63,210 bases of DNA, from assembly GCA_013297885.1 (NCBI GenBank), contig JAAFIR010000032.1:1-63210 (forward strand), read 5' to 3'. This document shows positions 1 through 63,210 of the stretch, piece after piece. Source of the stretch: Leptospirales bacterium (GTDB lineage Bacteria > Spirochaetota > Leptospiria > Leptospirales > Leptospiraceae). Position 1 is the first letter of the stretch; each line of letters begins with the position of its first letter. The notes under the pieces are model-generated. The model worked only from the letters and a program-made list of their open reading frames with translations. It ran no database searches and was not told the DNA's origin. Both the position numbers and the translations under genes were made by a program.

Positions 1-1
1 G

Positions 2-253
2 AAAAAAAATTCCTCAAGTGGAATTGGTCCTTCTAAAATTAGGAAAGTAATTTACATGGCATCTATGAGTTCAACACAAAGTAACAAAGAAATAAAAAAA
101 TATTTTCAAAGAAAAGTCGCTGAAGGTAAAAACAAAAAATTAGTTCTGAATAATATCGCTAACAAGATCATTAAAATCATCATCGCGATTATTAAAAGCA
201 ACAAACCTTATCTACCTAATTTTGTTTCTATTAACCCAATTTTTAAAAAATGA
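2..253 (+). CDS. IS110-family transposase, C-terminal end (partial, runs off the window start)
   Basis: The reading frame is open from the second base of the window, so only the last 83 codons are visible. The residues fit the conserved C-terminal transposase_20 region of IS110-family recombinases: an 'SKIRKVIYMASM' stretch, then 'NKEIKKYFQRKVAEGK', then a hydrophobic basic helix. This part contributes the serine of the composite DEDD/serine active site in the family. The N-terminal RuvC-like half lies outside the window, so I cannot say whether the element is intact. IS110 elements lack classical inverted repeats and use a bridge RNA from a non-coding end. No such end can be delimited in the 150 bases that follow. 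An ATG at 56 is internal to the domain and is not the gene start. Confidence 0.75.
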   Translation, partial: KKNSSSGIGPSKIRKVIYMASMSSTQSNKEIKKYFQRKVAEGKNKKLVLNNIANKIIKIIIAIIKSNKPYLPNFVSINPIFKK

Positions 254-266
254 TTTGACTTTTTGA

Positions 267-461
267 ACCATAGAGTTCGCTAGTATTGCAAAATTAGAAA
301 TAAAAAAAAATAAAATTCTTTTTTCCAAAAATCAAATTACTAATTTGAAAGAAGTGAGCTTTGATAAAAAACAACTGAATGACAAAATTTTTAGGATTGA
401 AAATTTGAAATGGAACAAGCAAAAAGAGGCAAAATGGCTATTATTAAAATTCAAAATTTGA
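267..461 (+). pseudogene. Orphan reading-frame fragment upstream of lolD
   Basis: After a stop at 264-266 this frame stays open for 64 codons and ends with TGA at 459-461, overlapping the first codons of lolD. There is no ATG and no convincing start. The translation is lysine-rich and ends '..[15 protein letters not shown]..'. The overlap with lolD resembles the stop/start overlaps seen between genuine neighbours here, so it could be the 3' end of a gene cut by the IS110 element just upstream. I do not recognise it, and long open frames arise easily in such AT-rich DNA. Confidence 0.25.
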
Positions 462-1123
462 ATAAATCATATTTTATTTCAGATAAAGGTGTAAAAATTT
501 TGAATGACTTAAATTTGGAAGTTGATGAAAATGAAATTGTTTCCGTGGAAGGTTCTTCTGGTGTTGGCAAGTCAACACTACTAAATATTATTGGTTCAAT
601 GGACGATTATGATTCTGGGCTAGTAGAAGTATGTGGTGTAGATTTAGCAAAAATTTCAAACAACGAAAAAGAAAAATTTAGAGCTGAAAAAATTTCATTT
701 ATATTTCAACACCATTTGTTACTTCCTGATTTTTCTGCATTAGAAAATGTGATGATTCCTCTTCTAATAAATAAAATGAATCCAAATAAAGCAAAAGATG
801 AAGCAAAAGAAATGCTCGCTCGTGTTGGTTTAAAAGATAGAATTTCTTCTTTTCCATCTCAGCTTTCTGGTGGTGAAAGTGCAAGAGTTGGTGTAGCTCG
901 TGCTTTGGTCGCAAGAAAAAAATTAATTTTAGCAGATGAACCAACTGGAAATTTAGACAGAGAGAATTCAAAAAATTTAATGAGTCTCATTGTGGAACTT
1001 CAAAAAGAATTTCAGTTTTCAATTATTTTAGTAACACATGATATGGAACTTGCTTCACTAGCAAAAAAAAGAAATAAAATGGTTTCAGGAAAATTACAAG
1101 CAATTGAAGTTGCTACTGTTTAG
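434..1123 (+). CDS. lolD: LolD-like ABC transporter ATP-binding protein
   Basis: A 229-residue ATPase of the MacB/LolD type that would power lipoprotein release from the inner membrane with a LolC/E-like FtsX permease. Counting from this start, Walker A 'GSSGVGKS' is at about 40-47, the Q-loop 'FIFQHH' near 89-94, the ABC signature 'LSGGESARV' near 144 and Walker B 'LILADEP' near 164, followed by an H-loop 'VTHD'. The motif '[16 protein letters not shown]' after the Q-loop is typical of LolD. The ATG at 434 is preferred over the one at 410 because GAGG sits five bases before it and the ABC fold begins there. No permease gene is adjacent: upstream lie an orphan fragment and an IS110 end. It could also serve another FtsX-type exporter. 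Confidence 0.8.
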
Positions 1124-1253
1124 GTATTTAAAGATAGAGCTTAGAAATTTTTATTCCTATCTTTCTTGAATTTCTTTTGAAACTTTCTTGATAACACAAA
1201 AAAAAGTAACATGTAGCAGATTGGTAAAACTACTTTTGAGAAGTTAATAGTAT

Positions 1254-2429
1254 TTATAATTTAGATTTATAAATTTTCCATTTATCTGAACTTACTTGAA
1301 CTTCATCAATTAATTTTAAATTCTCTTTTTTAAAATCTGGTTTAAATCCTTCTTCAATGGAAGTTTCAGAATGAATTTCTATTAATTCATCTAAATCATC
1401 TTCAAATATTTTATATAAAAAATTTCCACCTTCTATTAAAACTTGGTTCAAATTATATTCTTGAAAAATAAAATAAAATTCAGTTTTTGTAATTTTATCT
1501 AGTTCATAAATTTTATTATCTGTAATTGATTTTAATTTTGGAATTAATTTTTCTCTTTCTATTTTATCACCAACTAAAATAAAAATTGTTTTTTTTCTAT
1601 TTTCAGATTGATTAATTTGATTTTGAGTTTCTAAAAAATTTTCTTTAAATCCAAGCTTAGTTGAAATCAAAAAAATTCGTAAAGGTGAAAAATCTAAAAA
1701 ATTATTTTTTATAAATTCAAAATTTTCTTTTTTGAAAAATTTGTTGTAATAAATTGAATTAGCTTTAAAACTTTTAGAAATTGAAATGTTTTTTAAATTT
1801 AGTTTTGGTGAATCAAAAAAAATAGTTTTTGGTCCAACTATAATTGCATCTACTTTTGCTCTTAAAAGATTAGTGTATTCATTTGAAAATGAATTAGAAA
1901 TGGGAACAGGATTTTTATTTTCATAACAATAATTTCCTTCTTTAGATAATGCCATTTTATAAATTAATTTAGGACGATTCTTTTTCATTCTAGAAAAAAA
2001 ACCTTTTAGGTAAATTTCAGAAATTTCTTTGATTTGGTTTAAATATATATATTCTATATTTAGTTCTTTTAACTTAGATTGTATATTTTTTTCTCTTACC
2101 AATGGATTTGGGTCTGATTCACCAAGAAAAACTTTTATTGGTCTGTATTGTTCAATCAATTCAAAACAAGGTGGAGTTTTTCCAAAATGAGTACAAGGCT
2201 CTAAAGTAACAAATAAATAATGTTTTATATTTTCTTTGAAGTTGAAATACAGTTCCCGTTCTGCGTGATTTTTTCCATAAATATCCGTGTGAGCAGATTT
2301 TATAATATTAAATTCGGTATCAGTGATGAGAGCAGCAACAGGAGGATTTGGTGAAGAATACCCTTGTGCTTGGAATGACTCTTCAGAAAGTTTTGCTAGA
2401 ATTTTATATAGTTTTTCAATGGGAATCAT
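1254..2429 (-). CDS. ribD: Bifunctional riboflavin biosynthesis deaminase/reductase RibD
   Basis: The enzyme deaminates the pyrimidine product of GTP cyclohydrolase II, then reduces its ribose side chain in riboflavin synthesis. The N-terminal zinc deaminase domain has 'NHAERE' (His55, catalytic Glu57) and 'LEPCTHFGKTPPC' (Cys79, Cys88). The reductase half starts near residue 155 ('KLIYKMALSKEGN') and ends with a 'VLIEGGNFLY' motif. At 391 residues it is slightly longer than usual, with extra Lys/Asn-rich loop between about 200 and 300. The usual 'NPxVGAVI' reads 'NPPVAALI' here. It is the last gene of a minus-strand run; its start overlaps the preceding stop by four bases (ATGA), so it is probably translationally coupled. 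Confidence 0.9.
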   Translation of the reverse strand: MIPIEKLYKILAKLSEESFQAQGYSSPNPPVAALITDTEFNIIKSAHTDIYGKNHAERELYFNFKENIKHYLFVTLEPCTHFGKTPPCFELIEQYRPIKVFLGESDPNPLVREKNIQSKLKELNIEYIYLNQIKEISEIYLKGFFSRMKKNRPKLIYKMALSKEGNYCYENKNPVPISNSFSNEYTNLLRAKVDAIIVGPKTIFFDSPKLNLKNISISKSFKANSIYYNKFFKKENFEFIKNNFLDFSPLRIFLISTKLGFKENFLETQNQINQSENRKKTIFILVGDKIEREKLIPKLKSITDNKIYELDKITKTEFYFIFQEYNLNQVLIEGGNFLYKIFEDDLDELIEIHSETSIEEGFKPDFKKENLKLIDEVQVSSDKWKIYKSKL

Positions 2430-2926
2430 TTGAATTCAATTTGGTTAAAATCATAAAATATGTACAAATAAATCAAAATTGAATTTATAAAATAAATGAT
2501 AAAATAGTAATAAGATAATTTTCTCCAATCAAATTTTGTAAATTCTTTGATTCGATTTAACATTTTGGTTTTATTATCATTCAAATCGATTTCTGTAAAA
2601 TTTACTCCATAAATTTCTTTTAAAAATTTTTTATAAATCAATTCTCGATTTGTATCTACTAAGAAATATATTTCATCTGATTCTGTTTTTAAAAATTCTA
2701 AAAATAGTTTTGGTATTCTATAAGTATAAATTAGTATAAATTGTGAAAGACTAGAATAAACAGAATATATCCACAAAAAATAAAATTTTGGATCTAAATT
2801 TTTTGTTACAAATAAAAAGAATAAAAACAAAAACAAATTTATATATGCCCATATTCTTAACCTAGAAGAATACTTTTTGTAGTTTTGTTGTTCAGTTTTA
2901 TATTCTATTAGAAAACTATTTTCCAA
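2426..2926 (-). CDS. Small membrane protein of unknown function
   Basis: A 166-residue protein not recognised as any family. Two hydrophobic segments lie at about 27-45 and 49-70, and another pair sits at the C-terminus (about 137-160), with a charged Lys/Asp-rich stretch between them, so a hairpin-loop-hairpin membrane topology is likely. Its start overlaps the end of rfbB by 11 bases and its end overlaps the start of ribD by four, which places it in the same transcript. No catalytic motif is visible. Confidence 0.7.
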   Translation of the reverse strand: MENSFLIEYKTEQQNYKKYSSRLRIWAYINLFLFLFFLFVTKNLDPKFYFLWIYSVYSSLSQFILIYTYRIPKLFLEFLKTESDEIYFLVDTNRELIYKKFLKEIYGVNFTEIDLNDNKTKMLNRIKEFTKFDWRKLSYYYFIIYFINSILIYLYIFYDFNQIEFK

Positions 2927-3917
2927 GATAGTGTTTAACAGTTTTTATTATTCCAGTTTCAAATGATTCTTTCGGAAACCAGTTTAATTCTTTTTGAATT
3001 CTTGTTGCATCAATTGCATATCTCAAATCGTGTCCTGCTCTATCAGTTACAAAATTAATTAATTTTTCATATTCTGATTTTGATTTAGAAGTTTCTGAGC
3101 CAAGAACTTCACAAATTTTGTAAACTATGTCAATATTTTTCCACTCGTTATTTCCACCTATATTATAAGAACGACCATTTTCACCTTTAAGCAAAATTGT
3201 CCAAATTGCGTCACAATGATCTTCCACGTAAAGCCAATCTCTAACATTGATTCCTTTTCCATAAATGGGAAGATTTTTTCCTTCAATTGCATTTGAAATC
3301 ATAAGTGGAATTAGTTTTTCTTTATTTTGGTATGGACCATAATTATTGGAACAATTAGAAATGGTAATTGGCAATTTGTAAGTGTGATGAAATGCATTTA
3401 CAAAATGATCTGAAGCTGCTTTTGAAGCTGAGTAAGGTGATGAGGGATCATAAGCTGTTGTTTCAGAAAAAAGTCCTGTTTCACCAAGTGAGCCATAAAC
3501 TTCGTCAGTTGAAATATGATGAAAGTGTACACCTTTTTTAAATCCAGAATTTTCTGTCCAAGCTTCACGAGCTGTAAATAATAATTCAAATGTTCCAATA
3601 ACATTTGTTTCTAAAAAAACTTTTGGACCAGAAATGGAATTGTCAACATGACTTTCTGCTGCAAAATGAATAACAGTATCAATTTCATTTTTACCAAATA
3701 AAAATTTTAATAAATCTTTATCTCTGATATCACCTTTAACAAATTCATAATTAAAATTTTTTTCTATTCCTTTTAGGTTTTCTAAATTACCTGCATAGGT
3801 AATTGAATCTAAATTAAAAACTTTTCCATTAAAATTATTTTTTTTTAAATAATGAATAAAGTTGGCTCCAATAAATCCAGCACCACCAGTGACTAAAAGA
3901 TTTTTTAAACTTCTCAT
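2916..3917 (-). CDS. rfbB: dTDP-glucose 4,6-dehydratase
   Basis: An extended short-chain dehydrogenase making dTDP-4-keto-6-deoxyglucose, the entry step to dTDP-rhamnose and related surface sugars. The NAD-binding glycine motif 'TGGAGFIGANF' is at 10-20. 'STDEVYG' at 136-142 carries the active-site Thr-Asp-Glu, and Tyr162-xxx-Lys166 sits in 'YSASKAASD'. 'NCSNNYGPYQ' and 'NVRDWLYVEDHC' follow as expected. Length (333) is typical. The start has a good ribosome-binding site (AAGGA) eight bases upstream. No rmlA/C/D genes are next to it; neighbours are a HD hydrolase and ribD, so the operon is not a dedicated O-antigen cluster. Confidence 0.93.
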   Translation of the reverse strand: MRSLKNLLVTGGAGFIGANFIHYLKKNNFNGKVFNLDSITYAGNLENLKGIEKNFNYEFVKGDIRDKDLLKFLFGKNEIDTVIHFAAESHVDNSISGPKVFLETNVIGTFELLFTAREAWTENSGFKKGVHFHHISTDEVYGSLGETGLFSETTAYDPSSPYSASKAASDHFVNAFHHTYKLPITISNCSNNYGPYQNKEKLIPLMISNAIEGKNLPIYGKGINVRDWLYVEDHCDAIWTILLKGENGRSYNIGGNNEWKNIDIVYKICEVLGSETSKSKSEYEKLINFVTDRAGHDLRYAIDATRIQKELNWFPKESFETGIIKTVKHYLGK

Positions 3918-3919
3918 TT

Positions 3920-4537
3920 TTATCCTTTCAGAGATTTTATTTCTTCTAATAAATTTTTTCGAGCATTTTCTTCATGAAGTCTTTGCATTTGAAATGTATA
4001 ATAAATATTTTTTCTATTTAAAAAACTTTCTAATACTTTAATTCTTTCTTTTTGAAAAGTAGTTTCTTCAACCCAAGAATATTCCTTACGAATTGAATCA
4101 GCATACTCAATATATTCTTTTTTTTCACTCCCCAAAATAAGTAAATCAGAATCTAAAAACAATTCATGTTCAAAACAAGGTTCATAAAGCTGATGGTTTT
4201 TAGTTCCAATTATTAAATTTTTTAATTCATCTAGTTCGTGACCAAGTAGTAATTTTCCAAAATCATTTTCTAATTCGATAAATGAATCTTCTTCATTAGT
4301 GGAACTAGTTGTGTCATAAATAATGTCATGATAAACAGTAGCTAAAAGCAATAAGGAAAATTTATTGCTATTGCCCACCATATCAGAAATATTTTTCCAC
4401 ATTTTTTCAATATGTTTTAATGTATGATAAAAACGGTGTGGTTCTGAATATTTTAAAAAAATCTTATCATAAATAATATCTATTAATGATTCTCTATGAC
4501 CTAATATTCTTGCTATCTCAAAAAAGTTTGCTTTCAC
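3920..4537 (-). CDS. HD-domain metal-dependent phosphohydrolase
   Basis: A predicted HD-superfamily hydrolase of 205 residues. The family signature is 'YHTLKHI' at 37-43, with the HD pair His70-Asp71 in 'TVYHDIIYD'; a later 'IIGTKNHQ' and 'FLDSDLLILG' supply the remaining His/Asp ligands typical of this group, which has often been given a misleading NMDA-receptor-subunit name in databases. The substrate is unknown. The gene is squeezed between murB, whose stop shares one base with its start, and rfbB two bases downstream. Confidence 0.8.
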   Translation of the reverse strand: MKANFFEIARILGHRESLIDIIYDKIFLKYSEPHRFYHTLKHIEKMWKNISDMVGNSNKFSLLLLATVYHDIIYDTTSSTNEEDSFIELENDFGKLLLGHELDELKNLIIGTKNHQLYEPCFEHELFLDSDLLILGSEKKEYIEYADSIRKEYSWVEETTFQKERIKVLESFLNRKNIYYTFQMQRLHEENARKNLLEEIKSLKG

Positions 4538-5478
4538 TAGATTTGTCCAAAGTATTCAATTTCTTTTTCTAATATAATTTTAGATTTTTGAAACACTTTA
4601 TCTTGAATTGTGGATACTAGGTAATTTACATCACTAGCTTTTGCTCCCCCTAGATTTACTATAAAATTACAATGTGCTGGGGATATTTGAGCTTTATTTT
4701 TCATTAAACCTCTTAGACCAGATTTGTCAATCAATTTCCAGCTTTTCATAGGTAATCCATTATCATCTAACCCTTTTGGATTTTTAAAAACTGATCCTGC
4801 ACTTTTTTTATTTTCAGGTTGAGAAGAATTTCTTTTTTCCCTTTTATCATTTAATGAATTTTCAATTTCTTCTAAGTTACCTTTTTTTGCAAAAATTTTG
4901 ATTCCTGTTATAATTGAATTTTTATCTCTTAAAAATTCTGTAAAACGATAACCAAATTCGATTTCTTCTTTTTTTTTTGAATAAAATTTTCCATCCCTAA
5001 TAAAATCCACTTCTAAAATTTGGTTAAAAATTTCTCCCCCATAACAACCTGCATTTTGAATTACAGCTCCACCAACCCATCCAGGAATTGTACTTAAAAA
5101 TTCTAAACCAGTATAACCAAGTAGAGAAATTTTTTTAAAAGTGGGAGTTGTGTTTGTTGCAGCTCCCACATAAAAAATTCCTTCGCTGTTTTCAGAAAAT
5201 TCTTTAAACATTCCTGAAAGTCTTAGAACAACAAAATCATTTGGTTCATCAGAAATTAAAAGATTTGAACCACCACCTAAAATTTTGTATGGAATAGAAA
5301 ATTTTTTTTGAATTTCTAAAAATTCAAAAATTTGTTCGTTTGATTCTGGCTCTACAACTAATGGTGAGACACCACCAATTTTAAATGAGGATAATGGAGC
5401 CAAAAGTAAATTTTCTCTAAATGGAATTTTTTTTTCTGATAATTGAATTTTGTATTCACCAAAAATTTTATCCAGCAT
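4537..5478 (-). CDS. murB: UDP-N-acetylenolpyruvoylglucosamine reductase
   Basis: An FAD enzyme that reduces the enolpyruvyl group to give UDP-MurNAc in peptidoglycan synthesis. FAD-binding motifs are '[10 protein letters not shown]' at 67-76 and '[19 protein letters not shown]' at 131-149. 'GYRFTEF' near 176-182 carries the substrate-site Tyr-Arg, and the proton-donating serine is Ser229 in 'SAGSVFKNP'. The C-terminal Glu lies in '[10 protein letters not shown]'. Length (313) is typical of the shorter type II enzymes. The start overlaps the end of the preceding sensor gene by 11 bases. Confidence 0.93.
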
Positions 5479-7999
5479 TTAGTACATTCTCTTCAATTAA
5501 TTTATTTTGAAGTTCAATTGCTTTTGGATTTTCTGGATTAATTAGTAAAGATTCATTTAATAATTTTGCTGATCTAGAATAATTTTTTTGTTTTCTATAA
5601 ATATCAGCCAAGTTTAAAAGATTGTTTAAGTGAAATGCATCTCTAAGTCTCAAAGATTCACCATAATCTGATGCTATTGAATATTGATTTAAAAATTTAT
5701 AAGCATAAGAAATTCGAAAATATTCTTCATTGTCCATTGGATATTTTTCTAAATATTCTGTACTTAGTTTTACAAACTCAGAATATTTTTTTTCATGATA
5801 AAATAAATTTGTCAGTTTTTGGTAAGTTGTTTGATTTTTTGAAATTTGAAATGCTTTATTGTATTCTTCAAATGATTTTTCAAATTCATTTTTTGATAAA
5901 TAAGAATCTCCATTTGAAATAGAATCAAAATATTCAGTTGGTAAAATTGGGGCTTCAAAAGAGTCATTAAATTGGACTTTGATTAAAGTATAATCATCTG
6001 TGAACTCTCCCATTTTTAAAATAGACTTTGTGATTCCTTCTAATTCCCCAGAGCCATCTTCCACATGTTTTAGAAAATTTTCTCCATCTTCGTTTATATT
6101 TCTTTGCCCATCTGTATCCATTCCAAGCATAATATCATCTCTTCCATCTGATCCAATAATAATGGAATCTTCATTGAGCATTTGAAAAACATTAACTTTT
6201 AAATTTCCATCAAGTCCAAGCATTCCCACTTTATGTAAGTACAATTGGTTTTCCAAAAATGATGCTTTTTTATCACGATATAAAACTGTCCAAGGATGTT
6301 CAGCGTTAAGAAAATACATTGCACCGTTTTCTTCTTCAATTAATCCCATCACAATAGAAACTAACATACTTCCATCAAATGAAACAAATACATTTTGAAG
6401 TTCAATAAAACAAATTTTAATCCATTGCTCTGGGAATAATTCCATATTGGGTTTAAAAATTTTAGTTCTTTCTATAATCGAACGAAACACAACTCCAAGA
6501 ACTAAAGCTCCACCAGCACCTTGGATGGATTTTCCCATTGCGTCTCCATTTATAAATACACAATAATTTTTTCCGCGGAGTTTGATATTATTTGCAATAC
6601 ACATATCTCCACCAATTTGGTAAGTTTTATTTTTAAACTCAAAAGTTTTTTTCTGTTTGATATAAAAATCAATTTTGACTTTATTACTTTGGGCTTGGTT
6701 AATCATTAACGGTTTAATCAAAAGTGAGGTTAAAAAATAATCTCCATCTTGTTGAAGTTTTAATTCACGAACTTCAGTTAAAGATTTTTGAAGCTCTCTT
6801 GTTCTATCTTCCACTTTTTTTTCTAAGTTTTCATTTAATTCTTCTACTTCATTATGAACTCTTAAAAAACGATTTGCTAATACAAAAGCAATTCCAATTA
6901 CAAATGTAAAAAAACCATAACGAACTAGACCAAAATTTTTTATATTGGAAAAAAGTGCTGTTGCACCAATTAAATCCCAAAGTGCAAATACTACCAAAAG
7001 CAAAAAACCAAATGAAAGTCTTTTGGAATCTTGGTGTTTTTTTACAATAGAAGAAATCATCAAATAAGACAAATAAATTAGAACAAGTAATGCTGAAATT
7101 TGCCAAGCTTGTAAAACAAATGCTGCAATTGGTCTAGAAACAAAAATCATTAAAATAGATAAAATTTCACTAAATACAAAAATAATTTTTCCAATTAAAC
7201 TGAGTCTATCTTTTAAAAATATTTCAAAAAATCCAATAGCAGATGCTGAAACATGAAATAAAACTATGTATTCAATTCTTGTGATTAACATTGGAGATAT
7301 GTTTAATTCATAAATTGTTGTACTTCTTGTGTAAATATAAACTGCAAGAGTAATACAAAACATAGCAAAAAAGAAATTGTACTTTTCTGATTTTCGTTTT
7401 ACAAATAATAACAAATGATAAAAACCAACAAACGCATATAAAAATAATAGCATCAAACTTACTCTTTCAGTTACAATATGCAAATTGTTTTCATGATAAT
7501 CAATTACAGTATCATTATCTCCATACACTGCAACTTCTTCACCTGGAAGACCTGCTACAAAAATAAAAATTTCATTTTCTTCTTTTAATGCAGATGTTTT
7601 TAATTTGGTGATTACGTTTCTAGTAAATCCATGTTCTAAAAATTTACCATTTTCAATTTTTCCACTTGATGCAATTTTTTCTCCATTAAAATAAATTTCA
7701 TATACATTCGATAAAAATGGAATTAAAAGAGATAAACTTTCATCTAAAGAATTAATTTCTTCTTTTTTTAAAATTACTTTTTTATAAAGAGTAAATTGGA
7801 CAATGCCCGTTTCAAATTTATTTTTAAAATCTGTAAAGCGTATTGTTAATTCTTTAAAATTTTCCCAAGATGCATCTTCTTTAAATTCTAAATGTTTTCC
7901 TATTTTTCCTTTCCATTCGTTTTTTAAAAGAATTGGGAATGATTCGGAGAAAATCGAAATTTGAAAAAAAAGTAAAAATAAAAATAATAATTTGTTCAC
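5468..7999 (-). CDS. 7TMR-DISM sensor with SpoIIE-type PP2C phosphatase and TPR tail
   Basis: A membrane sensor phosphatase of 843 residues. Order: signal peptide (1-19), a periplasmic sensor domain (about 20-170), seven transmembrane helices (about 175-375), a coiled coil (about 385-420), a SpoIIE/PP2C phosphatase domain (about 430-670) and TPR-like repeats (about 690-835). The metal-binding motif reads '[19 protein letters not shown]' where standard SpoIIE domains have 'ADVSGHG', but the aspartate and the later 'GSDGRDD' and 'FTDDYTLI' motifs are kept. The paralogue at 33132 shares 'QQDGDYFLT' and this altered motif. It probably dephosphorylates an anti-anti-sigma (STAS) protein, but none is encoded nearby. 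It is the first gene of the murB-rfbB-ribD run. Confidence 0.88.
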
Positions 8000-8053
8000 A
8001 AGTAAATAAATAAATTAAGGTTTTATTTTAGCAATAAAATTTATGAGGCAAAC

Positions 8054-8422
8054 ATGAAAAAGCTATTCTTAATTGCAAGTATTCTAGGATTTCTTGCAGT
8101 TTTATTTGGTGCATTTGGAGCCCATGGCTTAAAAAAAATCATTTCTTCGGAAAATATGATAGTTTTTGAGACAGCAAATAGATACCATTTTTATCATTTA
8201 TTCGCAATTTACTTAGTAGGAATTTTATCAAAACAATTTAAAGAAGAAAGTTTTTCTAAAATTGGATATTATTTTACTTTTGGAATTCTATTATTTTCTG
8301 GGAGTTTGTATATATTAGCAATTACTAATATAAAATTTTTTGCATACATCACACCAATGGGTGGTTTGATTTTACTTTTTTCATGGGGGAATTTATTTTA
8401 TAAAATTTATAAATCTAAGTAA
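8054..8422 (+). CDS. DUF423 (YgdD-like) small membrane protein
   Basis: A 122-residue inner-membrane protein with four hydrophobic helices. The N-terminal 'GFLAVLFGAFGAHGLKK' followed by 'FETANRYHFYHLFAI' is the DUF423 signature. A GAGG ribosome-binding site precedes the ATG. Function is unknown for the family. It stands alone between the divergent sensor gene and a repeat element that separates it from a convergent oxidoreductase gene. Confidence 0.88.
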   Translation: MKKLFLIASILGFLAVLFGAFGAHGLKKIISSENMIVFETANRYHFYHLFAIYLVGILSKQFKEESFSKIGYYFTFGILLFSGSLYILAITNIKFFAYITPMGGLILLFSWGNLFYKIYKSK

Positions 8423-8434
8423 AGTTTTTTTTTT

Positions 8435-8575
8435 GCGAATTTTTTTTCGGCACAAATTAGTCATTTAAGAATGCTAAGTTCTTAAGAGTAACCGACAAAA
8501 AAACAGGCTCTCAACTACTTCTGAAGCCTCAGACTAACTTCTGAGGCTATTCAGAATCGTTTCGATCCTTTTCGC
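8435..8575 (+). repeat. Three-box palindromic repeat, copy 1
   Basis: The outer stem is GCGAA (8435-8439) with TTCGC (8571-8575). Arm 1 is closed by TTTTTTTCGG with CCGACAAAAAAA. The middle box reads CAGGCTCTC. Arm 2 is AGCCTCAGA paired with TCTGAGGCT, set inside TTCTGA/TCAGAA. The third box is CGATCCTTTTCGC. This copy lacks the GGG before the first box. It separates two convergent genes. Confidence 0.75.
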
Positions 8576-8576
8576 A

Positions 8577-9581
8577 CTACAATTCAGAAATTTTATCTAA
8601 GATTTTAAAAATCCTTTTGTTTGCTTCAAACGAGCCAAGAATTTGGTTTGAACGATTATTTATGACAGATTCAATTTCTTTGTATAGATTGATCCATGCA
8701 CTGGAATTAAATTTGGGAATTGGAATTTCTGTGAGACTTTTAAAACCTTTGTAAAGAGTGGAAGTTTTGGTTTCAAAAAAATGATGACCATCGTTACTTA
8801 AAATAAATCTTCCATGTTCAGTTTGTACATCTATTTCAAATTGAAAATAATTTCGTTTGCCTCCAACTTCAAAAAAAACTTCTACATTGTTTGGATAAGA
8901 AAGTAATGCCAAAACTTGTTCTGAAATTTTGGAATTTTTAGTTTTCTTTTTATGAATGGAATAAATTTTTTTGGGAATTGATTCTAGTAAAAAATCAATA
9001 AAATCAATTGCATGAGTTCCATCATGAAAAAGTGGACCACGAGAATTTTTAAAAGCTGCCCCTGGGTCCCTAAAATTTGTGAGAACTGAAGCTTTGATTA
9101 CCCTAAGTTCACCATATTTTTTTTCCTGAATGATTTCTTTAACATAATTATAAACAGAATGGTATCTTCTTTCGTGATTTACCCAAAGCTTCAGACCAAA
9201 TTTATTTTTTAGTTTTTCAATTTTTTTTAATTCTGAAAAATTTAAACAAATTGGTTTTTCTACTAAAATATTTTTTATACCAAATTTAGCTAAAAATTCT
9301 AAATTTTCAAAATGAGATTCAGAATTGGTGGCAATAATTCCAAAATCAAATTTTTCATTTTTGATTTGTTCTAAATCACTTAGAATATTTTTTAATTTCC
9401 ACTGGTTTTTAAATTTTTCAATTTTTTCTTGGTCAATATCATAAATTGCTTTTAATTTAAAATTTTTTTTGCCAAATTTTGAAAATAAAACTCCAGCGTG
9501 AGTACAAGGATGATTTCTAAATTCGTCTTCTTCAAGAGTAGATCCAATTCTTCCGAGTCCAATTAAAATTGTGTTAATCAT
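8577..9581 (-). CDS. Gfo/Idh/MocA-family oxidoreductase
   Basis: An NAD(P)-dependent oxidoreductase of 334 residues. The Rossmann glycine motif 'LIGLGRIGSTLEED' is at about 5-18, 'GIIATNSESH' follows, then 'NILVEKPICLN' with the conserved Glu-Lys-Pro, and a C-terminal substrate domain starting 'WVNHERRYHSVYN'. The substrate is not evident; a sugar or sugar nucleotide is likely given the glycosyltransferase two genes upstream. Its start overlaps the end of trmB by four bases. Confidence 0.85.
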   Translation of the reverse strand: MINTILIGLGRIGSTLEEDEFRNHPCTHAGVLFSKFGKKNFKLKAIYDIDQEKIEKFKNQWKLKNILSDLEQIKNEKFDFGIIATNSESHFENLEFLAKFGIKNILVEKPICLNFSELKKIEKLKNKFGLKLWVNHERRYHSVYNYVKEIIQEKKYGELRVIKASVLTNFRDPGAAFKNSRGPLFHDGTHAIDFIDFLLESIPKKIYSIHKKKTKNSKISEQVLALLSYPNNVEVFFEVGGKRNYFQFEIDVQTEHGRFILSNDGHHFFETKTSTLYKGFKSLTEIPIPKFNSSAWINLYKEIESVINNRSNQILGSFEANKRIFKILDKISEL

Positions 9582-10219
9582 TTGGTTCTTTCAAGATAAT
9601 AAATTTTTTTATTTTCTTCAAGCTTTTCTTTTTCAAAAACTGAGATAGGAAAATTTTCTCTTTTAAATGAATATTCTTCAGTAAATTTGAGAGCAGAATT
9701 TTTTCTAAAATTTAAAATTGCTTTTCTCCCGTAAGCCCCATGATCTGTAGCAAATCGAAATCTACCATTTTCTTTAAGTAAATATTCTAGCTCAGATAAA
9801 AATTTTGGATTAATAGTTCTATTTTGCCAATGTTTTTTTTTGGGCCAAGGATCAGGGAAATTAAGTAGAATTTCATCAAAAGAATTTGATTCAAAAAACT
9901 CTTTTAAAAACCAATTAAAATTACAACAAGCTAGTTTGATATTTTCAAGACCAAGTTTTGTAATTTGTTTAGCTGTATATTCTAATCTCCCGTTATTTTT
10001 TTCAAATAATAAAAAAGCAGTCTCAGGATTTTTCCCTGCTAAATCAATTGCGACCTCACCCCAACCAGAACCAAGCTCCAAAAAATATTTATCAAATTTA
10101 TTTTCAAAAATTGTTTTTAAATCTAAGATTGTATTTTTTTTTAACTGAACTAAATGTTTAGACTCAAAAGGAATTTTTTCGACAATAGTCCAAAGTCTTT
10201 CTTTATAAATTTCTTCCAA
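9578..10219 (-). CDS. trmB: tRNA (guanine-46-N7)-methyltransferase
   Basis: A SAM-dependent enzyme forming m7G46 in the tRNA variable loop. The SAM motif 'LELGSGWGEVAIDLA' is at 48-62 and the family-specific 'NFPDPWPKKKHWQNR' at about 120-134, followed by 'FRFATDHGAYG'. Length is 213 residues, normal for the family. Its start overlaps the upstream glycosyltransferase by 17 bases and its end overlaps the oxidoreductase, so the three genes are probably co-transcribed. Confidence 0.92.
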   Translation of the reverse strand: MEEIYKERLWTIVEKIPFESKHLVQLKKNTILDLKTIFENKFDKYFLELGSGWGEVAIDLAGKNPETAFLLFEKNNGRLEYTAKQITKLGLENIKLACCNFNWFLKEFFESNSFDEILLNFPDPWPKKKHWQNRTINPKFLSELEYLLKENGRFRFATDHGAYGRKAILNFRKNSALKFTEEYSFKRENFPISVFEKEKLEENKKIYYLERTK

Positions 10220-11315
10220 GTTTTAAAACCTTATCAAAATATTCTTTTGTAATTTTACTAGAATTTTCCCAAGAAAAAAAATCTAAATCAATTTCAGGTA
10301 ATTTTTCTGAATCCAAAATTTTTTTTAATTCCTCTGCCCAAATTTTTTCATCTTCTGTTCCAAGATAAGTAATTTGGTCAGATCCAATTTCATGAAATGT
10401 GGGTATATCTGAAACAATTGATTTTACTTTATGTGCCAGAGCTTCTAAAAGTGGAATTCCAAATCCTTCATAAAGAGAAGCAAATAAAAATGCTTTAGCG
10501 TTTTTGTAATAATGGTGAAGCTCTGAATCAGAAATTTTTTCAAATAAAATTACATCACCTTTTTTCATTTCTTCTTCTAGTTCATTAAAAAAATCTTCTT
10601 TTTCCCAACCACGTTTTCCAATTATCACCCAGACTAATTTTTCAGAATTGATTTTTCTAAATTCTTTCCAAACTTTTAACAAAAACGAATAATTTTTTCT
10701 AGGCTCAAGAGTTGAAACAGATAAAACATATTTTTCAGGCAAGCTACTTGGTTTTTCTGAATTTAAAATTTTTTTGATTTCATCTAAACTCACCCCTGGA
10801 TAAGCAATTCCAGTATTTTCTATTGGGTAAGAAAACTTTTTTACTAAATCATCTCTAGTTTGTTCTGAAATATTTAAAATAAATTTTGACTTATCTACTG
10901 ATTTTTTTTGCACAAGTCTTTGTTGAAGGCGAGCCAAAAATCTCATTGCTTCAGGATATTTGTACAAAACTAAATCACAATAAGTTAATACAACAGGTAA
11001 ATTAAAAAAATAAGGTGGAATCACTTGTTGAGATCCCCAAAACAAATCCAATTTATACTTTTTAATTTCAAATGGTAAAAGAATATTAAAATAAGTTGCA
11101 CCTTTTTTAGCTAGTATTCCTTTTCCTTGGATAAAAGTAACATTAGGAAGTTCTAATATACTTTGATGTGTTTCATGAATGGGTAAATGAGAAAATAAAA
11201 AGAACTCGTAATTTTTTTTATCAGGGAAAAATTTTAGCGTTTCAGAAATTAATCTTCCCACACCAGAAACTCTTGTTGAAAGAGGTCTTGCATCCATTCC
11301 AATTTTATAACTCAA
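10203..11315 (-). CDS. GT4-family glycosyltransferase
   Basis: A GT-B fold glycosyltransferase of 370 residues. The N-terminal strand 'KIGMDARPLSTRVSGVGR' is typical of GT4 enzymes. The donor-site motifs are 'YVLSVSTLEPRKNYSFLL' near 190-210 and 'FASLYEGFGIPLLEALAHK' near 285-305 with the E-x7-E pair. The start is TTG at 11315: an in-frame TGA lies six bases upstream, GGAG sits eight bases upstream, and starting at the next ATG would remove the first beta-strand. A repeat element begins 37 bases upstream of the start. The acceptor is unknown; surface polysaccharide is plausible. Confidence 0.85.
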   Translation of the reverse strand: MSYKIGMDARPLSTRVSGVGRLISETLKFFPDKKNYEFFLFSHLPIHETHQSILELPNVTFIQGKGILAKKGATYFNILLPFEIKKYKLDLFWGSQQVIPPYFFNLPVVLTYCDLVLYKYPEAMRFLARLQQRLVQKKSVDKSKFILNISEQTRDDLVKKFSYPIENTGIAYPGVSLDEIKKILNSEKPSSLPEKYVLSVSTLEPRKNYSFLLKVWKEFRKINSEKLVWVIIGKRGWEKEDFFNELEEEMKKGDVILFEKISDSELHHYYKNAKAFLFASLYEGFGIPLLEALAHKVKSIVSDIPTFHEIGSDQITYLGTEDEKIWAEELKKILDSEKLPEIDLDFFSWENSSKITKEYFDKVLKLGRNL

Positions 11316-11352
11316 GATTCATACTCCATTAAATTGGTTTCTAGATACACGA

Positions 11353-11491
11353 GCGAAAGTGATTGACTCGGTGTCAAAAAATTGCAGAACATTGAGCAGA
11401 GTCGAAGTGTGCAATTTTTTGACAAGAGAGGAAAGCACGGTTTTTCTAGCAACGAGTGGTTTAAACCACTCGTTAATAGAAAAATTCGCCC
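11353..11491 (-). repeat. Three-box palindromic repeat, copy 2
   Basis: It reads on the minus strand. GGGCGAA ends the element at 11491 and the paired TTCGC is 11353-11357 (as GCGAA on plus). Arm 1 contains a perfect AACGAGTGG/CCACTCGTT palindrome. The middle box is AACCGTGCTTTCCTCTCTTG. Arm 2 is TGTCAAAAAATTGC with GCAATTTTTTGACA. The third box is GTCAATCACTTTCGC. It lies between two minus-strand genes, just upstream of the glycosyltransferase start. Confidence 0.8.
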
Positions 11492-11520
11492 AAAAAAAAA
11501 ATATTTTTGCATAAATAAAA

Positions 11521-11766
11521 TTATGCGAGCTTGGTTAACTCAGTAGGAGTTTCGAGTTCTGCGAGTTTTAATAAATCTTTTACAAATAAATTTTTATTTG
11601 GTGGAATTAGATAAAACTTGGATTCAATTTTTAAATGGATTTTTCCGTTCTCACCTGTGATGATATTTGCATCTTCAGAAATTAAAGTTCCTTTTGTGAG
11701 CGGAACTGGTTTTCCAAAATCAATCACTTCGACTTTTCCATAAGCCAAAATGATTTCGGCTTTCAT
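11521..11766 (-). CDS. Small hypothetical protein, FecR-like beta segment
   Basis: An 81-residue protein with no signal peptide or membrane helix. The pattern '[18 protein letters not shown]' followed by '[14 protein letters not shown]' resembles one repeat of a FecR-like beta domain, but it is too short to be sure. Its start overlaps the end of miaB by four bases (ATGA), so it is probably expressed with miaB. A repeat element follows it, separating it from the glycosyltransferase operon. Confidence 0.65.
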
Positions 11767-13130
11767 TGAATTTGTCCTTTGAGAGTAGCTGAGGTTGCTT
11801 GTTCAATTTTTACATTCACAGTTTTGCCGATCATTTCTTCTAAACTAGAATTTTCTGGTTTTGGAAACACACACATTCTACCAGAGTTAGTTCTACCTGA
11901 TAAATCTTTTTCTGATTTTTTTGATCTGTCTTCAATCAGCACTTCAAAAATTTGTCCAATTTTTTCTTTATTTAGTTTATGCGAAATAGAAGTTTGAAGC
12001 TCCACAAGTTCAGTGAGTCTCTTGGATTTGTCTTCTTCAGTTACATCATCAGAATAATTTCTTTTTGCAACAGTTCCTTCACGTTCTGAATATTTGAACA
12101 TAAACGCCATATCAAATTCTACTTTTTTTACCACATCCAAAGTATCCAAAAATTCATCATTTGTTTCAGTTGGAAATCCAACAATAATATCAGTGGTGAG
12201 CCCAACATCTGGAACAATAGAACGAATTTCATTAACCAAATCCAAATATTCTTCTTTTGTGTATGTTCTATTCATTTTATCAAGCACTCTTGTGTTACCT
12301 GCTTGAAGAGGCAAATGGATGTTAGGTGAAAATCTTTTTTCTTTAGCCATCAAATGAAGTAGATGTTTTGGAAAATCTTTTGGATGTGGTGAAGTAAAAC
12401 GGATTCGCTCAATATTAGTTTTTTCTAATATAGATTCAATTAACCTCGCAAAATCATGAGTTCCAGTTTTGTATGAATTTACATTTTGTCCAAGTAAAGT
12501 AATTTGTTTAATTCCTTTGTCTTGTAGCTTTTTAATTTCTTCCACAATAGAATGAATTTCTCGACTTCGCTCTCTTCCTCTTGTGTAAGGAACTACACAA
12601 AAAGTACAAAAATTATTACAACCTCTCATAATTGTAACAAATGCTTGGATTCCATTAATCACTTCAGGTTCAATTTCATCATAAGTTTCAATTTTAGAAA
12701 GTCTAGTGAGATTTGTTTTTTTTTCTCCGTTTCTAATTTTTGTAATTAAACTAGGAAGGTCTCGGTAATTATCTGGACCCACAACCAAATCAAGTGGAAG
12801 CTCTTCATGAAATAAATCTTCACCTAGATTTTGAGCCATACAACCAAGCACACCAATTACTAAATTTGGATTTTTCTTTTTTAAATACCCAAGACTTTGG
12901 AGTCTAGAATAAATTTTTGCATGAGCGTTTTCACGAACTGCACAAGTATTTAAAAAAATTATATCTGAATTTTCTACATCTTCTGAATTGGAATAATCTG
13001 CTTTTTGCATGAGTGACTTAATTATTCCAGAATCATATTCGTTCATTTGACAACCATAAGTTTCAACATACACTTTGCCAAGTTCTGGCTTTGATTCTAA
13101 AATAGATTTTACTTCAAGAGTTTCGTTCAT
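11763..13130 (-). CDS. miaB: tRNA-2-methylthio-N6-isopentenyladenosine synthase
   Basis: A radical-SAM methylthiotransferase that adds the 2-methylthio group to i6A37 of tRNAs. The N-terminal UPF0004 domain carries the three auxiliary-cluster cysteines Cys27 ('[12 protein letters not shown]'), Cys63 ('[10 protein letters not shown]') and Cys97. The radical-SAM cluster motif '[11 protein letters not shown]' gives Cys171, Cys175 and Cys178. A TRAM domain occupies the last 65 residues or so. Full length at 455 residues. The start overlaps the lysS stop by four bases. Confidence 0.95.
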
Positions 13131-14656
13131 GATTCATTCCTCAGTTGTGGAAATAAAATTGTGTCACGTATGGAAGGAGAATTTGTGAGAAGCATAACAA
13201 GTCGATCAATTCCAATTCCAAGTCCACCAGTTGGAGGCATTCCATATTCTAATGCACGAATATAATCATGATCCATCATAAATGCTTCATCATCTCCAGC
13301 TTCTCTACTTTTTACTTGCTCTTCAAATCTTTCTTTTTGGTCAAATGGATCGTTTAATTCGCTAAATGCGTTTCCAATTTCACGCCCAACAATGTACGGT
13401 TCAAATCTTTCCACGTAACTTGGATTATCCTCACGAGACTTTGCAAGAGGAGAAAGTTCTTTTGGAAAATCTGTGATAAAAATTGGTTGGATTAAATTTG
13501 GTTCAACTTTTTCAGAAAAAACTTCATCAGCTACTTTCCAGATACTCACTTTATCATCTGCTTTTACATGGATTTTTTTTGCTTCTGATTTTGCTTCATC
13601 CAAAGTTTTAATTTTTGAAAAATCAATTCCCGAATATTCTTTGATGATCTCTACATAAGTTTTTCTATTCCAAGGAGGAGTTAAATCAATTTGATTTTCG
13701 CCGTATAAAAATTTTAAACCTTTACCAATAGAAATTGCAACATGAGTAATTAAATTTTCTGTGAGCTTGAGCATTGTTTCCATATCGCCATAAGCCATGT
13801 ACAGTTCGAGCATCGTAAACTCAGGATTGTGCTTAATTGAAATTCCTTCATTTCTAAAATTTCGATTCACTTCAAATACACGATCTAGTCCACCAACAAT
13901 TAAACGCTTTAAGTACAATTCAGGTGCAATTCTTAAATACAACTGCATGTCGAGAGTATTATGATGTGTGATAAATGGTTTTGCAGCAGCACCACCAGCA
14001 ATTGGATGAAGCATTGGAGTTTCTACTTCTAAAAAATTTTCTTTAACTAAAAAATTTCTAACTTCTTGAATGATTTTACTGCGGGTAATAAATGTTTCAC
14101 GAACAGAATCATTTACAACTAAATCTACATAACGCATTCTATACCTTTGTTCTTTATCAGAAAATGCGTCATATACAACTCCATCTTTTTCTTTTGCAAC
14201 AGGAAGTGGGCGAATACATTTTGCAAGTGGAGTGAACTTCAATACATGAATAGAAATTTCACCGGTTTTAGTTTTAAATAAAAATCCTTCGATTCCAATT
14301 ATATCACCGATGTCCATTGTTTTAAACAAAGAATAAGTCTCACCTAGTTCTTTTTCTGATCCGTATAGTTGGATATTTCCTTGTTTGTCTTTTATGTTTG
14401 CAAAACTAGCTTTGCCCATTACACGTTTAGAATTTACTCTTCCTGCAAGTTTATGAAGTAATTTTGCTTCAGGATCTTTTTCAGCTAGACTTGCTTGTTC
14501 AAGCAAGATAGAATCAAAACTATCAATTAAATTTTTAGAAAATGAATCTGGAAAAAATCGAACAGGATAAGGATTTAAACCTTGTTTTTTTATCTCTTCA
14601 ATTTTCTCGATTCTTTGTTTAATTAATTCTGATTGTTCTAATTCTTCTTCTGTCAT
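13127..14656 (-). CDS. lysS: Lysyl-tRNA synthetase, class II
   Basis: A class II lysine-tRNA ligase of 509 residues. An N-terminal OB-fold anticodon domain (about 60-160, '[17 protein letters not shown]') precedes the catalytic core with motif 2 '[13 protein letters not shown]' and motif 3 '[13 protein letters not shown]' near the C-terminus. The lysine-specific '[16 protein letters not shown]' follows motif 2. It heads the lysS-miaB run, and a repeat element lies about 90 bases upstream of its start. Confidence 0.95.
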
Positions 14657-14748
14657 AACTCTAAGTTTTTATAGAAAAGCGTGTAGTCAAGGATTTAGTG
14701 ATTCGTTTTTAGTGGCTCAGATTAGAAAATCTTATATTAAAAGTTTGG

Positions 14749-14842
14749 GCGATTCGTTGTAAGCAACGACCGAGCTTTTCGCTACTTCTGAATCCTCGGC
14801 TTAAAACCCGAGGCTATTCAGAAACGCTTCAATCTCTATCGC
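14749..14842 (+). repeat. Three-box palindromic repeat, copy 3
   Basis: The outer stem is GCGAT (14749-14753) with ATCGC (14838-14842), a compensatory change from GCGAA/TTCGC. Arm 1 is a short CGTTG-taag-CAACG hairpin. The middle box is CCGAGCTTTTCGC. Arm 2 is CCTCGG with CCGAGG inside TTCTGAAT/ATTCAGAA. The third box is TTCAATCTCTATCGC. Flanking AAAGTTT (14740-14746) and AAACTTT (14861-14867) can add a further outer helix. It lies upstream of lysS. Confidence 0.78.
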
Positions 14843-14865
14843 ACGCTTCGCTGAATTGAAAAACT

Positions 14866-15003
14866 TTATTTCAAATCTTGAACTAATGTTTCTCTTCCAC
14901 CCTTATATTCAATATAATATTTGAAAATACAAAAAGTGTCGTCTTTAATTTTATATTCTCCTTTCTTATGCAAAATAAGATTTGAAATTACTTCTTTTAA
15001 ATT
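14866..15003 (-). pseudogene. Decayed gene remnant, unrecognised 45-codon tail
   Basis: In the otherwise empty stretch between lysS and the macro-domain remnant, the minus strand holds a protein-like tail. It ends '..CIFKYYIEYKGGRETLVQ..' and stops with TAA at 14866-14868. Upstream in the same frame TAG (15004-15006) and two TAA codons interrupt it, and no ribosome-binding site or start is present. I read it as the 3' end of a dead gene. It matches nothing I recognise. It sits next to another clear pseudogene. Confidence 0.4.
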
Positions 15004-15146
15004 CTATCTTTTTTATGATGAAACTTAGAAATAAATTTTTATTTTAAATCTATCTAATCTTCCATTTAATGAGATAGTTTTTTTCTGATGTCAGTTGTTA
15101 AAGAAAATTACAGCTTAGAAAAAAAAGTCGATTAGGAATTGCTAAT

Positions 15147-15610
15147 TTACTTAAACTGGATAATTCGCACTTCCATTTGAAAATCTAATTTTCCAATTTC
15201 ATTTTTCATGATTTCCAAAACTTTTTCTTTTTTAAATCCACCAGTTCCTGCTCCAATTAGCGGAAGAGCGATTCTTAAAAAATTATTTTTTGAAGCTAAT
15301 TCAATTTCATTAAAAGTTGAATGTTGAATTGACTTTTTAGTAGCAGTCCAAAAAAAATTTATTCCTGCAACATGAATTATGCTTTTAAAATTTAAATTTC
15401 CAACATTTGTTAGAACCACTTCACTTTTTGATTAAATTCCTTTTTTTGAAAGCTCAATAAATGGTTTAAACCCAGCTCTTTTTTAAATAGCACCTGAAAC
15501 TCCTTGAGGTAATAAAAGCTACCACAAGGAATAAAATTTCGATTCCAAGGATTTAAAATTATTTCCACATCTTGATCTAAAAGATTTCCTTATATAATTT
15601 TAAAATTCAT
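15147..15610 (-). pseudogene. Macro-domain (ADP-ribose-binding) protein, degraded
   Basis: The 3' part is open for 90 codons (15147-15419) and shows macro-domain motifs: 'SIIHVAGINFFW' and 'ALPLIGAGTGGF'. Translating further upstream recovers the missing N-terminus in pieces. 'DVEIILNPWNRNFIP' lies in one frame from a possible ATG at 15610. 'LLLPQGVSGAI' and 'KRAGFKPFIELSKKGI' lie in another. One frameshift near 15525 and in-frame stops at 15590-15592, 15519-15521, 15483-15485 and 15432-15434 break the gene. The family binds or hydrolyses ADP-ribose derivatives. A GTG at 15419 could start the 3' piece, but that product would lack the ligand-binding N-terminal strand and loop, so I call the whole a pseudogene. 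Confidence 0.85.
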
Positions 15611-15715
15611 AACAGTTTAATTTTCCCTTAAAATAAAAATTCTTCATCACAAATCACAATTCAAAATTCCATAATTATCAATTTCAAAAACAAGGCTTTC
15701 CAAAAATTTGGAATT

Positions 15716-17212
15716 ATGATTAAATTATCAAGCATAAATAAATCACATGGACAACAAGTTCTATTTGATGATTTACATTTCGCTATGAATAAAGGCGAAA
15801 AAATTGGATTGGTTGGAAGAAACGGACATGGAAAGTCCACACTAATTCAAATGATTCTTGGAAAACAAGAAACAGATTCTGGCACAATTATCATTCCCAA
15901 AAATTATAAAATTGGACATTTGGAACAACATTTAAAATTCACTAAGCCAACTGTTTTAGAAGAATGTGCACTTGGGCTCCCTGATGGCGAAGAATATGAA
16001 ACTTGGAAAGTAGAACAAATTTTATTTGGACTTGGTTTTAAAGAAAAAGATATGGATCGAAATCCAAATGAATTTTCTGGTGGATACCAAATCAGAATGA
16101 ATCTCGCAAAACTACTAGTATCCGCTCCAGACCTTTTGATGTTAGATGAGCCAAATAATTATTTGGATATTGTTACCATTCGTTGGCTAGAAGAATTTTT
16201 ACGTGAATGGGAGGGTGAAATTATTTTAATCACACATGATAGAAGTTTTATGGATGCTGTTGTATCGCATACAATTGCAATTCATCGTCAAAAAGCAATT
16301 AAGACAGAAGGTGACACAGAAAAACTTTATAATTATATCAACCAAACTGAAGAGATTTACGAAAAGACAAGACAGAACGAAGCAAAAAAAAGAAAACAAG
16401 AAGAAGTGTTTATTGAACGTTTTAAAGCCAAAGCAAGTTTTGCAAGCCGTGCACAGTCTAGGGTCAAAAAATTAGAAAAACAAGGTGAGATGAAAGCACT
16501 TGAAAAAATTGATGACTTGGAACTTTATTTTAACTCAGCTGATTTTTCTGCATCTGTGATGATGTCAACTGAAGAAATCAGTTTTTCATATTCAGAAAAT
16601 TCTCCAAAGTTAATTGATAAGTTTTCGATTGTTGTTGGAAAGCGTGATAGAATTTGTATCATCGGAAAAAATGGAAAAGGTAAATCCACACTTTTAAAAT
16701 TAATGGCCGGAGAATTACAAGCAACAGAAGGTCGCATCACAAAACATCCAAGTTTAAAAGAAGGATATTTTGGTCAGACAAATAAAATTCAGCTCAACGA
16801 AAACAATACAATTGTAGAAGAAATTCGTTCTGCTGATGAATCTTGTAATGATGGAATTGCACGAAACATTGCAGGTGGTTTGATGTTTAGTGGAGATTCA
16901 GCTCTAAAAAAAATCAAAGTGCTTTCAGGTGGTGAAAAAAGCCGTGTGCTACTTGGAAAAATTTTAGTCACTCCATGTAATTTATTATTTTTAGATGAGC
17001 CAACAAATCATTTGGACATGCAATCTTGTGACTCGCTAATTGAAGCAATTGATAATTTTGAAGGCTCAGTTGTGATGGTTACACATAATGAAATGCATAT
17101 TCGTGCAGTTGCCACAAAACTAGTTGTATTTGATTATGACGAAATCAAAATTTATGAAGGAACATATGACGAGTTCCTCCAAGATATTGGTTGGTCTGAT
17201 GAAGAGAAATGA
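15716..17212 (+). CDS. ABC-F family ATPase
   Basis: A soluble protein with two ABC domains and no membrane segment, of the ribosome-associated ABC-F class. Domain 1 has Walker A 'GRNGHGKST' at 34-42, signature '[15 protein letters not shown]' and Walker B '[12 protein letters not shown]'. A charged linker (about 215-265) precedes domain 2, with Walker A 'GKNGKGKST', signature '[15 protein letters not shown]' and '[12 protein letters not shown]'. At 498 residues it is shorter than EttA and lacks a long C-terminal coiled coil, so it is nearer the Uup/YbiT side. Both Glu switch residues are present. The first signature is divergent (FSGGY rather than LSGGQ). Confidence 0.88.
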
Positions 17213-17231
17213 TTTTTAGCACAAATATCGG

Positions 17232-17347
17232 GCGAATTTTTTTTGTAGTGAATGGTCGCGACCATTCACTACAAAAAAAACCGTGCTTTCCTCTCTTGTC
17301 AAAATTTTTTATTCAAAAAATTTTGACACCTAGTCAATCACTTTCGC
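17232..17347 (+). repeat. Three-box palindromic repeat, copy 4 (best-formed)
   Basis: The outer stem is GCGAA (17232-17236) with TTCGC (17343-17347). Arm 1 (17237-17280) is a perfect 44-base palindrome: eight T, GTAGTGAATGGTCG, its complement, eight A. The middle box is AACCGTGCTTTCCTCTCTTG. Arm 2 is TGTCAAAATTTTTT with AAAAAATTTTGACA. The third box is GTCAATCACTTTCGC. It follows the ABC-F stop by about 20 bases, so it could also end transcription. The rest of the gap to tilS holds only a weak hairpin near 17391-17417. Confidence 0.85.
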
Positions 17348-17465
17348 TTGGCTGCTAAAATTGAAAAATTTTTCTCTACAAACTTCCCCCTCTCTGTTGC
17401 TCAGCAATGGAGAAGGCTACTCTGTAAAATTTATCAATATTAATTAAGTTGGGATGAGGTAAGAG

Positions 17466-18659
17466 GTGAAACAATTTTTTGAAAAAATACTTTTAGAACT
17501 AGATTCTGAATTTTTAAAAAAAAACCAATTGATTCTTTCTTATTCTGGCGGAGCTGATTCTAGTTTACTTTTGGAATTTTTAAAATATTTGTACCAAGAA
17601 AAAAAAATTTTAAAACCCATTTTATTTCATCTAAATCATAAACTTAGAAATAACCAAACTGAAATTTTAGGAATCAAAAAAATTTTAGAAGATTCAGGAT
17701 TTCATTTTATTTACAAAGAAAAAAATATATTTAAACTTTCCAAAAAAATAAAAAAATCCCTAGAAGAAACAGGAAGAATTTTTAGATACCATGAACTAAA
17801 AAAAATCCAAAAAAAATCGAATGGGATTATTTTAACAGCTCACCAACTAGATGATTATTTAGAAACATCTTTGATTCATTTAATTCGTGGTGCTGGAGAG
17901 TCAGCATTTAAAAATTTACCAATTTATGAAAATGGAATTTTAAGACCATTTGTAAAAATTCCCAAAGATAAAATTTTAGAATTACTTAATGAAAATCAAA
18001 TTCCTTATTTTGAAGACGAGTCCAATACTTCAGAAGAATATTTAAGAAATCGAATCCGAAAAAAAATCATTCCAATTTTAAAAGAAGAAAAATTAAACAT
18101 AAAAAAGCTTTATGAAAATTTTCACGAAAAACCAATTTTTGAAAGTTTTGAGAAATCGGTGCCAAGTTTTTTAAAACTGAATTTAGATAATTTTGATTTT
18201 AAAGATTTAAAAACTGTTCTAGATATTTATCTAAAAAATTTGGGACTTCATCCCATTAAAAAAAATTTATTTTTAAAAATAAAAAATCTCTTAGAAAAAG
18301 AAGAAGCAATCCATTTGGAAAACTCCGAAGTGTTTTTTTGGAAATCAAAAACTTCAGAATTATTTCTAATTCCCAAAAATTCTCCACTTTTGAAAGAAGT
18401 AGAACATGATGGAGAAAATTTTATCTGGAATAAAAACCCTATTCCACTTGCTGAAAATGAAATTCTTGGTTTTTATGAAAAAGGTTTAAAAATAAAAATT
18501 AGAAACCAGACCAAAGAAATTTCTGAAATTCTTAGAGAAAACCAAATCCCAAGAATATTAAGAGAAAAAATTCCGATAATTAAAAAAGATGGAAAAGTGA
18601 TTTCTATCTTAGTTGATCTTTTTGATAAAAAATTAAAACGTGTAAATGGAGATTTATGA
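17466..18659 (+). CDS. tilS: tRNA(Ile)-lysidine synthase
   Basis: An ATP-pyrophosphatase that converts C34 of the AUA-decoding tRNA(Ile) to lysidine. The PP-loop 'SYSGGADSS' is at 25-33; 'HLNHKLRNNQ' and 'LTAHQLDDYLET' follow as in the family, and 'FEDESNTSEEYLRNRIR' is the tRNA/substrate motif. The C-terminal TilS domain is short and Lys-rich. The start is GTG with GAGG six bases upstream. It overlaps engB by four bases (ATGA). Confidence 0.92.
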   Translation: MKQFFEKILLELDSEFLKKNQLILSYSGGADSSLLLEFLKYLYQEKKILKPILFHLNHKLRNNQTEILGIKKILEDSGFHFIYKEKNIFKLSKKIKKSLEETGRIFRYHELKKIQKKSNGIILTAHQLDDYLETSLIHLIRGAGESAFKNLPIYENGILRPFVKIPKDKILELLNENQIPYFEDESNTSEEYLRNRIRKKIIPILKEEKLNIKKLYENFHEKPIFESFEKSVPSFLKLNLDNFDFKDLKTVLDIYLKNLGLHPIKKNLFLKIKNLLEKEEAIHLENSEVFFWKSKTSELFLIPKNSPLLKEVEHDGENFIWNKNPIPLAENEILGFYEKGLKIKIRNQTKEISEILRENQIPRILREKIPIIKKDGKVISILVDLFDKKLKRVNGDL

Positions 18660-19237
18660 GTAAAGACAATTTAACAGTTGAGTTTCATTCTTCTGTTGCA
18701 GATATTTCAAAATTTCCAAGAAACAAAATGCCTCAGTTTGCTTTTGCAGGCAGATCCAATGCAGGAAAATCTAGTTTAATCAACGCAGTGACAAACCATT
18801 CCAAGTTAGCATTTGTATCAGCAACTCCCGGAAAAACAAGACTTGTAAATTTATTTTTGTTGAACAAAAACTCTTTTTTGGTAGATTTACCGGGTTTTGG
18901 TTATGCAAAAGCATCTAACCAAGTTCGAGATGAAATAATACTTTTAGTGAATGATTATTTGAATGATGCTAGAGAACTTAAAATTTTATTTTTACTCTGT
19001 GATTCAAAAAGATCTGTTCCTGAAGATGAATTAAATATGATTGAAACCTGTTATGACAAAAAAATCAAACCAGTTTTAATCAGAACCAAAGTTGATAAAC
19101 TAAACCAAAAAGAAAAATTTATTTTGAATGATGAAAAAAAAAGGTTAGAGTTAGAATTTAGAAATATAAATATAATTCTTGCATCTACCAAAACCAAAGA
19201 AGGAATTTCAGAAATTAAAAAAATGATTCTTAAATAA
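18656..19237 (+). CDS. engB: Ribosome biogenesis GTPase EngB (YsxC)
   Basis: A small TRAFAC GTPase needed for large-subunit assembly. G1 is 'GRSNAGKSS' at 32-40, G2 includes 'TPGKTR' near 57-62, G3 'DLPGFGYAK' near 77-85 and G4 'RTKVDKLNQ'. Length (193) is typical. It is coupled to tilS by an ATGA overlap and ends ten bases before the convergent regulator gene. Confidence 0.95.
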   Translation: MSKDNLTVEFHSSVADISKFPRNKMPQFAFAGRSNAGKSSLINAVTNHSKLAFVSATPGKTRLVNLFLLNKNSFLVDLPGFGYAKASNQVRDEIILLVNDYLNDARELKILFLLCDSKRSVPEDELNMIETCYDKKIKPVLIRTKVDKLNQKEKFILNDEKKRLELEFRNINIILASTKTKEGISEIKKMILK

Positions 19238-19247
19238 AATACAGATT

Positions 19248-20552
19248 TTATCCTTTAGTATCCTTCATATATGGATGATCATTAATCATTTCAAAATATT
19301 CATCATTAAAAATTTCAATTGTATTTTGAGTTATATTATAATAATTTAAAATTGCTTCCATAACATCTATTTCTTTTTGAATTAAGGAAATTTTAGTTAG
19401 ACGTTTTGCTAATAATTCAGAAATTCGTGTTACTCTATCCATATCTGTAGTTATTGCAACTTCATCTTTATTAAAATTTTGAAATAAAACTACTTCAATA
19501 AATTGTTTAGGCATTTTCCAAATTTCAAATGCTTTTTTTCCTATTTCAATAGAGTCATAACCAATTTCATCACGTTCCAAATCGTATAAAGATTTTACAC
19601 CATATTCATAAAGTTTTAAAATTTTTTGATATTTGTCTACAAAATTTAAAGCAAGAATATTCATTCCGATTTTTTTCATCAATGATATAATAAAAATATC
19701 TGGCTCTAATTTTTTTAAATTTAATGGTCCTAAAATATCATGAGCAATTAAAGAAGATAAAACAGGAATTTCTCTTAAATGTTTTACAAAAATTTCAGCT
19801 TTTAAAGGATTTGTTAAAGTTTTGTTGTACTGATCGATAACTAATCGTTTAGCTTCCTTAATACCCATTACAGAAATTGCATCTTTTAAATTACGAATCG
19901 TTCCAGACCTACCGTAAAATGCAGAATTTGCAGATCTAATAATTGAACTAGAAAAAGAAATATCTGGACTAATAATTTTTTCTAGTTCTGCAATTCCATT
20001 TTTTGGATCTTCCACATCAAAACTAATCACATGTGTAAACACTGATGGTAAATTTGGAAGTCTGATTTGATTCAAATCAATTTTATCAACTTCTTTATCA
20101 AGATGTGTAAGGATATCTTTTCGATTAAATAGAACTGCAAGTTTTCTGATTAAATTTTCATCATCAAATGGTTTAACAACATATGAATTTACTCCAAGTA
20201 AAATTACTTCTTTTACTAAATGTCCTTCAGCATGACCAGTAATAAAAATAATTTTTAAATTTGGATAAATTTTTTTAATTTCTTTAATTGTTTGAAGACC
20301 ATTCATTTTTGGCATCTCATGGTCAATTGAAATTAAATCTGGGAGATTGTGCATTTGTTGTAATTTTTCTAAAGCTTCTATACCATCACTGGCATCCCCG
20401 ATAACATTAAAACTAAGTCTTCCAAAAGTTCTTTTAATTGCATTTCGAAAAGTTAAACTATCTTCAACAACAAAAACATTGTATGGATCTTTATTGGATA
20501 ATTTTAGGCCAACAGGAAGTAAATCTGAGAGATTTTGCATGATCGATGTCAA
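19248..20552 (-). CDS. Response regulator receiver-HDOD domain protein
   Basis: A two-domain signalling protein of 434 residues. The receiver domain (about 24-145) has acidic residues Glu30-Asp31, phosphoacceptor Asp77 ('LISIDHEMPKMNG'), Thr105 and Lys127 ('SYVVKPFDD'). The HDOD domain (about 160-370) begins 'LPNLPSVFTHVIS' and contains 'SSIIRSANSAFYG' and 'DAISVMGIKEAKRLV', typical of HDOD proteins, which lack full HD catalysis. No histidine kinase is adjacent. The C-terminal 60 residues are helical and unassigned. Confidence 0.85.
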   Translation of the reverse strand: MTSIMQNLSDLLPVGLKLSNKDPYNVFVVEDSLTFRNAIKRTFGRLSFNVIGDASDGIEALEKLQQMHNLPDLISIDHEMPKMNGLQTIKEIKKIYPNLKIIFITGHAEGHLVKEVILLGVNSYVVKPFDDENLIRKLAVLFNRKDILTHLDKEVDKIDLNQIRLPNLPSVFTHVISFDVEDPKNGIAELEKIISPDISFSSSIIRSANSAFYGRSGTIRNLKDAISVMGIKEAKRLVIDQYNKTLTNPLKAEIFVKHLREIPVLSSLIAHDILGPLNLKKLEPDIFIISLMKKIGMNILALNFVDKYQKILKLYEYGVKSLYDLERDEIGYDSIEIGKKAFEIWKMPKQFIEVVLFQNFNKDEVAITTDMDRVTRISELLAKRLTKISLIQKEIDVMEAILNYYNITQNTIEIFNDEYFEMINDHPYMKDTKG

Positions 20553-20642
20553 TTTAAAATTATAAAAAATAATGCAAACAGTTTTATTAAGCTAAGATTT
20601 AATAAGTATTCTTGAGGAAATGATTCTAGTTAATTTTTATGG

Positions 20643-20864
20643 GCAAATTTTTCCCCAACCAAAGCTTTAGATATTCAAGCGAAAGCGATGAATGGCTTTA
20701 TTGTGGAGAATTAAAAATGAAAAATGTTAAATAAAAAAAATTACGAAAAATGAATTTTTAATTCTTAATTCTAAATTTTTTATAAAATTGGGAAAAACCG
20801 TGCTTTCCTCTCTTGTCAAAATTTTTTATACAAAAAATTTTGACACTGAGTCAATCACTTTTGC
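20643..20864 (+). repeat. Three-box palindromic repeat, copy 5 (long arm 1)
   Basis: The outer stem is GCAAA (20643-20647) with TTTGC (20860-20864), a compensatory G-to-A/C-to-T change from the usual pair. Arm 1 is closed by TTTTTCCCCAA (20648-20658) and TTGGGAAAAA (20788-20797) and encloses about 129 AT-rich bases with no convincing reading frame. The middle box is AACCGTGCTTTCCTCTCTTG, identical to copies 2 and 4. Arm 2 is TGTCAAAATTTTTT with AAAAAATTTTGACA. It fills most of the 340-base gap between two minus-strand genes. Confidence 0.75.
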
Positions 20865-20893
20865 TTAGTAAAAAAAAACTAATATAGATAACT

Positions 20894-22492
20894 TCAATTA
20901 CCTCTGATTACGATTCCATTATTTCCAATACCAAAACATTGGGTATCAGATGTACAAACAGCATTATTTAATGTTCCAGTAATTGAAGTTGAATGAGGTG
21001 CCCATGAAGATCCATTAGAAGTAAAAACTATGGTTCCATTAGATCCTGCAAAAACACAAGTTGAAGTTCCACTAATACAATTTCCATTTCGTTTGATTGA
21101 TAAATATTCTCCAAATTGAAGTTCGCTAAAGCTAACTCCACCGTTTGAAGTAATCCTACCATAATCATATAAAGTAAGTTTAGTATAATAACAATTATTT
21201 GTATTAGAACAAGCAATACCAGAAATTGAATCTTTTGTACCTGAATTGACTACAAACCAATTTGAGCCATCTAAAGTTTTAAGAATCATTCCATTGGTAC
21301 CACCAACAAAACAATTATTCGAATCAATACAAGTGATTTGATTTAATGAATTTGTCCCAGCACTAGAAGTTTGTGCTAACCAATTTAAACCTCCATCAAT
21401 TGTTTTTAGAATTGTACCGTTTGTTCCAGAAACATAACAAGTATTTAAATTTAAACAAACAATAGACAAAAGATTATTTGTTGTTGTTGAGGTTTGTGGG
21501 TTCCATGTAGAACCATTAAAAGTCTTAAGTATAGTTCCATTTTTACCAACAGATAAACAAGTATTTATATTCACACAAGAAATACTTCTAAGATCTAAAA
21601 CAACTCCAGAACTTTGAGCAGACCAATTCGTTCCTGAATTTGTAGTTTTTAAAACAGTTCCTGTATCTCCAACTGCATAACAAGTATTTGGGTCTGGACA
21701 AGAAATACCAAATAGATCTTTTAATGATCCTGAATTGAGCGAGTTATAACTTAACGATTCAGATATCTTAATCCCAAATGTTCCTGAATTAAATCCAGAA
21801 TAATTAATAACTTGAATAAAAATATTTTCTGTTGCAGTAGAAATGATTTTTTTATGATTCAGATAACCAGAATCAATATCGTAAAAAAGAACATTTCTAT
21901 TTGAATTAATTACAACAACAGCAACATCTGCAGTATAATTACCTGAACCACCAAATGAATCATCCCAGGATAGATAATACACTTTTCCACTTTTGAGCGA
22001 AGCGGAATAGTAATTTGCTTCAGAATTATTAATTGTAGTCCCAGAAATATAATTTGCATTCATTGTTAAAGGAATTAAGTTACTAACCTTAAAGTCTGTT
22101 TTACTAGAAGAAGTTTTTGTATCTACAGTTACTGTGATTGGCCCTGAAGTTGCACCTTCAGGAACTATAACCGTTAAAGAATCTGAAGAAGCTAGAGTAA
22201 CTGTTGCCAATGTTCCATTAAATTTAACAATATTGGAAGAAACTACTTTGGAAAAGTTTGAACCATTTATTTGAACATTTAAACCAACAACAGAAGAAGC
22301 TGGAGAGAAAGTATTTATATTTAGATTTGTATTCGTTATAGAAATAGGAATTGAACGTGTATTTAAAAAAAATAAAAATGAGTTTTGTAAATTATCCTCT
22401 CCTGATTTTCCTTTATTTGCAGAATTATTGTCTGTAGCTGAATTACAAAACAAAAATCCAACAATCAAAATTAGAACTAATATTTTTTTCAT
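20894..22492 (-). CDS. Lipoprotein with IPT/TIG domain and seven-repeat propeller
   Basis: A probable surface lipoprotein of 532 residues. A hydrophobic leader ends in a lipobox 'LFCN' (Cys16). An IPT/TIG domain spans about 48-135 ('FSPASSVVGLNVQINGSNFS'). A beta-rich PPC-like segment follows (about 140-250). From about 255 on, repeats of the Ycf48/BNR type appear ('GTVLKTTNSGTNW', 'GTILKTIDGGLNW'). Seven repeats each carry a cysteine pair spaced CX5C, or CX6C in one case, suggesting a seven-bladed propeller with one small disulfide per blade. Function is unknown; adhesion or complex assembly is possible. Confidence 0.8.
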   Translation of the reverse strand: MKKILVLILIVGFLFCNSATDNNSANKGKSGEDNLQNSFLFFLNTRSIPISITNTNLNINTFSPASSVVGLNVQINGSNFSKVVSSNIVKFNGTLATVTLASSDSLTVIVPEGATSGPITVTVDTKTSSSKTDFKVSNLIPLTMNANYISGTTINNSEANYYSASLKSGKVYYLSWDDSFGGSGNYTADVAVVVINSNRNVLFYDIDSGYLNHKKIISTATENIFIQVINYSGFNSGTFGIKISESLSYNSLNSGSLKDLFGISCPDPNTCYAVGDTGTVLKTTNSGTNWSAQSSGVVLDLRSISCVNINTCLSVGKNGTILKTFNGSTWNPQTSTTTNNLLSIVCLNLNTCYVSGTNGTILKTIDGGLNWLAQTSSAGTNSLNQITCIDSNNCFVGGTNGMILKTLDGSNWFVVNSGTKDSISGIACSNTNNCYYTKLTLYDYGRITSNGGVSFSELQFGEYLSIKRNGNCISGTSTCVFAGSNGTIVFTSNGSSWAPHSTSITGTLNNAVCTSDTQCFGIGNNGIVIRGN

Positions 22493-22548
22493 TCTTAAAC
22501 TTAAATCTTATTTCAAAAAAAATCAATCTTTTTTTTAAAAACTATTAT

Positions 22549-23085
22549 TTAATCCAATTCTTTTCCTTCAGTGTCGATTTCTTCAGTATACCCAAACATT
22601 TTTATGTCTTTTAATCTATCTACATAAAGCACACCGTCCAAATGGTCACATTCATGTTGATATACAATTGCTTTAAAACCATCAATTACTTCACTATGGA
22701 AAGTCCATTTTTCATCATACCATTCTAGCTTGATTTTGGAAGGTCTTTCTACAAAACCTCGCATTCCAGGAACTGAAAGACAACCTTCCCAATAACCCTC
22801 TTTTGGTTTTTCTAATGGAGTAATTACAGGATTAATTAAAATATGTTCTCTAACTTGTTCTTCATTTGGGTAACGTGGATTTTCATCAACACCAACAACC
22901 ACTAATTTTTTTAAAACTCCAATTTGAGGTGCCGCTAGTCCAACTCCATTTAAATGTTTCATCGTATCAAACATATCTCGAATTAGTTTTTTGAATTCTT
23001 TTGTTCGAACTTCATCTTCTTCAATTTCAACTGATTTTTTTCGGAGAAGTGGGTCTCCAATTCTTAAAACTTTTCTTGCTGCCAT
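22549..23085 (-). CDS. def: Peptide deformylase
   Basis: An iron/zinc hydrolase removing the formyl group from nascent proteins. From the chosen start the three family motifs are '[11 protein letters not shown]' at 47-57, 'EGCLSVPG' at 100-107 (metal ligand Cys102) and 'QHECDHLDG' at 143-151 (His144, Glu145, His148). The ATG at 23085 is chosen because GGAG (23093-23096) precedes it by seven bases and the protein then begins '[14 protein letters not shown]'. The open frame extends 14 codons further, but that extension is Cys-rich and unlike the family. It is divergent from the coiled-coil gene. Confidence 0.95.
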
Positions 23086-23244
23086 AATACATCTCCAATA
23101 AAAAAAACATTGACATTTAGAATTCATTTAACATGTTTAAGAAAAACTTAGTAAATTACACAATTTCTAAAAACTATCTTGGTTTATTTTTTACATAAGT
23201 TTTTTATTTTACTAATTAGTCAATTTAAGTTTTGGTAGGTCTTT

Positions 23245-23547
23245 GTGGAAACAGTTGAAAGTTTACAAAAAAAAGTGCAAGCACAATCTGATATTATTAA
23301 AGGTTACGAAAAAGTTTTAAAGCTAAACGAAAAAGAATTAGCCAATGCTGATGAAATTATTAAAATGTATGAATCTATTATTGATTATTCTTCACATGAA
23401 ATGAAAAATGCTCAAGAAACATTACAAGCATCAGATATTGTTTCAAATATTTCAAGAGATGAATTAATTACAGCACTTGGAAAAATCAAAGAACTTGAGA
23501 ATGCAAATATTAAACTCAGGGAAGAAGCCCTTAAGTTAAACTTTTAA
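23245..23547 (+). CDS. Small coiled-coil protein
   Basis: A 100-residue protein that is almost entirely heptad-patterned and charged, with no membrane segment. It starts at GTG, with GGTAGG about six bases upstream. It ends four bases before the GTG of the large GAF-phosphatase gene, which has no ribosome-binding site of its own, so the two are likely translationally coupled and may interact. No family was recognised. Confidence 0.75.
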   Translation: METVESLQKKVQAQSDIIKGYEKVLKLNEKELANADEIIKMYESIIDYSSHEMKNAQETLQASDIVSNISRDELITALGKIKELENANIKLREEALKLNF

Positions 23548-23551
23548 TCAA

Positions 23552-26281
23552 GTGTCAAAAGAATCTTTAATTCATTTACTCAACACAAAAAGAATTAATA
23601 ATTTTTTAAATTATGACCAATTAAATCAAGTTTTTTTAGAAATTATTGATGAGGCTGTAAGAAGTTTCTCCGCTAAAAATGCTGTTTTGTTTTTAATTGA
23701 TGAATTTGGTGGCTTTAATCCAATCACCAATTTTTCCTATTCAACCCAAGCCCAAAAAATAGCTAAACTTTCTGTATTTAAAAAAAAAGATTATCTGATC
23801 AGAAAATATTCTTTAATCGAAAGTATTGCAGAAAAAGCAAATGATACTTATATTTCTTGTTTTATTGGGGATGAAAATTCAGCAGTTGGCGTTTTTTTAT
23901 TAGAGGGGATTAAACATTTTGAAAGTTTTTCATATAAAGATTTTGAATTAGTTTCTCTATTTTCCAAATCATTAACTAAACTTTTTAAAAATTCAGAAGT
24001 AATTCAAGAAACAGGTGAAGTATTTTTACATTTTAAGTCAGCAATTCAGTTACTAATTGAATCGTCTGATAATAACCAAAAAAATACTAGGTTAGAATTT
24101 TTATTAAAAGAAGTTATTCGTGTATCAGGTTTAATAAACTCATCCTTAGATCTAAACAATTTATTAAAAGATGTAATGGAATCAGTAAAATCTGTTTTTA
24201 GAACTGAATCTTGTTCTATTCTTTTAGTAGATAAAGAAAAACAAGAATTGTATTTTCATATTGTTGCTGGAGAAAAGGCTGAAGAGCTTTCCAAGATTCG
24301 TGTGCCAATTGGAAAAGGAATTGCTGGCACTGTTGCTATAACTCGTGTTCCAATGATTATCAATGATGCTCAAAATGACAATAGGGTTTACAAAGATGCA
24401 GATAAAGCTTCTGATTTTATCACCAGAAATATTTTAGCTACACCATTAATTGCAGATAACGAAGTGATTGGTGTAATGGAAGGAATTAATACAATTGACA
24501 GAAATAATTTTGATGATTCAGATATTGAATTGTTTTTAAGTTTTTCTGACGCAGCTGCTGTTGCGATTCAAAAAACTAGGCTATTAAATAATCTTGAAAA
24601 GACAAATTTGGAACTCGAAAAAAAAGTTTCAGAACTTGCATCACTTTTTGATCTTGGTAAAGCTGTTTTAGAATCTGGAGGCTCAGATGATTTAATTTTT
24701 AAATCATTAGAAATAATATCAAAAGCACTTGATGTTTCTAAAACTGTTGTATATATTTTAGAACCTAAAACTTCTAAAGTATACCATTGGTCTTTACTTG
24801 ATAAAATTCAAAATAAATCAGAAGATTCTTATATTCAAGATTCAGTAATTATAAATGCGATGATTGAAAGCAAAATCAAAATGGAAATTGATTCATTTTT
24901 TATTGAAGATGATTTTGATTTAAAATTTTTAAAAGGATCGTTTATTATTATCCCATTAATTGGAAATAATAATAAACCTTTTGGTGGAATTAGCATTTCA
25001 GGTAAAAAAGATCGTTCTAATTATTTAAATAATGATTTAAAACTTCTTCAAACAATTTCTTCACAATTTATAAAAGGTTATGAAAATATTACTTTAAATT
25101 CTGAAAGAATTCAAAGGCAAGCAATGCAAAAAGAACTGGATATTACTAGGAATATTCAGCAAAATATTTTACCAAATCATAAATTAAAAGGTTCCAATTT
25201 TGATTTAGGTGTAAAGTCTGAACCTGCAAAAGATGTATCTGGTGATTTTTACGATTATTTTAAATATGATGATGGACAATTTTCTTTTCTAATTGCTGAT
25301 GTAAGTGGGAAAAGTTTACCAGCTGCAATTTTTATGGCTATGTCTTCTTCTGTAATGAGAACTTTAAGTAGAAACCATGAAACTACTCCTGCAAATATTT
25401 TAAAATCAGCTAATGCTCTAGTTTATGAAGATTCTCAATCAGGAATGTTTGTAACTTTATTTTATATTCATTATAATCCAAGTTTGATGGAAGTTGAATA
25501 TGCTTCTGCTGGTCATAACGATCAAATTTGGATTAAAGAAGATGGAAGTTATGAAATTTTAAAAGGTCAAGGAGCTCCACTTGGTGTAATGCCAAACACA
25601 AAATATGTAGGTGGAAAGTTAAATGTCAAAATCGGTGATATGATAGTATTATATACAGATGGAGCCGTTGAAGAAAAAAATCCTGCTGATGAAGAGTATG
25701 GACTTGATCGTTTTGTTGAAGAAATTCAAAAAAGAAAAGATAAACCATCTCAACAAATCATTGAAGAAATTTATCAAGATATAATGGAGTTTTCTCAAGC
25801 TACAGAACAATTTGATGATTTTACTGTTTTGATTTTAAAATTTAATGAAGACTTTCAATTTAGAAAAACTTTTCCAGCAACAAATGATTCAATTCCAATT
25901 TTTAGAGATTTTCTTGAGAACACAATTTCCATGAGAAAATTAGATGAATTCGTCTTAGAAGATATATTATTATGTTGTGATGAAGCTGCTACAAATATTG
26001 TAATGCACTCTTACAAAGACACGAATTTAAAAAATCCTAGTTTTGACACAAATATCAAATTTATTGAAAATAGAGTTATAATACAATTAGTTGATAAAGG
26101 GAAAGATTTTGATAGAAAAAAAGTTCCAGCTCCTTCACTTGAAGCAAATATGAAAGGTGAAAGAAAAGGTGGTTTTGGAGTTTATTTAGTTGAAAAACTA
26201 ATGGATAAAGTTGAATATTTAAGGGAAGGAGATTATAACATTATCAATATAGAAAAAATTTTCCAAAAAAACTCTTCATGA
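23552..26281 (+). CDS. GAF-domain SpoIIE phosphatase with C-terminal HATPase
   Basis: A cytoplasmic multidomain regulator of 909 residues. Three GAF-like domains come first, the second (about 190-345) being the clearest ('VPIGKGIAGTVAITRVP', 'NILATPLIADNEVIGVME'). A SpoIIE/PP2C domain covers about 525-770 with canonical 'DVSGDFYDYF', 'IADVSGKSLPAAIFM', 'YTDGAVEEKN' and 'FDDFTVLIL'. The last 130 residues form an RsbW-type HATPase ('LCCDEAATNIVMHSY', 'GGFGVYLVEKLMD'). It would combine a STAS-protein phosphatase with an anti-sigma-factor-like kinase. The start is GTG. TsaB follows with a four-base overlap. Confidence 0.9.
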   Translation: MSKESLIHLLNTKRINNFLNYDQLNQVFLEIIDEAVRSFSAKNAVLFLIDEFGGFNPITNFSYSTQAQKIAKLSVFKKKDYLIRKYSLIESIAEKANDTYISCFIGDENSAVGVFLLEGIKHFESFSYKDFELVSLFSKSLTKLFKNSEVIQETGEVFLHFKSAIQLLIESSDNNQKNTRLEFLLKEVIRVSGLINSSLDLNNLLKDVMESVKSVFRTESCSILLVDKEKQELYFHIVAGEKAEELSKIRVPIGKGIAGTVAITRVPMIINDAQNDNRVYKDADKASDFITRNILATPLIADNEVIGVMEGINTIDRNNFDDSDIELFLSFSDAAAVAIQKTRLLNNLEKTNLELEKKVSELASLFDLGKAVLESGGSDDLIFKSLEIISKALDVSKTVVYILEPKTSKVYHWSLLDKIQNKSEDSYIQDSVIINAMIESKIKMEIDSFFIEDDFDLKFLKGSFIIIPLIGNNNKPFGGISISGKKDRSNYLNNDLKLLQTISSQFIKGYENITLNSERIQRQAMQKELDITRNIQQNILPNHKLKGSNFDLGVKSEPAKDVSGDFYDYFKYDDGQFSFLIADVSGKSLPAAIFMAMSSSVMRTLSRNHETTPANILKSANALVYEDSQSGMFVTLFYIHYNPSLMEVEYASAGHNDQIWIKEDGSYEILKGQGAPLGVMPNTKYVGGKLNVKIGDMIVLYTDGAVEEKNPADEEYGLDRFVEEIQKRKDKPSQQIIEEIYQDIMEFSQATEQFDDFTVLILKFNEDFQFRKTFPATNDSIPIFRDFLENTISMRKLDEFVLEDILLCCDEAATNIVMHSYKDTNLKNPSFDTNIKFIENRVIIQLVDKGKDFDRKKVPAPSLEANMKGERKGGFGVYLVEKLMDKVEYLREGDYNIINIEKIFQKNSS

Positions 26282-26883
26282 CTTTACTTTTTTTTGATAC
26301 TAGTTTTGACTTTATTCTAATTAGTATCTTTGAACTTCAAAATAATTCTTTAAACGAAATTTATTCATTCCAAGAAAACTGCCCAAGAGAATCATCTTTT
26401 AGATTAGTTCCTGAAATAAAAAAAGCTTTAGAAAAATCTAATTTAGTTAAACCAAATATAATTTCCTGTTCTATTGGACCTGGTTCTTTTACAGGAATTC
26501 GAATTTCAGTTAATACTGTAAGAGTATTATCCCAACTTTGGAAAATTCCAATTCATGCTGTTGATACATTGGAACTTTATCAAGATTATTATGAAGAAAA
26601 ATTGAACCAAGATGTAAAATTATATTTAGATGGTAAACAAAATAAAGTTTATTTTAAAGAAAAAAAAAATCCATCTGTAGAAATATCTAGTGAAGAAGTT
26701 TTTTCTGCCGATGATAAAGTAATAATTACTAATTTGAATTTTGATTTTAAAACTATAAATATTTATTCCGATATACCAAATCCCCTTTCTTATTTTAAAA
26801 AAAATATAAATAATTTAAAATTAGAAGAAAATTATGAAAAAATAATCCCAAATTATATGAGAGAGACTTATGCAAAAAAATAG
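26278..26883 (+). CDS. tsaB: tRNA threonylcarbamoyladenosine biosynthesis protein TsaB
   Basis: The non-catalytic ASKHA-fold partner of TsaD in t6A37 synthesis. 'LLFFDTSFDF' forms the first nucleotide-fold strand, and 'SIGPGSFTGIRISVNTVR' is the diagnostic TsaB motif (about 67-84), followed by 'IHAVDTLELY'. At 201 residues it is on the short side, with a reduced C-terminal lobe. The start overlaps the previous stop as ATGA and the end overlaps rnr by 14 bases. Confidence 0.88.
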   Translation: MTLLFFDTSFDFILISIFELQNNSLNEIYSFQENCPRESSFRLVPEIKKALEKSNLVKPNIISCSIGPGSFTGIRISVNTVRVLSQLWKIPIHAVDTLELYQDYYEEKLNQDVKLYLDGKQNKVYFKEKKNPSVEISSEEVFSADDKVIITNLNFDFKTINIYSDIPNPLSYFKKNINNLKLEENYEKIIPNYMRETYAKK

Positions 26884-28990
26884 TTTGCAAAAAAATTTAA
26901 TAGATTTTTTAAAAAAAAATCTAAACACTAAAATTTTAAAAACTGAAATTTATAAAATTTTTATTACCTTACCTGAAGGAAAAATTCCTGATAAAAAACT
27001 AAGAACTATCAAAGATGAAAAAAAATATTTAATAGAAGAATTTTTATGGATTTTAGGAAGCGTTGGTTTGATTGAAAATGATAAAAAATTCATTTTTGTT
27101 GGAGAAAAATTAACTTTAAGTGGAACAATTTCTATTACAAGAAGAGGTGATGGTTTTGTTGAAATTGCCAAAGACCTTGAAGCTTTTATTCCGGTTTTTT
27201 TTATTGATCAAGCTATGAATGGTGATCTTGTTGAAATTGAACCAATAGGTGTTGGAAAAAAAGACAGAGTTGAATGTAGGGTTACTAAAATACTTAAAAA
27301 AGGAAGAGTCCTTTTTAGAATGAAAGTAACAAGGTTAGAAGGAAATTTTATAGAAGGTAAAGTTTTGGATCTTGTTGGTTCAGAAAAATTCGCCCTACTA
27401 CAAAAAAAATCAATTCTTTCAGAAATATTAAATTCTATTGCAGTTGAAGATGTATTGATAGTAAAACAAAAAGACAATACTCCAGTTGATGACTCAATAG
27501 AAGTTGTTTTTGTAAAAATAGAAAAAGGTAAAAACACAGATATTGATTTAGATAGAATTTTAATGAAATATAACTTAATTCAAGCTCATCCAGAATATAA
27601 AGATTTAAAACTTCCGGATGATGTTATCGAATCTGAAATTTCTGATTTTAACCAAAGAGTTGATCTCAGAGATTTATATACAATTACAATTGATGGGGAA
27701 ACTGCAAAAGATTTTGATGATGCAATTAGTTTTGAGGAAGAAGATAAACGAATTCGATTTTATGTCCATATTGCTGATGTTTCTTATTATGTGAAAAAAA
27801 ATTCAGACTTAGACAAAGAAGCTTTTGATAGAGCTACTTCAGTTTATCTTGCAAACAGAGTTGTGCCAATGCTTCCTCCAGAACTTTCAGAAAATCTATG
27901 TAGTTTAGTAGCGAATAAAAATCGCCTGGCATTTACTGTTGAAATGGAAGCTGATTATAAAGGTAAAATTTTTTCAGCAAAATTTTATAAAAGTATAATT
28001 AAAGTTAATGAAAGATATACTTATGAAAGAGCTGAAACTGAGATCAAAAATTCTGATGAAAAAAATTGGCTAAACAAAGTTATGAAATTAGCTAATGCTT
28101 TAAAAAAGCAAAGAATACTAAATGGAAGAGTAGAGCTAAGCTTTAAAGAAACCTATATTAAAGAAGATCCAAACGATCCCAAAAAAATTTCTATCCAAAT
28201 TAGAGAAAGACTTAACTCTCATATTTTAATTGAAGAGATGATGTTATCAGCAAATATTAAAGTCGCAGAATTTTTACGAAAGAAAAAAGCTAATACTCTT
28301 TATCGTATTCATGAATCAATGGACGAAGAAAAATTAGAAAAACTAAATGAGCTTTTAAAACTATATGGTTTTAAAACTAGAATTAAAACTGTTGAATACA
28401 GTGATCTCAAAAAAGCTTTAGAAGAAGTTGCAGGTCATAAATCAGAAAAAATATTTAATTATTTTTTACTCAGAAGTTTTATGCAGGCATATTATGGATG
28501 GGAAGCAACTGGTCACTGGGGGCTTGGTTTTAAAGACTATTGTCATTTTACTTCTCCTATCAGGCGTTATCCGGACTTAGTCTGTCATCGTGCTTTAGAA
28601 AAAATTTTATTGGATGAAGAAGCCTATTCCAAAGATGAGATCTCAATGATGGGTTCACATTGTTCCAAAGAAGAACGTAAAGCTGCTGAAGCTGAAAGAG
28701 ATACTTTAAAATTAAAAGCCTGCCGTTTAATTGATTCTCTTGGAGTAAAAGAATTTAAAGTTACAATTACTGGAATGAAACCTCATTTGGTATATGTTGA
28801 ACTAGATGATTATTTAACTGAAGCGGCAATTAGTTATGCTCATTTTACAAATGAACATGAGTTAAAACAAATTGATGATTTTTCTTTTTATTCAAAAAAA
28901 TATTCTAAAAGTTTTTTTCTTGGAGATAAATTAGATTTAGTTTTAGAAAAAATAGATTATGAAGAAATGAAAATATTTTTAAAATTTTAG
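26870..28990 (+). CDS. rnr: Ribonuclease R
   Basis: A processive 3'-5' exoribonuclease of the RNase II/R family, 706 residues. An N-terminal winged-helix segment and cold-shock domains (about 20-220) precede the RNB catalytic domain, marked by 'TIDGETAKDFDDAISF' with the metal-binding aspartates, 'ANRVVPMLPPELSENLCSL' and 'HFTSPIRRYPDLVCHRAL'. A C-terminal S1 domain occupies about 622-706. It lacks the long basic tail of E. coli RNase R. It ends flush against the convergent SirB1-like gene. Confidence 0.93.
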   Translation: MQKNSLQKNLIDFLKKNLNTKILKTEIYKIFITLPEGKIPDKKLRTIKDEKKYLIEEFLWILGSVGLIENDKKFIFVGEKLTLSGTISITRRGDGFVEIAKDLEAFIPVFFIDQAMNGDLVEIEPIGVGKKDRVECRVTKILKKGRVLFRMKVTRLEGNFIEGKVLDLVGSEKFALLQKKSILSEILNSIAVEDVLIVKQKDNTPVDDSIEVVFVKIEKGKNTDIDLDRILMKYNLIQAHPEYKDLKLPDDVIESEISDFNQRVDLRDLYTITIDGETAKDFDDAISFEEEDKRIRFYVHIADVSYYVKKNSDLDKEAFDRATSVYLANRVVPMLPPELSENLCSLVANKNRLAFTVEMEADYKGKIFSAKFYKSIIKVNERYTYERAETEIKNSDEKNWLNKVMKLANALKKQRILNGRVELSFKETYIKEDPNDPKKISIQIRERLNSHILIEEMMLSANIKVAEFLRKKKANTLYRIHESMDEEKLEKLNELLKLYGFKTRIKTVEYSDLKKALEEVAGHKSEKIFNYFLLRSFMQAYYGWEATGHWGLGFKDYCHFTSPIRRYPDLVCHRALEKILLDEEAYSKDEISMMGSHCSKEERKAAEAERDTLKLKACRLIDSLGVKEFKVTITGMKPHLVYVELDDYLTEAAISYAHFTNEHELKQIDDFSFYSKKYSKSFFLGDKLDLVLEKIDYEEMKIFLKF

Positions 28991-29896
28991 TTATTTATGA
29001 AAATTATTTGATTTATTTTCTAAAATATAAAGCTGATAAGTGAACAAATTTTCTAATTCAGCTGGACCATTTTTTTTATAAATATTTATTAGGTTATTGT
29101 ACATTCTTTTGATAATTGTTAGTGTGCTTGCTTTTTGAAAATATTCATTTGATTCTTTATATCCATTTGCCTCTAAAAATCGTAAACATGTTTCTTTGTC
29201 TATCTGAACACCACCATTAAAGGGATCTATAAAAGTTTGAAAATCTTCTGACTCATAACTAAGCATAAAATGTAATGGAAGATTTACTCCATAAAGAGGA
29301 AGTCCAAGCCTCATACCAACTAAAATATAAAGTACTGAAAGAGAAATTGGAATTCCTAGTTTAGAGTCTAAAAGTTTATATAAAAATGAATTGTCAGGTT
29401 CATGGTAAAAAAGTTTATTTCCAACATAACCCTCTTCTTCAAAAAGAACTCTTGAAAGCAAATGAATTTTTACTTGATCAGTTAAAATGACATCATTAAT
29501 TCTAAATAGCTCATTTAATCTGTATGCAAGAGTATCCAATTTATTTTTAAAATCGATATAGCTAATTGAAAAGTCTCCCATTGATGAGAGTAAAAAAACA
29601 GCTTGTTCTAAATCATAATAATGTTTATTTTGTTTTTTTTCTGCAATTTGGCTTAAATAAAAATTAACTTTTTCAATATGAATACTTTGAATATAACGAC
29701 GTGAATTTAGTCTTAGGTTTGGGTTTTCTAATTTTTCAATAATTTCAAAAACTGGAATTTGCCATGGGAGTTTTTTTGCTAATTCTTGAATAGATAAAAT
29801 TTTTACTTCGTCAGTTGTAAATTCTAACCTATAGAAAGCTTTTTCTATTTCTTTATTAGTAAAATCTAATTCACCAGACGAATCAAAAGTAAACAT
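28991..29896 (-). CDS. SirB1-type transglutaminase-like protein
   Basis: A 301-residue protein of the SirB1/YchA family. The N-terminal half is helical (HEAT-like). The signature 'LFYHEPDNSFLYKLLDSK' then 'GIPISLSVLYILVGMRLG' and 'GVNLPLHFMLSY' is the transglutaminase-like SirB1 core. The usual catalytic cysteine of true transglutaminases is not evident here, as in many SirB1 proteins. The biochemical role is unknown. Confidence 0.78.
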   Translation of the reverse strand: MFTFDSSGELDFTNKEIEKAFYRLEFTTDEVKILSIQELAKKLPWQIPVFEIIEKLENPNLRLNSRRYIQSIHIEKVNFYLSQIAEKKQNKHYYDLEQAVFLLSSMGDFSISYIDFKNKLDTLAYRLNELFRINDVILTDQVKIHLLSRVLFEEEGYVGNKLFYHEPDNSFLYKLLDSKLGIPISLSVLYILVGMRLGLPLYGVNLPLHFMLSYESEDFQTFIDPFNGGVQIDKETCLRFLEANGYKESNEYFQKASTLTIIKRMYNNLINIYKKNGPAELENLFTYQLYILENKSNNFHK

Positions 29897-29986
29897 TATA
29901 AATTATTTTTCCCTACACTTAAATACGTCAAGAAAAATGATAAAGAATAGTAATTTTTTTTTAAACAAAAAAAAGACTAATGAGAC

Positions 29987-31582
29987 TTAATACTTCACAT
30001 AAATTGAATAATTTACTAGATTTAGTTCATGGTAAGTCTTATAAATTTGGTAATTTTTTAAGAATTTTTTAAGTTCAGGAAATGTTTTAAATAAATCTTT
30101 TTTTTCTTGGAATGCCCCTTCTCTACTTAAAAGTACAATATCAGGAGGGTTTTTTGTTAAAGAATTTATCATTTCTTTTTTATATTTATCATATCGAGAA
30201 TCAATTCCATAAAAAATATAACCCTCTGGAAACTTTGAAACTAATTCAAAATCGAATTTCATGCTTGAATAAAGTGAGATTGAATGATAAGTTTCAAAAT
30301 TTTGAAATTTAACTTTTTTATTTAGCTTTTGATTTAGCTCATTTAGATATTTATTTGTGTAAGAACTTGGTAAAATTCGATTTTCAAAAGTTTTTTTGGA
30401 ATAAAGTCCTGTTCCCAAATATCGTTTTAAACTTCTATCTTCTTGGATTAGAATTGAAATCAGAAAAAATAAAATAAAAAAAACTGAAATAGATTTTTTA
30501 ATTAAATTGGCTTCTTTAAGTTGATTATAAAAATAATTTAAACATAAAAGTTGAAAATAAATAAAACTTAACCAAAGAGGAAAAAGATGATATGTAAAAC
30601 CTTTCATTTGAGTGTAATAATTTGCTAGTGAAGAAAAAAATAAAATAAATACTGTGATATTGACTTTTTTTCTAAAATATAAAATTACAGAAATCAAAAA
30701 AGAAAAGACAGAAAGTAATCCAAATCTTCCAGGATTAATTTGGTATTCCTGTTCTGAAGAAAATCCATTTAATGGCCTAGACCAATCTTTAAATCTAAAA
30801 TTAATTATTCCTTTTGTAAGCTCATTAAAACTTTTTATTTCTAATGAAGAATTCAAATCTAAAAAATATAAATACCAATTTGAAACTGCAAGATTAAATT
30901 GTTTTTTTAAAATGAATGGTAAAAAAATAAAAATAGAAATAATTAAAAAACTAAGAACACTTAAAATTAAATTTTTCTTAAATTCAAAAAATTTTTTTTT
31001 TGCTGTCTCTAAATAAATTAAATATAAAAAGATAAATCCAAATAAAAAAATAGAAGTTGGTTTAATAAAAAAACTTAAAGAAAAATAAATACCTAGTAAT
31101 ATAAAATGGAGCTTAAGATGGTTCTCATTTAAAATTTTTTCGAATGAATATATTCCCAAAACCCAAAATACTAAAAACATAGTCTCCCTTTGAAAAGCAC
31201 CAAAATTAGTTGCATTCATTGGTAGAGTCAAACAAAAAACAAAAGCAGATATTGAAGCAAAAATTGAATATCTTTTAAAATAAAAAAAGCTTGAAATACT
31301 CAGTAATATATACCAAATATTATCTAAAATTCTAAAACTAAAATCAGTAGCTCCAATTATTTTTGCCCAAAACCAATTTAAATAAATTGTAACAGGAAGA
31401 TTATAAGTATAAAAATCAATAAATGGAAGTTTTGATTTTTCAAATTCCCAAGAAAAATATTTCATTAAAATCATATCAATACAATATTCCAAAGACCAAT
31501 CTAAGCTCTGGAACATAAAGTCTAATGCTCTAAAAGAGATTGTAATTAAACCGAAATATATAAAAATTTTAAAAGCAAACAT
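29987..31582 (-). CDS. Polytopic membrane protein, GT-C glycosyltransferase-like
   Basis: A 531-residue protein with about ten to twelve transmembrane helices and a soluble C-terminal domain of about 130 residues. The layout matches GT-C (PMT/ArnT-like) glycosyltransferases that use polyprenyl-phosphate sugars. 'FYTYNLPVTIYLNWFWAKI' early in the protein resembles the GT-C segment after the first periplasmic loop. The acidic 'DE' catalytic motif seen in the gene at 35957 is not obvious; 'FIDFYTYN' occupies that position. A divergent member or a non-catalytic relative is possible. Confidence 0.65.
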   Translation of the reverse strand: MFAFKIFIYFGLITISFRALDFMFQSLDWSLEYCIDMILMKYFSWEFEKSKLPFIDFYTYNLPVTIYLNWFWAKIIGATDFSFRILDNIWYILLSISSFFYFKRYSIFASISAFVFCLTLPMNATNFGAFQRETMFLVFWVLGIYSFEKILNENHLKLHFILLGIYFSLSFFIKPTSIFLFGFIFLYLIYLETAKKKFFEFKKNLILSVLSFLIISIFIFLPFILKKQFNLAVSNWYLYFLDLNSSLEIKSFNELTKGIINFRFKDWSRPLNGFSSEQEYQINPGRFGLLSVFSFLISVILYFRKKVNITVFILFFSSLANYYTQMKGFTYHLFPLWLSFIYFQLLCLNYFYNQLKEANLIKKSISVFFILFFLISILIQEDRSLKRYLGTGLYSKKTFENRILPSSYTNKYLNELNQKLNKKVKFQNFETYHSISLYSSMKFDFELVSKFPEGYIFYGIDSRYDKYKKEMINSLTKNPPDIVLLSREGAFQEKKDLFKTFPELKKFLKNYQIYKTYHELNLVNYSIYVKY

Positions 31583-31643
31583 TTAAGGATTCAAGTTATC
31601 AAATTTACTTGACCAATTATAAAGTAAAATAAAAAATCTATAT

Positions 31644-33131
31644 GTGCAAACAAGAATTCATTTTTCTTTTTACTTATCATTTATGATTCATTTTATTTTG
31701 ATCATTTCAGCACTTGCTCCTATGTATAAACCATTAATGCTAGTTTGTGGGTTTCATGAATTTGTTGAAGTTCCTGAAGAAAAAGAACTTAGTATGGAAT
31801 TAACTATGGAGAATTCAGGGGATTCTGAGAAGACTTCAAACTCTTTAAATAAAAATGGTAGTGATGTTAATGAAGAAGAATCTGATAAAGAAAAAATTTC
31901 CGAAGCTGAATTAAAAAAGCTAAAAGAAAAAGGATGGGGTGATTTAGTTGAACGTTTAAAAGAAGTTGAAGAACTAAAAGGAAAAGCAACAAATAAATTT
32001 GAAAATATAATTAAAGATGGAAGCACTGCAGATAAATATATTTACCGTGAAAGAAATTACGAAGACATCATGGTTAAAGATGTATTTCCAACTTTAGAAA
32101 CAATTGATAAACCATTTTCTGAATTAGTAAAACTAGCACCTACTGAACTTGAAAAATTTTTAGAAAGAAATGAAATTATCCAAAAATACAGAAAAAATTT
32201 ATTTGAAGCAGAAGAACCTTTAAAAACTGAAATTGTAAAAAACTTAGATGAAAAAAAATCAAAAAAAATTTTAAATATAAAAAAAGAAGATAGAGAAAAA
32301 TATTTTGATAAAAGTTTAACTTTTAAAAAAGAAGAACAACTTTCAGATTTTATTGAGAAGTTTTTAGGGTTTGATCCAGATAAAGGGGATCTTCCAATGA
32401 TGTTTAGAGATTTATACTATAAAAATTTACAAAGACTAGCTTATAATTTTAGTGCAGATTCTACTTATTTCACAATTGATTATTTTCAAGAAAATTTGAA
32501 TAAAGAAGATTATTTAAAAAATTCTATGAAAATGCTTTCTGATTTAAAAGGCACAAAAACAGCTTCAGAAATTTTGTTCTCATTAGAAAATATTTATGAA
32601 ATTCAATCAAATGCTATTCAACAATATTTTTCAAATCAAAATTTATTTGAAGATAAATCAAAAGAAAAAGAATTAAGAAAAGAAACTATTAAACAAGTTT
32701 TAAAAAGATATAAACCACTTCTTAAAGAAAAAAATTTAAATACTTATGAAGATGTATGGACAATTTACAGTAAGAAAAAAGAAGAAATTATAGATTATTT
32801 AATTAAAACTACTCCTGAAAATTACAGAATCTCAGATGCTTATTTTGAAAAAGGTAGAATTTTATGGGATAGAGGAATCAGAAAATCAGATCCCAAAAAT
32901 TTGGATGAAGCAATTAAAACTTGGAATAAAATTTCATCAACAACTAATACTGGAGATTTTCTAAATGAAAAAACTTTTAAACAAATTGAAATTGAGCTAA
33001 AAAAAAATCCAAACGGATTAGAAAAAATTACTGAAATGCAAATTAGTCAAATTTTGAATATGAGATTATTTGATACATTAAACGAAAAAAAAATTAGAGA
33101 AGATAAAATATTATGGAAAAAGGTAAAATAA
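31644..33131 (+). CDS. Membrane-anchored hypothetical protein
   Basis: A 495-residue protein beginning at GTG. One N-terminal transmembrane helix (about 7-30) is followed by an acidic Ser/Glu-rich stretch (about 45-80) and a long, lysine-rich helical region. Residues about 380-430 ('AYFEKGRILWDRGIRKSD') look TPR-like. No known domain was recognised. Its stop codon is immediately followed by the ATG of the SpoIIE sensor, so the two are one transcription unit with the ferredoxin gene. Confidence 0.7.
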   Translation: MQTRIHFSFYLSFMIHFILIISALAPMYKPLMLVCGFHEFVEVPEEKELSMELTMENSGDSEKTSNSLNKNGSDVNEEESDKEKISEAELKKLKEKGWGDLVERLKEVEELKGKATNKFENIIKDGSTADKYIYRERNYEDIMVKDVFPTLETIDKPFSELVKLAPTELEKFLERNEIIQKYRKNLFEAEEPLKTEIVKNLDEKKSKKILNIKKEDREKYFDKSLTFKKEEQLSDFIEKFLGFDPDKGDLPMMFRDLYYKNLQRLAYNFSADSTYFTIDYFQENLNKEDYLKNSMKMLSDLKGTKTASEILFSLENIYEIQSNAIQQYFSNQNLFEDKSKEKELRKETIKQVLKRYKPLLKEKNLNTYEDVWTIYSKKKEEIIDYLIKTTPENYRISDAYFEKGRILWDRGIRKSDPKNLDEAIKTWNKISSTTNTGDFLNEKTFKQIEIELKKNPNGLEKITEMQISQILNMRLFDTLNEKKIREDKILWKKVK

Positions 33132-35213
33132 ATGAAAATAGGAATTAGAAAAAAAATAAATGTAATTTTGTTTGTAAGTATGTTTGCAGTTGGACTAAGT
33201 ATTGGAATTAGTTTTTATATTCAATATTCCAATTATATGATGCAGTCAGTTGTTGATAAATTATATAATGGATTATTTTCAATTTATAATATCATTGATG
33301 TTTCAGAATTACAAAAATATACACCTGAAACTAGATATGAAGACAGTTACATAACTTCATGGAAAAAAGTAAAAAGTATTCAGAAGAATTTAAACCTAGC
33401 ATATATCTATGTTTTGAGATTAAATGAAAAAGGAGAATTGATTTTTTTAATGGATACAGGCACACACCCTGACCCAAATCAAAAAACAGATTCTGATGAA
33501 GATGATAATTTATTCACAATTTATAAAGATGCTCCAAAAGAAGCAATGGAATCGATAAAAACTGGCAAATTAGTTGTTGTTCCAAAAGAGTACACAGACA
33601 AATGGGGAACTTTTAAATCAGCGTTTTATCCGATTAAATACAAAGATAAAACAATCGGAGTAATTGGTTCAGATTATAAAATTAATGATATTTTAGAATT
33701 ACAAAAAAAAGCAAAATTAATTTTATTTACTATTTTAATGATAGGAGTAATTGTAATTATAATTGCTGGAACTATTATACGTAGAATCATAGTTGTTCCT
33801 ATTCAAAAATTAAATGTTGGTTCTAGCCAAATTGCAAATGGGAATTTAGAATATTCGATTCAGATTCATCAAAAAGATGAAATTGGTGAACTTGCATCTA
33901 GTTTTAATTTAATGGCAAAAAATTTAAAAGAAAGTTTTAATACAATTCAAGAATACAATGAACAGCTTGAGGAAAAAGTTACAAAAAGAACTGAAGAACT
34001 TCAAGAAACTCTTGGAAAAGTTCAAGAATTAAAAACACAACAAGATGGAGATTATTTTTTAACAACTTTAATTACAAATCCTTTGATGCAAAATCGAAAT
34101 AAAAGTGCTTCAGTAAAAGTAGAATTTTTTCTTGAACAAAAAAAGAAATTTCAGTTTAAAGGTAAAACTCATGCACTAGGTGGAGACATTAATGTTTCTG
34201 GAAATTTAAATTTTAATGGATTACGTCATACTGTTTTTTTTAACGGTGATGCAATGGGTAAATCTATGCAAGGTGCAGGTGGTGCTCTAGTAATTGGATC
34301 TGTTTTTAATTCGATTATGGCACGTTCAGCTTCAAACAAAAAAATCTTAACTATTAGCCCTGAAACTTGGATCAAAGAAGCTTTTGTAGAAATACAAAGA
34401 GTGATGGAAAGTTTTGATGGTGCGATGTTAGTTTCTTGTATCTTAGGAATTATCGAAGATACAACAGGAAGATTATTATTTTTTAATGCAGAACATCCTT
34501 TTAGTGTATTATATCGTGATGGGAAAGCTAGTTTTATAGAAACAGAAATTTCTGCCCATAAAATGGGAATGCCTTTTAATACAGATGTAAATGTATATAG
34601 ATTCCAACTTCAACCTGGAGATATTTTAATTTGTGGTTCAGATGGAAAAGATGATTTGGTGCTTACAAAAAATGCAGAATTTGGAAGAGTAATTAACGAA
34701 GACGAAAATTTGTTTTTAAGGCTAGTAGAAGAAGGCTCTGGAAGTATCAAAAAAATTTATGATAATATTATTTTAAATGGTGAAATTTCTGATGATTTGT
34801 CTTTACTCAGAATTTCATTTATGGAAGAAACAAACCGAGAACCAATAGAAGAATTAAACCAAAAACAAAAGCCAAATTATGATATTGTAATGGAGCTAAT
34901 TAAAGAAAAAAAATTTTCTCATGCATTGGAAGAATTAGAAAAAAATCCAGACGAATTAAACCTCATTTATTTATATAGAAAAGCATATTGTTTAAATAAA
35001 TTAAAAAGAAATTATGAAGCTTTAAAATTATTTGATCAAGCTGATGAAAAACTAAAAGAACATACAAAAGTTTTAAAACTTTTAGCAAAACTTTATTTTG
35101 ATATGGGAAATTTTACTGAAGCAGAAAACTATCTTGAAAAACTTTTACAAATAAAACCTAATGATGAAGATGTAAAAAATTCACTATTAAGAATTCGCAG
35201 TCTCAAAAACTAA
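33132..35213 (+). CDS. Cache-HAMP-SpoIIE phosphatase with TPR tail
   Basis: A membrane sensor phosphatase of 693 residues. Order: TM1 (about 8-28), periplasmic Cache-like domain (30-190, 'YIYVLRLNEKGELIFLMD'), TM2 (about 192-215), HAMP (215-270), coiled coil (270-305), PP2C (310-570) and TPR repeats (590-690). The catalytic motif reads '[19 protein letters not shown]', and 'GSDGKDD' and 'ISDDLSLL' are present. Soluble half and '[11 protein letters not shown]' closely match the 7TMR-DISM protein at 5468, so the same output module is attached to a different sensor. It shares one base (TAATG) with the ferredoxin gene. Confidence 0.9.
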   Translation: MKIGIRKKINVILFVSMFAVGLSIGISFYIQYSNYMMQSVVDKLYNGLFSIYNIIDVSELQKYTPETRYEDSYITSWKKVKSIQKNLNLAYIYVLRLNEKGELIFLMDTGTHPDPNQKTDSDEDDNLFTIYKDAPKEAMESIKTGKLVVVPKEYTDKWGTFKSAFYPIKYKDKTIGVIGSDYKINDILELQKKAKLILFTILMIGVIVIIIAGTIIRRIIVVPIQKLNVGSSQIANGNLEYSIQIHQKDEIGELASSFNLMAKNLKESFNTIQEYNEQLEEKVTKRTEELQETLGKVQELKTQQDGDYFLTTLITNPLMQNRNKSASVKVEFFLEQKKKFQFKGKTHALGGDINVSGNLNFNGLRHTVFFNGDAMGKSMQGAGGALVIGSVFNSIMARSASNKKILTISPETWIKEAFVEIQRVMESFDGAMLVSCILGIIEDTTGRLLFFNAEHPFSVLYRDGKASFIETEISAHKMGMPFNTDVNVYRFQLQPGDILICGSDGKDDLVLTKNAEFGRVINEDENLFLRLVEEGSGSIKKIYDNIILNGEISDDLSLLRISFMEETNREPIEELNQKQKPNYDIVMELIKEKKFSHALEELEKNPDELNLIYLYRKAYCLNKLKRNYEALKLFDQADEKLKEHTKVLKLLAKLYFDMGNFTEAENYLEKLLQIKPNDEDVKNSLLRIRSLKN

Positions 35214-35860
35214 TGGATAGAAAAGATTTTTTTAAAAAAGGAATTTGGAAAGCTTTTAAAGGTACACTTGAAACTACTGAAAGCACAATTGAAGTTGTCA
35301 AATCTACTTTTGAAGATACCTTAAAAAAAGAAAAAAAAACTGATGATGCTTCAAAAAAATCTGAAATTACCTTACCCAAAATTACTAAGTCCAAAAAAAA
35401 ATTAAGAAATCTTTTTACTCCCCCCGGTGCAAATATTGATATTAAAATTTATGAAAAAAAATGTGTAGGTTGTGGAGATTGCATCTCAGCATGTCCGTAT
35501 AACACTATTTTTCCTGTATTTAACGAAAAATTAAACAAAAGTATAGCTTATATTGATCCAAATAATAATCCATGCCTTTTATGTTTTGATTTCCCTTGCA
35601 TTCAATCTTGCGAACATGAAGCCCTTAATCCACTCAAAAAAAAACTTCCAAAATTTGGAAAAGCAAAATTAACAAAGTCAAGCTGTATCAATTTTGAAAA
35701 TCAGAATTATTCTTGTAATACTTGTAAAACTGTTTGCCCAGTTGAAAATGTAATTGAATTTGATAAAAATCATTTTCCTAAATTTTCAAAAAACTGCACG
35801 GGTTGTGGAATTTGTGTAAGTGCTTGTCCACCTTTTCCAAAAGCAATTCATGTTGAATAA
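35213..35860 (+). CDS. Four-cluster ferredoxin (MauM/NapG-like)
   Basis: A 215-residue iron-sulfur protein with 16 cysteines arranged for four [4Fe-4S] clusters: 'CVGCGDCISACP', 'CLLCFDFPCIQSCE', a third set ending 'CNTCKTVCP', and 'CTGCGICVSACP'. This matches MauM/NapG-type ferredoxins. The N-terminal 65 residues are Lys/Thr-rich and lack a twin-arginine signal, so it is probably cytoplasmic or membrane-associated. Its ATG overlaps the sensor phosphatase stop by one base, an unusual pairing that suggests redox input or output for that pathway. No nap or mau genes are nearby. Confidence 0.85.
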   Translation: MDRKDFFKKGIWKAFKGTLETTESTIEVVKSTFEDTLKKEKKTDDASKKSEITLPKITKSKKKLRNLFTPPGANIDIKIYEKKCVGCGDCISACPYNTIFPVFNEKLNKSIAYIDPNNNPCLLCFDFPCIQSCEHEALNPLKKKLPKFGKAKLTKSSCINFENQNYSCNTCKTVCPVENVIEFDKNHFPKFSKNCTGCGICVSACPPFPKAIHVE

Positions 35861-35956
35861 TAGAATTATTTTTTTGAAAAATAGAAAAATCTAACCCAAT
35901 TAAAAATAACAAAGAATTATAGTTTACAAAATAGTATCAATACGTTCATTAAAAAA

Positions 35957-37540
35957 ATGAATATAAATAAATTTGTTCTATTGCTAATTCCAATTTTTAC
36001 CACAATTTTACTCCGTTTAAATTTAATTGATTTTCCATTAGAGCGTGATGAAGGTGAGTATTCTTATTTGGGACAATTATTTTTGGAAAACATTCGTCCT
36101 TATACTGAAAGTTTTACAATGAAACTTCCTGGTACATATTTTTTCTTTGGAATAATCTTTCAATTTTTTGGTGAAAGCATTAGAACTATTCATATTACTT
36201 TACTTTTTATTCAGATTTTAATTTTATTCGTTTTATATTTTTTACTTAAAGATTTTTTTTCTGATTTAGTATTATTTTTTATTCATATGAGTTTTGCGGT
36301 TGTAAACACTGCTGAAATTTTTCTGGGATTTGCATTTCACGCTACTCATTTAGTTAGCTTGTTCTTTTTAATTTCTTTTTTTTTATTTATTAAGGCAAAA
36401 AACTATTCTAAAAATTATTTATTTTTCTTATCTGGATTTTTTCTTGCTATTTCGTTTTTAATGAAGCAACAAGCAATGTATTTAGTCTTAGGAAGTTTTA
36501 TCACCTATCCGATTTATTTAAAATTAGAAAATTATAATCTTAAAAAAATATTTTTTTCAGGACTTAGTTTTGGTATTGGATTTTTATTTATTTTATTTTG
36601 CTTAACTATTTATCTAATTCAAAACAATATACTAAACGATTTTTGGTTTTGGTGTTTTGATTATTCTAGTAAATATATCGGACTAGTTAATATTAATGAA
36701 GGAATTCAAAACTTTTTATATGTTACTAAAATTTTTCATAAAAACTTTCCCTATATGATTCCATTATTTCTTTTTGGTTTAATATTTTTTCCATTTGTAA
36801 AATTAGAAAAAAAAGATAAATTTTTAATAATTAATTTTTTGATATTCAGTTTTTTAACAGTTACACCTGGACTTTTCTTTAGAGGACATTATTTTATACC
36901 TTTTTTACCATTTTTTATAATATTTTCAGGAATACCTTTTTTAATTTTAGAACAAAAATTTCAAAATAAAAAAATTATAAATCTTTTATTTATAATAATT
37001 ATTCTTATGAATTTATATGGAGTAAATAAAAACAAAGACTATTATCAAAAAAAAGATTTAATTAAAACTTTTAGATTTAATTATTTAGGTGCACCTTTTA
37101 TTGAAGCAAAACAAATTTCTGAGTTTATTAAAAATGAATCAAATCTGAATGATAAAATAGCAATAATTGGTTCTGAGCCTGAAATCTTTTTTTATACAAA
37201 ATTAAAATCTTTAACTGGTTATATTTATCTTTATCCACTTATGGAAAAACATATTTATTCCTATAAACTTTTGAATGATATGTTTGAAAAAATTTCTAAC
37301 AATAAACCAAAATTTATTATTCTAGTTCACTCTGAAATTGAATTTTTAGCATCTATTTCTTTTGAAGAAAATTCAAAATTACTTAAAGAGAAGGTTTCTG
37401 AAATTGAGCAAAATAAAGATTATAAAAAAATAGGAATAGTTCAAATTATGAGGTCAAGTTCTGAATACTATTTTAAAGAAGACCTAGAAAAATTTACAAA
37501 AAAAGAAGGAGAACTAGTTTCAATTTATAAATTAAAATGA
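35957..37540 (+). CDS. GT39/ArnT-type membrane glycosyltransferase
   Basis: A 527-residue protein with about ten to twelve transmembrane helices and a C-terminal soluble domain. The first periplasmic loop has 'FPLERDEGEYSYLGQLF', the acidic motif of GT-C enzymes that transfer sugar from polyprenyl phosphate, and 'KLPGTYFFFGIIFQFFG' follows as in PMT/ArnT relatives. The acceptor is unknown. It overlaps the next gene by four bases (ATGA). Confidence 0.82.
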   Translation: MNINKFVLLLIPIFTTILLRLNLIDFPLERDEGEYSYLGQLFLENIRPYTESFTMKLPGTYFFFGIIFQFFGESIRTIHITLLFIQILILFVLYFLLKDFFSDLVLFFIHMSFAVVNTAEIFLGFAFHATHLVSLFFLISFFLFIKAKNYSKNYLFFLSGFFLAISFLMKQQAMYLVLGSFITYPIYLKLENYNLKKIFFSGLSFGIGFLFILFCLTIYLIQNNILNDFWFWCFDYSSKYIGLVNINEGIQNFLYVTKIFHKNFPYMIPLFLFGLIFFPFVKLEKKDKFLIINFLIFSFLTVTPGLFFRGHYFIPFLPFFIIFSGIPFLILEQKFQNKKIINLLFIIIILMNLYGVNKNKDYYQKKDLIKTFRFNYLGAPFIEAKQISEFIKNESNLNDKIAIIGSEPEIFFYTKLKSLTGYIYLYPLMEKHIYSYKLLNDMFEKISNNKPKFIILVHSEIEFLASISFEENSKLLKEKVSEIEQNKDYKKIGIVQIMRSSSEYYFKEDLEKFTKKEGELVSIYKLK

Positions 37541-38484
37541 GATTAGTTTGCTTTTCTAATTTATTAAAAAAACTTTGTAACTACATGAGGTTAATTTTAA
37601 CTTTACAATTGATTTTTCTTTATGCTTGTTTTTCTAGTTTAGAAAATTGTAATACAACAGATTTAAGAGAAATACAAACTACTGATTTAAATTCTGAAGA
37701 TTTGGTTTTGAATGAAAAATTACTTTTGATGTTATATGGATCTGAAGAAGATAAAGAAAAAGGTTTAAAAGAACTTAAATCAGAATGTAGTTCCAGTCGA
37801 AGTAATTCTGCTCAAGCATGTTATAATTTAGCTTCTCATTTATTCATAGCTAAAAAATTTTCTGAAGGAATTGAATTTTCAAAAAGAGCGACTAAACTCT
37901 CACAAAAAGATAACTTATATAAAGAGTTAAATCGTTTATTTCATGTTCAGTTGAATAAAAAACTTGAAGATGATGACAATTATTATAATGAGTTAACATT
38001 ACTTGAATCAGCTTGTAAAAGGAAAAATTTCTCTGATGCAAAAAAACATTTAAAATTTTTATCAGAACAAAAAAAAATTTATAAAGAAAACTTGAAAGTT
38101 GGTTTTATAAAAGATTGTTTTGAAGAGAATTTACTAATTGAATATTCAAAAGATCTTAATTCAAAGAAGAACAATTATTCTAAAATTTATGAAGTTGAAA
38201 AGAATAAATCTCATCCTTTTCGGGATGTTTGGGATTTTGAAGATGACACCAAAAGGCAAATAACTGTTAGTTGGAAAAACTTTAGAAAATCTGTCTCAAA
38301 AAAAGATGAAAATTTAGCATTAAAACACCTAGGTGAATATCTGGAACAATTAGAAAAGTTATCAAATTCTGATTCAAAAAATGAAAAGTATTATTCTCAG
38401 TTAAAACTAGCTAGTAGATTATTAGTTGAACAAGATGAATTCTTTAATAAATTACCAAATTTAAAAAAACAATTTGATAAATAA
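37537..38484 (+). CDS. Hypothetical lipoprotein with helical repeats
   Basis: A 315-residue protein not recognised as a family. The ATG at 37537 overlaps the previous stop as ATGA. An alternative ATG at 37585 gives a cleaner signal peptide ('MRLILTLQLIFLYAC') with a lipobox cysteine, which suggests the later codon may be the real start. The mature part is lysine- and leucine-rich and all-helical; 'AQACYNLASHLFIAKKFSEG' looks like a TPR/Sel1 unit. Confidence 0.65.
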   Translation: MRLVCFSNLLKKLCNYMRLILTLQLIFLYACFSSLENCNTTDLREIQTTDLNSEDLVLNEKLLLMLYGSEEDKEKGLKELKSECSSSRSNSAQACYNLASHLFIAKKFSEGIEFSKRATKLSQKDNLYKELNRLFHVQLNKKLEDDDNYYNELTLLESACKRKNFSDAKKHLKFLSEQKKIYKENLKVGFIKDCFEENLLIEYSKDLNSKKNNYSKIYEVEKNKSHPFRDVWDFEDDTKRQITVSWKNFRKSVSKKDENLALKHLGEYLEQLEKLSNSDSKNEKYYSQLKLASRLLVEQDEFFNKLPNLKKQFDK

Positions 38485-38511
38485 ATTCTTGATTTTAAGA
38501 ATGGATAACAT

Positions 38512-40305
38512 ATGTTGCAATTAGTAGAGAATACAAATAAGAAGCCCAAAATGAATCTCAGAGTAAAAATATTATTAGGTTCGTTAATATTAAGTCTAGT
38601 AACTTCTGTGTCACTCGCAGTTACTTCTTATAAAATTTTAGAAAAAGAATTATATAAAGAATACAGAGACAGATTAAAAAACACAACTCAATTAGGTTCA
38701 AAAATTGTACAGATTGAAAACTTAAAAAAACTTATTAATAAAATAAAACCAGAAATGTCTGAGTCTTATCTAACGGAAGTTTATTCATCAGAGGAATTTA
38801 AACAAGTTTCAAAAGATTTAAATACAATTAGAGATTCCAAAAAAGATTTAATTCAATATGTATATTTATGGTTAAAAACTGATGACCCAAATAAAGTTTT
38901 GTTTATAGCAGATGCTGATGTTTTAGATTTAGTAAGCAATGGACAAATAACTGAAAGTAAAGAAGAAATTTCTCATTTTGGTTCTAGTTATGATATTTCG
39001 AATATTCAAGAAGCATTTAGCTCAATTAAGAGTAAAATTGCAACTGTAGAAACTGATTTTGTATATGACGAAAAATTTAAAGTTTATTCAGTATCAGGTT
39101 TTGCACCAGTAATTGATGAACAAACGAATAATATGGTTGCAACAATTGGTTTGGATATGACAGATACGAATATTCGAATAGCTTTAAAAAAAGCTACTTG
39201 GGTTTCAACAATCATTGGTATTATAACAATTTTTATTGCATGTATTGCATCTTTACTTTTAGGAAATTTATTCGTTAAACCCATATTAGAATTAAACCAA
39301 GTAGTTTTACAATTTGGTGAAAAAGATTTTACAGTTAGAGGTCATGCACGTTCCAAAGATGAAGTTGGAATGCTTACAAATAATTTTAATCATATGGCAG
39401 AAACAATTGTGGCTTATGATTCTCAAATAAAAGAAATGATTGAAGCAATGAAAAAATTTGTTCCATTTGAATTTTTAAATTTTTTACATCGAGATAATAT
39501 AACTAGTATACAGCTTGGTGACCAGGTGAATCAAGAAATGACTGTTTTTTTCTCTGATATTCGCTCCTTTACAAAAATTTCTGAATCAATGACACCTAAA
39601 GAAACTTTTAACTTTATTAATTCCTATTTAAAAAGAATGGGACCACTTGTAAGACAGAATCAAGGTTTTATAGATAAATATATTGGTGATGCTATAATGG
39701 CAATTTTTCCTAAATCACCAGATGATGCAATTAAAGCAGGGATTGATATTTTATTAGAATTAAAACTTTATAACAAACAAAGAGTTAATGTAGGTTATGA
39801 AGCAATACATATTGGTATTGGAATTCACACAGGAAACCTAATGCTTGGAACAATTGGTGAAAAAGAAAGAATGGATACAACAGTAATTGCTGATTCTGTA
39901 AACCTTGGTTCAAGATTAGAAGGACTCACAAAATATTTTGGAGTAAGTATGATTATTTCTGAAATTACACTTTCTAAGCTTAAATATCCAAATCAATATT
40001 ATAAAAGATTTCTAGGACTTGTTCAGGTTGTTGGAAAAGAAGAATCAATTGCTTTATATGAAATTTATAATTCAGATGATGAAAAATCGATTCATTTAAA
40101 AGACGAAACAAGAAATGATTTTGAACATGGATTAAAAGAATACATAAATGGAAATTTATTAGAAGCACATAAAGCATTAAAATCAGTCTATGAAAAAAAT
40201 CCAGATGATAAAGTAACAATTATATATTTAAAGAAAATTAAATTTTATCATAAAAATGGATTACCTGAAAGTTGGAACGGTGTAGATAAAATGACATCAA
40301 AATAA
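38512..40305 (+). CDS. Membrane class III adenylate/guanylate cyclase
   Basis: A 597-residue cyclase. TM1 (about 17-40), a periplasmic Cache-like sensor (40-230), TM2 (about 233-258), HAMP (258-312), then the cyclase domain (about 340-520). Metal-binding aspartates lie in 'VFFSDIRSFT' and 'DKYIGDAIMAIF'; 'GIGIHTGNLMLGTIG' and 'VIADSVNLGSRLEGL' supply substrate and transition-state Asn/Arg residues. 'DTTVIADSVN' fits adenylate rather than guanylate specificity, though sequence alone does not settle that. A helical tail of about 70 residues follows. Confidence 0.9.
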   Translation: MLQLVENTNKKPKMNLRVKILLGSLILSLVTSVSLAVTSYKILEKELYKEYRDRLKNTTQLGSKIVQIENLKKLINKIKPEMSESYLTEVYSSEEFKQVSKDLNTIRDSKKDLIQYVYLWLKTDDPNKVLFIADADVLDLVSNGQITESKEEISHFGSSYDISNIQEAFSSIKSKIATVETDFVYDEKFKVYSVSGFAPVIDEQTNNMVATIGLDMTDTNIRIALKKATWVSTIIGIITIFIACIASLLLGNLFVKPILELNQVVLQFGEKDFTVRGHARSKDEVGMLTNNFNHMAETIVAYDSQIKEMIEAMKKFVPFEFLNFLHRDNITSIQLGDQVNQEMTVFFSDIRSFTKISESMTPKETFNFINSYLKRMGPLVRQNQGFIDKYIGDAIMAIFPKSPDDAIKAGIDILLELKLYNKQRVNVGYEAIHIGIGIHTGNLMLGTIGEKERMDTTVIADSVNLGSRLEGLTKYFGVSMIISEITLSKLKYPNQYYKRFLGLVQVVGKEESIALYEIYNSDDEKSIHLKDETRNDFEHGLKEYINGNLLEAHKALKSVYEKNPDDKVTIIYLKKIKFYHKNGLPESWNGVDKMTSK

Positions 40306-40429
40306 TTCTTGAAGTGTAGATTCTATTTCTTAAAATCGAATTTATACCTTGATTAAATTGATTTTTATAATTATAGATTTAAAAATTTTATTTTAAAATC
40401 ATAGTATAAGTTATTTACGGAGAATTTTT

Positions 40430-41515
40430 ATGGAATCAAGCAATGCAGCTGAAGAATTAAAACCAATGGATAGTTTGGGAGATCATAATTCTGAAGAACA
40501 AAAAAAAATTAAAGAATTAGCAAGCCAAATAAAAATAGATGATTCCAATTCAGTTTTAGAATATGGCTCCCAGTCTCAGAAAAAAATTTCAGAATTTTCA
40601 GATACAATTTTAAATCAAATTAAAGCTAAAGATACTGGTGAAACAGGAGAAATTTTAACAAATTTAATGTTAAAAGTTAGAGATATTGATGTTGATAGCA
40701 TTTCAAAAGAAGATAGTTTTATTTCAAAAATTCCACTAATTGGTTCACTAGTAAAATCTTCTCAAAAATTTATTGCTAGTTATGAAACAATTTCTGTTCA
40801 AATAGAAAAAATTATAGATGAACTCCATAAGTCCAGAATGAATATGTTAAAAGATATTGCTCTATTTGATCAGCTATATCAAAAAAATTTGGAATATTTT
40901 AAAGAACTAAATCAGTATATTTTAGCAGGTGAATTAAAGTTAAAAGAACTCACTGAAAATGAATTACCAAAATTTAAAGTAAAATCAGAATCAAGTAACG
41001 ATCCAGTTGATGCACAAAAATACCAAGACTATGTTCAAATGTTAAATCGTTTTGAGAAAAAAATTCACGATTTAAAACTTACTAAAATGTTGTCTTTACA
41101 AACTGGACCACAAATTCGATTAATTCAAAATTCCAATATGGTTCTTGCTGAAAAAATTCAAAGCTCTATTATTAACACAATTCCTCTTTGGAAAAATCAA
41201 ATGGTTATTGCAATTGGACTTCTCCGTCAAAAAAAAGCTTTAAATGTTCAAAAAGAAGTTACTTCAGTTACGAATGAATTGTTACAAAAAAATTCTGAAA
41301 TGTTAAAAACTGGTTCTATCGAAATTGCAAAAGAATCAGAAAAAGGAATTTTAGAAATTGAAACTTTAAAAAAAATCAATTCAGATTTAATTACAACTTT
41401 AGATGAAACTCTGAAAATTCAAACAGAAGGAAAACAAAAACGTCAAGCTGTAGAACAAGAATTAGTCAAAATGGAAGATGAAATTAAAACAAAACTCATG
41501 AAGGCAAAAACATGA
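40430..41515 (+). CDS. TelA-family protein (toxic anion resistance)
   Basis: A 361-residue helical protein of the TelA/KlaA family, cytoplasmic, named for tellurite resistance but probably acting in envelope stress. Family landmarks are 'KIPLIGSLVKSSQKFIASYE' near 100-120, 'LFDQLYQKNLEYFKELNQYI' and 'SLQTGPQIRLIQNSNMVLAE' followed by 'TIPLWKNQMVIAIGL'. A CGGAG ribosome-binding site precedes the ATG. It heads a three-gene unit with an XpaC-like gene (ATGA overlap) and an AAA+ gene. Confidence 0.9.
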   Translation: MESSNAAEELKPMDSLGDHNSEEQKKIKELASQIKIDDSNSVLEYGSQSQKKISEFSDTILNQIKAKDTGETGEILTNLMLKVRDIDVDSISKEDSFISKIPLIGSLVKSSQKFIASYETISVQIEKIIDELHKSRMNMLKDIALFDQLYQKNLEYFKELNQYILAGELKLKELTENELPKFKVKSESSNDPVDAQKYQDYVQMLNRFEKKIHDLKLTKMLSLQTGPQIRLIQNSNMVLAEKIQSSIINTIPLWKNQMVIAIGLLRQKKALNVQKEVTSVTNELLQKNSEMLKTGSIEIAKESEKGILEIETLKKINSDLITTLDETLKIQTEGKQKRQAVEQELVKMEDEIKTKLMKAKT

Positions 41516-42420
41516 TTGATGAAAAAAATATTTCTGAAGAAGAAGTTTCAATTGCTAGAAAAACACATTTAGCTTCTTTTCTTGTTTATCCTCTATGGAT
41601 CATTTTACTTTCTAAAGGAGTTGCATTTTCATTTTCAATTGCCATGCTTATTATGATTTTAATTCCTGTTCTAGTTTTAATCACAAAAGGAAGAAAATCT
41701 GGATTTGTTGCTATTCATGCTAAAGAAGCAATTTTTTTAAACTTTATGGGAGCTCTACTCGGATTTGGTGTAGATAAAATCTGGCCAGATGCTGATGCTT
41801 TTAGTAGGATGCTTCAAGTTCTTTCTTTTACTGGACTTAGTGTTTACCATATTGGTGCAAGTATTGCAGGTGCAGTTAAATCTTCTTATAAAAAATTAAT
41901 TTCTTATCCTCTTAGTTTTTTTAATAAAAATTTAAAACCTTCTGATAAATTTGAAGATCAAATGAAAGAGTTAAAAACTCTTCAAAATTTGGACAAAGTA
42001 ACAGCTTCTGTTCTTGCAGATACTTTAAAACTAGGTAAACAAAAAGTCACTGAATTAGATGAATTAAATTCTCAAATAAAAGAAGAATCTATGAAAAGAA
42101 AAATTTTAGATATAAGAGAAATTATAATTAAAATTTTTGAAAATTTTAAAAAAGATCCTGATGATGTAAAAGTATCGAGACAATTTCTGAATTATTATTT
42201 AGACTCTACTGTTAAAATTTTAAAAAAATATATCCAGCTTTCAGACCAAAAAGTAATTTCAACTGAACTAACTGAATCTTTAAAAAAAGTAGAATCAGTT
42301 TTAGACTCATTAAAACTAGCTTACCAAAATCATTATGAAAAACTAATTCAAAATGATATTATGGATTTAGATGCTGAAGTAAAAGTTTTAGAGCAAACAA
42401 TGAAGTTAGAAGGATTATGA
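41512..42420 (+). CDS. Membrane protein with XpaC-like C-terminal domain
   Basis: A 302-residue protein. The N-terminal 130 residues hold three or four transmembrane helices in a DUF4870-like arrangement ('SGFVAIHAKEAIFLN'). The C-terminal helical half (about 190-302) matches XpaC-type proteins ('RQFLNYYLDSTVKILKKY', 'DLDAEVKVLEQTMKLEGL'), the family found beside TelA. The usual XpaC N-terminus appears replaced by this membrane module. It overlaps both neighbours by four bases. Confidence 0.78.
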   Translation: MIDEKNISEEEVSIARKTHLASFLVYPLWIILLSKGVAFSFSIAMLIMILIPVLVLITKGRKSGFVAIHAKEAIFLNFMGALLGFGVDKIWPDADAFSRMLQVLSFTGLSVYHIGASIAGAVKSSYKKLISYPLSFFNKNLKPSDKFEDQMKELKTLQNLDKVTASVLADTLKLGKQKVTELDELNSQIKEESMKRKILDIREIIIKIFENFKKDPDDVKVSRQFLNYYLDSTVKILKKYIQLSDQKVISTELTESLKKVESVLDSLKLAYQNHYEKLIQNDIMDLDAEVKVLEQTMKLEGL

Positions 42421-43885
42421 GTTTAGATTTAATTTATTTTCAAATTTTAGAATTAAAAAAAATCTTAATTGAACCAATCCTATTTTACAAAACAAATGAG
42501 ATTAATATTTCTGATTTTGAAAAAAGAATTTTAAATGAAAATTATATTTTAATTTCAGAATTAGTTAGAATTTCTGCTTATCAATTTGTAAATGATTTTG
42601 AAAATACAAACTCTAATTTAGAATTAATATCCAGTTTAATCTCAAAACTAGATTCAAAAGAATTTAGTAAAAATAATTTAATTTCAGAAATTGAAAATTA
42701 TATCAAAAATTTTCCTGATGGAAAAAAAAATCTTATATTAGAAAAAATTGACACTCCATATATTTTAAAATTAATTCAATTTTATGATGAAAAAAATTTT
42801 ACCAATCAGCTTTATATTGTATCCAATTATTTATTTCAAATATTAAATTTGATTTATAAATCAGATGGTGGTATCTCAGATTATGAAAAAAAGTTTTTAG
42901 ATGCTTATGGGAAATCTCTTCACCAATTTCATGAAACTCAAATTGAAAATAAATCTGATTATATAAATTTAAATTCAGTGTTTAATGATTTTTTTGGATC
43001 AGTTTCTGAAAAAAAACCAACTGAATCAAAAGAAGAAAAAAAATCTGAAGGAAATGTTTCAGAAACAAAACAAGAAACTTATAATTTGGATGATTTATTA
43101 AAAGAATTAAATGAACTAGTTGGTTTAAATTCAGTAAAAGACGAAATCAAAAATTTAATTAATATTTTAAAAGTAGAAAAACTTAGAAAAGAAAAAAATC
43201 TTCCTGTACCTCAGAGAAGTTTACATACAGTCTTTACTGGTAATCCAGGAACAGGAAAAACTACAATAGCAAGACTAATTGCAAAAATTTTTCAAGCACT
43301 TGGTATTTTAGAAAAAGGTCATTTAATAGAAACAGATAGGTCAGGGTTAGTTGCTGGATATGTTGGGCAAACCTCAAATAAAACTTTAGAAATTTGTAAA
43401 AAAGCATTAGGTGGAGTTTTATTTATAGATGAAGCTTATTCACTTTCAGAAGGTGGAGAAAATGACTTTGGAAAAGAGGCAATTAACACTCTTTTAAAAT
43501 ACATGGAAGATAATCGTGCTAATTTTATCATTATAGTTGCAGGATACACGGGAAATATGAAAGAATTTATTCACAAAAATCCAGGACTAGAATCTAGGTT
43601 TAATAAGTATATTGAATTTCCAGATTATACGCCAAATGAAATGGAAAAAATATTTTTAAATTTAATTTCAAAATCAAAACTTAAAATCACAGCACAAGGA
43701 ATAGAAAAAGTTTTAGAAGTTTTAATAACCAATTACGAAAATCGAAATGAAAAATTTGGTAATGGAAGATTTGTGAGAAATTTATTTGAAAAATTTATTC
43801 AACACAAGCAAATAGAATTGTGCAGATAGAAAAACTAGATGAAGAAATTTTATGTACAATTACTGCAGAAGATGTTTTAGTTTAA
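42417..43885 (+). pseudogene. CbbX/SpoVK-type AAA+ ATPase with frameshifted C-terminus
   Basis: A AAA+ protein with a helical N-terminal region (about 1-225) and a single ATPase domain: 'VGLNSVKDEIKNL', Walker A 'TGNPGTGKTT' at 274-283, 'VAGYVGQTSNKT', Walker B 'VLFIDEAYSLSEGG' and an arginine finger 'GLESRFNKYIEF'. The frame stops at 43829 after 470 codons. The expected family ending 'QIEKLDEEILCTITAEDVL' is encoded immediately after, in the frame starting at 43820 and ending at TAA 43883-43885. One base appears to be missing near 43820. The ATPase core is intact, so a slightly truncated protein may still work; a sequencing error is equally possible. Confidence 0.82.
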
Positions 43886-44874
43886 AATGAATAGCTGAAT
43901 CTTATCTCAATAACTTGATTTCCTATTGTTTGAAAATTTTGATTTTTTATAATATAATTATTCTCATTTATTCCGAAAGGATTTATTTTGAGACTTGTTT
44001 TTATCCCAGATTTTGAAATATGAGAATAGACTTCATAAGAATGAAATAAATATAATAAACCAAGTCCACCAGCTGCAATTTGTACATTTCGAATATGATT
44101 ATTATACAAAGTATTTTCATTTAAATTGCTACCAATATAAACATTATTATTGATAACTACATAATCAACATCATCTGCTACAGCTTTTGATGCTTTGTTA
44201 TATTCCGTAGCAGCACCAGCAATAAAACCCAAAAATAAAAAACCCATGACAGAACCTTTGATTTTTTTTCCATTTTGAAATTGCATTAAACCCGGAATAA
44301 AATACCTGAGAAAAGAAAAACTGAATTTTGGTTTAGCTTCAAAACTAACTTCATCAATCTCGAATTCTTTTAATTGGACTTTTCCCAAAACAGAATCTTT
44401 GATTATTAAATCAACAAGAGTTACTGAAATTAATTCACCAAAATAATATTTTTCCCCAGATTTAATTTTAACTTCTGCGGAAGGTCTCAGTACAAATAAA
44501 ATTTTATCATCTTTATTCGTTTTTTTTATCTTAAATCTATCTAATTTTGAAATAGGAATTTCTTCTTTATCAATCAAACCATCCCCTTTAGCTAGGATGA
44601 TTTTATTTTTATCAACTTGATGGATAAAATCATTACAATTTTCAGTCCATTCAGAGGATTTCTTAACACATGAAGGAATCCCTAAATAACCAAGTTGTAA
44701 TTTTTTTATATCAGTTTTTAAGATTTTCATTTTTTCTTTTTGAACTTGAAATATAATGTTAGTTTCTTGCTCAGAAAGATATTTACCTATTAATACAGAG
44801 TCATTTTTTAAAATAATTAAATCAGAAAAAATTGGCAAATTAATGAGACAGAATAAGATTATGTATTTAAACAT
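43882..44874 (-). CDS. Hypothetical exported/membrane protein
   Basis: A 330-residue protein with a signal peptide (1-17) and a beta-rich N-terminal half, including 'LIILKNDSVLIGKYLSEQE', which resembles a segment in the gene at 46523. Residues about 195-225 contain 'FSFLRYFIPGLMQFQNGKK' and a hydrophobic 'MGFLFLGFIAGAATEYNKA', like the DUF5683-type small-membrane module. Function unknown. Its stop overlaps the displaced end of the AAA+ gene by four bases on the opposite strand. Confidence 0.7.
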   Translation of the reverse strand: MFKYIILFCLINLPIFSDLIILKNDSVLIGKYLSEQETNIIFQVQKEKMKILKTDIKKLQLGYLGIPSCVKKSSEWTENCNDFIHQVDKNKIILAKGDGLIDKEEIPISKLDRFKIKKTNKDDKILFVLRPSAEVKIKSGEKYYFGELISVTLVDLIIKDSVLGKVQLKEFEIDEVSFEAKPKFSFSFLRYFIPGLMQFQNGKKIKGSVMGFLFLGFIAGAATEYNKASKAVADDVDYVVINNNVYIGSNLNENTLYNNHIRNVQIAAGGLGLLYLFHSYEVYSHISKSGIKTSLKINPFGINENNYIIKNQNFQTIGNQVIEIRFSYSF

Positions 44875-44995
44875 TTTAGAAAATAGTTTCCATTATTATA
44901 TACTAATATTTCTCCATATTAATAATTTCGGAAATAAAAATTTGTTTACATAGATAATTAAAACAATTATTCCGATAATAAGTAAATAGATAATT

Positions 44996-46522
44996 ATGGT
45001 TAATAAAGAGGCTCCAAAAAAAACTAAGTCTTTAAGACTTCAAATAGGAATACTATATTCTTTTCTTGCATTAGTCAATATTTTATTTTTTTCTGTAATG
45101 ATTTTTGAAAATCAAACTGAATTATTGGTAAAAAACTTTCAATACCAATCTGATAATTTTGTGACTTCTGTTATGTCGGATTTAAGCACTAAATCTCTAG
45201 AAAAGGAAAATGAATCTAGTTTTAAAACTATTAAAGAAAGACTTTTATATAATGAAATTACAAACTTCACAATTTTTGATAAAGAAGGAAATATTTGGTA
45301 TAAAGAAACAGGAATTATTTCAAATGAAATCCTTAAAGATGATATTTTAAAAAAATCAAAAGAAATCTCCGATAAAAACTCAGTTTTTTCAAATAAATAT
45401 AAATTAGAATTAAATAAAGAAGATTTTGCTATTCGTTTTTTTATTCCACTCAAAGCTGAAATAGATGGGATTGATATATTTCTTTATACTGAACTTAGTA
45501 TTAAAAGTATGCGAGAAAGGTTAACCAAATTATACTACCAAATTGCAATCGCTTTCCTTTGGGGATTAGTTTCTCATATTTTATTTGGGATTTATATTTA
45601 TAAAGTAATTTTTTCTCGTGTTGGAATTTTAAAAGATGCAACTGATAAAATGGGTCAAGGAAAACTCGATTCTCGAGCAGAATGGAAGTTTTCACGAGAT
45701 GATGAATTGGATTCATTAGGAACAGCATTTAATGATATGGCTGGAAAAATTCAAGAAACCATCACTACAATTACAAAATTAAATGATGAAATTAGTAATG
45801 AATTAAAAATCGGAAGAGAAGTCCAAGAATTATTTTTACCACCAAATAAAAAATTAAAAGATTTAAAAGTAGCTACGTCTTATCGTCCTATGCGAGAAGT
45901 GAGTGGTGATATTTATCATTTTTACAAATTCCCAAGTGGAAAGATGAGTAAAAAAGATTATTATGGAATTTTTTTTGCTGATGCTTCAGGACATGGGGTT
46001 TCAGCTGCATTAGTGACTACAGTCACATTATTAAGTTTAGAAAATATTATTTCTAAATCAATTCATCCAGGTTATGTAATTCAAAAGCTAGGGGATGTAA
46101 TTGGAACTAGATTTGTTTCTTCTTTTTTTGCCACTGCGGTGTTTTTTTTAATTTCTGACGATGGAGAAATATTATGTAGTAACGCAGGTCATAATGCTCC
46201 AATATGTTTTAGACCTTCAACAGAAGAGTTTTTTTATTTTAAAAGTGTTGGACCTCCTCTTGGAATGGTGGATGAATTTGATTATAAAGTTAGTAAATTT
46301 AAGGCTTTACCCGGTGATAGATTATTAATTTATTCAGATGGTTTAGTAGAAAGCCCTGGAAAAAATGAAGAACAGTTTTCAGAAGAAAGAGTAATTGATC
46401 TAATCAAAAAAAATCTACACACTCCCAATAAAGAATTGTTAAATATATTAGCTACTGAATTAGATAATTTTGCAATTGAATATAGAGATGATGTTTCTAT
46501 GATTTTACTTGAGATACCTTAG
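44996..46522 (+). CDS. HAMP-SpoIIE PP2C phosphatase, membrane sensor
   Basis: A 508-residue sensor phosphatase. TM1 (about 15-36), a periplasmic domain (37-178), TM2 (about 182-202), HAMP (203-260) and a PP2C domain (about 275-508). The motifs are canonical: 'EVSGDIYHFYKF', 'FFADASGHGVSAALV', 'CSNAGHNAPICF', 'IYSDGLVESPGK' and 'YRDDVSMILLEI'. It differs from the NGDAMGKS subfamily elsewhere in the window. The following gene starts on the base after its stop. Confidence 0.92.
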   Translation: MVNKEAPKKTKSLRLQIGILYSFLALVNILFFSVMIFENQTELLVKNFQYQSDNFVTSVMSDLSTKSLEKENESSFKTIKERLLYNEITNFTIFDKEGNIWYKETGIISNEILKDDILKKSKEISDKNSVFSNKYKLELNKEDFAIRFFIPLKAEIDGIDIFLYTELSIKSMRERLTKLYYQIAIAFLWGLVSHILFGIYIYKVIFSRVGILKDATDKMGQGKLDSRAEWKFSRDDELDSLGTAFNDMAGKIQETITTITKLNDEISNELKIGREVQELFLPPNKKLKDLKVATSYRPMREVSGDIYHFYKFPSGKMSKKDYYGIFFADASGHGVSAALVTTVTLLSLENIISKSIHPGYVIQKLGDVIGTRFVSSFFATAVFFLISDDGEILCSNAGHNAPICFRPSTEEFFYFKSVGPPLGMVDEFDYKVSKFKALPGDRLLIYSDGLVESPGKNEEQFSEERVIDLIKKNLHTPNKELLNILATELDNFAIEYRDDVSMILLEIP

Positions 46523-48058
46523 ATGCAAAAAAAAATTTTATTAGTTTCTTTTGTATTGATTTTAATATTCTTTTTTGTTAGTTCCAAATCAATTGTAAAT
46601 GTTAAAATTCAAGAACTTCGTTTTCAATTAACCAAAGAACAACTATTAAACTTTGAATTATCTTCAAAAGTTTTAAAAGAAAAAATTCGTCAAATGCGAA
46701 TGGATAAAGATGATTATTCCAAAGAAATTAAAATGAATATTTTGGAATCAAATGTTATGAATGCTCAACTTGGCTCTTCAAATACTGAACTAAGCTCAGC
46801 AGAAAAATTTGGTTTAGCAATAGTGAATTTTGTAAGAATTGTTTCAGGAAAGTCAAGACTTACCTTAGAAGAAGATCAAAAAGATATGATGAAAATTCAA
46901 TTTACATTTTATTTAGAAAGGACAAGAAAATTTGCTTCAGCAGTTAAGAAATATGATGAGTTAGAAAAAAGTATTTCAAATAAAGATAGTAACGAAATGG
47001 GATTTGTAATGCTTCATAATGGATTTGCAACTGCTATGACTGGCGATATAAATTTAGCAATTTCTAAACTTAGAAAAACTGAAGATAGTTTTTCTGGAAA
47101 CCATTTTGCTGATAACGCTAGAATTTTAATTGCTGTTCTTTTAGAAGGTAACAAAAAAAACCTTGATATTGAAACTAAATTTTCTGATTCAACTGAAAAA
47201 GCAAATGCATATTATGAACTTGGACAATATAAAGAAACATTAAAAGAATTAGATAAAATTGAAAATAGAACATCAGATCAAAATTATCTTCATGCCAGAA
47301 GTTTAGAAGAAGTTGGACAAACAAGTAAAGCAATTTCTGAATATTTGACTTTGGTTGAAAATAAAACAGTTAGCCAAGATGTAGCAAAAAAAGCTAACCG
47401 CCGTTTATTAATGATTGGAAGCATTTATGAAAAAAATAAAGATCTAACAGATTATTCAAAATCAAATGCAGAAAAACTAGGTGATAAAGATGTTTTAGAA
47501 AAAATTGATGAAGGTTCAAAATTAATTTTAGATTCTTTAATTGTAGAAAAATTAAGTAAATCGCAGTCAGCTGGAAATGATAAAGAAGCATTAAAAGAAT
47601 TTGAAGAATTAAAAAAAGAATTAGAAATAATTAAAGTTACAGAAAAAGAAGAAAGAAAAGAAACAACAAGTAAAATAGAAAAAGAAGTTGCTGAAATAAG
47701 AAAAGAATTAGCTACCCCTAAAGAAGAATTTGATGAACCAATCAATTTAAAAATGAAAATCTTATTTAATGATGGAAGAGAACTTGTTGGAAAAGAATTA
47801 ATTTTTGTTGGCGATAAAATGAAAATTGTTTCAGGTTTATTTTCATCTGAAATACCTCAAACCCAAATTAGAGAAATTGGATTAAATAAAAATTTAAAAT
47901 TAAAAACTCCCCCAATTAGAATTGAATTAAAAAATAATAAAATTATTAATGCTTATTTTCTTAAAAAAGAAGATGATTCTTTTAAAATCAAATTATCAAA
48001 TGATGAAAAAAATTTTGAAATAGAAGAAATTAAAGCTATGAGAGTTTTAAGTAAATAA
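46523..48058 (+). CDS. Membrane-anchored TPR-like protein
   Basis: A 511-residue protein with an N-terminal transmembrane anchor (about 4-22), a long helical region with degenerate TPR repeats (about 125-320, 'KANAYYELGQYKETLKELDK'), a Glu/Lys coiled coil (about 345-400) and a small beta domain at the C-terminus ('NDGRELVGKELIFVGDKMK'). It begins directly after the HAMP-SpoIIE phosphatase stop and is probably its partner. It ends flush against the convergent OmpA gene. Confidence 0.72.
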   Translation: MQKKILLVSFVLILIFFFVSSKSIVNVKIQELRFQLTKEQLLNFELSSKVLKEKIRQMRMDKDDYSKEIKMNILESNVMNAQLGSSNTELSSAEKFGLAIVNFVRIVSGKSRLTLEEDQKDMMKIQFTFYLERTRKFASAVKKYDELEKSISNKDSNEMGFVMLHNGFATAMTGDINLAISKLRKTEDSFSGNHFADNARILIAVLLEGNKKNLDIETKFSDSTEKANAYYELGQYKETLKELDKIENRTSDQNYLHARSLEEVGQTSKAISEYLTLVENKTVSQDVAKKANRRLLMIGSIYEKNKDLTDYSKSNAEKLGDKDVLEKIDEGSKLILDSLIVEKLSKSQSAGNDKEALKEFEELKKELEIIKVTEKEERKETTSKIEKEVAEIRKELATPKEEFDEPINLKMKILFNDGRELVGKELIFVGDKMKIVSGLFSSEIPQTQIREIGLNKNLKLKTPPIRIELKNNKIINAYFLKKEDDSFKIKLSNDEKNFEIEEIKAMRVLSK

Positions 48059-49888
48059 TTAATTTTTTAAAATTTTAAAAACAACTCTTCTATTTTTTGC
48101 TCTACTGTCAGCAGACTGATTATCAACAATTGGAGACTCTTCACCTTTACCTTCTACTTTTAATCTTTCTCGGTTTATTCCAAATTTTTTAATGATATAC
48201 TCTGCTACAGAAGTAGCTCTTGATAACGATAAAGCAATATTATCTGCATTTTTTCCAGTATTATCAGTATGACCTTCTATTACTACTTCCAAATTTTTAT
48301 TTGTTTTCATAATTTCGCCAAGCCTGTCAAGCTCTGCTTCTGATTCTTTTTTAATATCAGATCGGTTAGATTCAAAAAATAAATTATTTATTACAACTTC
48401 TGAACCTTTTTCTAATTTAGATAAAGTCATATCAATTTCAAATTCTTGGTATTCTTTTGATTTTTCAATTAAATCTTTGCTTTGGTGATAAGGTAAATAA
48501 CCTTCTTTTTTAACATGAAATTCATAATTATCCCCATAAGGCAAAACAATAGAATAGTCTCCAGTATTTGGATCTGATACAGCTGAACCTTTATTTTCTT
48601 TTGTGGTTATAGAACCATATTGAACTTCAGCAGAAATTGGTTCACCTTTATTTGATTTAATTTTTCCTTTAACAATAATCACAGCTTCAGGTTTTACTTC
48701 ATTTGGTAAAAAAGTCATTTCTAATTGACCTGATCTACTGATATAAGCCCAGTTACCAGATGCAGGAATTGAAAAATAATTAACACCTTTTAAGTTTGAT
48801 GAAAATTCAATTGGCTTAGTCCACTCAGTCCAACCTTCTCCAATTCTCTGAGTTAAATAAACGTTTAAACCTTTTTTTGTATAAGTAGAAAAATACAATG
48901 TTCTATTATCTGAAGCAAGAAATGGAGCCATATCTTCAACATCAGTATTTATAAAAGATAAATTTGTTCCAAGTGGAAAAATTCCTTGTTCATTTTCTTT
49001 ACTAACATATAAATCGAGTTTGCCTTTTGAATCAGTATGTTTTGCAGAATAAATTAATACTTTTCCATTTGATGAAAGTGTACACCCTCCAAAAACTTGC
49101 ATTTCAGGGTTCTCTTCACTTCGATATAAATTATAAAATTCAGGGAATGGAATTGTTGCAGGATAACTCCAACCTTTTTCTTGTTTAAAAGTTTTATATA
49201 ATGGAACTTTATTTCTAATTTTTTCTTTTTCACGTTTATATCTTTCTCTAGCTATTAAAAGTCTTCCATCTTCGTCACTTTTATTTTTTGAACTTTTTTG
49301 AATTTCTAAAACTTCTTGAGCATATTTAAATTTTGCTTCTTTTTCTGCATTTTCATCATCAAAACTTCCAAAAACAAATAAAACATTTCCGCCAGCTAAG
49401 GCTTCAATAACTGCAGATGGTGCTTTATTATTTAGAGGTGGTTCCATAACTTGCCCTTTTTTCCAAAGACCATATTTATCCATTTCAGAGTACCAAATTT
49501 TTTGTGTTGTGCCTAATCCAGTTTCAAGGGAAACAGTCCAATACAAAACTCTACCATCTGGTGTGACTTTTGGATTAAAAGATGTCATGCCTAAATAAAC
49601 ATATTTTGGGATTTTTTTCAAAGTCCATTTTTCTAAATTTGTTTCAGTTAAAAATGGTGCAATCTCATATCTTTGTGGAAGACAAGAATCTTCATCTAAA
49701 ATACAAAGAACTCGAATTTTTTTTCCGCTTAACTCTGATAATTCTTTTGATAGTTCTGAATATTTTATAGGAATTGTATTATTATCTGTTTCAATGTACA
49801 TTCCTGCACCCATTAAATTCCCGACTAAAACTTGCTCTTTTGCAAATGAAAAAAGGCTTAAACTTATTAAAAAAATTAAAACTTTCAT
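48059..49888 (-). CDS. OmpA-family protein with PD40 propeller repeats
   Basis: A 609-residue outer-membrane-associated protein. Signal peptide 1-16; PD40/WD40-like beta-propeller repeats across about 90-400 ('FNPKVTPDGRVLYW', 'APFLASDNRTLYFSTY'); a carboxypeptidase-regulatory-like beta sandwich (about 405-485, 'GKIKSNKGEPISAEVQYG'); and an OmpA C-terminal peptidoglycan-binding domain (about 495-609) with 'LFFESNRSDIKKESEAELDR' and 'VIEGHTDNTGKNADNIALSL'. It would link a periplasmic or surface propeller to the cell wall. Confidence 0.9.
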   Translation of the reverse strand: MKVLIFLISLSLFSFAKEQVLVGNLMGAGMYIETDNNTIPIKYSELSKELSELSGKKIRVLCILDEDSCLPQRYEIAPFLTETNLEKWTLKKIPKYVYLGMTSFNPKVTPDGRVLYWTVSLETGLGTTQKIWYSEMDKYGLWKKGQVMEPPLNNKAPSAVIEALAGGNVLFVFGSFDDENAEKEAKFKYAQEVLEIQKSSKNKSDEDGRLLIARERYKREKEKIRNKVPLYKTFKQEKGWSYPATIPFPEFYNLYRSEENPEMQVFGGCTLSSNGKVLIYSAKHTDSKGKLDLYVSKENEQGIFPLGTNLSFINTDVEDMAPFLASDNRTLYFSTYTKKGLNVYLTQRIGEGWTEWTKPIEFSSNLKGVNYFSIPASGNWAYISRSGQLEMTFLPNEVKPEAVIIVKGKIKSNKGEPISAEVQYGSITTKENKGSAVSDPNTGDYSIVLPYGDNYEFHVKKEGYLPYHQSKDLIEKSKEYQEFEIDMTLSKLEKGSEVVINNLFFESNRSDIKKESEAELDRLGEIMKTNKNLEVVIEGHTDNTGKNADNIALSLSRATSVAEYIIKKFGINRERLKVEGKGEESPIVDNQSADSRAKNRRVVFKILKN

Positions 49889-49978
49889 GCTTTCTAATCT
49901 TATCGGATTTTAAATTAATCTCTTGAGGGTAATGACTTCTTAGATTTTAATAAATGAAGCTTTTTTTAAAGTTTATGG

Positions 49979-50068
49979 GCGAATTTTTGCTACGCAAAAA
50001 CCGGGCTTTCAGTTCGGTAAAAAAAATGTTTAAACATTTTTTTGACCTCTGCTTCAATCCCTTTTCGC
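49979..50068 (+). repeat. Three-box palindromic repeat, copy 6 (short)
   Basis: The outer stem is GCGAA (49979-49983) with TTCGC (50064-50068). Arm 1 is minimal: TTTTTGC-ta-cGCAAAAA. The middle box is ACCGGGCTTTC. Arm 2 is AAAAAAATGTTTAAACATTTTTTT closed by GGT/ACC. The third box is TTCAATCCCTTTTCGC. A conserved 3' box GTATTGAGAAATTTTT follows. This copy and copy 7 share the 600-base gap 49889-50488 in opposite orientation. Confidence 0.8.
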
Positions 50069-50197
50069 ACAGTATTGAGAAATTTTTAATGAAAATTTTT
50101 TTTATAAAAATAATAAAAAGAAAACAGGAAATAATATAAGAGTTTAAAAAAGCCATTTTTTATCTATATATATCTAACTTTTATCAATTGAATTTAA

Positions 50198-50405
50198 GCG
50201 AGAGGGATTGTAGCGTTTCTGAATTACCTCGGGTTTTAACCCGAGGATTCAGAAGTAGCGAAAAGCCCGATTTTTCCATTTCACAATTTGAAATTTAAAA
50301 TGAAGGATGAAAAATTTAATTCTGTATTCGTTTTTTTATTTATTTGTCTTTATTTTAATTTTTTGATCCTTCTTTTGGTCTTCCAAGAAGTTGGAAAAAC
50401 TCGCC
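50198..50405 (-). repeat. Three-box palindromic repeat, copy 7 (long arm 1)
   Basis: It reads on the minus strand. The outer stem is GCGAG with CTCGC (plus-strand 50198-50202 and 50400-50404), another compensatory pair. Arm 1 is closed by TTTTTCCA and TGGAAAAA (50271-50278, 50392-50399) around about 113 bases. The middle box is TCGGGCTTTTCGC. Arm 2 is CCTCGGGTT with AACCCGAGG inside TTCTGAAT/ATTCAGAA. The third box is ACAATCCCTCTCGC. It is inverted relative to copy 6. Confidence 0.78.
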
Positions 50406-50488
50406 AAAAAAAAACTCAAATATAAAAAAGAATTTCTCAATAAAAAAAAATGCTACCAAATTTTTTTTGGAATTTTTAATTAGAGTTT

Positions 50489-51253
50489 ATGTTAGAATTA
50501 GATGAATTTGAGAACTCACCAAAATTGGAAAATGTAAATTTTGATGATGCTGAAAAAGAACTACAAGAAAGACTTTATATTTTATTTAGTGAAGCTTCTA
50601 AACAAAATTTAGGTGTGATCATTTTACTTGAAGGTGTATCTGCTTCAGGAAAAGGTGACTTGTTAAAATGTATCACAACTAGACTTGATCCCAGAAAAGT
50701 AAAAGTTCATTCTTTAGAGGATGAAGATTACCAAAATATTTCTTATCCATTTATGAATCATTTTTGGACTAAACTTCCCGGTTTTAATGAACAAGTAATT
50801 TTAGATGGTTCATGGTATTCAAAACTTTCTTACCAAAGAGAAAATAAATTAATTAAAAAAAATGATATTCCAAATATTTATAAATTTATAAAAAATTTTG
50901 AAGAAGCCATTTCAAGTGATAGGTATATTTTTTTAAAATTCTTTTTGAACATTTCAGCTAAAGAACAAAAAAAACGTTTAAAAAAAGCAGCAGATGAAGG
51001 AAAAAAATGGATGGTCTCAAATTCAGATTGGGAACAATACGAAAAATATTATGAGTATAAAAAATTATTTGAAGAATATTTATCTAAAACAAATTTTTCA
51101 TTTTCACCTTGGAAAATTGTTCCAGCAAAAAATAAATTTTATGCAAAAATTTCTGTAATGGAATCAATTATCCATTCTTTAGAAAATAAATTAAAAATAA
51201 ATTCAAGAGAAGTTTTAGAAGTTCTACTTGAAAAAGAAAAACAGGTTATCTAA
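50489..51253 (+). CDS. PPK2-family protein, N-terminal-type half of a split pair
   Basis: A 254-residue PPK2-fold protein related to polyphosphate:nucleotide phosphotransferases. Walker A 'EGVSASGKGD' is at 48-57 and the Walker B region reads 'ILDGSWYSKL' at 104-113, with Gly107 in place of the Arg of active enzymes ('FDRSWYGR' in the next gene). That and the variant Walker A (Ser instead of Asp) suggest reduced activity. Class II PPK2 enzymes are single chains with two such domains; here they are separate genes sharing one base (TAATG). Confidence 0.82.
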   Translation: MLELDEFENSPKLENVNFDDAEKELQERLYILFSEASKQNLGVIILLEGVSASGKGDLLKCITTRLDPRKVKVHSLEDEDYQNISYPFMNHFWTKLPGFNEQVILDGSWYSKLSYQRENKLIKKNDIPNIYKFIKNFEEAISSDRYIFLKFFLNISAKEQKKRLKKAADEGKKWMVSNSDWEQYEKYYEYKKLFEEYLSKTNFSFSPWKIVPAKNKFYAKISVMESIIHSLENKLKINSREVLEVLLEKEKQVI

Positions 51254-51990
51254 TGAAAGAACTTTTATTTTCAAAATTAAATTTAGATCAAAAATTGGAA
51301 TCTAAAGAATACAAAAAATTAATTGATGAATACCAAGAAAAATCTAGAGTCTTATCTCATTATGCAAATAAAAAAGGACGCTCTATCATTTTAGTTTTTG
51401 AAGGTTGGGATGCAGCTGGAAAAGGTGGAGCAATCAGAAGACTCACTTCTAAACTTGACCCAAGACTTTATCGGGTTATTTCAATTGCTGCACCAAATGA
51501 AATAGAAAGAAAACACCATTACCTTTGGAGATTCTGGACTAAAATTCCAAAAAATGGAAACATTACTATTTTTGACAGGTCTTGGTATGGAAGAGTTTTA
51601 GTAGAACGAATTGAAGGATTTGCAAAAGAAGAAGAATGGGAAAGAGCTTATTCAGAAATTTCTTCCTTTGAAGAAGAACTTTCTTTATCAGGTTCTATAG
51701 TTATAAAATATTGGCTTCATATTTCTTCTGAAGAACAACTTTCTAGATTTAATGCCAGAGCTGAAGATCCTCTTAAAAGATGGAAACTCACCGACGAAGA
51801 TTGGAGAAACAGAGAGAAATGGGATATTTATGAAAAAGCAGCAGAAGAAATGTTTTACAAAACAAATAATTCATATGCACAGTGGAATTTGATTCCCGCA
51901 AATGATAAATATTTAGCAAGAACAGAAATATTAAGAATTTTCTGTGAAACAATTGAAAAAAATTTGAATGTACCAAAAAAATTCGTTTAA
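51253..51990 (+). CDS. PPK2-family polyphosphate phosphotransferase
   Basis: A 245-residue PPK2 enzyme using polyphosphate to phosphorylate AMP or nucleoside diphosphates. Walker A 'EGWDAAGKGGAIRRL' is at 50-64; Walker B 'FDRSWYGRVLVERIEGF' is at 107-123 (Asp108, Arg109); 'HHYLWRFWTKIP' and 'RWKLTDEDWRNREKW' are the lid and substrate motifs. All expected active-site residues are present, so this would be the catalytic subunit if the two genes form a heteromer. A small membrane-protein gene follows 10 bases downstream. Confidence 0.9.
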   Translation: MKELLFSKLNLDQKLESKEYKKLIDEYQEKSRVLSHYANKKGRSIILVFEGWDAAGKGGAIRRLTSKLDPRLYRVISIAAPNEIERKHHYLWRFWTKIPKNGNITIFDRSWYGRVLVERIEGFAKEEEWERAYSEISSFEEELSLSGSIVIKYWLHISSEEQLSRFNARAEDPLKRWKLTDEDWRNREKWDIYEKAAEEMFYKTNNSYAQWNLIPANDKYLARTEILRIFCETIEKNLNVPKKFV

Positions 51991-52000
51991 GGAGAATTAA

Positions 52001-52219
52001 ATGCAAATTTTAATTACAATAGTAAATTATGTGGGTTATGCTTTAGGTTTTGCAGGAATTGGTTCCATTGTAAACAAAGCTTTTGATATGAACTTGGGAC
52101 TAAGAGGTGTTGGTGCTTTTCCAAAAGATTATGTAGCTGCTGGTGCATTTTTAGTTCTAGCTGGTGTATTGATTTGGGTTTCAAAACTTTTAGAAAAAAA
52201 ATATCCAAAGCCAGAATAA
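52001..52219 (+). CDS. Small two-helix membrane protein
   Basis: A 72-residue protein with two hydrophobic segments (about 3-24 and 43-62) and a basic C-terminus. AAGGAG lies six bases before the ATG, and the gene starts 10 bases after the PPK2 gene, so it is likely in the same operon. I do not recognise the family. Confidence 0.72.
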   Translation: MQILITIVNYVGYALGFAGIGSIVNKAFDMNLGLRGVGAFPKDYVAAGAFLVLAGVLIWVSKLLEKKYPKPE

Positions 52220-52223
52220 ATAA

Positions 52224-53516
52224 TTATTCTCTTTCTGACAAAATTTCTGATTTGTATTGAAAGGAATCAAGTCTGATTTTTTCTAAATCTACTTTTGATA
52301 TATTAGATGTTTCTAATATATCAAATTCATTCTCAATATTTGTATCAAAAATTCCCGGATCATCAGTGCTAATTGTAAGTTTAATTTTATTTTCTATAAA
52401 TCTATGGATTGGATGGTAATTCAAATTATCTAATTGTCCGATTCTTAAATTGGAAGTGGGACAAACTTCAATAATTGAATTTGATTTTGAAATTTTGTAC
52501 ATACAAAAATTTTGAAATTTGAAAGTATTTTCTAAAAATTTTTCATCTTGTACAATTTCTATTTCTTTGGAGAAATTTTGAAATTTTAAATTTTCTATTT
52601 CAACGAGAATTTCTTTTTTTTCTTTTTTAAAATGAAAAGATTCTAATTCTTCAAAATTTTCTAATTCAAAATTTAATTGGTCTATTCTTTCAGAAACTTT
52701 TTCTACAATTTTTTTTCCTTCTAAATATTGATGATTTCTTCCAAGTGCTATCGCGTGACCAAGTCTCATCACACCTAGTTTAGAAGATTCCAAAACCCAT
52801 CTAGATGCCGAAATTGGAGTTTTGTCCAAATAACTTTCACCAACATGATAGAGAATTGCTAAACTTGAATTTTTATTATCCAGGTTATCTTTTAAAATTT
52901 TTTCAAAAAAAACTTTTTTATTTTTGGGAGGATCATTTTCTTCTACATTACTAAAATCAATTCCAACTAAATATTTTTGAATTTGTTCATTTCTTTTCAT
53001 TGCATTTTTTACCCAAGAATATTGTTCCCAGTACTTTCCAAAACGATGAAAACTAATTATTACTCTTCCAAATGCACTTGTTTTTTTTTCTACTTCTTCT
53101 AAACTTTCAGCAACACTTAAAATTTTATCAAAATAATCTTGTTCTGTTGCAAATGGATTTAGTGTAAGTCGATATTCTGCATAAGAAATATTTTCTTTAA
53201 TTTGTCTTTCAAAAACTCTTCTAGTAACTTCTTTAATTTCTTCTGAATCAAATTTACACAAAGCTATTATTAAATTAAAACGATTTTGAAATTCTAAAAA
53301 TGGAGCTGAAAAATTGAACAAATAAATTTCTTTTAATTTTTCAGGCGTTTCATATTTTTTAAAAAAATTTTCTGTGTCCACTTTTTGCATATAAAGTTTT
53401 TCAAAAAGCTCTGTATAAATTACCCATCTAGGGAATTTATTCTTTATTCCAATTTCAAATAAATCTTCCGCACTAAGAGAGCCGTATAGATGATTATGAA
53501 GTTCAGTATATTTCAT
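52224..53516 (-). CDS. Adenosine deaminase-family amidohydrolase
   Basis: A TIM-barrel metallo-deaminase of 430 residues. Metal ligands are in 'ELHNHLYGSL' (His7, His9), 'LYHVGESYLDKT' and 'ISTDDPGIF'; 'RLGHAIALGR' and 'EVCPTSNLRIG' are the family active-site motifs, with the catalytic Glu following in 'HVGE'. The first motif has HLYGS in place of the usual HLDGA, and there is a charged insert of about 60 residues between 'RLGHAIALGR' and 'CPTSNLRIG', so the substrate may not be adenosine. Confidence 0.82.
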   Translation of the reverse strand: MKYTELHNHLYGSLSAEDLFEIGIKNKFPRWVIYTELFEKLYMQKVDTENFFKKYETPEKLKEIYLFNFSAPFLEFQNRFNLIIALCKFDSEEIKEVTRRVFERQIKENISYAEYRLTLNPFATEQDYFDKILSVAESLEEVEKKTSAFGRVIISFHRFGKYWEQYSWVKNAMKRNEQIQKYLVGIDFSNVEENDPPKNKKVFFEKILKDNLDNKNSSLAILYHVGESYLDKTPISASRWVLESSKLGVMRLGHAIALGRNHQYLEGKKIVEKVSERIDQLNFELENFEELESFHFKKEKKEILVEIENLKFQNFSKEIEIVQDEKFLENTFKFQNFCMYKISKSNSIIEVCPTSNLRIGQLDNLNYHPIHRFIENKIKLTISTDDPGIFDTNIENEFDILETSNISKVDLEKIRLDSFQYKSEILSERE

Positions 53517-53568
53517 AAAATTAAAATTTCTTCTTTACAAGTAATGTAAATTGAAAAAAAAATTGTTT

Positions 53569-53985
53569 ATGAAAAGAATATTAATCATTTTAACCCTATT
53601 AATTAATTGCCAAAGTAAAAATTCAGATAATGAAGAAAAAAATAGAATTTTAGCAGGTGTAGTTCTTTCTCGTATCACAACAGGTACATCTGCTACTACT
53701 ACTCCATCTTCTACTTCGTGTTCAAATGCAACTCCCAGTTTTTCTAGTTTAGCTTCAGCAGGTGTGAACAATTCCTGTGCAAGGTCTGGTTGTCATGCGG
53801 GTGCAAGTCCTCAAAGTGGTTATGATGCAACTAGTTTTAATTCAAATATATCTAGAGTCACTGTAAGAAATGCCAGCGGAAGTTTATTGTACCAAAAAGT
53901 GAATGGTGGTTCAATGGCACAATATAGCACTTCCCAAATTAATCAGGCAATTTTTTGTTGGATTCAAGGTGGAGCAATTCAATGA
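53569..53985 (+). CDS. Lipoprotein with cytochrome-c-like CX4CH motif
   Basis: A 138-residue lipoprotein from the ATG at 53569 ('MKRILIILTLLINCQ', lipobox Cys14); the frame opens six codons earlier at TTG but without a better signal. A Ser/Thr-rich linker is followed by 'NNSCARSGCHAGA', a CX4CH variant of the heme c motif. Later come 'SGSLLYQKVNGGSMAQY' with a possible axial Met and 'AIFCWIQGGA', the usual ending of these small cytochrome-like domains. It overlaps the YceI gene by four bases. Confidence 0.75.
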   Translation: MKRILIILTLLINCQSKNSDNEEKNRILAGVVLSRITTGTSATTTPSSTSCSNATPSFSSLASAGVNNSCARSGCHAGASPQSGYDATSFNSNISRVTVRNASGSLLYQKVNGGSMAQYSTSQINQAIFCWIQGGAIQ

Positions 53986-54515
53986 AGTTTTTTTTCATCC
54001 TATTGTTCATTATAGTTTTAAATTCAACCGAAGTCAAAGAAAAAATTTTAATAGTCAGAGATGGAAAAATTTTATTTACTTCGATAAAAGATGAAGAAAC
54101 TATCAAAGGAATTGGAAAACAAGCTTCAGGCAAAATTGATTTTTCATTAAGAAAATTTTCTGTAAAATTTGACTTAACAGATTTTAGAACTTCGAATTCT
54201 TTACAAACAAAACATCTACATGATAATTATTTAGAAACTGAAAAATTTCCAATTGCTTCATATGAAGGAGAAATCAAATCTTATAACAAAGAAAGCGGTG
54301 AATCTGAGTTAAACGGGACCTTACAAATGCATGGAGTTAGTAAAAAAGATTTTATTACAAAAGGAATTTTAAAAAAAACTAAAGAAGGTTATTTTTTTGA
54401 ATCTGAATTTATAATTAATTTAAATGATTTTAAGATAGAAGTTCCTAAACTATTAATTTTAAAAATTAACGAAAATATTCAAGCAAAAACTAGTTTTAAT
54501 CTAGGTGGAATTTAA
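53982..54515 (+). CDS. YceI-family periplasmic protein
   Basis: A 177-residue lipocalin-fold protein with a signal peptide (1-14). 'GIGKQASGKIDFSLRKFS', 'LQTKHLHDNYLETEKFPIA' and 'LNGTLQMHGVSKKD' are YceI signatures; the family binds isoprenoid-type lipids such as quinones. The ATG at 53982 overlaps the preceding TGA as ATGA and gives a proper signal peptide; an upstream in-frame ATG at 53955 does not. The next gene starts on the base after its stop. Confidence 0.88.
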   Translation: MKFFFILLFIIVLNSTEVKEKILIVRDGKILFTSIKDEETIKGIGKQASGKIDFSLRKFSVKFDLTDFRTSNSLQTKHLHDNYLETEKFPIASYEGEIKSYNKESGESELNGTLQMHGVSKKDFITKGILKKTKEGYFFESEFIINLNDFKIEVPKLLILKINENIQAKTSFNLGGI

Positions 54516-55670
54516 ATGAAACTTATTTTATTTTTATTTAGCCTGGTAATTTTTTCAGAGAGCAAAACAGAAACAAAATCAATTCCCCAAGATTCAAAAA
54601 CTACTACTGAAACTAAAATTTCATCTGAAGAAAAAACACCCTCTGAAACAAAAACAATCCCAGAAACTAAATCTGAATACTCTCCAAAAACTTCTTCCAC
54701 ATTTATGGGAAGTAGTTTAATTCATATGCCTTCAACAGAAGCAATTGGAAAAAAGAATTTAGATTTTAGATTTAATCATCGTTTTAATAACGCAAAAAAT
54801 ACTCTGGATGATTTTTTTGGTTTTGACGGAGGGGCAAATACTCAGCTTTCACTTGATTATGGACTCAGTGATAAATGGTCAGTGGGAATTGCTCGCACAT
54901 CATTTTTTAAAACTTATGAATTAAGAACTAAATATTCTTTACTTAGCGAGAATAACGGAAGCCCAGTCAGTGTGAGTTTGTTTGTAGTTGTTGGTCAAGA
55001 AACATCAAAACAAATTTTAAAATATGAACCTTATATCAATCCACCAACAACAGGAATTCCTACTCTTGATTCTACAATAAAACAATATGCCAATCAATAT
55101 GAATTAACAACTGATGATAAAAGAAGTTTTCTCGGTTCCATTTTGGTTTCCAAAAAAATTGGAATTTTTTCGATACAAGCTTCTCCAATGTTTGTTCATC
55201 GTAATTTTGTAAAAAATGGTTTGGGAAATGATCGAGTAGGTTTAGATATTGGGGGGAGAATTAAATTAACTAAGAGAATTGACTTAACTTTCGAAGCGAT
55301 TTTTTTACCAAAAAGAGATTATGTTGGTGATAATTATTCCTATCTGGATCGTGAAGGAAGATTTAATAGCAAAACATTAACAGCAGAAGAAATAAATTCC
55401 CAATACAATAAACAATCCGACTTAGCGTTTGTGTACACAAGAAATGTTTTGTTTGATAAAAAAGTACAGTATTATTACACTCCTTTTTCAATCGGTTTAG
55501 ATATAGAAACAGGTGGACATGTATTTCAATTATTTGTGACTAATTCAAGAGCAATTGCACATACTCAGTTGCTTCGTGGAGCAGAATTTGATTATGGAAA
55601 AAAAGATTGGACAGTAGGATTTAATATTCATAGACATTTTTCATTTCAAGATGATGATGATTTGAAATAA
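54516..55670 (+). CDS. DUF5777-like outer-membrane beta-barrel
   Basis: A 384-residue protein: signal peptide (1-15), a Thr/Lys/Glu low-complexity linker (about 16-60) and a beta-barrel-like domain. 'MPSTEAIGKKNLDFRFNHRF', 'TQLSLDYGLSDKWSVGIART' and 'RHFSFQ' near the end fit DUF5777 barrels. A GGTGGA ribosome-binding site lies inside the end of the YceI gene. Cytochrome-like protein, YceI and barrel in one operon recall similar clusters in other diderms, which suggests periplasmic electron or quinone traffic. Confidence 0.78.
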   Translation: MKLILFLFSLVIFSESKTETKSIPQDSKTTTETKISSEEKTPSETKTIPETKSEYSPKTSSTFMGSSLIHMPSTEAIGKKNLDFRFNHRFNNAKNTLDDFFGFDGGANTQLSLDYGLSDKWSVGIARTSFFKTYELRTKYSLLSENNGSPVSVSLFVVVGQETSKQILKYEPYINPPTTGIPTLDSTIKQYANQYELTTDDKRSFLGSILVSKKIGIFSIQASPMFVHRNFVKNGLGNDRVGLDIGGRIKLTKRIDLTFEAIFLPKRDYVGDNYSYLDREGRFNSKTLTAEEINSQYNKQSDLAFVYTRNVLFDKKVQYYYTPFSIGLDIETGGHVFQLFVTNSRAIAHTQLLRGAEFDYGKKDWTVGFNIHRHFSFQDDDDLK

Positions 55671-55683
55671 CCTGATTTTAAAG

Positions 55684-55744
55684 ATTCAATTCAACTTTAA
55701 ATTCACCAAATTTATTATTACTTACTTTAAAGTTCAAATTGAAT
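55684..55744. terminator. Inverted repeat downstream of the barrel gene
   Basis: ATTCAATTCAACTTTAAA (55684-55701) pairs with TTTAAAGTTCAAATTGAAT (55726-55744), with a single bulge and a 24-base loop. A short T run follows, so it may end the cytochrome-YceI-barrel transcript. The stem is AT-rich and the loop long, so this is tentative. The rest of 55745-55855 shows nothing but low-complexity AT sequence. Confidence 0.35.
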
Positions 55745-55855
55745 ATTGCTTTTTAAACAACTTATTTTATTGTATTTTTTTTTGAATTTTATTTTAATAA
55801 GAATTTTAAAATATTATAATAAAGTTTTTTACAATTGATTTTAGTTTTTATTAAA

Positions 55856-55945
55856 CCGAATTTTTTAAACTGACCTTTTTTGCTTTCTGCTACTTATGAA
55901 TCTTCTGAGATCCTATTCAGAATTTACAATCACTTTTATTGGTAT
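55856..55945 (+). repeat. Three-box palindromic repeat, copy 10 (degenerate)
   Basis: Box 1 is decayed to CCGAATTTTTT. The middle box survives as GCTTTCTGCTACTT, arm 2 as TATGAATCTTCTGAGATCC with TATTCAGAAT, and the third box as ACAATCACTTTTATT. GTATTAAAAAACTTT downstream matches the 3' box of copies 6 and 9. The outer stem is lost. I read it as an eroding copy. Confidence 0.5.
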
Positions 55946-55973
55946 TAAAAAACTTTGCCATAAAAATTAATCC

Positions 55974-57380
55974 CTAATCAATGTTAAGAGTTGCGACACA
56001 TTTAAAATTCTCATTAGTCGTTTTACCAATTGTATCAATTATACTTTGTGAAAAATTAATTCGATATACATTCGAAGGAATTAAAGTAGAAGTAGTTGAA
56101 GTAAAATGAAAACTAGCTGAAGGATTTGGAAAAAAAATAGAATTTAAAATTGGAGAAGAACTTCTTTCTAAAACAGATTTTAACTCGTTTAAGTTTGGAA
56201 GTCTCCAAGAATAATTTGAAAGACTTAAAGTATTACAAGAATTTAAAGCAGTATTCCAAACAGAAGATATAGCAGCACCTGTAGAACAATTAGAATCAGA
56301 TAAACCAAAAGAACATTTTTGCCAAACTAAACCTGTTGTCACATCCAAAATTGTTCCATCCCCATTATCCACTAAAATTTGAGATTGGGTTGTGCCAGAA
56401 ACATAACGAATTCTAATATTAGTGGTTTTACTTAAAACATCACTTCTACCATTACCAACAAAGTTAACGATCAACCCATCAGAAGAATTTGTTGGATTAT
56501 TTGTTCCAGACCAAATTGTATTGGAGGGATTATTCGGAAAAGCTAAATTATAAACTGAAGGTGAACTAACAGAAGGTAAATGAATTCTTTCTAGTTCAGA
56601 AATTGTTGGAAGTCTCCACGAATTAATTCCTGCAAAGCCTTGTCCCAAATTTTGATTATTATAAATATTTAAAATTGTTGAATTTGCTAAATTCCAAGTT
56701 CCAAGAGTTGCTCCACCAATTGTGCATCCTGAACCAGAAAATCCAACTGCACAACTAATCCATTTGAGTCCTGTTAAATTATCCATAGTTATAAATTGAT
56801 TTGGAAAAGAAGTGCTATCTGTGGGTATCGAAAAATCTGCTATAGTTCCATTTTGAAATTCTCCATCTTGTCCAGTACCAGCACAAGAAGTAACTGTTCC
56901 GCTTGAATCCCAGCAAAATGAATAGCCAGTTTTTAATGGCAATAGCCCGACCACTGTAATACGAATTTGTGTTTGAACTGATCCTGCTCTATTTGATGAA
57001 GAGACAGTATAGCTATTATCAGCTTGAATAGAAGTTGCTGCTCCGCTTATAATTCCAGTCACACTATCAATTACAAGTCCTGTTGGCAAACTAGGTGAAA
57101 CACTAAAACTTAATTCTTGTCCTGTAATAACTGGGGTAATTAAATTTATATTTCTATTTATTCTAAAAAAATATTTTGATTTTGGATAAGAAAAATTAAT
57201 TGGTGGGGAGATGGAATCATTTGAAGTAGGCAATGGTGCAGGATTTGAATTATTTGGAGCAGTATTATTTACTACTTCTGAAATAAAATAATTACTCCTT
57301 TCAATTCGACCAATTAATTTTGCTTTAATTTCTGATTTACAAGAAATAAAAAAAAATAGAATTAAAAAAAATAATTTCAT
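55974..57380 (-). CDS. Lipoprotein with putative Ig domain and two DUF1566 (Lcl) repeats
   Basis: A 468-residue surface lipoprotein. Leader with lipobox 'FFISCKS' (Cys14), a He_PIG-like bacterial Ig domain (about 75-150, 'LPTGLVIDSVTGIISG'), then two DUF1566/Lcl-type modules: 'LTGLKWISCAVG...' ending 'SWRLPTISELERI' and 'TTGLVWQKCSFG...' ending 'SWRLPNLNELKSVL'. Each has a Cys pair and the Trp-Arg-Leu-Pro core. Related modules in spirochaetes occur in surface lipoproteins of unclear ligand. An AAGGT ribosome-binding site precedes the ATG. Confidence 0.85.
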   Translation of the reverse strand: MKLFFLILFFFISCKSEIKAKLIGRIERSNYFISEVVNNTAPNNSNPAPLPTSNDSISPPINFSYPKSKYFFRINRNINLITPVITGQELSFSVSPSLPTGLVIDSVTGIISGAATSIQADNSYTVSSSNRAGSVQTQIRITVVGLLPLKTGYSFCWDSSGTVTSCAGTGQDGEFQNGTIADFSIPTDSTSFPNQFITMDNLTGLKWISCAVGFSGSGCTIGGATLGTWNLANSTILNIYNNQNLGQGFAGINSWRLPTISELERIHLPSVSSPSVYNLAFPNNPSNTIWSGTNNPTNSSDGLIVNFVGNGRSDVLSKTTNIRIRYVSGTTQSQILVDNGDGTILDVTTGLVWQKCSFGLSDSNCSTGAAISSVWNTALNSCNTLSLSNYSWRLPNLNELKSVLERSSSPILNSIFFPNPSASFHFTSTTSTLIPSNVYRINFSQSIIDTIGKTTNENFKCVATLNID

Positions 57381-57489
57381 GTTACCTTTATATATTAGAA
57401 AGAATTTTTATCAAGTTAGATTAGTTTTTTAATAAACAAAAAAATATAATGTTCAAAGTTTTTCAATAATTTAAGTTTCATTTTCAGGG

Positions 57490-57735
57490 GCGAATTTTTT
57501 CCACAATTCGACTATGTAATGTTGATATTCGAGCAATAGCAAAGAATTGCTATAGCAAGGAAAATGATGAATGTTCTTGGAAATTCAAAACAGAATCATT
57601 TAAATTATTAATTCTAATTTTTTTTCCCAAGTGGAAAAAAACAGGCTCGCCTCTCTGGTCAACTTTTTGTTAAATTTTAAATGTCCTAAATTTTTTTAAT
57701 TTGCAAAAAGTTGACCCCGAGTTGATCCTTTTCGC
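57490..57735 (+). repeat. Three-box palindromic repeat, copy 8 (long arm 1)
   Basis: The outer stem is GCGAA (57490-57494) with TTCGC (57731-57735). Arm 1 is closed by TTTTTTCCAC (57495-57504) and GTGGAAAAAA (57631-57640) with 126 bases inside. The middle box is ACAGGCTCGCCTCTCTGG. Arm 2 is GGTCAACTTTTTG with CAAAAAGTTGACC. The third box is GTTGATCCTTTTCGC. It fills most of the gap 57381-57819 between divergent lipoprotein genes; the rest is plain AT-rich sequence. Confidence 0.78.
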
Positions 57736-57819
57736 TTGCTTAATCGGAAATTTTATTTGTAATAAAAAATCTTGCAAAATAGTTTTAGTTTTACATTCTA
57801 AAATAAAAACGGAGATAAA

Positions 57820-58332
57820 ATGAAATTCAAATTTTTAATTACAATTTTTTTATTTTTAAATTGTAAATCTGAAGATCCATTTAAAAAATTAGAACAAGAA
57901 AATATTCAGAAGGTTTGGGCTGGTCCACCAGAAGATACAAGCAAAAAACCTTTTGAATACTTGTATATGAAAACTAAAGGAAAAGCTTCTAGTAAAGCTA
58001 TTGAAAAAAAATCATTGCCAATGATGGAAACAACATGTAATGATTCAACTATTTCTTATAATATTGGACCATTTATACATATTTTTTATGAAGGAAGACC
58101 TGGTTCTACTAGAGGTGATTGGTCTTATACACCCACAGAAGAAAAAGCACGTGCTGAATTGTCTATAATACTTTCTTCAAGTTTAAAGTATAAAAATCGA
58201 GGAATTAGGGATTGTAAACCAATTTCTGATGATGAAGGTTTGTTAAAATGGAGAGAATGTGAATGTATTGTTTATAATAAAATTCCAGGTGGAGAAAAAA
58301 CAGTTGAAAGACTTAAAAATGATTTACCTTAA
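57820..58332 (+). CDS. Hypothetical lipoprotein
   Basis: A 170-residue protein. The leader 'MKFKFLITIFLFLNCKS' ends in a lipobox cysteine (Cys15), and CGGAG precedes the ATG by five bases. The mature domain has four further cysteines, including 'ETTCNDST', 'IRDCKP' and 'RECECIVY', and a Gly/Pro-rich centre. No family recognised. Confidence 0.75.
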   Translation: MKFKFLITIFLFLNCKSEDPFKKLEQENIQKVWAGPPEDTSKKPFEYLYMKTKGKASSKAIEKKSLPMMETTCNDSTISYNIGPFIHIFYEGRPGSTRGDWSYTPTEEKARAELSIILSSSLKYKNRGIRDCKPISDDEGLLKWRECECIVYNKIPGGEKTVERLKNDLP

Positions 58333-58333
58333 A

Positions 58334-58538
58334 TGAAAAATTTTCTTTTCCAAATCGGCTTATAAACATTTGTTTTTTAGATTTTATAGAAAAACTAGAT
58401 TACAAAATTTATAAAGAGGAGTTGTTTGTAATTAAAACTAAAGAATGAAAAATTTCTGAAGATACTTGTTATATTTTATTTGATTATAAAAATAAAAAAT
58501 TTATTAGCTATTACCCTGTGAGAGAAAAAAGTAAATAA
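58334..58538 (+). pseudogene. Possible gene remnant downstream of the lipoprotein
   Basis: One plus-strand frame reads like protein from about 58340 to TAA at 58536-58538 ('DFIEKLDYKIYKEELFVI', then 'CYILFDYKNKKFISYYPV'), broken by a single TGA at 58446-58448. AGAGGAG at about 58414 could be a chance ribosome-binding site. There is no start codon. It may be the relic of a small gene, but coding-like frames arise by chance in such sequence. Confidence 0.3.
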
Positions 58539-58566
58539 ATTTTACTTAAATTCTTTTTAAATTAAC

Positions 58567-59334
58567 CTAAGTGTAAATTTTTATACTGCTCATTGAAATG
58601 GAACTTAATGTTTTTTTATTAAAAATTTCAACTTTATCTTTTTCATCAGTTATTCCGCATAAATAAATTAACGGTAGATAATGATCAAGTGTGGGAACTG
58701 CAATTCTAGAATTTTTGTGATCTAATGAAATTAATTTTTCAAAATTTTTATTTTGGAATTCACCTAAAATATAATTATCAAAACTAATTGCCCAATCTAA
58801 AACTTCATTCATAAACTGGAAATTAAGTAAAGATAAATTATGAACTATATTACCAGATGCTAATATAAGAATTTCTTGTTCTCTTAAAAATTTTAAATGT
58901 TTAGCAAGTTCATAATGCCATTCAATTGGTTTTAAAACATTTAGACCAAATTGTAAAATTGGAATATTAGCTTCGGGATAAATTTGTTTTAAAATAGACC
59001 AAGTTCCATGATCTAGTTTAGCATTTTCATCTAAAAAAATATCAGTAAATTTGATTTTGTCTTTTATACTTTCAGCGAATGATTTTGAGCCAATACTTTC
59101 ATATTTACTAAAATACAACTCTTCAGGAAATCCAAAAAAATCATATAGGAGTTCATTTTTATCATTATAAGTAAGGTAAGTTCCTTTTCTTAGGTAATGT
59201 GCTGAAATACAAATTATAGCTTTTGGTTTTGGGATTTTAGAAATTTGAATTTTCCATTCAAAAGTGAATTCATTTTCTTCAATTGCATTCATTGGACTTC
59301 CATGCCCAATAAAAAATGCTGGAAACAAACTCAT
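58567..59334 (-). CDS. ygiD: DODA-type extradiol aromatic ring-opening dioxygenase
   Basis: A 255-residue class III extradiol dioxygenase related to 4,5-DOPA dioxygenase YgiD. The family motifs are '[13 protein letters not shown]' (His11), '[13 protein letters not shown]' (His46), '[12 protein letters not shown]' (His109), 'ASGNIVHNL' and '[11 protein letters not shown]'. The natural substrate in bacteria is uncertain. Its start overlaps the end of dnaE by four bases, so it is probably co-transcribed with it. The symbol is by similarity only. Confidence 0.85.
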
Positions 59335-62300
59335 ATCTTAATTACTTCTTCACCAACTGTATAAGAAATATTTTCTTTTCCAATAAGCAAACTGAGTTTA
59401 GAAATTAAATCTTGGTTTATATCAACAAAAAAAGAATTATGTGTGCGAATTACTTTTTTAAAATCTCCCTCACCTTGAAGATGAAAAAATACAGAAGAGC
59501 TACCCTTAAACTCTTTTAAAGCAGAATATAAAATATTGATAAATGATTCATCCATATTATCTTTTCTCATATCTAATTTTAAATGAAGAGATTTTTCTAA
59601 TTTGTCTATAAGAGTTTCATTTGTCAAAAGAGAAGCTTCAAAAATAATCACTTGTCCTTTTAGGTCTGCTTCTCCTTGTTCAATTTTATCTAAATTTCCT
59701 TTGATAAAAAGAATTTGATCTTCTTTAATTAACTCTTTTAGTTTAGCAAAATTTTTTGGAAATATTGTGCAGTCAATATCTGATGAATAATCTTGAAGTT
59801 TAAAATTTACAAACTCTTCTTTTTTCTTGGTTTGACGAATTAAAATATCAGATACAATTCCACAAATTTCTACTTTTGTTCCAGAAGGAAATTCATCTAA
59901 TTCTACAATTTTAGAAATAGATTTTAAATATGACAATTTGGATTTGAATTTATCTAGAGGATGACCAGAAAGATAAAGTCCACAAATTGCTTTTTCCCTT
60001 CTTAATTTTTCTTCAATATCCCATTCGAGAGATTGTTTTGGAAGTTGTAGTCCAATATTTTCAGATTTTCCCCCAAAAAATAAACTTCCTTGTCCTGCAG
60101 ATTTTCTTTCGTTTTCTTTAGAAGCATAAGAAAGAAGAGAATCAACTGATTCAAATAAACATTTTCTTGAATAACCAAACACATCAAATGACCCAACTTG
60201 TATTAATGCTTCCAAAACTTTTTTGTTTACAGTAAATGTTTCAATATTGGATAAAAAATCATTAAGTGTTTTAAATCCGCCAATTTTTTTTCTTGCATCA
60301 AGTATTGTGTTTGCTGCAATTGAACCAACACCTTTAAGCGACTCCAATCCAAATCGAATTGTATTATCTCTGGGAACTGCAAATGAAAATTCAGATTCAT
60401 TAATTTCAGGTGTTAAAATTTGAATTCCCATTTCTTTTGCGTTATTGATATAACGAACTAGCTCAGATGCTTTTCCATTTTCAGTTGAAAGTATTGCTGC
60501 AAAATATTCATTTGGATAATTTGATTTTAAAAAGGCAGTTTGGTAAGTAACAAATGCATATGCCACTGAATGAGATTTGTTAAAACCATATTCCCCAAAT
60601 TTTTCTAATTGTTCAAATAATTCTTTTGCAAATTGTTCACCAAAATTTTTTTCTTTTGCACCAGTAATAAATTTTTCTTTAAGTGGTGGAAGTTTTGTCT
60701 TATCTTTTTTTGCCATCGCTTTACGAAGCACATCAGAATCACCCACAGAAAATCCACCAATGATTCTTGAAATAAACATCACTTGTTCTTGGTAAACCAC
60801 AACCCCATAAGTTTCTTTTAGTACTTCTTCAAGTTCCGGTTTTGGATAAATAACTTTTGTTCTGCCATTTTTTCGATCTAAATAATCATCTAACATCCCT
60901 GAACCCATTGGACCAGGTCTGTACAAAGCTAAGAGTGCTGCAATTTCTTCAAAAGTTTTTACTTGTGCTTTTGCAAATAAATCTCTAATACCACTTGAAG
61001 AATCCAATTGAAATATTCCAAGCACATTTGCTTTTCTAAGAAGTTGAAATGTTGGCTCGTCATTAAGTGGAATTTCATCAATGTTGATATTAATTTGTTT
61101 TCGTTTATAAATTAAATCAATTGCACATTGGATTGTGGTTAAGTTTTTTAAACCAAGCAAATCCATTTTGATTAGTCCAACTGATTCTAAAAGGTCTTTG
61201 TCATATTGGGTAACCCTGACACGTTTGCCTTCTTTTTGCATATTTTTATCTGCAACAGTGGAAAGAGGTGCAATCCCATCCATATCAAATGGAGAAATTA
61301 CAACACCTGCAGCATGACGACCGGGTTGTCTATAATTTCCTTCTAGCTTCATCGCAATTTGAAAAACTTTGCGATTAACTTCAGATTTTTCTGCTAGCTC
61401 TTTTAATTCTTTAGAATCAGTAAGTGCAGTTTCAATATCAATACCTAATTGTTTTGGAAATGCTTTTGTAAATTCATTTGATTCTTGGAACGGAACTTTA
61501 AACACTCTTGCAACATCTTTTATAGCAGCTTTTGCCGCAAGAGAACCAAATGTGATAATTTGTGAAACTCTATTGTCTCCATATTTAGCCACAATGTAAT
61601 TGTACACTTCTTCACGTCTATCCATACAAAAATCAGTGTCGATGTCTGGCATGTCTTTTCTATCTGGATTTAAAAATCTTTCAAATAATAAACCATATTT
61701 AATTGGATCCACATTTGTGATTCCAAGTGAATAAGCAATGATAGAGCCAGCAGCTGAACCTCGTCCAGGACCAACTGGAATTCCTTGTCGTTTTGCAAAA
61801 TTGATAAAATCTTGTACAATTAAAAAATATCCAGCAAAACCCATTGTGGTAATTGTGTTTAATTCAAATTTGGTTCGCACGATTACATCGTTTGGAAGTG
61901 GTGTTCCGTAAATTTTATTTAGTCCATCCCAAACTAATTTTTCCATAAAGGAATCTGTGTCGTAACCTTCAGGGACTTCGAATTTTGGAAGAAGTGGATT
62001 TCCAAATTTAAAATTCAAATCACATTTATTCGCAATTTCTAATGTATTATGAAATGCTTGTAAATGATCTGGAAAAAGTTTCATCATCTCTTCAGGAGAT
62101 TTTAAATAAAACTCTTCATTAAAACCAAACATCATTTCGTCATCAATTGATTTGTTTGTTGCAATACGAAGCATGATATCTTGAGCTTCTCTATCATCTC
62201 TTTTTAAAAAATGAGAATCATTGGTGAGAACCATTTGAATATTTGATTTTTTGGAAAACTCAATTACTTTTTTTGCAACTAATTCTTGGTCTTTAATTCC

Positions 62301-62840
62301 ATGATTTTGAATTTCTAAATAAAAATCTTCTTTTCTAAAAATTTCATTTAACTTATTTGCAAGAGCCATAGCTTTTTCATCTTTGCCTTGTAAAAAATGT
62401 CTGTTCACTTCTCCTGCAAGACAAGCAGTCAAACAAATCAAACCATCAGAATATTTTTCTAAAACATCATAATCAATTCTTGGCTTTCTATAAAATCCAT
62501 CCACAAATGAAATCGAAGAAAGTTTAATTAAATTTTTATAACCAATTTCATTTTTTGCAAGCAAGATCAAATGGTAATTTCCACCATCTGAAATTTCTTC
62601 CATCTCTACTTCTTTTTTTCGATTTGGTGCGACATAAAATTCAGATCCAATGATGGGCTTAACACCTTGCTTCACAGCTTCTTTGTAAAAGTCTATTACA
62701 CCGTACATATTTCCATGATCTGTAATTGCAACTGAGCTCATGTTTAATTCTTTTACACGTTTCATCAATTCAGGAATACGTATAGCTCCATCAAGCATGG
62801 AGTAATTTGTATGCAAATGTAAATGGGTAAAATCATTCAT
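59331..62840 (-). CDS. dnaE: DNA polymerase III alpha subunit
   Basis: The replicative polymerase, 1169 residues. An N-terminal PHP domain begins '[20 protein letters not shown]' with 'ITDHGNMYG' and '[10 protein letters not shown]'. The catalytic core contains '[14 protein letters not shown]' and the active-site aspartates in '[14 protein letters not shown]'. '[14 protein letters not shown]' and '[20 protein letters not shown]' follow, then a helix-hairpin-helix and an OB-fold ('[20 protein letters not shown]'). Full length for DnaE1. A repeat element begins about 80 bases upstream of its start. Confidence 0.96.
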
Positions 62841-62919
62841 AAATAAGAGACATAACTAATTTTAAAAATTGGCTCATATTGCCAACTGAAAAACTGAAAT
62901 TTGTTTTATTATTATTTGG

Positions 62920-63089
62920 GCGAATTTTTTTTCACCTAACCCTTTTTTATTTGAAGTTAAAAAGGGTTAGGTGAAAAAAAACTGGGCTTTCAGTTTCGGT
63001 CAAAAAATTGGTTGTCAAATTAAATAATATTGATAAAATTTTTCTTTTTTAAGACACCAATTTTTTGACCCCACTTCAATCCCGTTCGC
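62920..63089 (+). repeat. Three-box palindromic repeat, copy 9 (long perfect arm 1)
   Basis: The outer stem is GCGAA (62920-62924) with TTCGC (63085-63089). Arm 1 is a perfect 23-bp stem (62925-62947 with 62959-62981): eight T, CACCTAACCC, five T, then an 11-base loop and the complement. The middle box is ACTGGGCTTTC. Arm 2 is GGTCAAAAAATTGGT with ACCAATTTTTTGACC around an AT-rich loop. The third box is TTCAATCCCGTTCGC, and GTATTGAGAAACTTTT follows. No gene is visible from here to the window end. Confidence 0.85.
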
Positions 63090-63210
63090 TTGTATTGAGA
63101 AACTTTTCCGTATTCTGAAGCCCACCTAAATCTGAATAGTTATGCAAAATGGGATTTATGAATGTTTAAACTTTTTTTAAAAAAATGGAATTTATTTTAA
63201 TGAAAAATTC

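Follow-up and report, generated by a model that had tools for sequence, protein, structure and literature searches.

Why do the two arms of the closing stem of a bacterial repeat change together, and what kind of object is the repeat itself? The question arises in a stretch of 63,210 nucleotides from a Leptospirales bacterium (the window, analysed over its whole length), for which a first-pass annotation had reported ten copies of a repeat, six of them closed by the same stem and three by variant stems in which both partners had changed. We find nine complete copies in the window, each folding into three arms, and no tenth complete copy (Table 1). The six common stems (copies 1, 2, 4, 6, 8 and 9) and the three double changes (copies 3, 5 and 7) are exactly as had been described.

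Table 1. The nine complete copies of the repeat in the window, from the first base of the 5' arm through the last base of the 3' arm of the closing stem.
Copy	Position	Strand	Closing stem	P3a	Other features
1	8435-8575	+	GCGAA/TTCGC	AGG/CCT	inner pair TC/GA
2	11353-11489	-	GCGAA/TTCGC	GTG/CAC	
3	14749-14842	+	GCGAT/ATCGC	GAG/CTC	
4	17232-17347	+	GCGAA/TTCGC	GTG/CAC	
5	20643-20864	+	GCAAA/TTTGC		
6	49979-50068	+	GCGAA/TTCGC	GGG/CCC	
7	50198-50404	-	GCGAG/CTCGC	GGG/CCC	
8	57490-57735	+	GCGAA/TTCGC	AGG/CCT	P2 hairpin very long
9	62920-63089	+	GCGAA/TTCGC	GGG/CCC	adjoins contig end

On the motif strand the element is ordered GG-P1-P2-P3-P1'. P1 is the closing stem (GGCGAA ... TTCGC), and its arms lie 80-236 bases apart with two other hairpins between them. 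P2 is a hairpin stacked directly on P1. Its pairing is nearly perfect, with a mean of 12.9 Watson-Crick base pairs and 28 isolated mismatches in 1,708 positions, and it is hypervariable, its sequences being unrelated among copies. P3, the long arm, carries another hairpin on top, and its unpaired letters are conserved (nnG-C-YY-NNN-pq ... q'p'-NNC-RR-T-Cnn). When single copies are folded, the three-way junction is recovered in several of them. The flank profile on the motif strand has TTTGG before the closing stem and T(A/T)GT after it.

The P3 arm is Flavo-1, a family described as an RNA by Weinberg et al. in 2010 (Rfam RF01705; PMC2864571), and it is matched on the strand opposite to the motif strand. 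There are 75 reported matches in the genome to which the window belongs, most of them above the gathering score (including those at loci L009, L016 and L022), with the best at 61 bits for a cut-off of 42. The nine window copies fall below this cut-off, the best reaching 32 bits, and a sub-threshold match (50192-50276, plus strand) overlaps copy 7. The Rfam model consists of one arm of 76 positions, which starts inside P1 and has unpaired flanks including UAGCC. The closing stem and the second, hypervariable hairpin, both present here, are missing from it; thus, the repeat unit is a three-way junction. The repeat is also unlike the Rfam description in its copy number and in behaving like mobile DNA.

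The same architecture, with other closing pairs, is present in Bacteroidota and in other Spirochaetota. The full three-way junction occurs in Mesonia, Flaviramulus, Foetidibacter, Treponema and termite-gut Spirochaetia. Closing stems in these phyla include GCGTT/AACGC, GCGCA/TGCGC, GCGCC/GGCGC, GCGCG/CGCGC and GCACA/TGTGC, and the element ends are GGGCG... and ...CGC in both phyla. RF01705 also scores above gathering in Chryseobacterium (up to 71 bits) and Pedobacter loci. Flavo-1 proper carries UAGC, and the classical Chryseobacterium Flavo-1 is a second form, GGAGC...GGCTA, without the long P2. Copy number is patchy, with 208 exact pattern matches in a 2.5-Mb metagenome-assembled genome (MAG) of a termite-gut spirochaete (G035) and 2-9 in five other genomes. 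Among the 30 relatives searched with RF01705, three of the same genus have one to three weaker matches, one of the same family has two, and the rest have none. The genome of the window also has a DUF1564 gene; this family is known from Leptospira, which makes it likely that the host is one of the Leptospiraceae. The object is an enlarged, dispersed and probably mobile version of a known orphan family.

About 1.66 Mb of the 4.62-Mb genome (36%), the window included, was scanned as contiguous stretches with P3 features required and none of P1. This gave 146 confident copies against two in reversed control sequence. Reversed controls were low in the other strict scans too; a loose scan with 413 matches and 158 control matches was discarded. 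The element is dispersed in several hundred copies, since 130-153 copies per 1.66 Mb extrapolate to a genome total of about 350-430. The 5' arm of P1 was placed by the G-run and the P2 foot only, without use of pairing.

In this sample the fold constrains the sequence, and all helices co-vary. P1 is fully paired at its five positions in 108 of 129 copies; when the 3' arms were shuffled between copies 2,000 times, the mean was 36 and no shuffle exceeded 50. The refuting pattern named by the first-pass annotation does not occur: single changes are far from being as numerous as double ones, at 16 against 88 P1 cells genome-wide. Formal counts were made on 80 distinct cores, a subset of 96, with eight copies of fewer than three P1 pairs excluded. 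In these, 97.8% of P1 cells are paired against 76.2% after shuffling, and 66 are double-changed against 13.5 ± 2.8; there are two one-sided standard pairs and nine unpaired cells. The covariation score of P1 is 0.523, compared with 0.145 ± 0.018 in shuffles and 0.03-0.16 in slid registers with at least three pairs. Over all helices the score is 0.572 against 0.165 ± 0.011, and the inner helices (all P3 helices) co-vary as well as P1, but because detection needed five of seven Watson-Crick pairs in P3, the P3 figures are partly due to selection, whereas those for P1 are not. The excess of double over single changes in P1, together with covariation above that of shuffles, means that a folded form is required, as the first-pass annotation had proposed in invoking selection on, or copying through, such a form.

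Its count of three independent changes fares less well. The paired P1 variants are GCAAA/TTTGC (13 copies), GCGAT/ATCGC (11), GCGTT/AACGC (10), GAGTT/AACTC (7), GCGAG/CTCGC (4) and several rarer ones. Beyond the commonest, there are seven further pair types in P1, and 18 across all twelve pairs, so three was too few. Independence was overstated, because the copies are mosaic. Among 115 copy pairs with P3 arms at least 85% alike (85-99%), differences in P1 are both-sided in 56 cases and one-sided in 16, those in P3a are both-sided in 65 and one-sided in 4, and the P2 hairpins resemble each other no more than those of random pairs do. For example, copies 4 and 5 share 94-95% identity in P3 and have unrelated P2 hairpins. 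Copy 3 is 94% identical in P3 to a copy at another locus (L087; GCGAA/TTCGC, GTG/CAC), from which P1 and P3a each differ by a double change. Since segment exchange with pairs intact could give the same pattern, separate origins are not countable, and the number of pair types is a floor. The nested stems also assort nearly freely (z = 2.4 for P1 with P3a and 0.8 for P1 with YY/RR). Because they vary almost independently, the double changes do not go back to a few amplified variants; clonal amplification as a full account was rejected, as P1 types combine with nearly all P3a types.

That wobble intermediates are so scarce, and differences so often both-sided, suggests coupled copying or whole-segment exchange besides selection. 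It has been documented that template switching during replication can produce compensatory changes at a single stroke (PMC8794818). Taken to its end, this would mean that the pairing is not selected at all: template switching or quasipalindrome correction, with gene conversion, would equalise the arms in one step, and the element would need no function. Such an origin suits P2 hairpins that are near-perfect yet unrelated, as well as the mostly both-sided differences between copies similar in P3. However, it leaves unexplained the spread to hundreds of copies and the unpaired letters (GG, C, T and the CAATC-type loops) that are conserved from Spirochaetota to Bacteroidota. The separation of the P1 arms is far beyond the usual short range of correction, and Chryseobacterium copies long tolerate P3a mismatches. 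We therefore regard wholly unselected pairing as unlikely.

RNA stems usually leave a trace in the form of wobble pairs. P1 has two G.T and five A.C (G.T on the opposite strand) among about 600 cells, and the acceptor stems of this genome's own tRNAs have 10 G.T in 126, so that wobble is about tenfold rarer in P1. Over all helices, read on the motif strand, G.T and A.C are about equal, with no clear strand preference. The distal P3 stem is an exception, with 18 G.T and 6 A.C; this hint of a strand preference speaks against reading the repeat as mobile DNA.

These counts bear on a structured RNA of the Rfam class, in which the copies would be transcribed, the RNA fold selected, and the double changes would be ordinary compensatory evolution. 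The strong covariation, the purine-rich internal loops conserved on the Rfam strand and the high Rfam scores here and in Chryseobacterium all agree with an RNA, as does the distal P3 stem. So does P1, where A.C on the motif strand is G.U on the Rfam strand, by five to two. Yet, besides the rarity of wobble, the two sets of helices indicate opposite strands, and the several hundred copies lie in both orientations without a fixed gene context. Orthologous sites may hold the element, lack it or hold it reversed. Transcription is inconsistent in F. psychrophilum, where the transcriptome has Flavo-1 sense or antisense in transcripts and often in none (PMC9723704). An RNA role is thus not favoured, and we think it improbable that this explains the family.

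Two of 130 copies lie inside open reading frames, and the convergent, tandem and divergent contexts of the gaps that hold copies are those of the background. A terminator role was rejected, since gaps between convergent genes are not enriched (17.5% compared with 18% of background gaps). The split between replication strands (29 and 21) is uninformative because of the weak GC skew. Between tandem genes, the motif strand is co-directional with its neighbours in 46 cases and opposed in 21 (n = 67). This is not predicted for a neutral mobile element and counts against such a reading.

At orthologous sites in Chryseobacterium the element comes and goes, also in reversed orientation. At the first site, compared in 30 genomes, the element is forward in 10, another subfamily is forward in 3, the orientation is reversed in 2 (L329 and L339), and none is recognisable in 15. 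At the second, two species have the element and a third lacks it. The third site is 95-97% identical up to the left end of the element, after which the interior and the downstream gene differ between one genome (G031) and two others (G114 and G062). At the fourth, a toxin-antitoxin-like pair, recognised by eye, stands where G031 carries the element. These comparisons show turnover, not mechanism. The species compared are 78-98% alike, so loss, in-place inversion or local replacement may account for the differences instead of transposition. No base-exact empty site was obtained, and the flanks were too diverged for a target-site duplication to be read. In the genome of the window, the near-identical full copies (L040, L079 and L047) belong to a longer repeat and thus do not demonstrate that the element by itself has recently transposed cleanly. 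A joined-flank search for empty sites in this genome returned weak matches and local tandem duplications only; its genus relatives, with proteins 61-79% identical, were too distant to serve as a source.

We suggest that the extended Flavo-1 is a mobile, non-autonomous element of intergenic DNA whose folded strand is recognised by an enzyme encoded elsewhere, and we give this reading about an even chance of being right. The enzyme would move the element in trans, and the form that it recognises would be a single DNA strand or a cruciform. Some of the paired changes would be made by hairpin-templated synthesis, that is, coupled copying, and others by copies exchanging whole nested segments. Recognition of the fold would remove unpaired variants. 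A bolder proposal, which we offer only tentatively and which may well be wrong, is that Flavo-1, a widespread orphan family of Rfam, is mobile DNA and not RNA: a folded single-stranded three-way junction that some undescribed recombinase moves or exchanges in Spirochaetota and Bacteroidota, with stems that evolve by one-step coupled copying.

Alternatively, the repeat could be an attC-like recombination site at which a tyrosine recombinase exchanges gene cassettes. The third and fourth Chryseobacterium sites, with their changed interiors and genes and the toxin-antitoxin-like pair, look like such exchange. In addition, a tyrosine-recombinase C-terminus (59 amino acids) lies at two contig ends of the genome of the window, and at each of the two an element follows 0.2-0.7 kb downstream. 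With one copy per 11 kb, the chance of this proximity is by estimate perhaps a few per cent, and we treat it as a lead only. However, an integron integrase (TIGR02249, NCBIfam) did not score above the cut-off in four genomes (G000, G035, G031 and G114), although in the assembly to which the window belongs recombinase ends are broken at contig edges, where a full gene could be missed. The GTTRRRY/RYYYAAC core boxes were not found at the element ends in Spirochaetota and Bacteroidota, and most window copies stand beside core genes (dnaE, ABC-F, tilS and a radical-SAM/TRAM protein), not cassettes. A cassette site is therefore quite improbable. A REP-like element moved by a RAYT (Y1) transposase would suit folded intergenic repeats of high copy number and the copy found 0.56 kb from the one Y1 gene of this genome, but it is very improbable and was rejected as the driver, because that gene has palindromes of another kind on its flanks (CAGTGGGTC...GACCCACTG), as has the Flavobacterium Y1 gene (ATCCCTAACGGGAT), and the copy-richest MAG (G035) has no Y1 match.

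Since 2010 Flavo-1 has been catalogued as a small RNA without an explained function. If the family is mobile DNA, its annotation is wrong in many genomes, and covariation by itself does not suffice to identify an RNA. Genomes in which the copies run to hundreds would then be a natural experiment on how paired changes arise, whether one side after the other, through template switching or when copies exchange nested segments. The enzyme, too, can be sought more narrowly with the help of such copy-rich genomes.

Among known systems, the repeat is similar to REP elements and their RAYTs in being short, folded, intergenic and present in many copies, and RAYT genes of subclass 2.6 in Bacteroidetes are described as having atypical folded structures on either side (PMC6006769). 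It is different in being a three-way junction, in having other palindromes beside the Y1 genes, and in its flank profile, where the GTAG/GGAG tetranucleotide was not found at the hairpin foot. Integron attC sites act as folded single strands, and their structure is conserved more than their sequence. They are single hairpins with core boxes, whereas the repeat is three-armed and without such boxes. The likeness to MITEs, miniature transposable elements that are non-autonomous, is that the repeat is short, non-coding, dispersed and patchy among relatives, and that it has complementary ends, its terminal 5 bp forming inverted repeats in 108 of 129 copies. Unlike those of MITEs, however, its ends are just 5-6 bp, and the fold of its interior is conserved across phyla.

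Several contig ends of this genome carry a second repeated motif, TGCATAACTAT, which is found 21 times in a 1.66 Mb sample of the assembly, compared with 1.7 times for shuffled motifs. Besides these contig-end sites, it forms two arrays, and a DUF1564 gene (PF07600) lies within one of them. The motif resembles the central part of a further repeat, or of a cassette array, and it appears that assembly breaks, including the right end of the window, fall on this repeat or array.

At two contig ends, only the final 59 codons of a tyrosine recombinase are present, and these are 97-98% identical. The full-length gene is probably a repeat that has been collapsed in the assembly. A Flavo-1 element follows the recombinase end on both contigs; on C20 it is accompanied by a toxin-antitoxin-like pair, and on C51 by nothing else.

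Positions of the repeated features in the genome
Feature	Position	Strand	Loci
Tyrosine recombinase C-terminal end	C51:2-178		L059, L388
Tyrosine recombinase C-terminal end	C20:30212-30385		L385, L389
Near-identical Flavo-1 copy	near 1-300		L040
Near-identical Flavo-1 copy	near 374-607		L079
Near-identical Flavo-1 copy	16585-16811		L047
TGCATAACTAT site, the window	63146	(-)	
TGCATAACTAT sites	C1:169, C5:942, C10:219, C30:214, C44:368		
TGCATAACTAT sites	C23:33731-35226, C11:35079-36579		

Across the whole sample, the motif strand of the Flavo-1 elements is co-directional with flanking tandem genes in 46 cases and opposite in 21. Three copies, in which the P2 hairpin and P3 arm are identical or nearly so, belong to a longer repeat of >230 bases with one boundary at ATAGTTATGCA. 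In L104 (1408-1830 and 1840-1960), palindromes of the form CAGTGGGTC...GACCCACTG lie on either side of a Y1 transposase gene, and they also lie within the P2 hairpin of several elements (copies in L026, L049 and L087), as if the P2 tips gather other palindromes.

In a termite-gut spirochaete MAG (loci L272-L311), Flavo-1 elements are chained with other short repeats, namely ATGGGCGGCAGACC, GGGCGAGCAG...CGACCAGCC and CCCACGGGCTGACC, which directly abut the closing stem.
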